A DNA stretch of 64,000 nucleotides, from the NCBI GenBank assembly GCA_905250025.1, contig CAJNOJ010000193.1, forward strand, positions 140,535 through 204,534. The letters are read 5' to 3'. A program made the translations under genes and the position numbers. Source of the DNA: Adineta ricciae (taxonomy: Eukaryota; Rotifera; Eurotatoria; Adinetida; Adinetidae). Below the pieces are notes generated by a model. The model saw only the letters and a list, made by a program, of their open reading frames with translations, did not search any database and was not told the DNA's origin. The number at the start of each line of letters is the position of its first letter. Positions within the stretch are counted from its first letter, which is position 1. This document shows, one piece after another, positions 1 to 64,000 of the stretch.

Positions 1-1
1 T

Positions 2-735
2 CAGTCTCAATTTCAAACTTATTTGGAACATATTGACATACAAATTAACCGTGTCATACAAATGGCCGAGGATGTACACCAACAGTTACGTACGTTTACT
101 TTTATTATTGCATTCTCTACAGCCAGAAATCTCGGTGTATCATGTTGGAGTACCTATGAGTTCGTAGAGAAGCTTTAGAAGTTTTGATTGACGTTTTGAA
201 AATATCACAGATAATTTGAAACATGAACTAGACTACTAAAATTGTATGTTTATTTTCTGTGTATTTAGTCGATATCGATACGAAGTATGAAACGATAGAC
301 GATGTATTAGCTGACAGTTATGAAGCATCACAAGTCATAATAAATGACATTGATCAAGAAATACAAAACGAAGGATTACTTGCAAGACTTTATCGTAACA
401 CATTGGGTAATGGAGAATTGGATAAAGTAAAACATCAACAGAATCTTGCAACATTGAAAGAGTTCAAGCAGATTGTAAAAGTGGGAATTGTTGATGTCAA
501 CAACGTGCTCTCGAGATTAAAACAATTCAAAGCAGAAGCTGTGGAATTAAAATCAACTGTAACAGAAGTTGAACTTGCACAAACTATGTCATTCGATACC
601 CACTTAGATATATTAAGAGGTGGTCTTACACGATTGAACGAATTAAAACAACGTCTAGATGGTAGACTCAGGCAAAAACAAATAGATCATGTCGATAACA
701 ATCATGCTGATGATCGTCGTCACAATGATCTTTAA
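2..735 (+). CDS. 3' end of a coiled-coil protein (partial, two exons visible)
   Basis: The gene enters from the left edge. One frame is open over 2-89 (about 29 residues, Q/I/H-rich) and ends at a GTACGT donor. The next exon starts at 269 after a TTTAG acceptor, with matching phase, and runs to a TAA at 735. No ATG is available at the exon start, which supports splicing rather than a separate gene. The 155-residue exon is hydrophilic and heptad-like (alternating Leu/Ile/Val with Lys/Glu/Gln), so an alpha-helical coiled coil is likely. The tail is His/Asp/Arg-rich. I do not recognise the family and assign no function. The missing 5' part lies outside the window. Confidence 0.6.
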
Positions 736-1256
736 TAGCATACGGAAAACCTGTTGATTGAAATTTATTTATCCTAACTTTCTTCGAAACAACTTACGCT
801 TGATTTTCTTCTTTTGTTTATTTTTATTGCGTCTCATTATGAAGACGAATTAATCACGAGCACATTCTGTTTTTCTTCGTAGAAATACGAGACAAGTCGG
901 ATAGCTTTCCTAATCAAAGCTACTTCAAAACTTATCAAAAGAAAATAAGTAACATCAGTATACTAAGAAAAACTCAGTGAAGCAGGAGGACATGAGACTA
1001 TAAGTATATGAAAGAGACATGTAATCCGTAAGAAAGTAAAAGCATGATTATTATTATGAACCTGCTAACTCAACTATACTCAGATGACTATAAACACAAA
1101 ATAAATAATTACAAATGATTTTGCGTATTGTCGATTTATTATAATCTGAGATGTATAGTGATACAGTGGCACGCAGTTACACATGAAACGAAAAACCATG
1201 TTCTCTACATATAAAAAAATCACATTTTCATCCTGGCTTGAGATAATGTCTTCGAA
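736..1256. other. gene-free spacer
   Basis: AT-rich intergenic sequence between two convergent genes. It should contain both 3' UTRs. I see no long ORF or repeat in it. Confidence 0.5.
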
Positions 1257-2359
1257 TTAAAATTGCACACGCTTTTCATTGAGATCATCAATTTGCTTAT
1301 CGATTGCACCAACCAATGCCTTGACAATATAATCACCTTTCGTAAACGTAAAATTTCCTTCTTGAAGTTTTTCAATATTTTCTCTTTCTGTTTTATAATC
1401 ATCCGTTACATCGACATTCGTCATCATCTTATCCCAATCACGTAGATATCCAACACAGGTTGGATCGTCCGTACAGATTAAAAACGACACAAAGGTTGTG
1501 TCTATGCGACGTTCTATATTCATCAGATGTTTAAGTTCGTCAACATTTGGTTCTCCATCATCGTTGGTAGGGGCTCCATCGGTTGCAACGAATACTAACA
1601 CTTTTTTATCATTGTTTAGCCGAGTTATTGGCAACTGGAAGATTTTTCTGAGAGCAGGCACCAACGGGGTGTAACCGTAAGGTGGTTTCGAAAACACTTC
1701 ATTGACTTTGTCAGGATCCTTGACATTAAGAATCGATTCTCTATTAAGAAAGTAAATGTCGACACCGGATGAATCGAATATTGTTCCAACATTTAAGATA
1801 ATTTTGGCAAAGTCTCGAAGTTCATCCCATCGTGTTCGATTGGAACCATCCACAGTCGTGTTCATTGAACCTGAATCATCGCAGAGGAGAATGATTTCAT
1901 AGTTTTTCAATTTATGTAGACGCTTAGCGAAATCTTTTCGGATTTCGTTTCGAAGAATCACGTCTTGGAGACGATCATCAGCTAAAAGTGAAATAAATAA
2001 CAGATTGTAGGAACGATCTTCTATGTTTTTACTTTTTGGTAATAATATAGATGAGACACTTTCAGAAGAAGACTTACCCAAGGGGATACTTGCCGGTAAC
2101 GGCATAATGTTCGGACGATTCGGTTCTGGTTCATCGTTAGGTTTAACAGGACTATCAACAGCATGTTCAATATGATTCTGTTTTATATAAGGATTCCTAG
2201 TCCATCTTTCTGAAGCAATGCTCACTTGAGATTCATTTCTTCTCATATTTGGAGTTTCTGAGTTTAAACTTTCTAAAAAAAAGAAGTTTTTTTCCTACTC
2301 AAAAATTTAGATTCATTCGACTTACTCGGCTTTTTCTTCCATCCAAACTTATCCAACAT
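1257..2359 (-). CDS. von Willebrand factor A (VWA) domain protein
   Basis: Two exons: 2359-2326 (12 codons starting MLDKFGWKKK) and 2272-1257, joined across a 53-base GTAAG...TTTAG intron in matching phase, giving about 349 residues. After a polar, Pro/Ser-rich N-terminal 100 residues there is a VWA fold. Beta-strand 1 ends in a MIDAS motif, DDSGSMN (D-x-S-x-S form). The later MIDAS contacts are a Thr in GYTPL and the Asp in VATDGAPTNDD. VWA domains bind ligands through a metal ion. No signal peptide or membrane segment is seen, so an intracellular copine- or ubiquitin-pathway-like role is possible but unproven. The domain call is firm; the function is unknown. Confidence 0.8.
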
Positions 2360-2735
2360 TATTCACTTGTATGACCTACTTCAAAATAAATCGGACAGAA
2401 AAATGAATATTATTATTCAAATGATCGATATTCGATGCATATATATAATTATTTTCTTTTCGTTCTCCACTTCCTTCATGTGCTTTTTTTCTCTTGGTTT
2501 GTGTCATAACATCATTTACATGTTTATTTTCAATATCGACTCGATTCTTAGTCATAATTATGTTGTTTGCAGTTAGATTGGAAATTACCCAGGATCGAAA
2601 CCATCGGTGAACAAGCTGAAACAGTATTTCATCAATAATTTCAAAGGTATGCAAGGTGAGGGTGTGGACTATCGTAGGATTTTATATACTTATTCGCAAA
2701 AATCACGCAGTCATTGTTATTGTAGTAAAACTTTA

Positions 2736-3556
2736 TTATGAATGATAGAGCTCTGAACTATTCAAAATAGTACTACTGATGCCACCGGTGACTAACACTT
2801 TTCCATTGGTTAATTTGGAAGCTGTGTGTTCACATATTGGCAGTAATTGTGCATAGTCCAGTTGAGGGATCATATATCTCAGCGCTATTCAAATAACCAA
2901 TATTATTAGAGCCACCAGCGATTAACACTCTTCCATCTGTTAACAAAGTCGCCGTGTGATAAGCTCGATGATAGTTTACACTACCAGTAGCTGTCCACAC
3001 ATTTGTTGATGGATCATACAATTCAACGCTGTTTAGAACTCCTCCATTGTTATTTCCACCAGTAACCAGTACTTTTCCACTAGCTAACATAGATGCTATA
3101 TGATAACGTCGCGCATAATTCATATCGCTTGTAGTTGTCCATAATTCTGTGGATGGATCGTACAGTACAGCGCTGCTTAAACTAGTACTTTCTCATTTAA
3201 TAAACGAGATGCTGCATGTTGCACTTGAGCAGTATTTAAACTATTAGTTGTTGACCATCCTAATAGATAATGTGTAAACTTCTGAATTCGAACGAAATGC
3301 AAATTACCTGGCGCAGCCGTGATTGATGCAGCTAAACAAAACATGTAAGACTTTGTCTGATGGAATTACGAGTTTCGATAGAATTAGTTTTACCTGTGAT
3401 TTTACGTAAAGAGATCAAAGCAAAAATACCCAGTACCATACATAGAAAAAGGAAGAGTGTCAGTAGCAAACAAAGACAAATAGACCACGGTTTCAGATGC
3501 TTTTCCCATGTTTTCATATTTTTCACTACAGGTTTCTTTCTACATACATCAATCAT
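2736..3556 (-). pseudogene. membrane-anchored kelch-repeat protein, frameshifted
   Basis: The first exon (3556-3394) encodes a short basic N-terminus and one hydrophobic segment rich in Leu/Phe/Cys, a type II signal anchor. A GTAAAA...TTTAG intron leads to 3331 onward, where kelch repeats follow: hyT/A-S-x-L-x-x-G-x-V-L-V-x-G-G with closing E-L/I-Y-D-P-S-T and W. At least four repeats can be traced down to 2736, but they lie in three frames. A deletion after KVLV near 3186-3195 removes the GG turn and shifts frame. A second shift lies near 2848-2852, just after ANM. The final repeat ends early at ELYHS. Intact relatives fold as beta-propellers. Two independent breaks favour a pseudogene over sequencing error. 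Confidence 0.75.
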
Positions 3557-4204
3557 CGATCAATTTTCACGTGGTTGTCTTTTGCGCCTACTTTGTAGAA
3601 TTGGTTGATGGGAGTGTTTTGATACCAGATGAATAGGATGGAGTACGCTGACTGATAAATTTCATTTGTGATCGATGTATGAACAAAAGCCTGTTTTTTG
3701 CACTAGTATTTCGTGAACTATACAAAAAACTTACAATCTACTTTGTTCATTACAGGGAGCTGATAAATCTCAATAGAACGTTGGTTATTTTTTATTGCAT
3801 CTGATAATGTCGAACAAATCTGTTATTGATTGACCATTGGCTTCACCTGAAAGAGAAGCATAACATGACATCAATGCCTTCGGCGTCTATTGACTAGTAT
3901 ATACTTTGAAATGTCGGTGCATTTTCAGAGGCGCAGTTGTGTATATCTAGGCTGTGATTGAATGAATAAAAACAGTGTTTCGTGCTGCTTCTTGTCCTTC
4001 ATAAAATTCAATTTGCACACGAATAAACATTATATGTTTTATTTCAACTCATGTCATTGCAATCCTACGAGAAATGTTCTCAAATCTACGCATAAATATG
4101 GATGATTTTTCAATCTAACAAGTATTCGAAGTTTTATTGTCAAAAGGCTTTCATTTATTTCAAGTAAAACATCAGTAAATGAAGTGAATCATGATTTTCA
4201 GAAA
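3557..4204. other. gene-free spacer
   Basis: AT-rich sequence between the kelch pseudogene and the protease. Short ORFs only; I see no repeat or RNA gene. Confidence 0.45.
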
Positions 4205-5400
4205 TCAAGCTGAAGCTAACGACATTTTACTTTGAATCCACGGTAGATAGTAAGTCACACGTACGTAAACACTCGGAGTTCCTCTCGAACCGCAAGCTTG
4301 GCCATAACTTACGATTCCATTCAAAAACCTTCGAACGCAAAACGGAAAATTAATAAATGATTGAGTCAACAATTAATACTTGCCATTGCCCATTAGATTC
4401 ATACATCAAAGGACCACCTGAATCTCCTTGACATGTAGCGCTATATGTAGTATATCTTCCCGCACATAGTTGTTTATCTTCATCAAAAACCTTTGTAACG
4501 TAGGTATTGCACATATCACCCATTGTATATAACCAGGTTTGTCTGAGAACGGAGCTTGTATACCCATTGTAATATGTTTTTCCCCAGCCGGCTGATAAAG
4601 AATAAAATCGTCTTTCGATCAAATTCTCAAAAGGTGTAGATGAAAACTTTCAATATACTTACACACCCAGACTGTTTTATTAACAGCTGTACCAACATGC
4701 GCGCCTGGTAAACAAATAACATTGATCGCGTCAGAAATCTGAACAGGCTTGGATAAACGTATTACACTTATATCGTTTTCTAGAGTGCTACTATTGTATA
4801 GCTCATGCACCCAGATATTTTCGGCAACAATTTCTTCTCCTTTGTTGACTATTGACTCTCTCTTATGCAAACCCACAGTAATCACATAGTCAGTCGGCTC
4901 AATTGGATATGTAATACAATGTGCAGCTGTTAGCACATGCTGTTGATCGATAAGCACACCGCCACATTGAAGATCACTACTAAGTAATAGGACCTGCCAT
5001 GGCTAATGGTCAATATAATAGAGAATAGTGATTATTTGAGTACTTTGTCTTTCATAGAACTTACCCAGCTGTAGATAGCCGCATCTTGTCCACCAACGAT
5101 CCGTTGTAGCAATGGTAGGTGTTTCTGTTTACCACACTCTCGAGGAAAATCTGTACTTGGAATCGGTAAAGGTGTAGTTTCGCAACAGAGACGTGCTTGG
5201 CCGTTCCTTCTTTCTAGCTCCGTTTCACTTATGCATTCCTGATTGTATGCTTCGGTATAGGCGAAGAATTCATCATGTGTATCTATCCAAGAGGAACATA
5301 TTTTACCATTGTCGTAGGTCGTTAAATGGAATTCTATTTCATCGCTTTTGATACCAACAATAAGAGCAACAAGAAAAAGGACTAAGGGATTGGATGACAT
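4205..5400 (-). CDS. secreted trypsin-like serine protease (S1A)
   Basis: Four exons: 5400-5065, 5002-4663, 4591-4381 and 4328-4205. A signal peptide (MSSNPLVLFLVALIVG) is followed by a pro-region with several Cys and the activation site RIVGG. The catalytic triad is complete: His in LTAAHC, Asp in ENDISVIRL, Ser in CQGDSGGP. The last exon has the family's C-terminal GIVSYGQACG and GTPSVYVRV...WI strands. The first three exons join in frame. The obvious GT-AG junction between exons 3 and 4 (4380/4328) leaves exon 4 one base out of frame, so either a non-canonical site is used or the gene carries a lesion. Role: secreted endopeptidase, substrate unknown. Confidence 0.8.
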
Positions 5401-5686
5401 TCTTATTCGAATGTATCTTTTGATAAAATGACTATGGAAGCATTAGTGATGCTCTTACAATAGAAAATGAAACTCAATCTTTCTGATGAAAATATCAATC
5501 ATGACAAAGCATTCGATATGTTGTTGTCTTTTTTTGTCCTTAACTTGCATCCAGTGAATTATCATGTGATTTCATCATTCACCTCGTTAAAGATTCTACT
5601 AAATAGTAAGATATATTCTGGAAGATATCGATTACTTCAAAAATAACTAGATTTGTTTCGTATGTAGAAATAACAGTGTTAGTGTT

Positions 5687-6814
5687 TCATAACTGTGATT
5701 GAAATTTATTTGATGAAGCTTTAAAGTATAGCAGAGGTCCCATATCACGTGGATCGAACCAAATAGGTGAATGTTTGAACTGATTAACTACATTAATCAT
5801 ATATTCTGACGTAGGAACTCCCGATACAATTTGTGTTACTACGCCTAATGATTGTTGCTCGAATAGAAGTTTAAATGGTGATGTTTGCTGGGCATAGCAA
5901 AGCATAAACGGTATTCCAGCAGCAGCAGCTGTATGATTTAATGCTAATAGAAGATTTTCTCTTTCACCGATGGCATCGATTGACGTGGGATCGTAGGATT
6001 GGAAGAAATTCATAGCTATTCTCAATTGACCTTTATATGGATTGCTGATACCTAGTCGATCATCGTGAAGTGTAGTCGATGCTGGTTCCCATATCATTGC
6101 CGCAGTATATCGTCGTGAACTAAAGTCGCCTACAACAAAAGTGCCCACATATTCACTCTGTTGCATAATATAATGCAGATCTGAGAGTTCTGGACGCTGT
6201 ACCCAATCGATCATGTCAATTGTCCAAAGACGTTCTGTTTCTGCCTTATTCAGTTTATGAAAGTTAACTGTCACAGTACCGGCTTCGGTAGAGAGGATGA
6301 AAGCATCTAACAAAACGGCTCGATCAGGTGGAGCGCCAAGTAAATTCTGTTGCAAGCTCAGTGATGCTATATTGGCAGTAGCCGTATAGCCTAGCACTAT
6401 GTCTGGAAGTGGATCCTGAATACATTCGATAGCTCTCTGGATTAGTTCTTTTGAACGCTGTTGCCGTCGTTGATCGGGATCAACACGCATCAATCGACTA
6501 CATATGGCAGTTACTGGAATATGACCATAATATACAGTTTTAATATTAAACACCAAAGTAGATACAACACGATTGTTAGTAGATTGCACTAGTGCAAAGC
6601 ACCATGATTTGCGATACTGTTTCATCGGTTGTAGATAGTCAGTAGTCTCACAATGGAATAGAACAGGTAAATTATCTTTGGCACCCATCGTTACGAATTT
6701 CTGATTCGTGTACTGACACCGTTGAAATAGATCGTGTAGTTTAGATAAATTTTCCTCATAATCGTTCATAGAATAAACACGAAAAATTACATCGGATAAT
6801 GATTCGGTCGCCAT
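5687..6814 (-). CDS. GNAT-family N-acetyltransferase, HLS1-like
   Basis: A single intact 375-residue ORF. The N-terminal half has the shape of a GNAT domain: a short beta-alpha start, a strand with VVSTLVFN, then a strand plus pyrophosphate-loop region where RVDPDQRRQQRS occupies the R/Q-x-x-G-x-G/A position and precedes an amphipathic helix. An N/S-rich segment follows, like the motif-B region of HOOKLESS1-type proteins. The C-terminal half is a second, less conserved alpha/beta domain. No membrane segment or signal is seen. The pyrophosphate loop lacks the usual glycines, so catalytic activity is uncertain. The family is my inference from pattern. Confidence 0.55.
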   Translation of the reverse strand: MATESLSDVIFRVYSMNDYEENLSKLHDLFQRCQYTNQKFVTMGAKDNLPVLFHCETTDYLQPMKQYRKSWCFALVQSTNNRVVSTLVFNIKTVYYGHIPVTAICSRLMRVDPDQRRQQRSKELIQRAIECIQDPLPDIVLGYTATANIASLSLQQNLLGAPPDRAVLLDAFILSTEAGTVTVNFHKLNKAETERLWTIDMIDWVQRPELSDLHYIMQQSEYVGTFVVGDFSSRRYTAAMIWEPASTTLHDDRLGISNPYKGQLRIAMNFFQSYDPTSIDAIGERENLLLALNHTAAAAGIPFMLCYAQQTSPFKLLFEQQSLGVVTQIVSGVPTSEYMINVVNQFKHSPIWFDPRDMGPLLYFKASSNKFQSQL

Positions 6815-7715
6815 ATTAGTGAAGTTCTCCTTGAAAAGAGCACCGATATGTTTGCTAAGGGTATTACTTTGTTGATAAGAATAAGTTTCATATCTTTTGT
6901 TCTAGATATCAACAAGTTCTTTGTCTTTTTGTTAAAGTATTCTAAGGTATTTCATATCGAAGAACAAAAGAACATAGTGATGTGTAAGCACCATCCTTTA
7001 TTTTACGCGATCGGCTTCTATGGATCATGATAATTCTACCTATTCCAAATTATTGGTATACTTTCATCGAAGTATGAGAAATTCTCATTTGAATTATATC
7101 ACCAATATTTTATCCCATTCAATACTAGCGTAGCAAGGAATACGTGCTCCATTCCTTAGTCTCTAAGTACCTAGATTACCTCACTTGTCCCAGTTACTTT
7201 AAACATACTACTACCGGATACTCTAAAGAGGTTCAAGAGGCTATACCGTTGGAACAATACAACAAACATAATGCAGTGACAATAATACATTATAATGTCA
7301 CTCTAAGTCGGAAGTGAAAATAAATAGTTTCTGATTAAAAAAACGGTAGTTACTTTCGAGTAGCATTATAATCCTACTGTCACGTCGTCAAACACTATAC
7401 AATCATCAACAACTAACGCTAAAAGATGGGAAAATAAAGATAGCTGTGACATGTAATTTGCCACTTTTCTTCCCACATATCTGTTTATTGTTTTACACGA
7501 GTTAGATTGCATTTCTTACAGCAGATAGAAAAGAACAAACACAATAGATGTTCGGTAAGCTGACGTGTTCTCAAGAATTGATATCCTATCGACAGGTCTG
7601 CTTCATTTATTGTGAGTAAATATATAAAAAATCATCTGCTTATAAGCGCATTCATATTAAAATAGATTCGATTCTGATGTATATATATACTCTCAGTCTT
7701 CAGTCTTGTGAGTGC
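6815..7715. other. gene-free spacer
   Basis: About 900 bases with short overlapping ORFs only. It should include the upstream region of the acetyltransferase gene and the 3' region of the GPCR. I see no recognisable repeat. Confidence 0.4.
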
Positions 7716-8676
7716 TTAGCAAGGCATCGTTTGGTTCGATTGTCGACAGCAAAATAGTACTTCTTTAACCCGTTGACGAAAGCGCTTCGATGATGCCAGA
7801 AATATGAAACAATTCCCCTAGAAAATGAAATACACAGTGAATAAAGTGCATAGGAATCAAATTACATACAACATAGTACATGTATGCCATCATTGAGAGT
7901 ATTGAAGTTGCCAAGTATTCTTTTACTTGTCGGTCGACATCCTTGACGACCGAACTCGTGATTAAAATATAAATATTAAAAATTCCATACGGTAGCAAAC
8001 TAACAATGACCAGTATCACGTGAATCAAGGTCATCTTGATTATTTGTTGATCAATGTGTAGTTCAATGCATTTAAGTCTTTGTTGAACATTACGATACGT
8101 TAAACAGCCGAATAAAATCATTATGGAAACTGGTATAATACAGATAATACCAATCAGATACACTAATCTGTAAATATCATAGGCAGCATTCATGTTCGTA
8201 CAAGTCTTCGTAACCGGTGAAAGATCATAAAAGAGAAAAACGGGAATGCCATGTGCACACCAAAAGATAAGCATAATCACCGTAATTCGATGTGCCCATT
8301 TTATTTGGCTGTGACGTCGGAGGTCGACACTGCTCGACGTAGCCAAATATTGATCTATTGTAGCCAAACAAGAAATCGTCGTGGATACTACAGCTGGAAC
8401 AAGTAGAAAATACTGTCGTACTTTGCACCACGCATTTGATTTATCAATGAGATCAATATTATAACCTACGTTTAGAATACGAAATGTCAAGTTAATCATT
8501 ATGAAAAGAGTATTAACTATCGAGCCGACAAGAAAATAGAATGTAGACGGATTGGTACGATAAGTACGTACTCTTGAGAAGACTAGGATATTGATTCCAT
8601 TACCAATGATACCGGTAATAAGGAACAGATAACCAGTAAAGAATGTGAATTGCTGAGCATCGTAGAACAACGTCAT
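7716..8676 (-). CDS. rhodopsin-like GPCR (7TM receptor)
   Basis: Two exons, 8676-7870 and 7817-7716, joined across a 52-base GTATGT...TCTAG intron. Splicing restores TM7 and the tail (YYVGNCFIFLASSKRFRQRV), giving 302 residues. Seven hydrophobic segments are visible. TM1 carries the GN of class A receptors (GIIGNGINILVF). TM3 begins with the conserved Cys (AWCKVRQYF) and ends in TIDQYLAT instead of DRY. TM6 has SLLPYGIFNIY. TM7 ends with a Phe/Leu-rich FIFLASSKRF instead of NPxxY. This pattern fits the expanded bdelloid receptor group often compared with FMRFamide receptors. The ligand is unknown. It acts at the plasma membrane. Confidence 0.85.
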
Positions 8677-9202
8677 AATGGTTAGAAATTATGTATGAGA
8701 GAATGCTTTTCATTATAAGGAAGTCTGGAGAGGGACAGAAGAAGGAAAAATATTCTGTTCTTAAAATACACCTTTACTATTTTGTATCCATGTGAAAAAT
8801 TCTTCTCAGAACAAACATATAATTCTGTACTGTTCTTCACTCTCCTTGGCTAAGATAAAGAAAATCTATATGCTTCACCAGATAGATTTCTAACTAATCA
8901 AATCGATTCAGGATATATCCTTGTTTCAATAGAGAAATTCTTTTATTTATGTTCCTTCCATAGTTTCATAGTACTTTTGATGTAAACACTTCATTCCTTT
9001 GTACTCTCTTCATGACATGATTTTTATTTGATACAAGTAAAGTACCATCAAATTTTCTCAGATGAAAAAAAAATGTCAGATTATACATCTGAGGGATGAA
9101 ATGGAATTTCTAATCCATCGCAATCTTTCGTCCTGCATGCTTTTGAAAATAATTTCTAGACTTTGCCTATCCGGACGCGTTAAAGTCATAAATATGAATA
9201 AT
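8677..9202. other. gene-poor spacer
   Basis: AT-rich sequence upstream of the GPCR gene. A 66-codon minus-strand ORF at 9076-9276 may be the decayed C-terminal tail of the neighbouring GPCR pseudogene (basic, Arg/Tyr-rich start), but this is weak. Confidence 0.35.
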
Positions 9203-9429
9203 ACGACCAATTCAAAAGGTGATTCTTGGGTATAGCGATAACGTCCCCAAGGAGAACGACGACATACTCTTTGCATATGCGTTCAACAGAGATTGTCTAC
9301 ACAATTAAGTTTCGTGTCATACGTTTCATCCTTTAACGATGAAATCTCGAGATAGATTAGAATCCCTCATGATCTTTCTTCTATGCCTAGAATATTTTAA
9401 CCGATGAATCTGATTTATAATTATAAACT

Positions 9430-10150
9430 ACGTCAAAGAGACAATGCAGTCCATATGAAAATTAAATATGTGAAAACGTTATAAATATTACAAAACTGCT
9501 CATGATCACAACCTAAGAACATCATGAAGCACAGTTGATGGTGTGCATTCAGAATCGTACTGTTTTGGTTTTGTGGTCGATCAGCATCTTTTATTCCGCT
9601 ACTACTGATTGAAACATACGCAGTATAAACTCCATATGGTAGTAAGCTGATTGTGACAAGCACGACACGGATGAGAGTCACTATGATCAACTCGTAGCTA
9701 CGCGAGATTCACTGTCTGCATGACGCAAATGATACCGATCAGCTATACAATTGCGTAGATCACAAAACTTGAGTTGAGATTTTACAAGTGTTGGTCAACA
9801 GAGAAATATCGTAAAATATAACAATGGAAATTCTATGCGCCAGCCAAATGATGACCGCAACCAACACGACTGGACGAGCGAAGCGAATTTGACAGTAACG
9901 TCGAAATGCGGTATGCTTCGAAGTGAGTGAGAATTGATCGATGGTTGCCAGTGATGAGGAGGAAACAATCAGTGTAAATTGTAGACTGTTGAGTAGCGCA
10001 TAATAAGGTGACGCTAAGTTCTATTCTTCAGTTGAACAGTGCATGTGGAAGAAGAAAACGGTGAGGAGGTCTTCATGCGAATAGCAAATGAATCGAAGCT
10101 TTTTACTTCGTACAGTGTGAAAGATGTCAAAATAACAGTAGCACCATATT
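9430..10150 (-). pseudogene. GPCR pseudogene, copy A
   Basis: Remnants of a rhodopsin-like receptor read in the right order but not in one frame. The TM3 region has SLATIDQFSL followed by a basic loop and a TM4-like VVLVAVIIWLAH. After a decayed TM5 with stops comes an intact TM6 (LVTISLLPYGVYTAYVSISSS), and then frame-shifted TM7 debris. A TAG stop near 10,022 interrupts the loop before TM3; the corresponding codon in copy B is CAG. The TM5 and TM7 lesions are shared with copy B, so the gene was dead before the copies diverged. Confidence 0.75.
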
Positions 10151-10706
10151 AATACAGGATTCTTGCTTCATAATTCAATCGTAACATGTTTTTTCAGCAA
10201 GAAGATCTCTAGTGGAACGGAGAGAGAGATACGTTAATTGACAATTATAGGGCAGAATCTACGATCATCGCCGGACAGAATGAATCTGATAGGTGGACTG
10301 GTAACAAGCAAGAGACGAGCTTATTTTTAGTGAACATAATAAATTATTGAGTATAATATATTGAAAGGAATTCTACAATGCAATTTGCTTCTACCGAACG
10401 AAGAAAGAGAATAGAATTGCAAAAAAAAACAAATTTATTCATGTCTGTGCAAAGTGCAAATATCGTTTGCATATCCACACCACTTTTCTGTTCATTTTGA
10501 ACATGAGAAAATGTATGTCATAGTCACCTACTAATCATTTCTTCGTATGAGAGATGTACATGAACTATTTCATTACTATAATCTATTATATCACTTTGGG
10601 GACATAGTACATTCATTCACATTGACATCCCTCCTCGGGATAATTATTGCTCTTTCTTCTATCTAATGATAGTAACGCGTTTATTGTAAAAGGTAGAATA
10701 GGCGAT

Positions 10707-11765
10707 TCAATCAAGGTCGATGTTGTCATCGGAAAACGTCGTACACTCTGGATAAACCTGATTTTCGCTTTGAGAAACCCAAGCCTTTATTGTTCTCCAA
10801 CATTTTTTCTTCAGAACATACTTCACTTGCCGACGATATCGTGCCGATGTGATCAAAAACAAATACAAATTAATCTAAAATGCACGAACTACTTTTTTCT
10901 TCTCAGTTGTAAGATAAAATCTTACTGCAGTATTTGTATTAATCAATGAGTAAGATACGGTTTGAATCAATCGTTCGATCGTTGCTCTTAATTGATCTAT
11001 TTGCTGAGGATTGATATTGATCGAGTAAACTCGATAACTTGTATAGGGCAACTGTAATAAAACAAACGCAATAACACGAACAAGTACCATTGCTGTGATT
11101 TGGCGGTCAAAACGACGACGTTCAAGCGGAATTTGTCGACGAATAATGCGGCGAACGTTCCCATAAGCAATTAAACTGAACGTAGAAGCAATCAGAATCG
11201 GTACAAAGCCAGCAAGAAGTGGATAGTAGATATATTTTGCATATTGACTCCATATCGGATTTAATATGATACATCCCAATAATGGATGACTACCAACGCA
11301 AAGACCATATAGAATACTATGCACAACATTGAAGCAAACACCTATTGCTACTAAAGATCGAGCGGTTTTCAATGTATAAAGTTGTCTTAAACTCGAACGA
11401 TGATTTGTTGAAAATAGTTGATCACAAGCCGATAAACAAATCATATACGATGTTGTTAAAATCGATGTCTGAAAGATAACAAGTCGTAGTTTACACCAAA
11501 TCGTTGAAGTTACTATTGTCATATCATTGTAGACCAGAGGCACAAGTGTTATGATAAATGTCATTAAACCACATATAAAATTTGAAATTGATTCAACGAT
11601 TAGATACAGAGCAGATCGATTGGTTCGAAAGGATTTCAATCGAAGAAAAACTAAAATGTTCAGTGGATTACTTATAAATGAAGCAATACTAGTAATACAA
11701 TTCGCATAAATTAAATATTGAGAGGTAACTTGGGAAATTACTGCTGATGTTGAATTTGATGTCAT
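10707..11765 (-). CDS. rhodopsin-like GPCR, copy A
   Basis: Exons 11765-10926 and 10874-10707 join across a 51-base GTAAG...TTTAG intron to give 335 residues. Without splicing the frame would stop within the intron, and splicing creates a normal TM7-to-tail sequence (NTNTAINLYLFLITSARYRR). The N-terminus has N-x-S/T glycosylation sites. TM1 has SNPLNILVFLRL in place of the usual GN. The TM3 Cys is in IWCKLRL, and the DRY position reads SACDQLFS. TM6 has LQLPYTSYRVY. The basic tail KKKCWR may carry a palmitoylated Cys. The intact reading frame in both copies argues for function. The ligand is unknown. Confidence 0.85.
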
Positions 11766-12083
11766 GGTAGGCGTTAGGTACTCATATGAAAATGAAAAGG
11801 ATGGTCGTCTTTTCTTTTAACAATCATATTAAAATGTCAAAGTAAGAAGCCTAGAGGGATGTGTTAAAAGAGACATACGGGAAGCTGACTTTTCGCCAGC
11901 AATTCACTCTCCGAGAAAACAAATAGAAACAGCCGAGTTTCATTCTGTGAACGGTAAGAACGCGTTGAATTCTGTGCTGTAAGACAAACCAATATCTCTG
12001 ATTTCGGAAAGATACTCGCGTACATAAAACACAGCATAATCAAAAGGAAAGCTTTTAAAGATGACGTTAAGCACAAAGCTTAA

Positions 12084-12446
12084 CCCTTTGAGGACGGCTT
12101 TTTTTCTCTGTATATTTCATCATAAATCAATCTGCATTTCTATCTTTTAGAAGAACTTTATAAAAACGTGTGTTTGCTTAGAACATCGTCTAATATGTCT
12201 CGATACAGAGAGCATCGTTGCTGACAACGATTCAGATGATAGCGTTCTTTTATCTGAAAATCAGTTTTCTTATATTTATTATTCATGACTGGATATCTAA
12301 ATAATATAACCTAACTGCAATCCAAATTATGCCGAAAGACTCTCTGATAAATGCTTTAACAAAAACTAATGTCATATAGAAATCTGCGTACTTTGAAATA
12401 CCAGAGAATCCCCAGAGCCCCTTAAGGGCCAACTGTCCCCAATGGG
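12084..12446. mobile_element. piggyBac-like MITE, copy A
   Basis: Flanked by TTAA on both sides (12080-12083 and 12447-12450). The ends are imperfect inverted repeats: CCCTTTGAGGAC at the left, and CCCATTGGGGACAG when the right end is read inward. TTAA duplication with CCC-starting ends is the signature of piggyBac-type transposition. No transposase is present. The 363-base body contains only a chance minus-strand ORF. The same insertion is present in copy B, so it predates their divergence. Confidence 0.7.
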
Positions 12447-12868
12447 TTAAATATTCTAATCGTTTGGTTAAAATTACTAGCGTGTGGCTGCTATACAAAC
12501 TTATTCATGAACAGAAACTATCCATAGGCTACAATGTTCCTTCTAATTTAAAATATTCGATAGACTTTGTTTCATAATCAACTACGAACGCATCTGTATC
12601 GATAATACTGGTGCACTTCTGCGCTATTTCAATCTTTTTTTCTGACTGAATCCTTTCATTCTTTTGTCATGAAATAAAGTATATTTTTGCTGTGCGCATC
12701 TTATCTACGGTTTTAATTTGTAATTATTTAACAACCCAAAGCAGTCAAGTCCGGGCTAAAGGAAATGAAACATACAGGCATTGCAGATACTATCACAGTT
12801 GATGCATGCATTTCTGAAAAACCAAGTTGTCGCGGCAGCATCGAGAATATATTCACAACAAGGATTGA

Positions 12869-13672
12869 ATGGGCTTAGGTGCCAAAATATGTGATTCAAT
12901 CCGATCACTTGCAAAAAATTGGCGCTATTTTTGTTGTTCTTGAATGTGTAGAGTTACTCATTATGTATGATGAGAATAGTTTATAAAGGTGTGCTCCGAA
13001 TATAATTCAATTACTCGCTGATTCTGCTTTGCATCTTGCAAGCGTATAGTGAACAACAACCGATTGTTTTTTTGCAGAACGAGCACTCTTGAAAAAATAA
13101 ATCTCAAAATAACCTCCTTGTTTCTTCTCGCATGTTGTTTTCAGACTTCATATTCAAAAGAACGTTTAAAAGAGATGGAGGCAAGACTTGTCATGATTGG
13201 TCTTGACGATGCTGGCAAAACAGTACTATTGTATCGACTGAAAATAGGTGAAATTGTGACAACAATTCCAACAAATGGTTTCAATGTTGAAATGATAGAA
13301 CATAAGAATATGAAGTTCACTATTTGGGATATTGGTGGTAGTAGTATGATTCGTGCGCTGTGGCATCAGTATTATCAAAACACTGATGGTATTGTTTTTG
13401 TTATCGACAGTCACGATCGTGGTCGTATGGATGACGTGTGCGATGCATTTCAAGTCGTACTTTCAAACGAAGAACTCAACACAGTGCCGTTACTTATCTT
13501 TGCTAATAAACAAGATTTATCCGATGCAATGAACACAAATGAAATCAAAAATAAACTGAAACTACATTCTATATCGGATCGCAAATGGCATATTCAAGCA
13601 GCATGTGCATGTGATGGCAGTGGACTGTACGAAGGTCTCGACTGGCTGGCAGATCAAATGAAGAAAGAATGA
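12869..13672 (+). CDS. ARF/ARL-like small GTPase, copy A
   Basis: The main exon starts at 13145 after a TTTCAG acceptor and runs to 13672. G1 is GLDDAGKT, G3 [11 protein letters not shown]4 NKQD, and G5 is near AACACDG. The switch 1 Thr lies in [10 protein letters not shown] and the C-terminal helix in GLDWLADQM. These define an ARF-family GTPase of membrane traffic. The G3 glutamine needed for hydrolysis (WDxGGQ) is Ser here. An ATG in this exon (13175) would give 165 residues, lacking the ARF N-terminal helix. A short upstream ORF at 12869 beginning [17 protein letters not shown] looks like a myristoylatable ARF N-terminus and is probably the first exon, but I cannot fix its donor. Confidence 0.75.
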
Positions 13673-13885
13673 ACATGCTTTTGTTCCATAAGCCACAAAT
13701 TCTGATCTCATTTATTAATTTTTGTAGTAAAGATAAATAAAGACATTAATCGTACAGCGTACTTCATGCACAACATACTTCAGATTGATGTGTCATGCGA
13801 AATATGAGATCTATTTACGAATCATAGTCGAAATCGAACGATACTTTTGGTAAACGGTTTCAATCGTCGTGTTGAAAGAAAAAGG

Positions 13886-14587
13886 TCAAACTTCTTGCAA
13901 ATGAACAACAAAAACGCTCATGCTGTCAATCTTTTCAAGTTGAGGCTTTTTTGTCACACGAAATCTGGTGCCCGGACGAAGCAAGACTTCCTCCTCCAAT
14001 TTGAAATGACTGAAAGCAGAAATATCTTTTCCGTTTTGAACATCGATCTGAAACAGCACACATTCTCCATTTGAGTTGGCAAAAAAGTTGCAAGCCATGT
14101 TAATACTACGACTACATGAAGTCGCACTTGCCCAGACGAATTCCAGACCTTCGGTATACTCTTTGCTGACATCTCCTCGAAGGCCTCGGTAAACTCGTAG
14201 TTGCTTCGATGGCATTTTATTCATTGCCGTCATGAGCAGTTTGAGAAAAGGTAGCCAATGTTTGATTTTCGAGTTATCTTTCGTTCGAAGATCTTGGTTG
14301 AATATTGTGTACAAGCTAATTCCGTTACTGGGCCACTCTAACGTGTAAAGATATATTGCAGCTGCTTCGTCACGTGTTAAGTTATGCGCAATCGAAGAAT
14401 TGAATTGTGCTTTGGCATTGATAATGTGCTTGTCAAGATCATCCAATCGAGAGTGCATGTTTTTGAGTGAACCTTCGAGAGTAGTCAGTGGTTCGTTTAG
14501 ATAATCTGTAGGAAGAGCAACATTGTTTGGTGGCGCATTTGTTTCTGTAAATCGAGATACAACTCGGTTGGAAGAGCTTTGGCCCAT
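13886..14587 (-). CDS. mono-ADP-ribosyltransferase (ARTC, R-S-E type)
   Basis: An intact 233-residue ORF starting with a candidate N-myristoylation signal (MGQSSSN). Residues 20-75 look helical. The C-terminal 150 residues carry the three motifs of arginine-type ADP-ribosyltransferases in order: Arg in LRVYRGLRG, Ser-Thr-Ser-like SATSCS, and the E-x-E loop in KLEEEVLLRPGTRF, followed by the closing FRV strand. Role: transfer of ADP-ribose from NAD+ to a protein acceptor, probably at the cytoplasmic face of a membrane if the Gly is acylated. Bdelloids are known to have many ART genes. The target is unknown. Confidence 0.8.
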   Translation of the reverse strand: MGQSSSNRVVSRFTETNAPPNNVALPTDYLNEPLTTLEGSLKNMHSRLDDLDKHIINAKAQFNSSIAHNLTRDEAAAIYLYTLEWPSNGISLYTIFNQDLRTKDNSKIKHWLPFLKLLMTAMNKMPSKQLRVYRGLRGDVSKEYTEGLEFVWASATSCSRSINMACNFFANSNGECVLFQIDVQNGKDISAFSHFKLEEEVLLRPGTRFRVTKKPQLEKIDSMSVFVVHLQEV

Positions 14588-15566
14588 GACTAATCCACTG
14601 GTGGTTGTTTCTGCAATTTATGAGTTTGCAAAAGGCTTGTTTGAGGTTATATAAGAATGGAAAAAGTCTTATCTTGCTTCTATTTGCGTTTGATTACAAT
14701 TTTTTGGATTCATTCGAAGAAGAACTGTCGAGTAGTTTTATTCTTTTTCTTTTACTACTGGGTATTTTCCAGCCTAAAGAGAGAGTGAGTCAACATGCAA
14801 ATTGTAAGCACGAGCAAAGGTGGATGTTAAAACATGACTCATATTTAAAAATTGTTTCCACATGTTTCACTTTCAATTATATTTATCTGATGATGAAATC
14901 TATTTGAAAACGCGTAATTAAAACAAAAAAAGAGTTGTACTCAAGAGCGAAAAAGCGATTTGTGATTTATGTGAGTTTCACTGATTTAAAAGTCACGTAA
15001 ATCAGGCACTATGAGCGATTCAACAGAAAAATGAAATCTCCATTTCCCGACAAACAAGATACAATTGATTAAGACAAAAGTGCGTTCAGAAAAAAAAAAT
15101 TTTCGTTTCTTCCTTTCTCATATGTTTGTCCTGTACTGATTACATTGATCAAAGGTGATTTTTTTCTCCTTCCATGCCACTCGACTCCAGATAGATCAAC
15201 AAGAGAATATGATATATCATGTGTTCTCTAATCAACAGACATATCTATCAGGTAACATGTAAGATATCTTAGTGCCCGATTCGAGTTTTTCCTGAATTTG
15301 TTTGTTCAGATGTACGTTTCAGCTCTGATCTCACTGGTTCCAAGTAGAACTAATCGTACTCTATCGATTTCAATGACAAAATTTCCAAAAACCACCAGCT
15401 TTCCACTTCAAAAACCAAAAAAAAACTTGAAAAAAAGAATATTTTAAAAAACCCAGACCGACTTGTTTCTGTACTATTTTGCGCGGTTCCAACATCGGTC
15501 GCCCACACCCTCACGATGATGAATATCAAGCGTTTAAAAAATTTTTCATAATGGAAGTGTGCTGAG
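14588..15566. other. gene-free spacer
   Basis: AT-rich, with no ORF I can support and no obvious repeat. It lies upstream of the ADP-ribosyltransferase gene and downstream of the pseudogene that follows. Confidence 0.4.
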
Positions 15567-16690
15567 TTAATAGACATTTTCCGGATGAATTCTATTTTGT
15601 TGACATCGAAGAATGAACAGTCCTGTATTCACTAAAATAGTAGCTACAATTTCTAATGCAACAGTCAATCCTCTATAAAAGCCGATGATGGCTGTAATTG
15701 TATAAAGCACATGAATACGTTCTTCGATTGAATATTGACATAAACGAGGCGAACACGTTTCATCATATTTTTCATAAGAAACATTACTTTGTTTCGTATC
15801 AATGAACAGATGGGCAACAAGACTTTGAACAGTTTCATTTGGAGAAGAAAGATTTGGATTCAATGGCAAAATACGAACATCTTGTATAGAATAAAATGAT
15901 TCCAAAAGATTAATACATGTCAGATTGTAAAGACATTCTAAAGTTGATTGCAAAAGAGAATTGGTTACGAAACAACCAATCCGAAATCCAGATATTGAAT
16001 AATTGTTGATAATAGCTGATGAACTACACGTGAAATTCGTTCCACACGAACAACTGTTGTCATTTCCACATGATCGTGGCTTCATCCATAATGCAGCCAG
16101 ATCTTCTTTTCGTAGTGTTTGAAAATACCAGATTGATTGAATAAATGAATCAAGTCCATTGCCTTGCGCTATATTTCCAACGAAATCTAACATCCAAACA
16201 AATCTTTCATATGTTGATCTACAAAATCGTGTCACTTCACTTGCCACTTGAAACTCAACGATGTCTGATGACTGAACTTCCTTACTAATTAGTATTTTTG
16301 AGTTAAATCGAACCAAATTATTTATAAATGTTCTATTTGCCGCATCACATAGTAAAGATAAAGTAAGAAATTGTGGTAAAGCGAATACGCGAAAGTCATC
16401 ATAAGGACGTTCGTCATCGATTCCATAGGAATACAAAATGTTTGACCAGTTCGAATTTTTATCAACAAAGTCACTTGAACAGAGTTGATGAAAATAAGCT
16501 TTTGTTGACAAAGACATTCAAGCGTCGGAAATATTTGAGAATCTGATTGAAATTTTTCAAACATCGTTTGTGTTGGGTAATCAATTGTAATCGTTCTGAG
16601 TACTGTTGATAATGAGTTTAAAAGAGTCAGAATAGTCACACTCACTAAACGTGCAAATGTAACAAAAACCAAGGAAATATTAACTATCAT
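15567..16690 (-). pseudogene. Cys-rich two-TM family, unit 1 (frameshifted)
   Basis: Homologous to the array at 18,018-22,901 but on the opposite strand. The N-terminal part (16690 down to about 16490) has a membrane segment and the family start TLECLCQ. The rest (16517-15567) begins at the next landmark, LCSSDFV, in a different frame. About a dozen residues between the CxC and CSS landmarks are missing, so a frame-shifting deletion near 16,490-16,510 is likely. The remaining ectodomain is open: CSCGTNFTC, then GCFVTNSLLQSTLECLYNLTC, the closing CSPRLCQYS pair, a second membrane segment and a short basic tail. Expected topology is N-in, TM, large Cys-rich ectodomain, TM, C-in. The function is unknown. 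Confidence 0.65.
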
Positions 16691-17342
16691 TAATCTTCAA
16701 TTGGAAAGAACTTTGATATTCAGCAAGATTTTATTTCAAATGAAAAACATTAGGAAAAACAATAAAAAATTATTTTTCATTCGCTAAGTAATGTGATCAA
16801 AACAGGCATGATCAGTCTTACAACCATTAATATTTGCATAGTCTATAGCAGCATTACAATATCATGGTGCAGATTAATAATCGGAATCAGTGAAATACCT
16901 GCATGGAGTGTAACAATATTCGTTTTCATACTGAAATGTCGAACGTTTCAAAATGAATATCTATATGGAGTATCATAATAGTAAAAATCAGAATTATGAT
17001 TCTTTGATTCCAATATTGCGCGGCTGACACGATTTTTAGTTCTCTAGAGGAAAACATTTTAATCTTTAGACTGATTTAGTACATGAATATTCGTACTCAA
17101 CCCAGCCACTAGAGCACGAAAAGGAAGGCAGTCTCTCCCTTCGCCATCGTTGATGAACATAAATTAAAACACGTGGTAAACAACTGATAAATGAACTAAT
17201 TAAGGTTACAAGACATTCAAACAGATTACTTCTTGTCTGAACAAACTATAAGAAGAAAATACTTACGAAGTCGACGATGATTGTAAAAAGCAATAGACAA
17301 GCGAAAGTAGTTAAACATCATGTAACGGTTCATGAATGTAAA

Positions 17343-17640
17343 TTTGCAGAAATTATAAAAACAACGTCACCTACACCCATCCGCTTACTTTTCCTATCAA
17401 GTGTGGTAACATTAGTTTCGATCGTTTCATGCCATGCAATAACGAATGTTACTACAAGTATGCTGGTGATCAGAACTAGTACAAATAGAGTATAAAATCT
17501 TTCACTGTTCGGAATATAGTAAACACGCTACTGGTGTATGCTACTGTAAATAAAATGATGCTTTTCTCCTGCCGTGGATTGATCACTCATTGGTTCAAGT
17601 TCGTTTTGCTCAACATCTGATAACATGATATATCTCATCC
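17343..17640 (-). other. possible membrane-anchored gene fragment
   Basis: The minus strand reads an acidic start (MSDQSTAGEK), one in-frame stop, and then a strongly hydrophobic segment (FYTLFVLVLITSILVVTFVI) followed by N-x-T sites. This resembles the N-terminal anchor exons of the kelch and FG-GAP genes here, but I cannot connect it to a downstream domain. It may be an exon of an unrecognised gene or a relic. Confidence 0.25.
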
Positions 17641-18017
17641 ATGTATGCTCAATTATTAATGATCAATGCTTTTGGTTTCTACACGTGGGTGATCATTTAT
17701 TATGATAGAAACAGCAAGTGAATAGATCACATGTTTTGTAGATATAAAAAGAATAGACAAATAGTCACGTGTTCGCTGCATGAACAATAATGAACCTAAA
17801 AATACTTCTCATCTAGCTCATTCTATAGAATCAACCGAGATCCGTTAATTTAGAAATATAATTAGAAAAATGTTATTTACTTTTCAAGTATGATTAAACA
17901 AAATTGTTAGACACACTGAATAGTGTTCGCCCATTTCCGTAATATACTGAAGGAAAGAGGTTTTTCTATTTTTTTATTTGTTAACATGAGAAAATCTGTT
18001 TAACTCATCTGCTGACA

Positions 18018-19728
18018 ATGATATTATTTGCGTCTGACATGAACGTCAGAAATTTCTTTCGGTGGCTCTATGAGCAATTGTATAATTACAATATTTTCAC
18101 TCCTGATGAAAATGACTATGAAGATGATGATGACGAAGCCAGAGATCCTGTCCTGACCTTTAAGCAACAGCGGTATGCTACGCGTTTATACCTTCTTCTT
18201 TTGCTCAGTAAGTGAACCAAGAGAAAATCTGTTTAAAACCAACCTGCTGTGTATTTAGTCATCTTCTATATCCTATTCTTCGCTGCTTTTATCAGCCCAC
18301 AAACACGCTTGATCACTGCATCTGACATAACTCCATCGCTCTTCGATCGGCTGCAACAAAATCATGCAGATACATTAAGTTGCCCTTGCTCCACAACTAC
18401 TATCATTTACAATGATCTTGTTTCCAACACGGTTGCCCTTCATCCTTTGTGTTCGAGTATCTTTGTTAGTCAACAATGGATTGAAGCACTTTATATCGCA
18501 AACGCTAGTGCATACGTAGTGATGGACTTTCGAACAACAGCCAAATCACAAGTGAGTTAAATTAATCCGAATGAGCAAAAAACTGGCATTCACGTCTTTC
18601 TCCTTCCTTATACTTACTTAACTATTATAGAAACTGACTACGGAAAAGTGTATTGTGTGTTTTGCAATTTTAGTTTGAACTTCTTGCTGGAATCTGTCAG
18701 TTCGCTCAGAAGATACTCTCTCAAGTTCAGTCTGATTTTAATAACAGTCAACTGATTTCAATCGAACTTCTATCCGAAAATGAAGTTCAATCTCAAATTA
18801 ATGCCAATTATAATCTAATGAAGACTAGTGCACCTATTCAACCCAATCTATTTCTTCATTTCTTGCAAATAACAACTCGATTGAACGGTCTTGTTTCAGC
18901 TCTGAATACAAATGCAGCTATTAGTGTCACTTGCTTATGGGGCTATTCACTCTCATCAAGCTCTACATACTATGTCGACGATGCCACTTTTCGCTATTAT
19001 ATTAGAATAAAACCATGTAATATCATCAACTCCAGATATCCAGCTGGTTTCTATACAATGACATATGAGGAAAGCGCATCTTCTCATATGTTTTGGCCTA
19101 TAGTAATGTAGGTGATAAATATCCTTCTTATAATCTGCTTGGTATCGATTTTTAATTTGTTGTTATTATATCAATAGGGGTATAAAAACTAGAGATGATT
19201 TGCCCCAAGATGCTTCGGCCACGGTCGATGGATTTTTCGGAGCATGTAATCCATTCGATGCACTGCTGGCTGGCACGTTCAGTTGCCTTTATAATACAAC
19301 TTGTCTTCATTCACTTACCGATTATTTTCCACTTCTCAGCCAAGTATATGTCCTTGTATCATTGCTGTGTATTATGATTATAAATTGTTTGTGTCTAGAG
19401 GAACTTGAGCCGAATCAGTGCTCTTCCATCATCAAAATCGTCAATTCCTTCTTTAGATGATTATTTAGATAATTTATTAATAGAAGAATGGTCAACAACA
19501 ATTGATTACTGGAGATATTTTGCTAAATGTAATCCAAAGATCTGCACATATACTGAAACAGATCATACAAACATTGCTTACATGTTCACTCTTCTGCTCA
19601 GTCTGTATGGTGGACTGGTTATTATACTTCATCTAATTGCAAGTTGGTTGATAAATATTGTATTCATTTTCAAGTTTCGTTCAGAAAATCGTAATTGTAG
19701 CAGAGGTATGTGTTTCAACATCAGCTGA
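18018..19728 (+). CDS. Cys-rich two-TM family, unit 2
   Basis: Five exons join in phase: 18018-18207, 18259-18551, 18674-19107, 19178-19343 and 19399-19728, giving 470 residues. A cytoplasmic acidic/basic start ends in RYATRLYLLLL, then TM1. The ectodomain holds the family landmarks TLSCPCSTTTIIY, LHPLCSSIFVS, GACNPFDALLAGTFSCLYNTTC and CNPKICTYTETD, then TM2 with LYGGLVIILHLI and a basic tail. Overall topology resembles DEG/ENaC or P2X subunits, but I see no channel signature and do not assign one. The frame ends at a TGA that overlaps the next gene's ATG (TGATG). A donor-like GTATGT in the tail matches the position where unit 3 is spliced to unit 4. Confidence 0.7.
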
Positions 19729-22700
19729 TGTATTATTATACAAGTTCATTCTTAGCACATATTTTTGCTCGTATTCAAAAGTTTGTTCAATGGGCACAAC
19801 ATTTGAATATGTTCAAATCTATCAATCAACGAACGCCAGCTGACATCAAACAGCAACGTATTACTACACGCGTTTATCTAGTTTTATTGGCAGGTAAGTT
19901 CCATGCATTCGGTGATCGTCTTTGCATCTACACCTTTTTCTAAGTTTCATTTATCATTCTGTTCCTGTTCAATTCATTAAGCACGCAAACAACAACAATC
20001 AATGTGCCCGATCCGGACTTAGATGAGTATCAGAGTCTGCAGAATCTTCATTCCAACACACTTGAATGTCATTGTTCGAATATAGTCATGTATTATCAAA
20101 CGTTTATATCGTTAAATCCAACATTACATCAAGTGTGTTCGAGTCATTTCGTTAGTGAAGAATGGCTATTAATGATGAGACTCGTGAATTATTTGGGCGA
20201 TGATTATCTTTATAGATCTGGCGCCCAATTCGTTCAACTTCTAACCTCACTCTGTGGACTTGCTAATGAAACGATTGACGATGCTATACGTCGTTTCACT
20301 ATGCGATCTCTTGTCACATCAAATCTACTGTCTGAATTACAATTTAATGCAACAATAAATACAACTATCAATCAGTTTACTCAATCGTTGACTCTCAACT
20401 TCGATCGTCTCATTGATACAGTAAGATTGATCACTCAAGTCGATCAGCCTTTTACAACTCCAGATATATATGCCAGGACCTTGTCGTTAAAAACTACAAC
20501 AAATAATTGTTCAAATTTACAGATGCCGAAGGTAATTTGTAATTGAAAAGGATGTAATCGACGGTAGTCTATTTAGTTGTCAATCCGTCTGAATGGTTTG
20601 ACTAACTACACTGAAACGTCGGTTATTTGCACGTGTGTAACTAATTCTCAATGTCAAAAATCTGCTTTATTGTTCGATTATGTGCAAGTCATGATTGGCG
20701 ATACTCTTATTGATGGGTCCTATTCCATACCGGGCTTGGTCATCACTTGTTTCATGCTAGATTCATTTCTACTCTCGACACTTGAATGTTATTATTCGGA
20801 ACTATGCCTAGGATTGTTACGATATCAAGTTAATATAACAATGGACACTCAATCAACCGACTTCGGCCTAGAAAGATCCATGATTTATCCACTTATTTAT
20901 CAAACAAATTCGCATTCCTTCGCTCCGAACACGTCTCTTGAAGTCATCGTCAAGCAAATGATGATAGAACAATGGAACTCAGCTTTTTACTACAATCGTT
21001 ACTATAACGCATGTAAACCATCCTTTTGCAAATACTCTCAAATAGCACATGCGCAGAGTTATGCTGAAATTGTCATAACATTAGTGTCTGCAACAAGTGG
21101 TCTTACCGTTGCACTGCGCTTGATCACATCCCAGCTGATTAGGTTTGTCTTTCATTTGCTTGCACCAAAATCTAAAAGAACCAAAGGTAATTAAGAGTCA
21201 ACTATTTCACACTCGTTATCAACTAGATTAATTTTTACATAGTTCATCAAAAACTGTCCGTTCGAGTCAAACTGCTATGGAAAAGTCTGATTAACTTTGT
21301 CTCTGCCAAACTGGTCGACTTGAATTTGTTCACGCGAGAAAATTTTGGAGCAAATACTGACCGATTGACGCGCAAACGACTTGGTCGGGTGACTACTCGA
21401 CTGTACTTAGCTGTTATTATCAGCTGTTTAATTGTTTTTATACTTCAGACAATCGCCCAGCCACATATTTTGACAAAAACGTTCGACAAACCATCGCGCG
21501 CAGTTTATAATGATCTTTTAACTGGGCGCAACAATACTCTCAAATGTTTTTGTTCATCAATCTCATTAATCTATGATCAATATCTCAGTGTACAGCCCGT
21601 GCTACATCCGGTGAGAAAATATATTTGCTCACTAAAATAATAATTCTTTTGTTTCATGGCAGATTTGTACGAGCCCATTTGTTACGGATGATTGGCGCAA
21701 AAACTTTACAGCCGATCTGCCATCAGATATATCTGCGTACGATCGTAGTGATTACCGACGCTTTCTTGTAGCACATTTACAATTTCTGACGCGATTATGC
21801 AGTGTTTCTAAGCAGTCAGTCGATGATTCTATTCGCCAGTTACTCACGTCACCCTTTATCAATACTCAACTACAATCAACCACAGCTCTTCAAACACATA
21901 TCGATTCGTTGGTGGGAAAGACCAAAACCAGTGCTTCTGCAGATTTTGCCCGTCTTCTCTTTTTACTTCGGAATACCAATCACGGAAATGCAATTATCTC
22001 ATCGTATGAAAGCAATTTCAAATACTACTTTCCACCGTTGATCAATACAACAGAGGAACACAGTATGATACTTCTAATATGATACATAGAACTAGGGTGA
22101 TTTTTTGCATCTACGAAGCGACACGAAACTTCTGAGGCGAGAAAAACAAACGAGAATCGGAAGCGAATTTGAACAACACATAAGGCTCTCTTTTTTTTCT
22201 AAACTATAGCTCAAGAAACAATTATGTCCTTGGCATTGACAGAACCTTTAATCTACGATAATAACTGTTCCTGTGCGTTTCATGCAAATTGCACAGCCCA
22301 AGCAACTGTTTTTGATCCACATTCATCGGACTTTATTCCAGTGAAAGGACTAAAAATAGGTTGCACACCAAGCGAATCGTTTCTTGTTTCGACTCTCGAA
22401 TGTTTCTACGATTTATCGTGCATTGCGTTGATTCGAGGAAAATCTCTCGATACTGTGAACATCAATGCGACAGGTTCAAGGCGATTTCTGCCAAATACAA
22501 CGGTCATCGATCTTGTCAATGATCTTTTCATCGATAGTTGGGTGACAACGCTCAACTACTCAGCATACTACGATTATTGTTCACCCGTATCATGCTCATA
22601 CACTTATATCCAGCGCCTCAACTCCTTCTATACAGTAACTCTCATCCTTGGTTTTAATGGCGGTGTTAGCGTCGTTCTCAAATGGATCTGTCCAAAAATA

Positions 22701-22901
22701 GTGTACTTTCTGTTCATTCTCTATCAGTATCGAAAGAAACGATCGAATCGCGTTACTACAGTACATATTACTCATGGAATGTTAACAGCTAATATTGAAC
22801 CTATACATAGTTCAGACGCTATTACCAGTGTCAATTATAAATCGACAGGTTCAATAACTGAGCAAGTGTTCTGTTTCATGCATACTAATAATAGTAGATA
22901 A
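19728..22901 (+). CDS. double-unit Cys-rich membrane protein (units 3 and 4 spliced together)
   Basis: Six exons, all joining in phase: 19728-19893, 19945-20531, 20577-21186, 21243-21610, 21663-22062 and 22210-22901, about 940 residues. Each half repeats the full family layout: RxTTRxYL before TM1, then TLECHCSN or TLKCFCSS, HxxCxSxFV, a CxCxxxxxC cluster, GCxxxxSFLxSTLECxY and CxPxxCxY before TM2. The intron at 21187-21242 links the tail of unit 3 directly to the N-terminus of unit 4, so one polypeptide should carry four membrane segments and two large extracellular domains. Unit 4 lacks the TM1 intron of units 2 and 3. An acceptor-like CAG lies four bases before the chosen ATG. The family is unrecognised. 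Confidence 0.7.
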
Positions 22902-22913
22902 TTTTCTTCTTAG

Positions 22914-22997
22914 NNNNNNNNNNNNNNNNNNNNNNNNNNNNNNNNNNNNNNNNNNNNNNNNNNNNNNNNNNNNNNNNNNNNNNNNNNNNNNNNNNNN
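22914..22997. other. assembly gap (84 N)
   Basis: A run of N. The base just before it continues seamlessly at 27,466 after a 136-base repeated stretch, so the gap and what follows it are a scaffolding product. Confidence 0.95.
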
Positions 22998-23224
22998 ACA
23001 ACCAATTCAAAAGGTGATTCTTGGGTATAGCGATAATGTCCCCAAGGAGAACGACGACATATTCTTTGTATATGCGTTCAACGGAGATTGTCTACACGAT
23101 TAAGTTTCGTGTCATACGTTTCATCCTTTAACGATGAAATCTCGAGATAGATTAGAATCCCTCGTGATCTTTCTCCTATGCCTAGAATATTTTAACCGAT
23201 GAATCTGATTTATAATTATAAACT

Positions 23225-23970
23225 ACGTCAAAGAGACAATGCAGTCCATATGAAAATTAAATATGTGAAAACGTTATAAATGTTACAAAGCTGCTCATGA
23301 TCACAACCTAAGAACATCATGAAGCACAGTTGATGGTGTCCATTCAGAATCGTACTGTTTTGGTTTTGTGGTCGATCAGCATATTTTATTCTGCTACTGC
23401 TGATTGAAACGCACGCAGTATAAACTCCATATGGTAGTAAACTGATTGTGACAAGCACGACACGGATGAGAGTCACTATGATCAACTCGTAGCTACGCGA
23501 GATTCACTGTCTGCATGACGCAAATGATACCGATCAGCTATAAAATTGCGTAGATCACAACATTTGAGTTGAGATTTTTACAAGTGTTGGTCAACAGAGA
23601 AATATCGTAAAATATAACAATGGAAATTCTATGCACCAGCCAAATGATGACCGCAACCAACCCGGCTGGACGAGCGAAGCGAATTTGACAGTAACGTCGG
23701 AATGCGGTATGCTTCGAAGCGAGTAAGAATTGATCGATGGTTACCAGTGATGAGAAGGAAACAATCAGTGTAAATTGTAGACTGTTGAGTAACGCATAAT
23801 AAGGTGACGCTAAGTTCTGTTCTTCAGTTGAACAGTGTATGTGGAAGAAGAAAACGGTGAGGAGGTCTTCATGCGAACAGCAAATGTATCGAAGCTTTTT
23901 ACTTCGTACAGTGTGAAAGGTGTCAAAATAACAGTGGCACCATATTAATACGGGATTCTTGCTTCATAAT
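23225..23970 (-). pseudogene. GPCR pseudogene, copy B
   Basis: Counterpart of the copy A pseudogene, with the same readable TM6 (LVTISLLPYGVYTACVSISSS) and the same decayed TM5 and TM7. The loop before TM3 is open here (CAG where copy A has TAG), so that stop arose after the copies split. Confidence 0.75.
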
Positions 23971-24492
23971 TCAATCGTAACATGTTTTTTCAGCAAGAAG
24001 ATCTCTAGTGGAACGGAGAGAAAGATACGTTAATTGACAACAATAGGGCAGAATCTACGATTATCGCCGGACAGAATGAATCTGATAGGTGGACTGCTAA
24101 CAAGCAAGAGACGAGCTTATTTTTAGTGAACATAATAAATTATTGAGTAAAATATATTGAAAGGAATTCTACAATGCAATTTGCTTCTACCGAACAAAGA
24201 AAGAGAATTGAATTGCAAAAAGAAAATTTATTCATGCCTGTGCAAATGGCATTTGCATATCCACACCACTTTTCTCTTCATTTTGGATATGAGAAAATGT
24301 ATATCATAGTCATCTACTAATCATTTCTTCGTGTGAGAGATGCGCATGAACTATTTCATTACTATAATGTATCATATCACTTTGAGGACATAGTACGTTC
24401 ATCCACATTGATATCCCTCCTCGGGGTAATTATTGCTCTTTCTTCTATTTAATGATAGTAACGCGTTTATTGTAAAAGGTAAAATAGACCAT

Positions 24493-25551
24493 TCAATCAA
24501 GGTCGATGTTGTCATCGGAAAACGTCGTACTCTCTGGATAAACCTGATTTTCGCTTTGAGAAACCCAAGTCTTTATTGATCTCCAACATTTTTTCTTCAG
24601 AACGTACTTCACTTGCCGACGATATCGCGCCGATGTGATCAAAAACAAATACAAATTAATCTAAAATGCACGAACTACGTTTTTCTTCTCGGTTGCAAGA
24701 CAAAACCTTACTGCGGTATTTGTATTAATCAATGAGTAGGATACAGTTTGAATCAATCGTTCGATCGTTGCTCTCAATTGATCTACTTTCTCAGGATTGA
24801 TATTGATCGAGTAGACTCGATACGTTGCATAGGGCAACTGAAATAAAACAAACGCAATAACACGAACAAGTACCATTGCTGTGATTTGACGGTCAAAACG
24901 ACGACGTTCAATCGGAATTTGTCGACGAATAACTCGGCGCACATTCCCATAAGCAATTAAACTGAACGTAGAGGCAATCAGAATCGGCACAAAGCCAGCA
25001 AGAAGTGGATAATAGAAATATTTTGCATATTGACTCCATATCGGATTTGATATGATACATCCCAATAATGGATGGCTACTAACGCAAAGACCATATAGAA
25101 TACTATGCACAACATTGAAACAAATGCCTATCGCCACTAAATATCGAGCAGTTTTCAATGTATAAAGTTGTCTTAAACTGCAACGATGATTTGTTGAAAA
25201 TAGTTGATCACAAGCCGATAAGCAAATCATATACGATGTTGTTAAAATCGATGTCTGAAAGATAATAAGTCGTAGTTTACACCAAATCGTTGAAGTTACT
25301 ATTGTCGTATCATTGTAGACTAGAGGCACGACTGTTATGATAAATGTCATTAACCCACATATAAAATTTGAAATTGATTCAACGATTAGATATAGAGTAG
25401 ATCGATTGGTTCGAAAGGATTTCAATCGAAGAAAAACTAAAATGTTCAGCGGGTTACTTATAAATGAAGCAATACTTGTAATACAATTCGCATAAATTAA
25501 ATATTGAGAGGTAACTTGGGAAATCACTGCTGATGTTGAATTTGCTGTCAT
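24493..25551 (-). CDS. rhodopsin-like GPCR, copy B
   Basis: Exons 25551-24712 and 24660-24493 join across a 51-base intron at the same place as copy A, again giving 335 residues. The sequence differs from copy A by scattered conservative changes (for example SACDQLFSTNHRCS versus NHRSS, and IERRR versus LERRR). The family features are the same: TM3 Cys in IWCKLRL, CDQ in place of DRY, LPYATYRVY in TM6 and LYLFLITSARYRR after the intron. Both copies being open suggests selection on each, or a recent split. Confidence 0.85.
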
Positions 25552-25874
25552 GGTAGGCGTTAGGTACTTCTATGAAAATGAAAAGGATGGTCGTTTTTTC
25601 TTTTGACAATCATATTAAAATGTCAAAGTAAAAGAAGCCTTAGATGGGCGTATTAAAAGTGACATAATCGAAGCTGACTTTTTGACAGCAATTCACTCTC
25701 CGCGAGAAAACAAATAAAAACAACCAAGTTTCATTCTGTGAAAGGTAAGAACGCCTTAGATTTTTTGCTATGAAACAAACCAATGTCTATGATTTCGGAA
25801 AGATACTCAAGTGCATGAAACACCACATAATCAAAAGAAAAGCTTGTAAAGATGACGTTAAGCACAGAGCTTAA

Positions 25875-26240
25875 CCCTTTAGGGACAGGGTTTTTTCTCT
25901 GTATATTTCATCATAAATCAATCCGCATTTCTATCTTTTAAAAGAACTTTATAGAAATGTGTGTTTATGTAGAACATCGCCTAACATCTCCCTATACAGA
26001 AAGCAACGTTGCTGACAACGATTCTAGATGATAAAGTTCTTTTTATCTGAAAGTCACTTTTCTTATATTTATTATCTATTACTAGACATCTAAATAAAAT
26101 AACCTAATTACAATCCAAATTATGCCGAAAGACTCTCTGATAAATGCTTTAACAACAACTAATATCATATAGAAATCTGTGTACTTTGAAATCCCAGAGA
26201 ATATTATGGGTCCCTTAAGGAGCCAACCGTCCCCAAAGGG
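25875..26240. mobile_element. piggyBac-like MITE, copy B
   Basis: Flanked by TTAA (25871-25874 and 26241-26244). The ends are CCCTTTAGGGACAGG at the left, and CCCTTTGGGGACGG when the right end is read inward. The 366-base body matches copy A. Confidence 0.7.
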
Positions 26241-26827
26241 TTAAAAATATTCTAATCTTTTGGTTAAAATTATTAGCATGTGCTGCTATACAAACTGATT
26301 CTTTCACAGAAACTATCCGTAGGCTACAATGTTCCTCCTGATTTAAAAAATTTTTTGTGTACTTCGATAGACTTTATTTCATAATCAACTACGAACGCAT
26401 CTGTATCGAGAATAATGGTGCACTTCTGCGTTATTTCAATCATTCTTTTCTAACTGAATCCTTTCGTTCTTTTATCATGAAATTAAGTATATTTTTGCTG
26501 TGCATCTCGTCTACGGTTTTAATTTGTAATTGTTTAATAACCAAAAGCAGCCAAGTCCGGACTAAAGGGAATGAAACATACAGACGTTGTAGATACTATC
26601 ACAGTCAATGCATGTCTTTGTGAAAAATCAAGTTGTCGCGCCAGCATCGAGAATATATTCACAACAAGGATTGAATGGGCTTAGGTGCCAAAATATATGA
26701 TTCAAACCGATCACTTGCAAAAAATTGGTGCTATGTTCGTTGTTCTTGAATGTGTAGAATCAGTCGTTATGTATGATGAGAATAGTTTATGAAGGTGTGC
26801 TCTGAATATAATTCATTTACTCACTGA

Positions 26828-27328
<501 letters not shown>

Positions 27329-27329
27329 N

Positions 27330-27465
27330 AATGTTAACAGCTAATATTGAACCTATACATAGTTCAGACGCTATTACCAGTGTCAATTATAAATCGACAG
27401 GTTCAATAACTGAGCAAGTGTTCTGTTTCATGCATACTAATAATAGTAGATAATTTTCTTCTTAG
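27330..27465 (+). repeat. redundant assembly overlap
   Basis: These 136 bases repeat 22,778-22,913 without a difference I can see, and directly follow a single N. This is the end of the double-unit membrane-protein gene present twice because two contig ends were not merged. Confidence 0.85.
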
Positions 27466-27469
27466 AACC

Positions 27470-28867
27470 ATGCCATTTACTGTTCTGCTGCGATGTGTAT
27501 TTATCAGTGTTCTAGTAGTCGCACTACTGGTTGCAGCTTTAGTTGGCCCATTTATTTATTTTGGTCGACAAGAAAAGAATGAAAATGAGTCGAGAAGTAT
27601 AAATTCATTTCCTACTTCCTTTTAATACTTCTTTTTCCGCTAGGCTCTTCTTCTCAGACATCTGGAACTACTGTATCATCAACACGTGCTCTAACTTCAA
27701 CAGGTTTGTGTATATTACATGCATTTTCACCAGTTTGAGAGATAAAATCGAGTTTTTTCTCTCTTAGTAACACTGTGTCCAGCGACCTTTCAACTTGCAT
27801 ATTCCTATTCGCTTACTTCTGGTCAAAGATACTGGCCTGGATCTGTTACCGTGAATGATATTGATAACGATGGGAATTTAGACATTATTGCCGTCAATCC
27901 TAGTGAAAATAATGTGGTTATATTACTCAGCAAAGGTGACGCAACTTTTAAATCACCAGTGACACTCTTTACTGGAGCAAACAGTGCTCCTCAGCTAGTC
28001 TTTGTCGATGATTTCAATCACGACCAACTACTAGATCTTGCTGTCATAAAAAATCCGGTACCAAGTATTGGTATATTCCTTGGAAATGGCAATACGACTT
28101 TCGTCAGAGAAGTTGCGCTTCCTCTTCGAGGATATAACAATCCGACAGCGATAGCCAGCGCTGATTTCAACGAGGACAACTGTTTAGATTTGGTTGTAGC
28201 AAACGATTATGGTAATAATGTAGGTGTGTTATTCGGTAATAACAACGGCACTTTTCAAAGTCCGATACTATTGGACACCGGAGACTGGAGTTTCCCAAGT
28301 TCAGTTGCAGTCGCTGATTTCAATCAAGATGCACACATTGACATTATCGCCGCTGGCTCTCTTAGTGACATTATCTATGGATTCTCTGGTGATGGCTATG
28401 GATCTTTTACTACGCCAATACTGTTATCATATAAGCAGTACTGCGCGCCTAGCACCATTATTGTGGCTGATTTTAATGATGATAATCGATCAGATATTGC
28501 TGTGACAAATTCGAACTTATACAATACGGGTATAATGCTTGGCAAATATGATGGAACATTCACAGAACAAACGATATATTCAACTGCAGCTTATGCTGGT
28601 AACAATCCGATGGTTGGCGGTGATTTTAACCAGGACAATATATTAGATATAGTTATCCTGAGTTATCACACGCCATATTTGAAAATATTACTTGGTATTG
28701 GGAATGGAAATTTTCTTGAACAAACGAAAATGTGGACTACTTCGTTCAGCAGTAGATTACAGACAGTGACTGTCGGTGACTTTGATAAAGATAATAAATT
28801 AGATCTCGTTGTTACCGACTCCGTTAACAAAACGATTCGAGTTTTCTTGAACACGTGTAATTGTTAA
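27470..28867 (+). CDS. FG-GAP/VCBS repeat protein with N-terminal anchor
   Basis: Three exons: 27470-27596, 27644-27703 and 27768-28867, all in phase, giving about 428 residues. The N-terminus MPFTVLLRCVF leads into a long hydrophobic segment rich in Val/Leu/Ala (type II signal anchor). A Ser/Thr-rich linker follows, then about seven repeats of the form ADFNxDxxxDIxVxN...xxILLGxGxGTF with Ca2+-binding D-x-D/N-x-D-x-x-x-D loops (VNDIDNDGNLD, SADFNEDNCLD, VGDFDKDNKLD). Seven such blades would close a beta-propeller like integrin alpha subunits. It is expected outside the cell, possibly in adhesion or ligand binding. The ATG lies 16 bases after the stop of the upstream gene when the redundant overlap is collapsed, just behind a TTCTTAG acceptor. 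Confidence 0.85.
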
Positions 28868-29469
28868 AGTGTTTTAAATGAAGATAAAAGAACACTTTTT
28901 GTTGTGAAAGCAAGTAATTATATCAGTAAACGACAAATTCCTGTGATATGACTCGAATAAATATTAAAAGAACTGTTCAAGGAATAAGAGCTCGTATTAT
29001 ATGTGCCTCCCTGAAGCTAAAATAAATGGTCCTTTCCGGTTGATTCAATGTATCTCTAAACTGTTTCTCTTGAAAGCATCGGTAATCAATTAGAAAAGAA
29101 TTCATGTTTTAGATGAAAGGCAACTGATGGCAGGACTGTTTATCTATCTGTATTACGTGTCCGAGCGCAATTCAAAAAGTAAAACGAAGAATGATAAAAA
29201 CACAGTGATTCATTCTTAACTGACTTCTTTATTGATATGCTGCGTCGGTTCTTCTTTCATGTAAACTTAAGCTGCTTGGACTAATTTAGAGCCAAACCAT
29301 CTCTTTTATAATATCCATACAGGAGTAGAGGTAATACTGTGTCATTATTAATTGTAAAAAAGGACTATTTTGTTCTACATTCTTATAGCCTTTTTTGCCA
29401 GAAAAATACGGGTCAAATGAAGCGTGTACTGACTGTTAATGGAGGGGCATTTGGAAATTTGTAAGAAGG
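28868..29469. other. gene-free spacer
   Basis: 3' flank of the FG-GAP gene, with an AATAAA-type signal near 28,957 (AATAAATATT). No other feature seen. Confidence 0.4.
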
Positions 29470-29754
29470 GTGCTGCAGTACGTCCTGATTCTAAAGATAT
29501 CAAAACTGTCACTGATGATGCAAAAAAAAATCGAATGCCCTGTTGTATTAGAAACTATCAGTGATGATAGCAGGCAAGGCATGACAGTTTACTACTTGGA
29601 AATTGGGAAGGCTCGTCATACCAAAATTCAGGTAGTTGGTAATGGCGAAGGATCTGTTGTACATTTTGGCAAACAAGGTCGCAATTTACAGAAAAGAAAT
29701 CGAAAGGCAATTGAAGAAGGCTTTGGTCCTTTCATATTACATTATAAAAACTAG
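29470..29754 (+). CDS. hypothetical small protein
   Basis: A 94-codon ORF, basic at the C-terminus (KQGRNLQKRNRKAIEEGFG). I do not recognise it. It is isolated, without detectable splice partners, and could be chance or a relic. Confidence 0.25.
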   Translation: MLQYVLILKISKLSLMMQKKIECPVVLETISDDSRQGMTVYYLEIGKARHTKIQVVGNGEGSVVHFGKQGRNLQKRNRKAIEEGFGPFILHYKN

Positions 29755-30160
29755 GTAAGGACATGTAAGATGCTGCAATTGCTTTGAGTTGAGTATTCTT
29801 TTCTTTTTATTAAAAGATGTCTTTCATCCTTCTTTACTTTTTACTGTATTGACTTAAAGACGATAGTTCGGAAATCCGATCAACATACAAGTTTGTGAAG
29901 ATAAGTCAAAATTTTATTTTCACGGATGATAAAGCTACAAAAGCTAGTCGTTACTTAGTAGCTCCACTTTTTTTTTACCACGTGGAGTATTATTTACCAA
30001 ATATTTTATCCTATGTACAAGCAAACAGGTGATGCGAAGCGAAAGCGACCATCCATCCGTGTTATTTTCTATGGCTGGGCGTTGACAACAAGAATATACG
30101 TATCTATATTTCTTTCTCTTCACGTATTCGAAAGAAAATCGGCAAAAGTAGATAGTACGA

Positions 30161-30601
30161 ACATTATATTCGAAATAACTGACACAAGCGAAAACTAAGT
30201 AACGCGATAGACATAACAAATGCGTCCTTCGCGAAAAACACTAAATAACAACATCGTTTCATATGGTTCCAACGAAACAAGTTAATCACTCGAAGTCGAC
30301 CATTGTTCGACGTCACTAGGATGACTGTGCACATGGAAACTATGTTATTTTTCAGCTGAACTCTTCAAGAGTCAGTTGATNAACATTATATTCGAAATAA
30401 CTGACACAAGCGAAAACTAAGTAACGCGATAGACATAACAAATGCGTCCTTCGCGAAAAACACTAAATAACAACATCGTTTCATATGGTTCCAACGAAAC
30501 AAGTTAATCACTCGAAGTCGACCATTGTTCGACGTCACTAGGATGACTGTGCACATGGAAACTATGTTATTTTTCAGCTGAACTCTTCAAGAGTCAGTTG
30601 A
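30161..30601. repeat. duplicated 220-base contig overlap flanking a single N
   Basis: 30,161-30,380 recurs at 30,382-30,601 with the N between the copies and no difference I can see. This looks like two overlapping contig ends joined without merging, not a biological repeat. Confidence 0.8.
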
Positions 30602-30887
30602 TATTAACAGCGTTCGCGTATTTCGCGAACGTTAAATACCAATAACGACATTAACTCTGCTTCGGAAAGAGCACCAACTTCAGAGACGACGACTGCGTCG
30701 CAAGACTTTATCCAACTGCATATGAAAGTAATCCCACGTTGCTGCCACTACTCTTCTCATACGAAAGAAATATAGTGTTCTATTTTTACGAATACAATCT
30801 CCAGTCAACATCCTGAGTACATCCATCCAAGGCCAATCACTTACATGAAAGCTATTTATTTGCAGGTATGTGAAATCTTTTCCCCGT

Positions 30888-31090
30888 TGTTTCGCGTACA
30901 ATTTTGGGAAACCGAAGTTGGGGTAATGCTATGACTTAGCACGACTTGAACCGAAACAACAACTTCTTCTTCTACTTCTCTCTCTCTCTCTCTCTCTCTC
31001 GTTGTTTCGCGTACAATTTCGGGTAGCCGAAGTTGGGGTAATGCTATGACTTAGCACGACTTGAACCGGAACAACAACTTCTTCGTCTTC
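30888..31090. repeat. tandem duplication around a (CT)n tract
   Basis: A segment starting GTTGTTTCGCGTACAATTT and ending in CTTCTTC occurs at about 30,890-30,970 and again from 31,001, with a few differences. A CT dinucleotide run (30,977-31,000) lies between the copies. Confidence 0.7.
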
Positions 31091-32238
31091 TCTCTTTTCT
31101 CTGTCTTCTCGTCTCTCTCTGTTCCTGTTTCATCGCTTTACCGAAATATATTGGAAAGATGAGCCAATGGAGAAATATCTCGACCGTCTGTGAACACATT
31201 TGACACACAAGTGGGCGACGAATGAAAATACAAGCTTTTCCAACAGCGGCACAAGTCCTATTATGGTGTGTCATACACAACCACTGCAGAGTCGTTCATT
31301 ACCGATTCGCGCTTTTGGGCGAAGCCATCGTATTCAACGTTGTATCTACCACTCTGATTATAATTTTGAATATCGCGAACCATAACATTTGGAAATCTCA
31401 TGAACATGTACACGCTATGAGGGTGTTGATTATTTTCTTCAATGTGACCACTATGCAAGCGACGAAGACGAGAAACAAAGACAGGCATGAACACATCGAA
31501 CATGTTTTCAGTTTGATGAATGTGTGACATCTTGAGAAATAAAGAAAAGCAGAAGTGTGGGTGTGAACGTGAGGACAAAAAAAGTTGCCGAATGGGCAAC
31601 TAGATGCGCCAGTCTGAAGGTAAGTTAAAATGCTTAGAATTCAGCAGTGCTGTCAAAATTGAAAGTTGAATCCAAGTACTCCACTATTCTAATGTTTAAT
31701 TATTTCCTTTTCTGAAAGAAAGGTTTACACAACGGTTAAGTCCTCGGCTAAAAGAGCTTGAAGTTTACCTGTCTGTCCTTTCCAAGCAGAAATCAGCATT
31801 TATGAAATCAATGAAATTTATTGATAGTCATCAGGGATTCACTTCTGGTAGGGTAATCGAGGTCGTGGAACTCGCATCTGATGTTAGTTTTTCTCGTATT
31901 CACCAACCTTCGGCGTCTACTTTATTCTTCCCAAAAGATGTGTTTTTCTGTATGTTTTCTAAGATCGTTCGTATACGGTAGTGGGTTAAATGTTATTCCT
32001 GTATGTGTTGTGTGCGAAGATAATAGCTTAGGAGCTTACACAAAAAGATTTAGTATATCTTACATTAAAATACTTGTAATTCAAGAAACGAGAAGAAGCG
32101 GTCGAGCTCAATATAATTATTGAATTGTTAGCTGCGATACATCAGGTCTTTCGATAGGATTTCAGCAGAAATATGTTGCAATAGAGTATGTCTGTCACTA
32201 CGATTCCATCTTATTATCTACAGAGGTATCGACTATAC

Positions 32239-35200
32239 AAATCATCATCATCATGTCCCTTACGCTTAACACCCGTTGGGGCCAACCATTCTATGCGACC
32301 AGATTTTTCCATATCTGTCGATCTTGCACAAGACAGAACAGCTCTTTTCCACTGCTTTGACACCACTCAGTTATGTCGTACAGCCGCTCTCTGCATGATC
32401 GCCCCGTCGAGATTTTCCATCCATTTTCCCAGCTAGTAGATGTTTTATCAATCTACTATTGTCCATTCTGCAGATGAGGCCAAACAACTGCAGCTTCCTC
32501 TTTTTGATGGTGTCAATTATCGCCTCCTCTCTTGATATCCTTCTTCGGATATCTTCGTTTCGCATCGTGTCCTGCCAGTTTATTCTTAGAATCCATTGGT
32601 AACATTTTATTTCGAGTACCAATAATCTTTCCTGTCTGCTTCTTTCAAAGTTCACGTGTCTGAAGCGTGTAGTAGGACACTGGCGGCACAGGTATTTAGG
32701 ACTTGTAGTTCGTTATCTATCCTCAGCCTTTTGCTATTCCAAGTATATTTCAATGGGGCTAGTGCACCTGTCACCTTTTCTATTCGCCTTTTGATTTCCG
32801 TTGAGCAGTTATTATTTCAAGTGATTAAATTGCCGAGGTATTCGAATTTTCCTAGATTCTCTATGATGCCGCCTGCTACTTGTGTCTTATTTTCGATACT
32901 CCTGTCTTTAGATACCATAGTTTTGATTTTATGTATAATTATATGCTGTTTCTGCCAGCTCAACTTAGCGTTGAAGTGAGCTAAGATCTTCATTAATGAA
33001 AACAATGCCATCGACGAACCTTAGTTTGCTTATAAGTATTCCACTGACATTATTTCCGCACGTGTTCTGCCTTACCTGATCCATCACTCTTTCAAGATAT
33101 ATGATGAAGAGGAGTGGTGAAAGAGGATTGGCTTATCTTGTTCGTACGTCCGCCTGAAACCACTCGCCATAATCATTACCAATTCGAACAGCTGACTGTG
33201 ACTTTTCACAGATATTTTGTGGCGGTGTGCTTATTTTCGTATCAGCACCATATGATTTTAGCGTAGGTCAATTTATTTTATGTTTGGTCGTATCGAATGC
33301 TTTTTCAAAATCAGTAAAACAGTTATAGATTTTCTTTCCCTGTCTTTNTCCTTTCGCATCGTCTCCTGCCCCTTTATTCTTAGAATCCATTGGTAACATT
33401 TTATTTCGAGTACCAATAATCTTTCCTGTCTGCTTCTTTCAAAGTCCACGTGTCTGAAGCGTGTAGTAGGACACTGGCGACACAGGTATTTAGAACTTGT
33501 AGTTTGTTATCTATCCTCAGTTTTTTGCTATTCCAAGTATATTTCAATGGGACTAGTGCACCTGTCGCTTTTTTATTCGCCTTTTGATTTCCGTTGATCA
33601 GTTATTATTTCAAGTGATTAAATTGTCGAGGTATTCGAATTTTCCTAGATTCTCTATGATGCCGCCTGCTACTTGTGTCTTATTTTCGATACTCCTGTCT
33701 TCAGATGCCATAGTTTTGATTTTATGTATAATTATATGCTGTTTTTGCTAGCTCAACTTAGTGTTGAAGTGAGCTAAGATCTTCATTAATGAAAGCAATG
33801 CCATCGACGAACCCTAGTTTGCTTATAAGTGTTCCACTGACATTATTTCCGCACCCCAGACAGACAAGACCCTTAAAAAAACGTGTAAAAACGCGTAAAA
33901 AAACGGGAAAAGCGCACATTTTCAGGCACAAAAACGAGTTAAAAACTAAGTTTATACGCGTTTGTCTGCGTGAAAATATGCGTTTTTCCTGGTTTTTACG
34001 CGGTAATGGTTTAACCCGTAAAAACAAAGAAAGAAGTGCACATTTTTAGGCAGAAAAACGCGTTAGAAACTAAATTTATACGCGTTTTTCTGCGTTACTG
34101 TTTCGTAAAAACGGCGCTTTTACGATAGTCTGCCGTTAAAACGCCGTATTTACGCTCTTTTAACGCGTTTTTTTAAGGGTCTTGTCTGTCTGGGACGTGT
34201 TCTGCCTTACCTGATCCATCACTCTTTCAAGATATATGATGAAGAGGAGTGGTGAAAGAGCATTGGCTTATCTTGTTCGTACGTCCGCCTGAAACCACTC
34301 GCCATAATCATTACCAATTCGAACAGCTGACTGTGACTTTTCACAGATATTTTGTGGCGGTGTGCTTATTTTCGTATCAGCACCATATGATTTTAGCGTA
34401 GGTCAATTTATTTTATGTTTGGTCGTATCGAATGCTTTTTCAAAATCAGTAAAACAGTTATAGATTTTCTTTCCCTGTCTTTNATTGGCTTATCTTGTTC
34501 GTACGTCCGCCTGAAACCACTCGCCATAATCATTACCAATTCGAACAGCTGACTGTGACTTTTCACAGATATTTTGTGGCGGTGTGCTTATTTTCGTATC
34601 AGCACCATATGATTTTAGCGTAGGTCAATTTATTTTATGTTTGGTCGTATCGAATGCTTTTTCAAAATCAGTAAAACAGTTATAGATTTTCTTTCCCTGT
34701 CTTTCTACTTTCTCGGCCAGCAGTCAAAGCGTCAGTATCTGGTGTACTGTGCTTCTCTCTCTCTCTCTCCTAAATCCCGCCTATTCTTCTGCAAAAATAT
34801 GGGTCTAGGTAGACTTTTAATCTATTCAGTAGTACAATTAGGAGTACTTTTCCTGTATGACTGATAAGTGAGACCGTTGGATAATTAGAACAGTTGCTAA
34901 GATCTCCTTTTTTGGTGAAGGTATCAAAATAGATTTGCCCCATTCTTCTGGAATTGTATCTTCACGCCATGCTTTGTTACAGAGCTGATATATTTCACGT
35001 GCTAGTGGTTCTCTTTCAGCTTGTAGCATCTCTGCTGAAATTCCGTGTGATCCTGAACTCTTATTTCTTCTTAATGCACGTAGTCCTGTTTGGACTTCAG
35101 AATACTGGATATCGTTGGTATGCTCAACTATCAGAGGGGCGATGCCTTCAAGCTCTTCAACCACCTCGTCTCCACCACCAGGACCTTTATACAGACTACT

Positions 35201-36530
35201 ACAATACTGTGTCCATCTATCTTTAATATCATCTTTTGTCTGTAACAATCTTACCAATGTTTAGACCTTTTCAGCTTGTTCGCATTGATTTTCTATTCAG
35301 CATTTTTTCTCCTCTCTTGCAGATTTTTTCACTTTCCGACATAAGTCTTTACATTGCTGCGTATATTCTATGCAAATATTTTTCATCAACAAGTTGCAGC
35401 GTTTCTTAGTTTTCCCTTTTGTTGGTATCGCTGTCTTTACTGCGTTTTTAATGGTCTGCCCTATCTTGTTTGAATGCTCTCCCAAACTACATGTTGGTCC
35501 TATACCCTTTATGCTGTTCAATAATGTAGCATGGTATGATTATCTGATATTCTCATCTTTCAACTGATTTACATCTTCCATCTACTTTGTATGAGAATGA
35601 GATCAATTATATTCTTATGAATACCATCTGGTGATGCCCAGGTCCATTTTCTATTAGGTTTCTGTTGAGATCGCGTATTGGATATGTAGAGATCATGTAC
35701 TGTGGCACATTCTAGGAAGCTTTCTTTTCTGTCGCCATATCTGTATTTACCCATAACTGATTTCCACTCTACATTTTCCGTACCAATCTCCTATCCTAAT
35801 GATTATATCCTTTTTATCTGTTTTTGCTATTACTATTTCAATATCGCTATAGGATGCTTCAATGTCTTCTTCTGATGATGCAGAACTTGGTGCATATACA
35901 TATATGACTGTTATCTTTGAATGGTGTTGCATCAAATCGTGCCGAAATTATTCGTGGATTGATTGGATTATATCCTATTAATGCCTTTTTTGCGCGTGCA
36001 CTTAATAAGAAATCGACACCCTTCATTGTACAATTTCTTCTTCTGACCAGACGAAATCCGCATTCAGTGTTTCACTTTTTCCTGCCATCGCACTTCAGAA
36101 ATACCAATTATATGATGCCTGAATCGTTTCAGTTCGTTTCGTAACAATTCTAATTTTCCAACAGCCCGTAGGGCCTGCACATTCCATGCTCCTACTGTGA
36201 AAGACTTTTTGGCACGAGCTGAATGTTTTGAGTTTTTTGTCGTATATGAGCTCTTTCCAGTCGCCACTTTATCGACTCTGCCCTGGTCACTAACGTAAAC
36301 AGAGGACGCGGACCTTGTTCTTCTGGGCGCCGTCCAACCCGGTATGAATTTCCTCTTAAATCGCTCATGGTTGGTTTCTCTCGTCTTGCTCTTTTTACAG
36401 ACGGCGGTTTCTGCACCCCTTCCGTCCAACGTTCCTCCTTTATCCGGACTTGTGACCGACATAGAGTCCACAGTTAGTGATCTCCACGGCGGAGTTCGAT
36501 TATACAAATAGTATTCTAATAATATAAAGC
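32239..36530 (-). mobile_element. dead APE-type LINE (non-LTR retrotransposon)
   Basis: Reading 5' to 3' on the minus strand: an apurinic endonuclease start (TVGAWNVQALRAVGKLELLRNEL, then GISEVRW, about 36,230-36,070), a middle segment IYVYAPSS near 35,900 and the endonuclease end RKWTWASPDG...IDLIL near 35,640. Next comes the RT with RNKSSGSHGISAEML and EEWGKSILIP near 35,060-34,920, a YADD-box relic FVDGI near 33,790 and 33,020, FEYLGNLIT near 32,820, and the C-terminal helix DTIKKRKLQLFG near 32,520. It ends in an ATG-repeat tail at 32,239-32,255. Frameshifts and stops break it into fragments, so it is inactive. Two internal single-N joins duplicate parts of the RT, so its true length is shorter than shown. 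CR1/RTE-like by pattern. Confidence 0.8.
33855..34194. mobile_element. 340-base inverted-repeat element (MITE-like)
   Basis: It begins CCCAGACAGACAAGACCC and ends with its exact complement. The terminal inverted repeat is at least 29 bases and the interior is imperfectly palindromic, rich in AAAACGCG-type runs. It sits in one LINE copy. The parallel stretch at 33,041-33,080 is the empty site, reading CCGCACGTG where the filled site has CCGCAC and ACGTG on either side, so an AC dinucleotide is duplicated. No coding capacity. Confidence 0.8.
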
Positions 36531-37207
36531 TCTATGATGGCTACTCTTTTCGCGGTAAAGCATAAAAGTTTCGTATCTTATTTCTTTTGGTAGTGAAGTA
36601 ATGGAAGGTTACCACTGTGGGAGCAATGATGAAAAGAAAGGTAGTTATTCAATTTGACAGCTAATAAAAAATGAAAGGCATAATGAGGCGTCTCTTTTGA
36701 AAGTTACCTGAAAGATGAGGCTTTTAAGAGTCCTGGTGAGTGCCAAGGACTTTTCGAAGGGCTATATTTATGTCCCTTCGAACTTTGAGAATAAGCTCTG
36801 CACATCCTCAGCTCCCTAAATCGAAGCGAACAATAAAATATGGACTCTGAATCACACAGTCACGAAGAATTTTGATAACTACGACTGCAGGCGGTCTCAG
36901 TGTGGAATTATCATAGAAATTTATGATGGATCAACGGCTAGCCGTGAGTGACAGCTCGGAGGAACACCGAAGAATGACTAGGCGTTCGTTTGATGAGATC
37001 TGAGGAAGCAAATCAAGTATGAGTAAAAGACTAGAATAAATTATCAAATGATGGCATCACCCCGCATCATTCAAATGGAATAACGTTTATTTATTTCTTT
37101 TGAGGAATAAGAGAGGTCTGATGATATTGTTTCAGTACAGGGTTAGCAGGTACTACGCTGTGTTAACTATTTTATTTAGATGAATGGTAGCCGTAGGTCT
37201 TTATATA
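36531..37207. other. gene-free spacer
   Basis: Sequence between the LINE 5' end and the hAT element. No ORF or repeat recognised. Confidence 0.4.
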
Positions 37208-37270
37208 CTAGGCATGCAACAATCCCGATTCAATCGGAATCGAATTGAATCGGGATTGTTCCATGCCTAG
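37208..37270. repeat. 63-base near-perfect palindrome abutting the hAT end
   Basis: CTAGGCATG...CATGCCTAG with a central AATCCCGATTCAAT/ATTGAATCGGGATT stem. It would form a long hairpin with only two or three mismatches. It may be a tiny MITE of hAT type. It ends exactly where the hAT terminal sequence begins. Confidence 0.65.
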
Positions 37271-38478
37271 CAGCGGTGCCCACAGGGCAGGGCAGGGCAT
37301 AGGCATCGTGCCCTGCTACTTTTAGACCTTAATCTTTTTGTTGTATGGAAAATAAAAAAGAATAACCGTTTTCTCGACGATATAGTGTACAAGAAAGCAA
37401 AAAATGTGATAGATGTCGTTCCCTGAAGCGATCTAACTATTTTCAGTAGTATGGATGATTGATGTGACCAATAAGAATATTTAAAACAACAACAAAGGTC
37501 TCTGTTCTACAACAATGAAAATGTATTTACTGTTTTGGTCTGTTAGTTTTCACTTCCAATTGATTCAGTGAAGGGATCTGGCTATGAACTCGACATCCAT
37601 CGATTTAGTGGCAGAGATTCATTCATCTTCTTCTGATGAAGAAAACGAAATATCTTTTTCATCGGTTTCAAGGGTCTCTAGTGCATGTTGTACTTCATCT
37701 TTGTATACGAATAAACAAATAGAATTTTTCCTTCGAACAGACAAACAGAAATATCGTATTTTGGCTAACGAAAACAACAAAAAGGCCACAAGCTGGTGGC
37801 GATCATTTGGTTTTCCCGCTGTTCTAAATGAAAAGAACGGATTTGAACGAATTCATGGTTACATTAGTTGCACAAAATATTATCGTACGTCAATCTATGG
37901 TTCGAAAAGTGGCACCAAACGATTTATCGATCATGCCAATCGATGCTCACCGTTATCATCCCAATCTATTCCTAATCAAAGAAATCCTGAAGAATCACAA
38001 GCCACTTTGGACAATATCGTTATCAAGAAAAAAGCTCACATTACGACGAAAGAACAAAATGAAATCAAACATTTGTATGCTAAATGGATATGTGAAGATT
38101 TACGTCCTTTCACGATCGTCGAGAATAATGGATTCCAACAACTAGCACAAACATTCATTCGATTAGGTGAGGGAAACTTTTGATATTGTGAACGATCAAT
38201 ACTGTCCTCTCTCAGGTTCTCAATATGGTTGCATCGATGTGAAAGAAGTGGTGCGAAGTAGACAAGCTGTTGCTCGAACAGTTGATGATTTAGCACAAAA
38301 ACATCGAACTATTCTGAAGAGTGAACTTCGTGAACCACTGAAAGCACAAGCGATAACGATAGCACCGGATTTTTGGACTAGCAAATACAATCAACAAGCT
38401 TTTCTCCATATGATGCATTATAGCGATTGCCGGGAAATTGTATGTAGAGTCAGTTTAAAACGAATTTCCGGAAATTGA
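37271..38478 (+). mobile_element. hAT transposon, 5' half with truncated transposase
   Basis: The sequence at 37,271 (CAGCGGTGCCCACAGGGC) is a hAT-type terminus. The transposase gene has exons 37584-38166 and 38216-38478, joined in phase by a 49-base intron. The N-terminal half has an acidic Ser-rich start and a degenerate BED-finger region (ATSWWRSFGFP..., then RFIDHANRC). It continues into the hAT core start ICEDLRPFTIVENNGFQQL, then, after the intron, IDVKEVVRSRQAVARTV and ITIAPDFWTSKYNQQAFL, which contains the first catalytic Asp. The frame then runs into unrelated sequence and stops at 38,478, so the second Asp, the dimerisation domain and the 3' terminus are missing. It cannot be autonomous. 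Confidence 0.75.
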
Positions 38479-39681
38479 ATTTCCCAATTTCCTAGCTTGG
38501 AAATTAGGTGAGGACTTCTTATACGGATGTCCGTATAGTCCGTATAGTCCGTATAGCGAAATTTCCCAATTTCCCAGCTTGGAAATTAGGTGAGGACTTC
38601 TTTTACGGATGTCCGTATAGTCCGTATAGCGAAATTTCCCAATTTCCCAGCTTGGAAATTAAGTGAGGACTTCTTATACGGATGTCCGTATAGTCCGTAT
38701 AGCGAAATTTCCCAATTTCCCAGCTTGGAAATTAAGTGAGGACTCCTTTTACGGATGTCCGTATAGTCCGTATAGTCCGTATAGCGAAATTTCCCAATTT
38801 CCCAGCTTGGAAATTAAGTGAGGACTCCTTTTACGGATGTCCGTATAGTCCGTATAGTCCGTATAGCGAAATTTCCCAATTTCCCAGCTTGGAAATTAGG
38901 TGAGGACTTCTTTTACGGATGTCCGTATAGTCCGTATAGCGAAATTTCCCAATTTCCCAGCTTGGAAATTAAGTGAGGACTTCTTATACGGATGTCCGTA
39001 TAGTCCGTATAGCGAAATTTCCCAATTTCCCAGCTTGGAAATTAAGTGAGGACTCCTTTTACGGATGTCCGTATAGTCCGTATAGTCCGTATAGCGAAAT
39101 TTCCCAATTTCCCAGCTTGGAAATTAAGTGAGGACTCCTTTTACGGATGTCCGTATAGTCCGTATAGTCCGTATAGCGAAATTTCCCAATTTCCCAGCTT
39201 GGAAATTAGGTGAGGACTTCTTTTACGGATGTCCGTATAGTCCGTATAGCGAAATTTCCCAATTTCCAAGCTTGGAAATTAAGTGAGGACTTCTTATACG
39301 GATGTCCGTATAGTCCGTATAGCGAAATTTCCCAATTTCCCAGCTTGGAAATTAAGTGAGGACTCCTTTTACGGATGTCCGTATAGTCCGTATAGTCCGT
39401 ATAGCGAAATTTCCCAATTTCCCAGCTTGGAAATTAGGTGAGGACTTCTTTTACGGATGTCCGTATAGTCCGTATAGCGAAATTTCCCAATTTCCCAGCT
39501 TGGAAATTAAGTGAGGACTTCTTATACGGATGTCCGTATAGTCCGTATAGCGAAATTTCCCAATTTCCCAGCTTGGAAATTAAGTGAGGACTCCTTTTAC
39601 GGATGTCCGTATAGTCCGTATAGCGAAATTTCCCAATTTCCCAGCTTGGAATTAGGTGAGGACTTCGGAATTTCCCAATTA
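38479..39681 (+). repeat. left minisatellite array (about 16 units of 73 or 84 bases)
   Basis: Units read GAAATTTCCCAATTTCCCAG, then CTTGGAAATTAAGTGAGGAC, then a TTC/TCC variant, TTATAC or TTTTAC, then GGATGTCCGTATAGTCCGTA. The longer units carry one extra 11-base TAGTCCGTATA. Each unit contains two palindromes, AATTTCC-N6-GGAAATT and TACGGA-TG-TCCGTA. Variants recur in a four-unit order (AGG/TTCTTTT, AAG/TTCTTAT, AAG/TCCTTTT long, AAG/TCCTTTT long), a higher-order repeat of roughly 314 bases that is shortened towards the right end. ORFs through the array are chance. Confidence 0.95.
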
Positions 39682-40410
39682 CTAATCGTGAAAATTGAAC
39701 ACGAAAAAAAATGTAGGGTTAAGAGAAATATATTTTTTGTTTCGGCGTCGCAGTGTAAGAGCGGTTTTTGTCTGGCGAGAAATCGAGCTATTTACCTATG
39801 TCTGAATGAGTGATTAGTGAGCAACTGCATCGTGTATGTCTATTGAAGAGTGAGTTCGTTTGGCTCCTCGTCTGTTGTTTTTAGCGTCAAATAGAAGGAT
39901 GAATCATACGTAATAAAATGTTTTATGTAGTAAACTAGACGTACGATGATTTTCGTTTCTAACGCACTGCTCAAAGCAGTGGCTTTATGTGAAACTAAGC
40001 GATTAGCAGAAAAACAAAGAAGATACTGTTGTTCTTTCACATCAGTGACGGCGATCTCGAGAAGACTAGGCTTGATGCTCTATTATTTTTGTTGGAGAAA
40101 CTACCATTGAGCAAATGTGCACATTCAATACTGGAATTGGGTGTCAAGTGGTGATCATTGGGTGTTTATTGAGATATCACGTTCAAATAGAAAACCGGCT
40201 TGTCTTATTCTCTAAACTTTGTTGCTTTGGTGTTCTGCTTTTCCATTAGTCCGTCAGATACATCCGATACACAAAGACAGGTTGATCAGTATACTGACAC
40301 ATATCACTTCAGAATGAAAGTTTGCATTGTTAGTATGTTATATTATTCTTTTTTTTCTTTTTCAGAGAGTCTCAATATCGAAAGAAATAAAACTCTCCAG
40401 ATTGAAAGCA

Positions 40411-41981
40411 TCAAGAACAAACAATTCCTTGAAAAAAATGTTGTTTTTCCACAGAAAACACGTTTCCAATAGCATTTCGAAGAACATCTTCGGAAACAGA
40501 GCATTGACTTGGATGCAAGATCTTTGCAAAATCTAACGAAATAAAAATGTGCAATCTTATTCAGGATACATATTAGTAATCTTACTAATAATAGCATTCT
40601 TTTCTCTATCGGGCATTCGCAAAACAGTCGTTTGGCTTCTGATATCAGCATTCAGATAGAGATGTTTAGCGAGAGCTCTAGAAGTTTTTGTTACGGAATT
40701 GTGTTTTTTAAATTGTTTTACTTCAGTTTTCGTTAGATCAAATTCTTTACGGAATTTCTCTGCTTTTATTTTCCTTTTATGCTGCTCTTTCGTTGTCTTT
40801 GTTGCAATCGGAGAAACGCAATCGAGATTCACAGTCATATCACGAAAGTATTCGGGTGCTGAACCATCGGCCTATAAGAATTACTATTTTTCCTATGACA
40901 TTTGAACGAGTTCACTCACTTCGGCATACAATTCAATTGATAAAACTTCAATTGCTTTTTTAAATCATGAATCTTTCGAAAAAAGTGATTGTATGATAAA
41001 GTTATTGAATTTGAATATTTTTCTACCGAAGACTCTGTGAAGGAAAGCAAATTAATTTGAGATCAGAGAAAAACTACGTAAATAAAGGATTCCGTGAATA
41101 TTTGTGGAATTTGAATTTTCACAATTCTCGTTAAAAATGACCATTTCTATCTATCGATTCATTGTATATTACCATCTCTCATCCGTTTTCGACTTATTAT
41201 TATCGATTTTGGATATTGTATACATATCCAACAAAGAAATATTTTTTTCTTTTTTCAAAACAAACATGAAATTCGACTTTGATGCCTTCATCAACTAACC
41301 ATAAAACTTTGAAGATTATCAGACTGTTCTCGTCGAATTTCTAGATGAACTAATTGTGTTCAATCATGCATACAGTCGTACTATAAAGCTCGCCCGAAAA
41401 TAATGACGTCCATGTGAAATTCTTCATCAGGCGATGACGAAGTTATTGGTGATGATGTCCATTTCGATTTGTCCCATCTGCTGACATATTTAGTTATTGT
41501 TGATTGCGTGTGACCTGGTTCGGCATCATCTAAAATATCAAATATCAGTATATCTATCAAAGGTTCAAGACATCTATCGCATTAGTACTTACGTTCATTT
41601 TGACACGAAGGTTGATCGCATGTTTCATCGACATACAACATGTTACTGCTATCATCTGAGCTGAGAGGAGTTTCTTTCTCGTGTGTTTGACTCGATTTTG
41701 ATGATTGGTCATCATCATTAACTAGCGAATCGTTTTTTTCACCTAAAACAAGAAATAACTTCTTTCAAACCCTATCAAAGTATTTGCTTGATCAATATTT
41801 TATATACTACTGACTAATAAAAATTTGTTCAAGAATTAAATTTAAAAACTGACCAACCTAGTGCATCAGCAAAGTGTTTCTGGATTAAAATTATTCGATG
41901 ATGAACCTTGTGAGATATATCAATAGCTATTTGGCTATCTGCCATTTCCATTTTATCGACTTTTGTTCTTCTTGTCATCAT
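40411..41981 (-). CDS. BEN-like DNA-binding protein A (probably frameshifted)
   Basis: Paralogue of the gene at 56,863-58,420, with the same exon plan. Exon 1 is 41981-41858 (same 124-base length, with SHKVHHRIILIQKH), exon 2 41742-41593 (150 bases, Asp/Ser-rich), exon 3 begins at 41529, exon 4 is 41034-40920 (115 bases, coiled coil ending KKQLKFYQLNCMP), exon 5 40871-40586, and exon 6 40532-40411 (FAKILHPSQ...LRNAIGNVF). Exons 5-6 carry the BEN-like helical core (EFDLTKTEVKQF, then TKTSRALAKHLY). Exon 5 is out of phase with exon 4 by one base, and I could not place the end of exon 3, so the gene may be decaying. Expected role: nuclear, DNA-binding or chromatin-associated. Confidence 0.6.
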
Positions 41982-44865
41982 TTTCAACGATAAACTCTAT
42001 GTGAAACATAAAGATAAAAAAAGTTGCCATTTTAATCCAAACTGGTCTCTTAAATCGAAATCTTATAAATATTTGCTCAACAAACATGATCTGAACGATT
42101 TTCTATGTTAAAAGGAAATGATTCGTATTGGCGCTAATAATGGAGGCTATACATATTAACAGATGTCGTAAGAATTTAATTGGATCATTTTCAATCTAGC
42201 TATTTGTATGTTGAATTATATCAGAAATCAAGTTAAACTCGTCAAATATGACTGCAAAATAACTCCGGCTTTTGATATAAAGAGCCATTCTTGTTTTTTA
42301 TAGTGAAAAAAATCACATCGTCACGTAAAATGCGCTTCACCATAGATTATTTCTGCTTGAGCAATAATACAACGTGAATACATGTAGGGGTTATGTTCAA
42401 TAAATTCAACCGTAACATTCACAAACGGATAAAACTCTGTTCTTATTTTATCTCATTTCCTCAATTGAATCGTCCCAGAATAATCTACCATCTATCAACA
42501 ACAGTTCAAAATCAACACTTACAATGCATTATAATGCATTAAACATTCTTTTCAATATGCAGTGTACACCATCACAAGACTGAATATTACACCGCAAGTC
42601 TTCATTGCTGCGCGAAAGCATCACCGCTCTATGACACACTTTTCTTTTACTCAGCAATCGATAAACGAATAATTCACCTGTATCGAAATATTAAAGAGCA
42701 AAAAGATTGTAATTTATCTATCATTTGGAAATATATTCGCGTACAGCTTCATCCATCATAATGTGTGTCATCGTATAGCAACTCATTTCACTGCGAGATG
42801 ATGTACATAAAAGATAAAATTTTAGTTGTAAATTACAATCGGGAACAATTTCATATACAACCAGAACAGAGATTTGAGAGTCTATATGATAAGTGAAATC
42901 TATCACGTTCCATCAATACTCAAAGCGATTGGATACTGAAGATAACACGACGTTAACAAGAAGGAACATGGTTGTGCTTGAAATATTCGAAGTTGCTTTT
43001 CCTTCTTACCAAAAAAGCTTTCTCGACCATCACTAATAATATGAAGCAAAATGATTCCTTTGTTTATTCCTTGTAAATGGTCAGACTGATCATGAATCAT
43101 CATTTTCAGACATGTCACTTTCACTGAAGACTACAAGATGATTCACTCGTATTTGACTTCATGTAGTTTATTCACATAGAACTAACGGCAATTCTTTATC
43201 TTTACTCGCCTAAGACTCACAGGAAATTTTATTCTATTTGTGTTTAATCTTATAATTATTACATTGTTTCATTTTGTACTTTCTTACTGTTTTCGCTTTG
43301 TAAAGGATAAAATCAGCGTTATCACGTAGACTATCGCTATGAACATGACATTTTCTTTGCGCAGATCTGCTCCTAAAGCATCGGATGTGTGGTATATGTT
43401 TTCGTCCAATCGTTTCATTGATCCATTTTTCACAAAGAATTCGCGTCGTTAATGTTTAAGACAATTCTATATCATAGTTGTCTACAGAACTCTTATGGAT
43501 AGCAATTCTCGAATATTTGAGATTCCCTTTATCTTTGGTCGGTGTGGCACCAATAATTTCTAAGACAAATAGAATTCCAGTTTTTCAATCATATTCTTTT
43601 CCGTTAAGCAAAGAATCGATCTCTTTACATTTCATGCATTTTGTGTAAAAACATATTCTAAGTCACAATCTGTTGATATTTGTCAGAAACGATACCAGTG
43701 TAGATTTGTGAAGCGAATTTTAAGGAGCACCTGATTGTAAAACACATCTTTCTTTTCTTCGACACACTAAAGTAGAAAAATATCGTGCATTAATCGTGCA
43801 GGATTGGATTAACAACATGTTAATCCATAAAAATATGTAGCCTAATCTTTGTTCAATGTTGTTCTGAAATGACAAATACTTTCTGCTACATCTATACTAA
43901 TTTAAACACCGGATTTTGCTTCTGTTGAGCTAAAGCTTATCCAAAAGTTGTTTGTTTCAACGTAATAGTTCGTCTCTTGGTGACCGCTATAATATAATCC
44001 AATTATAATGCATGATAATGTGTGATAATGCATGATAATGTGTGATAATGCATGATAATGTGTGATAATGATTCGAATATAACCAATACTGGTCGTGTAG
44101 AATGTGCTGAAATTCAATAAGAATAATCATCTATACAAGATATGTCGGTTAGTGATTCACAAATAGATCGGAAAGACGCATGCAAATACTGTGAAGGAAC
44201 ATCAATCATGAAGTTATGACCAGGCACCCGAAATCTGTATACTAGTATATTTTGATGTAATAATGCAACATCCGATCTCTTATAAACTTTTCGGTGCCCT
44301 GGCGTCAGAGTCAGTTTCATGAACAACAGTACCAGAAAAAGCGACTTTCGAGAGCATGTTATTTTGCTTTAGTTTATTTTTGCAGCATTTCAGTATTCCA
44401 CAACGAAGTTATTACGCATTTTCCGGAGTTCTTATGAAGTAAAAGAGGTAGCCTATTACACGGAAGAAATGAATACAAAAAATTGCACCGGTAGATGAAA
44501 AAAGAAAAAAAATTAAAATTAAAAGTAAAAGTAACAATGAGCAAAAGCTAACAGTGTCGTTTAACAAATGTTAGTAATAATAATGAATAATAGTTAAAAC
44601 GCATCGAACTGAGAAAACAAAAGTAGAAGAGTTTTTACAGAATGAAATGATTTCACAGGTCACACGGAATCAAGAAAGCAATATAAAATCTTTGTGATAT
44701 GAGAAAAGACGAAAACTGCATATGTACATGGAATCAATGAATCATTGATTAATTCTCGGTTATTCTATGGCGAATAACGCTGTTTTGGTTTCCGATCACG
44801 TTTGCCTCTTATAGGCGGAGCTATAAGGAAGAAAAATTCAATGACCGAGGAACTCAACAATATTA
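41982..44865. other. gene-poor interval inside the inverted-repeat region
   Basis: Two minus-strand ORFs, 43124-42903 and 42906-42721, abut in different frames and could be one hypothetical gene with a one-base shift (the second ends DEAVREYISK). Another minus-strand ORF lies at 44326-44114. None is recognised. TAATGCATTA-type motifs occur near 42,527-42,545 and in a short tandem array at 44,005-44,070. Confidence 0.35.
44005..44070. repeat. 20-base tandem repeat with ATAATGCATG core
   Basis: About three copies of a 20-base unit, ATAATGCATGATAATGTGTG. The core resembles the TAATGCATTA motifs scattered through 42.5-56 kb. Confidence 0.8.
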
Positions 44866-47800
44866 TTACATACTGTTATTCTCTTGCATGACTGCCGATG
44901 GATCAAGTGTTACACGCTCGTTAAGAAAATCATTCTTCCCGATAAAATCGACCAACACACTTGAAAACAACCATGTTTTGTGTTTGACATCGGCAGCAGT
45001 AAGCATACGAGGAAAAACATCGGTCTTGTTCTTCTTGAATGATTCTTCATAATCATTATAATGCATCTTATATTTTGCCAACGTGCGAGCAAAATCAAGT
45101 TGATCTTGTGGATTCTTTCTTGGGAGTGTCTTCAAAAAGCCCGGCAAAAGCTCGACAGTGCCATCTGCCTTCTTGCTGGCAAACCAATTGGCTTTGACTA
45201 ATAATCCATCTGTAACTAAGTTGGTAAGTATATGCTCACGTGACTTGTTAATGTTTCTTATGTGTTTCAGTTTGCTGCAAACGTCCGATCGTGACATAAC
45301 AATGGTATCACTTAGAATTATCTTCTGATAGGCTTCTTGAAGATCTTCATCGTCAACTTGATTATCGCCTAGAAAAACAATTAACAAGTCTTTAAATAGA
45401 AGTATCGATGATTTGGAGCTGACATCATTCAAAATAGGACTATATTTACTGAGGTGTCTACTTCCTTGTTTCAAAATGTCTCAAAAATAAGAGAACTATG
45501 ACTTACTATCGGTAGTGTTTGATTCTGTCGGAGCAGATGCCGATGAAAGTGTACCACTTAAATTCATATCAATGAACGGTGCCGTGACTTCTTCACTTTC
45601 ATTATTTCTCGATCGCTTCGGGGAAGCATCATTGTTTTCTTCATCCAATATTCTCTTTAACAAGTGTTTCTTATTCTGAAGCAAAGTCGAGAGTAATTCC
45701 AATGTTTGTTGAGAACTCATATTGTTCAACAATATGGTCGTATCGTTTGCTGTCGGTTCAGCAGGTAAAAGAGTATCATTGTTGTTGATGACACTGCCAG
45801 GTAATAGTTCGATATTGGATAATACCGGTCGATCTAAACGTGATGACAAAAAAGATAGATTTACTTCGACTCAAAAGTGTCATCTTACATTGGTTCTGCT
45901 CATCAGTACTTGCTTTTGATTTATTTTGATAAGACACTCGGTCGTCATCAATCTTGTTCGTTGTCATTGGTATTGGATCTGGAAATCATACAGTATTATG
46001 CGGTTCGAATAAAATCTTGGTTTATAATGAAAACTTACTTGGCTGTTCGACATCTAATGGCTCGTAATCGAGCATGTTTGTTAATCGGCTCATAATATCA
46101 TCAACTGATGGTAAAAATTCGTACTGAAGGCGAGCATCGCATCCTGTTGTTCGCTCGACAAAGCTGTTGTATTGTGGTGCAGTAGTAATATTCGTGTTCA
46201 AAATTTCCGATAAAACAGAAGAGTTTTCAGAACGAGCTGATGTCGTGATTGGCGATGAATTATTAATTCGTCGATCTGATTCGAAAATTAAAGTTGCCAA
46301 TACGTCATCACCATTATTATTAGTTGGTGTTTGATCAGCATCGTACGGTTGACTATTTTCAACATTGAAATTATCTATACGTCACAAAGGATTCGCTTAA
46401 ATAAGAACTGCATTCATTTTCAAAAAGTTCAAGTTTACCATGTTCAACAGTTTGAGACATCGATGGTACGTAGTATTGTCTTCGACCCAATGACATCCTG
46501 TATTGCACCACTTGTTTTGACAGTCGTTCTTCCATTTCTTTTTGTATACGAGCATCGTTGAATAAATGGCAATATTCAACATAATCATCATTGAACAGAA
46601 TTGAATTCACAGTAAATGTAGTTAATTCCATATTCATTGGTAACGGCGACGAAAGATAAACATGTTCATAAGTATCGATATCGACACCAATCGATTGAAG
46701 GTAAGTCAGCATGTCGACATTGCCACGAATAGTTGCTGGTGATGCTTTTAAATACGTTTCTTTTCGTGCACCAACAATATGTCGAGTATTCTGGAAGCCT
46801 TTTCGCAGAATATCATGATGAATCAAGTCATTAACAGCTCGAATAAGTTTTGCCGTTTTGTTTTTCGATTTTCGATAGTTACTAAATGTTTTGGTGAATG
46901 GAAGACCAGTTATTTCATTACTGAACCAGGCTTTGACAAGAATGGGCGATGTCATTGCCAATAATATGGATTGATGTTCATAAAAAGCACTAAAATAAAA
47001 TACAAGTTTCGATTAGGTATTCTTATCAAAAAGAACTTGATTAAACCAATGCTGTTAGGAAATGACTTTCTATAAGTGGACTATGAATGAATAAAATATC
47101 TAATCGCGATTTAGTCAAGTATGCGGCGTCGTTAAAAGGTCAATTTGGACAAGAACCAACTTAGATGGAGACGATGAGCAGCAAAGAAATCAATAACCCT
47201 ACCACTCTTCTCAAGCAATATTCTAACTCATTACCGAAACGTACCACTCACGACACTAGTAAGAAAATATGTGAATTCTAAATGGATATCCTGAAAGAAG
47301 TACTGAATATAACTTACTCTGTAGATGATTCATTAGTAATCGAAATATTGTTGTCACTTTTCGTTGTAACATTGTTATTCATTGATGTTCCGTCGAAAAG
47401 AGCTGTACTTGTCGATGAAGTATATTGGTAAAGCAAATTCGAAGCATGTACGGCTGGTTTTTCAATGACAAATAATGGACGCTGATCACTTCCAAATTTC
47501 GGAGCCATTGCAACGTCTCGTTCGATCAGTACTTTGACTGTATCATGAAATTTCATTAGCCAGCTAGTTTGTTCGTCGTCGATATACTCTTTGAGATAAA
47601 GGCCATCACCGAATCGAACTATGTTAATACATTCAAAACATAATTGAATGGTATACGACATCGCTTGACACAATCCGGCTAAACGGGCTAATTTATTGCT
47701 GCTCTTTCGTTGAAATGCCCGTTGTAAAGGTGTATAAATCGGATTGCCCTTCGTATCACATTGCAACGATTTTTGATGTTCAGCTTCAATAATACGTCGA

Positions 47801-49364
47801 ATGGCATTGTACGGAGATATTACTGATCCATCTTGTTCCACATCAGCTTCTTGGATGTCAACAGTCACACTCGGCTTTATATTCGATATGGGTTCAGTTG
47901 TTGGAATTGGATTCACCACATTTTTTCTTGCTTCTTCTATATCCGGTGGAATAATGACTAGAAAGGAAAGGAAATAGAGATGTGTATGTGGAGTGGCAAA
48001 TAACGGAAAATAATGTGAAAATGCAGTTCTTTCAGATATTAACGGAACAGTGATGTTATGCGACGGATTCAATGACAACACAAAGAATTTACAGACTGAT
48101 GATTCGTCTCTATCACCGAATCTCATACTACAGATCATCAGAGCTACATAAACAACGAGTAAAATTACTTCTTTACGTCTGTTAACATCTTTAGGCTGAA
48201 CTTCTATCAACTGTTCGCTGAATTAATTATCGAATGACACATGAATTACAAGGAAACTTACTTGGTTGTGGTGAACTAATTGGAGATTGATGTTGAGCAA
48301 ATACGAATATCGGCTTGTGTTCTGCCAAAAGGCGAAGTACGATTAAAATGTGTACGATATTCGGTTGTACAGACAGAATTTCAGTTGGTAGGTCGTTTGA
48401 AGCTTTGTACACAGATGTTGTGATGAATAAATACCGACTGATGGTACCGTCGGACTGAACATTACTGTTGTACTGTCGACATACAGATGATAACATGCTT
48501 CCTGTCGATGCTCCAAAGATGTTGATGGAGCCCCGTTTCACAAAGTATGACGAAGATCCAGTTGTACGAGAAACATTCTTCACGATATCGTAACCTTGAC
48601 ATAAAAGTTTAGAGCCAAATGTTTTCATATCATTGTCCGTCGAGCCAGCTTGATACACTCCAAATCGAGTATTAATAACATCAAGTTCGTCGCTTGAAAT
48701 AAATACATTCTCCTAAAACGAAGAGAATGTGAAAATTTTATATGCGCACTCTCTACAAAGTTAGTCTCGGCCGTTTCTATGGCTCTCATTTCGAACTTAA
48801 CACTCATAAGATCTTACGCTTATGACTTACTCGTTTGGAGAGTCCTTGAAATAACGATAGTTCTGTATCGTTGTTTGCTATTAAATCAACCGTACTTAGT
48901 ACTTCTTTGCCGTTGATAAGTTCGGCAATAGGTTTCGAGAAAAATGAAGGAAATATTTTCTCCAATGCATTGATGCTATTGTTGAACACTCGAAATAATC
49001 CAGATTTATTTGTGCCTAAAGAAGTCAATACAAAATAGATAATCCATCAAAGAAATAAGAAAAATTTACCTGGTTCACCAATCAAATGAATAAATAAATT
49101 CATCGACGAAATACTACCGGTGCCATCAGGATTGAAAACTTCCACTCCATCAAGCATCATAGCGGCATGTCCGAGCATCCCAAATACGAATGGAGCGATA
49201 TCAACTCCTAATGTTTGATGTTGTTCGAAGAAACGAAGTAATGCTACTTGATTGAATGAACCGAAAATCGATGTAATTTCAAATGGAATTGGTGAAGAAT
49301 TGGTCAGTTTGAAAATGTTTGAACTAATTTTCGCTGCATATGGTTCCAGTTTATTAGGTGCCAT
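44866..49364 (-). CDS. DUF3987-like P-loop protein (primase/helicase-associated type)
   Basis: Nine exons join in phase: 49364-49070, 49015-48831, 48712-48262, 47957-47318, 46989-46409, 46374-46039, 45978-45889, 45833-45507 and 45464-44866, giving 1,167 residues. The intron at 46,408-46,375 is only 34 bases and least certain. The domain starts SPIPFEITSIF. A Walker A, GEPGTNKSG, lies at about residues 95-103 and is split by the first intron. The Walker B-like strand is VFISSDELD. The family strand pattern SINIFGASTGSML...DGTISRYLFIT matches DUF3987 proteins, which accompany primases and helicases in mobile elements. A Ser/Asn-rich linker precedes a C-terminal helical, possibly winged-helix region. 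It is transcribed divergently from the transposase gene. Expected role: ATPase acting in element replication or mobilisation (inference). Confidence 0.65.
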
Positions 49365-51446
49365 GTCTAAAAAAATAACAAGCATAGATTCGTGATTCAT
49401 AAAGAATAAGCTGACAGCAACACAAAGTTAAACTGCACATGATTTAACTCCGAAGCCTCCTTATTTCGTAGTGCCTGGAAAACTTTGCCATGTTACAGAT
49501 CAAAACTTTAATACTCACTTTCAATAACAATTTCCTTGAGAAAACACTGACCAGATAACAGCAAATTGAACGTGATAAATGTAGAACTTTTGAGCCCAAG
49601 AGACAACCTAAAACAGCATACGATATTACATATTGCAGAACATTCTCGATACTTACTTGCTGTTTTAATTCAAGAGGGAAGAATGAATTGTACGCTTTCA
49701 ATGGTTCAATTCGTTACGAGTTTCTTGCTGTATAGTTTGATGAGAATCTTTCTTCGAAAATCAGAATTTCAAATCTAGAAAAGAAGCAAAAAGAAAAGAC
49801 GTCTGTTCTGTATATGTATTGTATACAAGTAAGTAAGTCTTTTGAATGCACAATCTTGTGATAACTCCTGCAGAAAAAGATTTTCAAACAAGCGTTAAGA
49901 AAAACTTTGTTTTCTTATCACCAAATTATTTCAATGTGACTGTCCTTACGCTTATGGAATCGTGGTAGGCGGTCACATGCATACATACATACAGAACGTC
50001 CATCACGTATATTGAACGAACAGAACGCAAAAGAATGAACGTATATCTGATATGTGTATGGACTGAACGAGAAGGAAAGAAAAGAAAAGCCTGTCCACAC
50101 ACGTGTTAGATCTTCACTGTTTGTTCTTCGCTGTTATCGTAATGCAATTTGATCCATTATTATGTGATGTAATGCATTTTCATGTATTGTAATGCAGTTT
50201 AATGCATTTTCATGTATTGTAATGCAGTTTAATGCATTATCACGTATTGTAAGGTATTGAATGATACAGCTAGAGAAGTGTAGTTTATATGAATTGAGCA
50301 AGTAAACAGGAAGTAGTGTCGGAATGAAACAAATTCCGAACTTTTTAGTTGCTCTTATTTCTACGAGGAAATGGAAATAAAATGACGCCATTGATAAAGT
50401 TTAATTTCTGTTGATTTGTACTTCAATCGAACAATTCTATTGGAGCTTTACAAAGATAAAACGACAATTTTTGTACTAGTTTATAATAAACATTTATCTT
50501 ACAGATTAGACTAAGGTCACAAATATCGATGCATATCGATAATTGATTATCAATTTGGCACAGGAATATCGTTCATGTACGACTATTCGACTATAAATAT
50601 TAACGAATATCGCGATAAATATTTCACCCGAAAAAAATTAGCTTTTTCTTTCAAATGCTGTATCATTTCTAATTTGTATCTGGAAGCAATGAACTTTACA
50701 AAAAAGAACTATTGTTAATGAATAGTGAGTCCGTTTACGAATGGTTTCCATACTTATACAATATCCAAAAGCCTCTTTGAATAAAATAATGATTTCATGT
50801 CAACGCATTATAATGCTTTATAATGTAATGATAAAGTTCGTTGGTGAAAAATTATGCTGCATGTATTTTTATACATTCTACTTTGAATTACATTGATAGT
50901 CAATGAACAAAAGTGATACTCGAGATTTTACATCAAACAGACTTTTCAATAAAATGGTATCCATAGATGCGTTAATTTTTGTAAGTGATGTATAATTATT
51001 TATTTGTATTTTTTATTTCGAAGGAAAATACGTTAAGGTCGTAGTTGATATGTCATGAAATTCAATTCCCAGGCATAAAAGAAAATTTCTATTTGAAAAC
51101 GATCTTTGTGTCATTATAGTTTACTGTACGTTTGAAGGGTTAATTCCTATAGTAAATCAGGGTATTTTGTTGAAAATGACAATATATTTGCCATTTCGAA
51201 AGAAAAGAAACGGACGGAGAAGAACAGAAAGAGAAAGAAACGTGTTATAGTCTAGCGTATTGAACCGTTGGATAGTTCAAACAGAACATCGAATTGTGAC
51301 TTGTTAATAACGTGAAGGACTACACTCTTGTCATATTCACACCATCATCAACTTTCAACTCATCGATATAAAACAAATCGTTTAATCAACCAGACAACAT
51401 CCAAACTCTACGGGACAATTAAGGCAAGTGTAGATACAAAGAGAAG
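49365..51446. promoter_or_regulatory. divergent intergenic region with TAATGCATTA-type motifs
   Basis: The 2.1 kb between the DUF3987-like gene and the transposase gene must hold both promoters. It may also hold 5' exons of the former: an open 49,519-49,607 segment flanked by splice signals is one candidate. Motifs of the form TAATGCA(T/G)TT recur as about 30-base tandem units at 50,137-50,250 and again at 50,803-50,830. No other gene seen. Confidence 0.45.
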
Positions 51447-54369
51447 ATGGCTTTTGTGTCGATCGAATTCTTGGATAATACTGTAATGAATGTAATTGGT
51501 TTTTGAACAATATTCGTTTGTATTCAGTACTAACAGAAGCAGCTACTCTACTTATCTTTGTGGAAATCAGAAAAAATTCGATCGGTGTGATCTGCAGAAT
51601 AACGAAGCATCTGATACCTGTATATTAGTGTCCTGTAATAGTTCATTCTATCGATGAAAGCGCAAATAAAAAGCTTAAATGTAAAAGCATCGTAAAAGCC
51701 CATGCATGATAGATAATCAACCCTTTCGATCTGACAGACAAACAAGGGTGGCAACATTGTTTTGAAATGTTCACAGTATTAACCAAAATAGATAATCTCT
51801 TCACGTAATCAATTTGAAATATTTATTACAAGTTGTTTATTGTTTTAGATGCCAAACGACGAAGATATTCTTGAAAAACTTCGTTCTTCAATTGGTTTAA
51901 TAGCTCTAGTCTACATCTGTCGACTGTATACCAAACTGTCGATTTTTCCATCGATAATTTTACCATCTACTGCTCGGACGCATCTGATAAAACAAGCACT
52001 AAATGATCGTTACCATACTAGTCATACAACCGAAGATATTATGCTGGTGACCAACATGATCGAACTAAACAAAGATCTTATTAATCGAGTACTGCTATTG
52101 TCGGATTTTGAACAAAGTACGATCAGGTTAGATGTAAATCATATTACAATGGATGTTTTAAATGATTTAATCTTATCTCCATTCACCAACATATGTTTGA
52201 ATTGCAAAAAATCGCTTACATCATATCGATCCAAGTTCATTCATATTATCGATTGTTTTAAAATCATTCGAGCCGTAGCTGTAACTGCTGAGTGTAAAAC
52301 ATGCACGCTAATTTACAACCATTCGTCTTGGTACTCACTGAAGAATCGATGGCGAAAGATCAACACTTCATCGTTGAATAGTGTACACAAAGTGTTCTAT
52401 CTGTGTGATTCGCTCGCATTTACGTATTCGGTTTTCTTCGATTATACATGTCAACTTCTACACAATCAATGTCCATTTCAATCTTTTTCTCGAATTCTTA
52501 TCGATAGATACAATTATGAAGACCAAAACAGCAATATTATTCTTCAGCCTATTCCATTAGCGAAATTATTCCAATGCCATTGGTTATTATATCAAATTGT
52601 ACGTTTTGAGTTCATGTTAGGACGAACTCAAATAGTTAATTTACCGGTCTCACTTAATCGAAATGAACTTAATTGTCATTTTGAATGTTATTCTGGTTGG
52701 TGGTATCATCTGTTCACTACATTTTGGTCTAGACATAAGTCAATTCCAAATGTGAAATGTTCTTCATCAGATTGTAGTCGATGCATTATTGTGGATGGCC
52801 ATCAGAAATGTCGACGATTAGTATGTAGTTACAAAAACGTTGTGGATATTTCCATTGAAGAAATGACTGCAATTGAAATTGGTTGCCCATATACACCTTG
52901 CCGAAGAGTGCATTCGTCGAATTCTGGTACGCATAGAATTGTTCGTTGCTGTCATTTATATGGTTTTATTTTAGTTGATGCGATTTATTGTCGGTACCAT
53001 CAACCCTCGGTTCTTCTATCGCCGTCTCTTAGTTTACAAAAAGCTGGTGGCATGGCTGCTGAATTCTCGGTAATATGGTTTTCTTAACTAAGTCATTTTC
53101 AGAGCCTGACTGTCGGGCCTATTGAGTATATGAATAATTGGAGAGATATCCTATTATGGAGTGGTTATGAAGCCAGTACTATTTATTGTTTGCTAAGCAA
53201 GTTTGCAAAGCAAACTCTAACGATATGTAAATGGTTTGTGCGCATGAGCATAGGCACATGTATTCCTAGTCAATGCAAGGTTGACAACTGTCATTCGTTG
53301 AAAAAAGCTGTATGCTAGAAATCATAGTAAACAAATAAAATATTGTACTTACGAATGAAGAGAACGAATCACACAGATAACTATGTAAAAGTAATTCATC
53401 CAATAATTTGATCTACTCGAAATTTTCACACACGCGTTCTCTATCCCGCATAGGATAATATTTTATCCTTGTTTCGTTGATCGAATGGGATAAGTGTACT
53501 CTTTTTTTGTGTTTTCAGAAACGGGATAGAGATTTTCTATCGGAACATAAAGTCCAATGCCAAAATTATCGAAATGATAGTGAAGAAATAATAAAGAACA
53601 AAACTTATGGCATATTAGCCTCGTATCATCCATGTGGAGTTGCAGTTGGATTTACAGAAGCGATCAAAGCTGAGGGTATGTCAGTTCAAAAGGTGTTTCA
53701 AAACGACAGTACTAACGATTTTGAGTTAGACTTTTTGCAAGATTTTGTCAAAGAAAATTCTGATTTATGATATTTTTCTGGATAGGGATGCGATCGGTGA
53801 CTCGTCACCTTTTACTCATGATCATTGGTGGTTGTCTTATGCCAGATGCACTGATGTATGATTGCGCCTGCGCATTGAAGCTGCATTGGAATAAGTGGTT
53901 AGGTACTGATATGTTGAAGACATCGACAATAACACAACAGCTTCCAGTTCATCTTGCTCTCGATAACTTTCATCAAAAGACACATTCTCGGCCGATGTGC
54001 CAAACCATCATGAAATCAGACCACCCATCGCATGAGGGACGATTTGTTGGTTTAAACAGTCAAGCAGCTGAACAAGCATTCCAATACATAGCACGTGCCA
54101 AATTTGCACTACGAAATTTTTCATATCCACATTCAACAGTGATGCTTTTGATCATGCTGCATATGTTAAACTGTAAAGTAACTGGCATCAATTCAGAAAC
54201 AACTGGTTTGGGACCTTTACACTTTGGTGACATAATCAAAGGCTTTTTCGCCACACCATGCGTGTATGAACGATTCGGGACGTTGAATGGTGAAGAAATG
54301 AATAAAGACGAGGACGACGACGATCAGCCAGATCTGGATCACACTGTTACGTCGGAAGATATAACATAG
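51447..54369 (+). CDS. KDZ-superfamily transposase with CxC5/CxC6-like clusters
   Basis: Exons 51849-53069, 53103-53309, 53519-53675 and 53786-54369 join in phase (722 residues). A 36-base upstream exon (51447-51482, MAFVSIEFLDNT) may also join. Residues 110-165 carry a CxxC zinc-ribbon pair (NICLNCKKS, then AECKTCTLIYNHSSW), as in the CxC5 cluster. At about 300-375 a second cluster has DCSRCIIVDGHQKCRRLVC, then GCPYTPC, as in CxC6. The C-terminal RNase H-like part has YDCACALKLHWN, then LALDNFHQKTHSRPMC, then the Glu of LNSQAAEQAFQYI, the KDZ D-D-E pattern, ending ALRNFSYPHSTVMLLIMLH. The CxC clusters are named for their association with KDZ (Kyakuja-Dileera-Zisupton) transposases. The frame is intact, so it may be active. 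Confidence 0.75.
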
Positions 54370-54378
54370 TTGTTTACA

Positions 54379-54894
54379 TTATTCTGTCACAAATAATATC
54401 CTATCGATCATTTGAAGATTTGTTTCCGGCATAACTATAATTTCAGTTGTATATTGTCCTCTCATTGGCTTTATTCTATATCTGTTACCTAGAAATTGAA
54501 AATAAACATATGGCTCGAACAGAAATATTAGATTGTTGACGAATTTGTTTAATGCACTATAATGCATTACCAATAAGAAATGTTGGAATGTCCACTACTG
54601 GTAATAATAATGATCTTGTCTTGTATTGGCTGACACGATTCACCCATGCTTCATTAGTCATATACTTTGATGTTCGATAATTTGTTCGATTTTTTAAAAT
54701 GCATAGCCCATGAACAATCAATACAAACGTGACTTTTTTCTGCGTCAAGAAACCTACATTACAAAAAGATCAATTCGCCATGAAAGCCATATTTAATTGT
54801 GAAGAAAACTAGTACCTGTGTATATGGCGCGTTCATTGTACGCTTCCAATTTCTTGATGATATTTGAGAGTGCGTTTTGATGGTTCAAGGACAT
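54379..54894 (-). CDS. hypothetical 123-residue protein convergent on the transposase
   Basis: Three exons: 54894-54816, 54753-54571 and 54488-54379, all in phase, with introns of 62 and 82 bases. The start MSLNHQNALSNIIKKLE is amphipathic. The middle has a hydrophobic VTFVLIVHGLCILKN strand, then a basic stretch and LLLPVVDIPTFLIG. The gene ends nine bases from the end of the transposase gene on the other strand. The second intron opens with GTAATGCATTATA, carrying the region's recurring motif. I do not recognise a family. Three phase-consistent exons argue that it is real. Confidence 0.55.
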
Positions 54895-56862
54895 GGTATT
54901 AAATCTATAACACATTTAAAAATATGTCTATTATGGTGTCGATTGATAATCAACATACTTTTCTATGTCCAAATATTCCCAATTCGTATAGCATTAGTAC
55001 TGATCCTTTTCGTAATGGTACAGCGTATATATCTGTAATGTCAAATGTGTACATAATCATTTGGTATGTTGTTGTAAATTCTTCGAAAAGTTTCAACAAA
55101 GTAGTTGGATTTGAACTCAAGTATGAAATGTGTCAATCGAAGATTGGAGTGCATGCTTTTGTGAAAAAAGCTAGAAATTTTGCAAGGCAAGACTTATCAT
55201 ACTCACTATCAGCCTAATTGACTGATTGATTTTATGATTCTTTTGATTGCATGAAGTGGAGGGTAGTTACGTACATATCTGTTGATGGGTGTCACTCTCT
55301 ATCTGATAGATTTTCAAATAATGTCTTGCTTGAAGCTAACACTTCCGTAAATACTTCTATGTTCTTTCTATTATTTCTCTGAGCGATGACGATTTCAATT
55401 CTATGTATGAGTTTGTCTGATTTATATATAGATATATGCCTAATTGCTTCCTGTGGATCTTTCCTCCATTCACGTAGAATACTTCTGCTGTAGCGGTCCG
55501 TCGACAAACATTTTTTGTTTCTTTTTTTTCACAAAAAATTTTTTATATTCAGTTTCAATGTGAGAAATTTTCCCGACTCTTTTTCTACTATTTCTCTTCT
55601 TTTTTTCTTAAACTTTTACAAAACTTATTTAGTAGTCTCTTCTTTCGCTTTATAGTATTCGTTACTTGTCCGCATGCTTCAGAAATCGTGTCTTTTATTC
55701 GTTTAAGCTCATTCGGAAGATGATCATCGGTTCGTCATAATCTAATTGAGAGAAAGAAATCTTATGATTGATAACAAACCTAATAAATAACAACGAGTAT
55801 TCAACAAGAAATGATATTCTGTAGTGTAAAAGTTAGAGATAACTTTTTCTTCGGAGAAAGAATAGAAGAAAACATCTTTTATCTGTTCAATCTTTAGTTT
55901 AGTATTCTGTTTAGTATTCATCAGTTGAAGCAGAATCATACGATGATGAAGATTTGGAGACTTCTGCATTGATAAATGGCCAAATTATTTTCAGGTCTGA
56001 CTTATTAGTTCAATTCCATTCTTCATTTATGTTATATCGGAATAAAATGCATTTTAATGCGTTAAAGTAGGTTTAAGTGCATTGAACACTGAGACAGATA
56101 GATGATTAATTCCTAGTTGATTTTTTTTCTTCTTTATACCTGGATACTTCGATACAAATCGATCACTCCTTCATACATTCAGCATTGATCAGGAAAAATT
56201 GCTTATTGGAGTTACCGTTCTGTTGTGTAACAGACAAACGTCATGTTTAATTATGAACCTGTTGGCTTGACCTTTGATAATTGATAACACTCTAATGTTG
56301 TTCTATCTTTTCTTTCGACTCTAGTTGATGAATCAACAAATATTTAAACAAGAGCATAAAATACTAATGAAAAATAAAAACAAGCATTGATTATGGTCTA
56401 TTGAATTACTGATGTGTTCAAATTAATCGGAAAATTTCTCACTTATTCATTTTTTAATACATATTTTTGATCTATACATAACGTGATATACTTTAGGATT
56501 ATGAGTGTTGTGGTACTTTCTTTATAACAAGAGACAACACATGACTTGAAATAGATATTGAAATCATATTGCAATTATATCTGTCTGCTTTAGTTCGATT
56601 AATATCAAATATTAACATCGATCAATTGTGTAAGCAATCGTTACACAATACGTATGCTTACGACATCTGTTTACATTATTGCCTCCTTCTCTTTGCGCCA
56701 ATGCGAAATTTATCCTTTTGAACATGTAATGCAATATATTGTATTATTCGTTCAAATTCCGTTTCTTTGGGAATTTATTTCGACAACTCGTGTTTGTGAA
56801 ATGGATTTTATTTTAACGACCGATTTATATAACAGCATGTTTTAGATACACATTTGTTTATC
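54895..56862. other. gene-poor interval
   Basis: A minus-strand coiled-coil-like relic reads HLPNELKRIKDTISEACGQV near 55,700-55,650, followed by stops. ORFs at 55,292-55,507 and 55,742-55,969 (minus) are unrecognised. A TAATGCATTA-type motif (AAAATGCATTTTAATGCG) lies near 56,045-56,062, upstream of the next gene. Confidence 0.35.
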
Positions 56863-58420
56863 ATGTTAACGAGGAACAGAAAATCTGACGACTTGACAGA
56901 GTCAAATGGTCATAAACTCATCAATAAATCGCACAAGGTCCATCATCGAATAATTCTAGTTCGAAAACATTGTTTGGAAGTACAAGGTTTGTCAAAATTT
57001 TTCTTTCTGATATTCAAATAATTTATGAGTTGAGAGTATATTAAATACTGATAATATTTCTAAATTAAGAATCTGAAAAGAAGATTTGTATCTTTTTAAG
57101 GTGAAAATGTTGCATCATCAAGTGATGATGATATTCAAACACGAAAATCTTCTCGAATGGCTGCAAAAGAGATCTCTTCTGATTCAAATGAGAATAATGG
57201 CACATTATATATTGATGAAAATTCGAATCGATCGTCCTGTTCATTTCAAGGTAAGCACTGACGAAAGATACCTGGAGCTTTAATGGATTTTTTACTTCAA
57301 GCATTAGATAATTTACCAGGTGTAACAAATTCATCGATAACGATCACTCGGAAATGCGATAAAGCGACTTCCATGTCAGCATCAGATAGTTCGTCTTCAT
57401 CGGATGATGAAAAATTAACTTCACCAGCAGGTATTGATAAGATTTTTTTCGTTGAATACAAAGATTTTGACTTAAATAAGAGAATAAGTTCGCGTTCATT
57501 TCGTTCGTTTTCAAATAAAGATCCAGTAAAATTACATGCATGAATAAATCAATGATTCATTGAACGGTTAGAATTGAAAAGATTTGGTTTTTAATAACGA
57601 ATAATTGATAACATTTGAAGTGACAATACCGTTGAAAAACAATGATATTGTTTAATAGCGATGTTATGAATTGTAAAAATGGTTGAAACATTTTTTACAA
57701 AATATCCTTGTACCTCTAAATATATTAATAACTATATCAATCGAATTGTAAAAGGTCAGATTCGAAGAATATTTGTCACGATTTGAAATAATTCACGACA
57801 CTCCGATTGAACGTATATTGAGTTGAATTGTTTCATTTCTAGAATCTTCCGAAGAAGATGTTGAAATTTCAACGCACCAATCATACCATCAACTTGTTCA
57901 AGAAAATCTCCGTTTAAAAAAGAAACTGAAATTTTACCAACTGAATTATATTCCAAGGTAAATTGACTAATTGAATAACTTGTGAAAGCTGTTTTTAATA
58001 GGCCAACTACTTCATCAATAAAGCATGTTCGTGGAGTTCGTGGTATCTTCGATACTGATCCATCGACTATGAAAAGGAAAGAGAAGAAATTTCGTGAAAA
58101 ATTTAATATCACAAAAAGTGATATCAATGCATGGAAACGAAGAGGTTCTATAACAAAGACTTGTCGCGATCTAGTCAAACATCTTTATCCTTCGCGTGAT
58201 GTTCAACGCTCAATGGCAATTTCAAAAATGTCGAAGAAACAGAAAAATGAAATAGTCGGTAAGAGAAATAATTGTTATCTAAAGTAAAACAAGCATCCTG
58301 TTTTTCTTAGAATTTGCACGGGTCATTCATCTCGATCAACGAGATATTTCTGATGGGTTGCTTCGAAATGCTATGGGAAATGTATTTTCTTCCGAAAAAC
58401 ATAAAAAAGACAAAGCTTGA
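56863..58420 (+). CDS. BEN-like DNA-binding protein B
   Basis: Six exons join in phase: 56863-56986, 57101-57250, 57320-57430, 57843-57957, 58002-58258 and 58311-58420, giving 288 residues. The N-terminus is basic (SHKVHHRIILVRKH). Two Ser/Asp-rich acidic exons follow, then a coiled coil (QENLRLKKKLKFYQL) and a C-terminal helical domain: KFREKFNITKSDINAW, then TKTCRDLVKHLYPSRDV, a basic KMSKKQKNEIV and DGLLRNAMGNVFSS. Order and spacing fit a BEN domain, which binds DNA or bridges chromatin proteins; the assignment is by pattern only. The gene is intact, unlike its partner at 40,411-41,981 on the other strand. It may regulate or bind the element's repeats. Confidence 0.6.
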
Positions 58421-58869
58421 AAACAAAGCCACAATTTCCGCAGAAAGAGTTTTATTTTCTAGGTTAGATTTTCCTTGAAAATATCCGTATTTTTCTATTA
58501 CAAGTGTATCAAATAAAACACATCTATATCATCACATTTGCATAATTCACACCCAGCAACTCTCAATAATGAGATTACCTATCTAATCAGTCTAACTACA
58601 TATTTCATTCATACTTCAGTTTCAATAAATACCTTCAATATTAATCGGCACAGTATCGAATCCATCGCAACTAAAATAAATACTTCAATCTGACATCTTA
58701 TTCACCACGACGAAATCAATGACAAAATATTCAATGGTTAGGTCAATACTCGAAAGATCATTATCAGTTCTACCAAAAACTTATGTAACAACAACGGCGA
58801 TATGACAGAGGAAATCATATCATTTTGCAATAATTCGAATAGAATGCCAATGTTGTTTTAAACGAATGA

Positions 58870-61440
58870 GATTGAGAGGTGCATATGAGAATATTACAAA
58901 TCGTCAAAATTTTCTTGAAATTAAACGTAAGGAATTAGAAGATGATTGTCAGGAAAAACTACGAACATCATTCGGCAAACGATTATGAGATGAAGTAGTG
59001 AGTTTTGTGAGAAATATTATTGAGAAAACAATTGAAAATAAGAATGAGAATGATGAAAAGCTACTACAAAATATTCAACTCGATGAATTTAGAGAATAAG
59101 CAACAATAGATATTAGATAAAAACATCAATGACAGAGCAACAATACATAAGGAATTTACAACAGAAATACAAAAGAATCTTGAATTACAATATGATAAAT
59201 TAGAGGTAAGATTTGTAGTTAATATGCCACCATCATGAAATACAATATACAGATTAGAGTTTTATGCAAAAGGAGCTAAATCATACACAAGAATCAGCTG
59301 AAATTAATTCAAGAACGATGAAAAAATACATCGACTAAGACGAGATCCGATTTAACCGTATAAATGAGAGAAGCAAAAAGTAGTTGAGATAAAAGAAACT
59401 ACCAAAAAATACAATGAGTTATTAGATAAATTATCGAATCATCGTCGGGAATCATATAATAAAAGTCGATTATGTAGTAAAAACGAGACATAGTCGATTT
59501 GCGAAAAAGAAATTGAATTTTTTGGTGAAAAGGGTGTGTACAACGAGTGAAAATCAGTACATGCCCTTACACATAATCATGCAGCTAGTATGAGAACAAA
59601 ACTACATCCACATCATAGTAAGATTAGGTTTCCATCACAAGCAAATAATAGAGCATTGATAACGAACGAGATAGAGAACAGAATACCTAATTTAGGACCA
59701 AAATTTGTACCAGTGCCTGCACAACAAGTATTAGCATGATTACCAGTTGAGATTGATTAAATGAAGGATAGAGTAGGAGTAGCATGGAGAAAAGCTACGC
59801 AAACAATAGGACGAGTACTACTTTTAGCGAATAGATTTTGTCTATGAGTAGAAGAAGAAACAAGAAAAATATATCGACAGAAAATTTAAAAGATTCAGCA
59901 TTAGGTTTTACTATGAAATATTTTCGGAGAACACAAACACGGAAGAAAATCATCTTTCGACAAACAGGTAACTCAAAAGTATTTCATACAGATACGTGTG
60001 GCAATCCTAAACAGAAATCAACTGGATATATGAGTAAGACAAATGCATACATTGAGTCAGAAATATCACCATTAAAACAAATGATTTAAAAAAACGGATA
60101 TATTCTTATGATATTCAGTCTCGAAAAAACAAATACTCCAAGCGTTAATGGAAAAACTGAGACCATCAATGACAGAATCTGAATTACCTTATTTATATTT
60201 TAATCCAAAAGATCATAAGATAGAAGAACCAATTTGACCAACACTAAGCGAAATCAAATCATCATGAGCAAAATAGCTAGTTTTCTTGATAAAAAGATAA
60301 CGCCACTCTTCGATAGACGTACATCATATGCAAGAGCAAAATTCTCTCATATTAATTACTAAAACAATGGGAAAACTATGAAACATCTAATGAAACAAAA
60401 ATCTACACATTGGATATAATTGATCTTTACACAATGATACTGCAGAGGGAAGCAAAATAAATTGTATGGGAATTCTTAGGTGAATATCGATGTAGAAAAT
60501 AGTTAATCTATCAATCAATATAATAAAGGAATCATTGTCACATACACAGGAGAATTTATATTTTGTTCTTCAATTACCAGCAGAAGCAGCTAAATATTAT
60601 CGACAAGCTAGAGAAGAAGCTATGGAATCAGCCTTTACCTTAAGTGTTAGCCGATATATATCTATGTGTGTGTGTGTGTGTATTAGAAAATGGGAGAATA
60701 AACTAGTTCAAGAACAATAGAATCAACAAGAACTATATTTTCGATCTAGAGATTATGTTTTCTTAGCAATGAAGTTATTAACAGAAAGAATAGAAGACGT
60801 ATTAGAGAAATTGAATAGATCAAAACAGATCAGAATCTAAAAATACAAAAAGAAGGAGAAAAATCGGAAGGCTATCTCCACGTTACAACAAGCGTAGAAA
60901 ATTCGGATTTTAAAACAAGAGGATATCGGAAAATAATGGCACAACGGTGTTTTACCATATTATTGAACGTGTTTTCAACATATTGAGAGAAATATTTCAT
61001 ATAGAGCACCATTAGAAACAGCAAGAGTCTGTTCACATGCGAATGATCTTAGAGAAGAATTAGAAAAAATTAGAGTAACTTTACTATTGAACAAATATCC
61101 ATCCAAATCCATAGATGAACATATACAGAGATTTTTTAATGACCTAACTGAGCCAAGATCATCAGATAGATTGTTAAGTACAGAACATCTAACATTTAGA
61201 AACAAAGTACTAGGTGAGCAATGGGATAAGAAAGAAAAAAAGAAACATAGACTTCAGAAATGATATACTTTGACATTTTTCTTATACACTATTAATGGCG
61301 AGATTCATTAGCAATTTTTATAAAATATGGAAAGAAATTTTCTGAAGGAATGCTATTAGATGACACACATGTGACATATACGAATCAAACAACAGATAAT
61401 TTAGAGTAAATGTTGGTAAAAAAGAAATCGAATAGACAAA
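58870..61440 (+). mobile_element. Athena/Penelope-like retroelement fossil
   Basis: A degraded reverse transcriptase reads 5' to 3' on the plus strand through many stops. Pieces in order: a Lys/Glu-rich N-terminal part near 58,890-59,100, RKKIIFRQTGNSKVFHTD near 59,940 with YMSKTNAY near 60,030, the RT fingers ELPYLYFNPKDHKIEEPI near 60,180-60,230, FLDKKITPLFDRRTSYARAK near 60,280-60,340, and the thumb region YRAPLETARVCSHANDL through LLLNKYPSKSIDEHIQRFF near 60,995-61,140. The PKDHK box and the CSH...NKYPSKSI pattern are Penelope-like. No GIY-YIG nuclease is seen, as expected for Athena elements of bdelloid telomeres. Confidence 0.7.
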
Positions 61441-63544
61441 TATTGAAAATAGAGTAAGAACGAAGAAGATAACTATCAAAAACGTTTTAGTAAGAAACTA
61501 ACAAAAAAACAAACTTTTCGTTTTTCTTCTTAAAAACAGAACTTGTTTTCATTTCCTTAGTCTTTCATTTATGTGTAACAATCAATCATTTCTCTCAAAA
61601 TTCTCAACCTGTATAAAAATCTTTACCTTTTTTAAGAGATGTAAAAATAATAAACAATTCCCTTTATCCTCAAATCTCCCTTAAATATGTCGCAAAAATC
61701 AGTTCGCCTCTCATATTGCGAACATATGTAAAAATTTTCTTCTAAAATGTAAAAATTAAAATCCAATTCTTCTCTTATTCCTAATCTCAACAAATGTGTT
61801 GACTCCAAATATTTGTAAAAATTTTTCCATAATCATCTAAAAACATCTGATATCAAACTACTATAAGCTTAAACAGTACGTAATACAATAAACCTCATTA
61901 AAATACATCAAAATGATATTAGAATTCATCAAGACACCTCTAACAAAAATGAGCAAAAATACTTTAAATTGTATTAAAAAATTCATTGCGACGCATTAAA
62001 ATACAATTAAAAACAGCAAATACATTAAATTCCATCAAAACTGAAATACGATAAGGATACAATGAAATTGAGAAAGAGACGATATAATAACAAAGATCGA
62101 TTTAAAAAGACAGCTTTGAAAGGGCAAACATGAATATGATTCCACTAATTACTGATTGTTTCCCTGAAAAGTTATTGTTATTTCACTCATTTTTTTGTGT
62201 TATTTATTTAATCATTTGTTTTTTCTTTTCTTTTCTCCAAAATGAAAATACAAAATTCAAAACTCTTGGCTTTTTCTTACGCATTATATTATATGAAAAA
62301 TTCTAGTTGACTTGATTTTTCCAAAAGATTTCAATTCATACAATTGAATAATAATGAATGATCTTGTTGTTCAGACTGTTTGGGAATCACAATATCTAAC
62401 TTAACATTGTGATCAATTGTAGATGTGGTTGATAAACAAACAATAATATTAACGAAGCATAATACTCATTTTCATTTGATAGTTGTATACTGTTTTCAAT
62501 CCGTAGCTAATAACAAGAAATTTCATGTGTTCGAAACAAAATTTGTAATCAATGTGGTATTAGTGATTGGATTACATCCAGCATTACATTGAAACACTAA
62601 CACTACTCATAACAAAAAATTCATCAAAAATTTTAACTATTTCAATTAAAGATCTTCTTTCGTGAATTCTTCGTTTTTGGTACATATTGACAATAAAGCC
62701 GGAAGCATAACATCCAGCCGACAAAAAATCTTCATATACCCTTTTCAAAGGGAATTTCCAAATAACGTCAAACGTTATCATCAATTTAAAATGAAATCGT
62801 ACCGTCTAATGAAACTACTTCTAACGGTTTCCGTAAATGAGAAATCCTGCTTGATGCAAATGGACTAAAAATCTGGAGTTTCGAATTGTGTAGACATATT
62901 GAGGAAAAATACGATTGATAGTACAAGTACTTACAGATCAGCGAACCAGAATAACGAGTTATCTTCGTTCGGAAAGGTTTTAAATCTTGCCACAGCGTTC
63001 AGTTTGATTAATTATTTACTCTATACATGGGATATCGAAAAGTTGTTGTTCAGTTCTCCCATTAATAATCATAATTTCAATATCTACAAAAGAATGAAAC
63101 TTTGCATGTTCGAAATTTGTTTTATCACTTAGAAAACATTTAATTGTTTTCAGAAACTATCCCATTCTATTACTGCAAACTCCAATCAAGTTAAAATAGA
63201 AACTTAAGATATTGAGCAACTTCCTTTTATTTATGATTACTGTATCAGATGCATATTCAAATGAACAATCTATTAACCAACCTAGTCGATATAACGCAAT
63301 ACATGTTTTTCTGTATAGGAGCAACGCAATCAACTTTATCCAATATCGCTGCAATATATAAAAACACCAACTTCATCACAATTTCCCATTTCACAGCTCA
63401 CTCTTAGGGCTTACATTCCATAACAGCAACAAACAACAATATTTATTTGTAAACCTTCATTGAATATACATTTATTCCAAGCCGAAGATTTCAACAACGC
63501 GATATGACACGCGCTTGTGAACTAAGAGCCTCCTTCGGAAACTG
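61441..63544. other. AT-rich gene-free interval
   Basis: Very AT-rich, with degenerate ACATTAAA/AAATACATT-type repeats near 61,860-62,050. Short ORFs only (for example 62,584-62,784 minus, basic). Nothing recognised. Confidence 0.4.
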
Positions 63545-63818
63545 TATTGCGTTGCTCACCTAATCTCCAAGCTGGGAAATTGGGGAATTTCGCTATACGG
63601 ACATCCGTATAAGAAGTCCTCACCTAATTTCCAAGCTGGGAAATCGGGAAAATTCGCTATACGGACTATACGGACATCCGTATAAGAAGTCCTCACCTAA
63701 TTTCCAAGCTGGGAAATTGGGAAATTTCGCTATACGGACTATACGGACTATACGGACATCCGTATAAGAAGTCCTCACCTAATTTCCAAGCTAGGAAATT
63801 GGGAAATTCAATTTCCGG
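63545..63818 (-). repeat. right minisatellite array (about 4 units, inverted)
   Basis: Same unit as the left array but in reverse orientation (CCTAATTTCCAAGCTGGGAAATTGGGAAATTTCGCTATACGG and onward, then the CCGTATA block). About four units against 16 at the left. It joins the same hAT-derived sequence at its outer end. Confidence 0.95.
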
Positions 63819-64000
63819 AAATTCGTTTTAAACTGACTCTACATACAATTTCCCGGCAATCGCTATAATGCATCATATGGAGAAAAGCTTGTTGATTGTA
63901 TTTGCTAGTCCAAAAATCCGGTGCTATCGTTATCGCTTGTGCTTTCAGTGGTTCACGAAGTTCACTCTTCAGAATAGTTCGATGTTTTTGTGCTAAATCA
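63819..64000 (-). mobile_element. inverted copy of the hAT transposase fragment (runs off the window)
   Basis: The reverse complement matches 38,286-38,478 with no difference I can see. It covers the transposase segment from the middle of exon 2 (DLAQKHRTILKSELREP, ITIAPDFWTSKYNQQAFL) to the array junction. It is truncated at the same base as the left copy and probably continues beyond 64,000. Confidence 0.9.

Follow-up and report, generated by a model that had tools for sequence, protein, structure and literature searches.

The last 25 kb or so of the stretch analysed here very probably consist of a KDZ-family DNA transposon, about 25.3 kb long, which runs from position 38407 to approximately 63.73-63.85 kb, may be autonomous, and is inserted in a hAT transposon already resident there. 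The stretch (hereafter, the window) is the 64,000-base end of contig C193, from 140535 to 204534 of its 204534 bases, and window position 64000 is where the contig terminates. The genome that we searched with its parts amounts to 130 Mb in 1033 contigs. The first-pass annotation had proposed a large transposable unit bounded by inverted arms made of a hAT transposase and a minisatellite. The unit is retained, given its KDZ transposase, its replication-type ATPase, and the partial copies on contigs C834 and C741, whereas the hAT-plus-minisatellite ends are not. That the stretch moves as one unit is what we infer from these elements taken together.

The left boundary is defined by the hAT. The 5' part of this transposon occupies 37271-38406 on the forward strand and encodes a Hermes DNA-binding domain (DBD_Tnp_Hermes, 25.7 bits for a Pfam cut-off of 20.5). 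Its start is that of the first-pass annotation; the match to another hAT copy, that of contig C192, opens at 37283 and is 97% identical over 1124 nt. The C192 copy continues uninterrupted past the point where the window changes to minisatellite (38407). When the arm was searched against its own genome, 25 of the 55 matches listed began within 2 bases of 38407, counts that are lower bounds, and the flanks outside this type of terminus differed between the loci read. Because the hAT of C192 is unbroken there, and because a common sharp start is found next to differing flanks, we conclude that an element entered the hAT here and has its terminus at 38407. This left terminus (LE, 38407-38440, forward strand) is followed by a subterminal minisatellite that repeat analysis resolves into about 15 copies of a 73-bp unit (38478-39666, forward strand). 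The composite of hAT and minisatellite does occur on both sides of the element, inverted and switching at the same base, and is real in the assembly: the arms (38286-38693 and 63593-64000) match over 408 nt with 4 mismatches, all within 63624-63683. Its reading as a mobile end was dropped, since the hAT runs through the junction on C192 and the element starts at 38407. The hAT 5' half was rightly recognised, as its Hermes domain confirms, but it is the site of insertion and not part of the arm; the element has termini of its own, LE and RE.

There are two types of termini in the genome, LE (CATATGATGCRTTATAGCGATTGCC) and RE (GATTTGATGCGTTATAGCGTTTTCC), whose patterns are alike at 29 of 33 positions and constitute terminal inverted repeats. 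The left and right termini of the element accordingly differ in sequence (CATATGATGC for LE, GATTTGATGC for RE). Only the LE type is present within the window, and RE is seen on the relative C402. The motif common to both, searched with at most 2 mismatches, occurs 67 + 71 = 138 times genome-wide, and its reversed control does not occur (0 + 0). We read target duplications on eight small copies having both ends, rather than on the window copy. An 8-bp duplication is present in five of the eight, two of which share one target. For six copies compared in an 8-bp frame, the left and right flanks are identical at 33 of 48 positions, with five of the six pairs matching at 6-7 of 8; L014 is the sole pair of the six without a duplication. 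In a 7-bp frame they agree at 30 of 42, a score reached by none of 20,000 shuffles. The choice between 8 and 7 bp is close, and 8 is slightly better, the eighth base matching in three of five pairs. Two of the 30 pairings between flanks that are not partners scored 6 and 5 of 7, both involving L015 and L028, which are related copies on C139 with one common target. The copies on C319 and C333 lack a target duplication (1 and 3 of 8), and have one left flank and different right flanks. These two copies (L074 and L075) are 325-base palindromes, of LE type at both ends on C319 and ending in the RE type on C333. An RE-type terminus also occurs at C834:5864-5889, outside the copy on that contig and 4 kb from its LE. 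With 138 terminus motifs and with small copies that have both ends, the ends of the element are open to direct testing.

The transposase gene (51849-54369, forward strand) has four predicted exons in our splice model, encodes 712 aa with no inner stop, and is oriented divergently to the DUF3987 gene described below. Scanned directly against Pfam, the 712-aa model gave nothing at E≤1, and the assignment was made through relatives. The predicted protein matches a frame on C121 (tblastn, E 1e-21) that passes PF18758 at 33.7 bits, and a protein on C570 (BLASTP, 1e-13) that passes it at 37.4 bits; its acidic and DGHQK positions align with those of the PF18758-positive relatives. We class the putative transposase as homologous to the KDZ domain (PF18758) by way of these relatives, and the open KDZ transposase of the first-pass annotation thus stands as a four-exon model. 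Exon 1 shows a dN/dS of 0.154 relative to C741, where the copy has one stop. The CxC5 domain is above the Pfam cut-off in the proteins of C570 and C955 and has no match in that of the window. In viral contigs, none of 49 pattern matches to KDZ relatives was confirmed.

The second large gene (44765-49364, reverse strand) encodes a DUF3987 ATPase. Its splice model has ten predicted exons with GT-AG borders and 1141 aa without an inner stop, and the protein matches PF13148 at 33 bits for a cut-off of 27, which bears out the replication-type ATPase proposed earlier as an open, if predicted, gene. The alignment columns GxP..NKS, DE, and R..LF, which we take to be the ATPase motifs, are conserved in the window protein. 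Its relatives in the genome include copies on C834 (86%) and C741 (82%), and others on C923, C833, C978, and C239. The dN/dS values, computed with a Nei-Gojobori script, are 0.178 relative to C834 (1141 codons, no gap), 0.181 relative to C923 (1139 codons, gaps in-frame only), and 0.205 relative to C741 (1045 codons; a further 95 are gapped, and 1, 21, and 3 bases are inserted). With values of about 0.2 between copies, the ATPase looks to be under selection for function. In a run made with the sister proteins, those of C570 and C955 match PHROG 2373, annotated as DNA helicase, and a PDB sequence search with the ATPase alignment gave no match. The window ATPase is likely helicase-like and related to the phage enzymes.

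Profile searches of the genome identified PF18758 at six loci and PF13148 at eight, with three contigs in common: C570, C488, and C955. The DUF3987-KDZ pairs on these contigs are always divergent. The other three KDZ and five DUF3987 loci have no partner in these searches, which proceeded exon by exon and failed to detect the spliced genes of the window as well. One could view the DUF3987 gene as a captured passenger without a role in transposition, and the matches of the sister proteins to phage helicase and primase families would fit such an origin. We find this unlikely, because the gene is kept next to KDZ in the window's family and at the three more distant loci, and because dN/dS between copies is 0.06-0.21 (the lowest value being at saturated dS). 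This association suggests a mode of transposition or copying beyond plain cut and paste. At L051:1462-2046 and 2749-3537 (C538), a further DUF3987 gene adjoins a long divergent frame that is primase-like by eye and without Pfam support.

The right side of the element was delimited by comparison with C402. The right subterminal region (62420-63559, forward strand) is 93% identical to C402:52383-53523, and beyond this match C402 continues with one inverted minisatellite unit leading to an RE terminus, the native right end. At the same place, the window has inverted minisatellite units (63560-63683, reverse strand), then an inverted copy of the left arm with a terminus of LE type and not RE (63684-63879, reverse strand), and finally 121 bases of inverted left hAT flank (63880-64000, reverse strand), where the contig ends. 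The outer 317 nt (63684-64000), including the 121 nt of hAT, have no mismatch to the left arm. Contig C741 also ends, and C597 begins, inside this minisatellite. Because C402 carries RE there and these two contigs break in the same repeat, we read the inverted right arm as most likely a misassembly, a misjoin through the shared minisatellite probably located in or near 63560-63683, and not as part of the element. Comparison with C402 would put the true right end near 63.73-63.85 kb. The hAT arm that had been taken for the right end of the element is instead an inverted copy of its left end. As to the sequence past 64,000, in which the inverted hAT terminus had been expected, the contig ends at that position, and a genome search with the hAT 3' half gave three matches: one is C192 itself, and the others are pieces of 49 bases, on C193, from the hAT part already described. 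None is a contig with the missing right junction.

It is quite improbable, in our view, that the right arm is real, i.e., that a recent inverted duplication or fold-back joined the left end and its hAT flank to the right side and made a palindromic giant unit. The sequence is present in the assembly, and the copy of 325 bases on C319 demonstrates that LE-type termini at both ends exist. However, the contig stops 121 bases beyond the junction, and the 317 bases are free of mismatches up to and including the hAT flank, whereas the other hAT copy is only 97% identical; the RE of C402 and the breaks of C741 and C597 weigh in the same direction.

Two further genes, one on each side of the KDZ-DUF3987 pair, had been described as BEN-like paralogues. 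We call them coiled-coil genes, from a reading of the sequence by eye. The right one (56863-58420, forward strand) has six predicted exons in our splice model, with GT-AG introns and no inner stop, and encodes 288 aa. The left copy (40441-41981, reverse strand) shares with it pieces that are 60-67% identical, in inverted orientation. We found by eye no continuous frame in the left copy; its 3' half has no match in C834, and the C741 copy has stops. It is thus probably decayed. The BEN domain was rejected: a Pfam scan of the right protein, made with a model one residue longer than the 288 aa, returned no BEN match at E≤5, the sole match being PF23125 below its cut-off (16.3 of 27.8 bits). What remains of the earlier description is a paralogous, inverted pair, of which the left member looks decayed. 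Likewise, the small convergent gene reported at 60967-61263 does contain a frame of 98 aa, but it is only a frame, without a Pfam match at E≤5. More generally, a Pfam scan of ten frames of the window gave matches for three of them (7tm_1, Arf, and FG-GAP), which points to an animal-like host; an Rfam search gave none, and the telomere repeat TGTGGG, examined as a clue to the species, is not in excess (12 forward and 26 reverse occurrences vs 14 and 30 in the control). The window also contains a direct segmental duplication (9203-13303 and 22998-27112, in blocks 79-97% identical at a spacing of about 13.8 kb), and two tandem duplications (30160-30603 and 34262-34704, with a period of 222 bp and 99-100% matches).

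The earlier proposal implied other copies with the same gene order and sharp ends, and we found these in part. Contig C834 is colinear with the window over 9.6 kb, at 81% identity, in a segment that starts at LE (9889) and takes in part of the coiled-coil gene and the whole ATPase; no sequence of the window matches the left flank of this copy. Contig C741 has the minisatellite, the coiled-coil gene, the ATPase, and KDZ exon 1 in the window's order, followed by rearranged pieces, and ends inside the minisatellite short of any LE. No single contig includes LE, all genes, and RE, and both colinear copies are partial. The region from 55.7 to 62.0 kb has elsewhere in the genome one match of 312 bases, which lies among rearranged sequence on C741, plus two short matches; we infer that it belongs to the unit. 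The subterminal repeat of C834 (L022, 1501-1700) keeps the layout of that of the window (9-bp repeats, AATTTCC pairs) with letters that are partly different, and looks as if it were co-evolving with a binding protein. The identity of C741 (L061) to the window is mosaic, 96% for KDZ exon 1 and its surroundings and 82% for the ATPase, which suggests recombination between copies of the element. This difference, the near absence of 55.7-62.0 kb elsewhere, and the lack of a DUF3987 match at half of the KDZ profile loci would also fit a chance nesting of unrelated elements, one with the minisatellite, one bearing the helicase, and one being a KDZ transposon, but we consider this highly improbable, given that order and orientation are the same on C834 and C741 and that the divergent DUF3987-KDZ pair recurs at three more distant loci.

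The sister loci carry additional genes. On C488 and C955, downstream of KDZ, on the same strand, and beside KDZ and DUF3987, there are stop-to-stop frames of 789 and 781 aa (L057:5666-8035 and L058:946-3291, respectively). Both contain an REKR site, one strong C-terminal membrane segment, and 12-13 glycosylation sequons, and the C955 frame only has a signal-like N-terminal stretch. These features make the protein putatively envelope-like. Its gene is matched on five contigs (C955, C488, C856, C359, and C272), of which C955 and C488 alone are among the KDZ loci; the others have no KDZ or DUF3987 profile match. The protein has no relative in Pfam, a PDB search returned two chance-level matches (E 0.87), and none of 28 pattern matches in viral contigs was confirmed. 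On C570, a GDSL/SGNH esterase-like frame (L056:8128-8880; 26.3 bits for a cut-off of 32.9) lies downstream of the KDZ-DUF3987 pair. Bdelloid LTR elements are described, in the part of the source available to us, as having an envelope or GDSL as third gene (PMC5408684). A search of 10 kb of each of C570, C488, and C955 revealed neither the LE nor the RE pattern. We tentatively raise the idea, itself rather doubtful, that elements with KDZ and the DUF3987 helicase form, in this animal, a class of their own among DNA transposons, large and able to copy themselves, to which the C488 and C955 lineages added a membrane-anchored, envelope-like protein with a furin site, under purifying selection (dN/dS 0.149 between the two frames, at a dS of 1.6 that is near saturation). 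If this were true, the C488 and C955 elements would be virus-like, able to pass between cells or species, and a KDZ counterpart of Mavericks. The presence of the gene at two sister loci bears on the possible horizontal spread of such elements.

These results suggest how the element may work. The KDZ transposase, with its conserved acidic positions, would recognise LE and RE, which are short, inverted, and slightly asymmetric termini, and would cut and paste the element with the formation of an 8-bp target duplication. The inverted minisatellite units inside the ends are probably repeated binding sites, perhaps for the coiled-coil protein that the element itself encodes. The DUF3987 ATPase, whose gene is transcribed divergently, would probably act as a helicase or remodeller that helps to unwind or copy so long an element. 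At the true right end of the window copy, one would then expect the inverted minisatellite, GCATCAAATC, CTTTTCTC, and the hAT 3' half.

The sources available to us in part describe KDZ transposons as elements that carry a transposase and, in some cases, a TET/JBP gene (PMC12730594, PMC5718144, PMC6431247, PMC7943196, PMC9297572, PMC5408684). KDZ and DUF3987 were never together in one paper of the literature searched, outside of which lie most subscription journals, and the titles and abstracts listed for Zisupton or KDZ, including those on rotifers or bdelloids, mention no such helicase-bearing giant element. The Zisupton and Dileera elements, as far as the accessible text of their descriptions goes, resemble ours in having a multi-exon KDZ transposase, short inverted termini, and 8-bp target duplications (PMC12730594, PMC9297572). 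In contrast to them, our element is about 25 kb long, has subterminal inverted minisatellites and a divergent DUF3987 ATPase, and shows no TET/JBP gene in the subset of its frames scanned with Pfam. Kyakuja belongs to the same transposase superfamily, and the accessible part of the source reports for it 7-bp duplications and CA..TG ends without inverted repeats (PMC12730594); it was dropped, since our element has inverted repeats and 8 bp fits slightly better than 7. The window ATPase shares with DUF3987 proteins the Pfam match and the ATPase columns, and its sister proteins on C570 and C955 match the PHROG 2373 phage helicases; it differs from both groups in being the product of a spliced gene in a eukaryotic DNA transposon and in its long extra C-terminal part. 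Like Polinton/Maverick and Teratorn, which the available text presents as large and as combining a transposase or integrase with a replication-type gene (PMC6431247), the element is large and has predicted genes of both kinds, and two of its sister KDZ loci also have an envelope-like gene. Unlike them, its transposase is KDZ, and the subset of frames scanned with Pfam includes no capsid, polymerase, or integrase. KDZ transposons themselves being known, what the literature searched does not describe is the combination seen here, most likely a giant KDZ transposon with a helicase-like partner gene.
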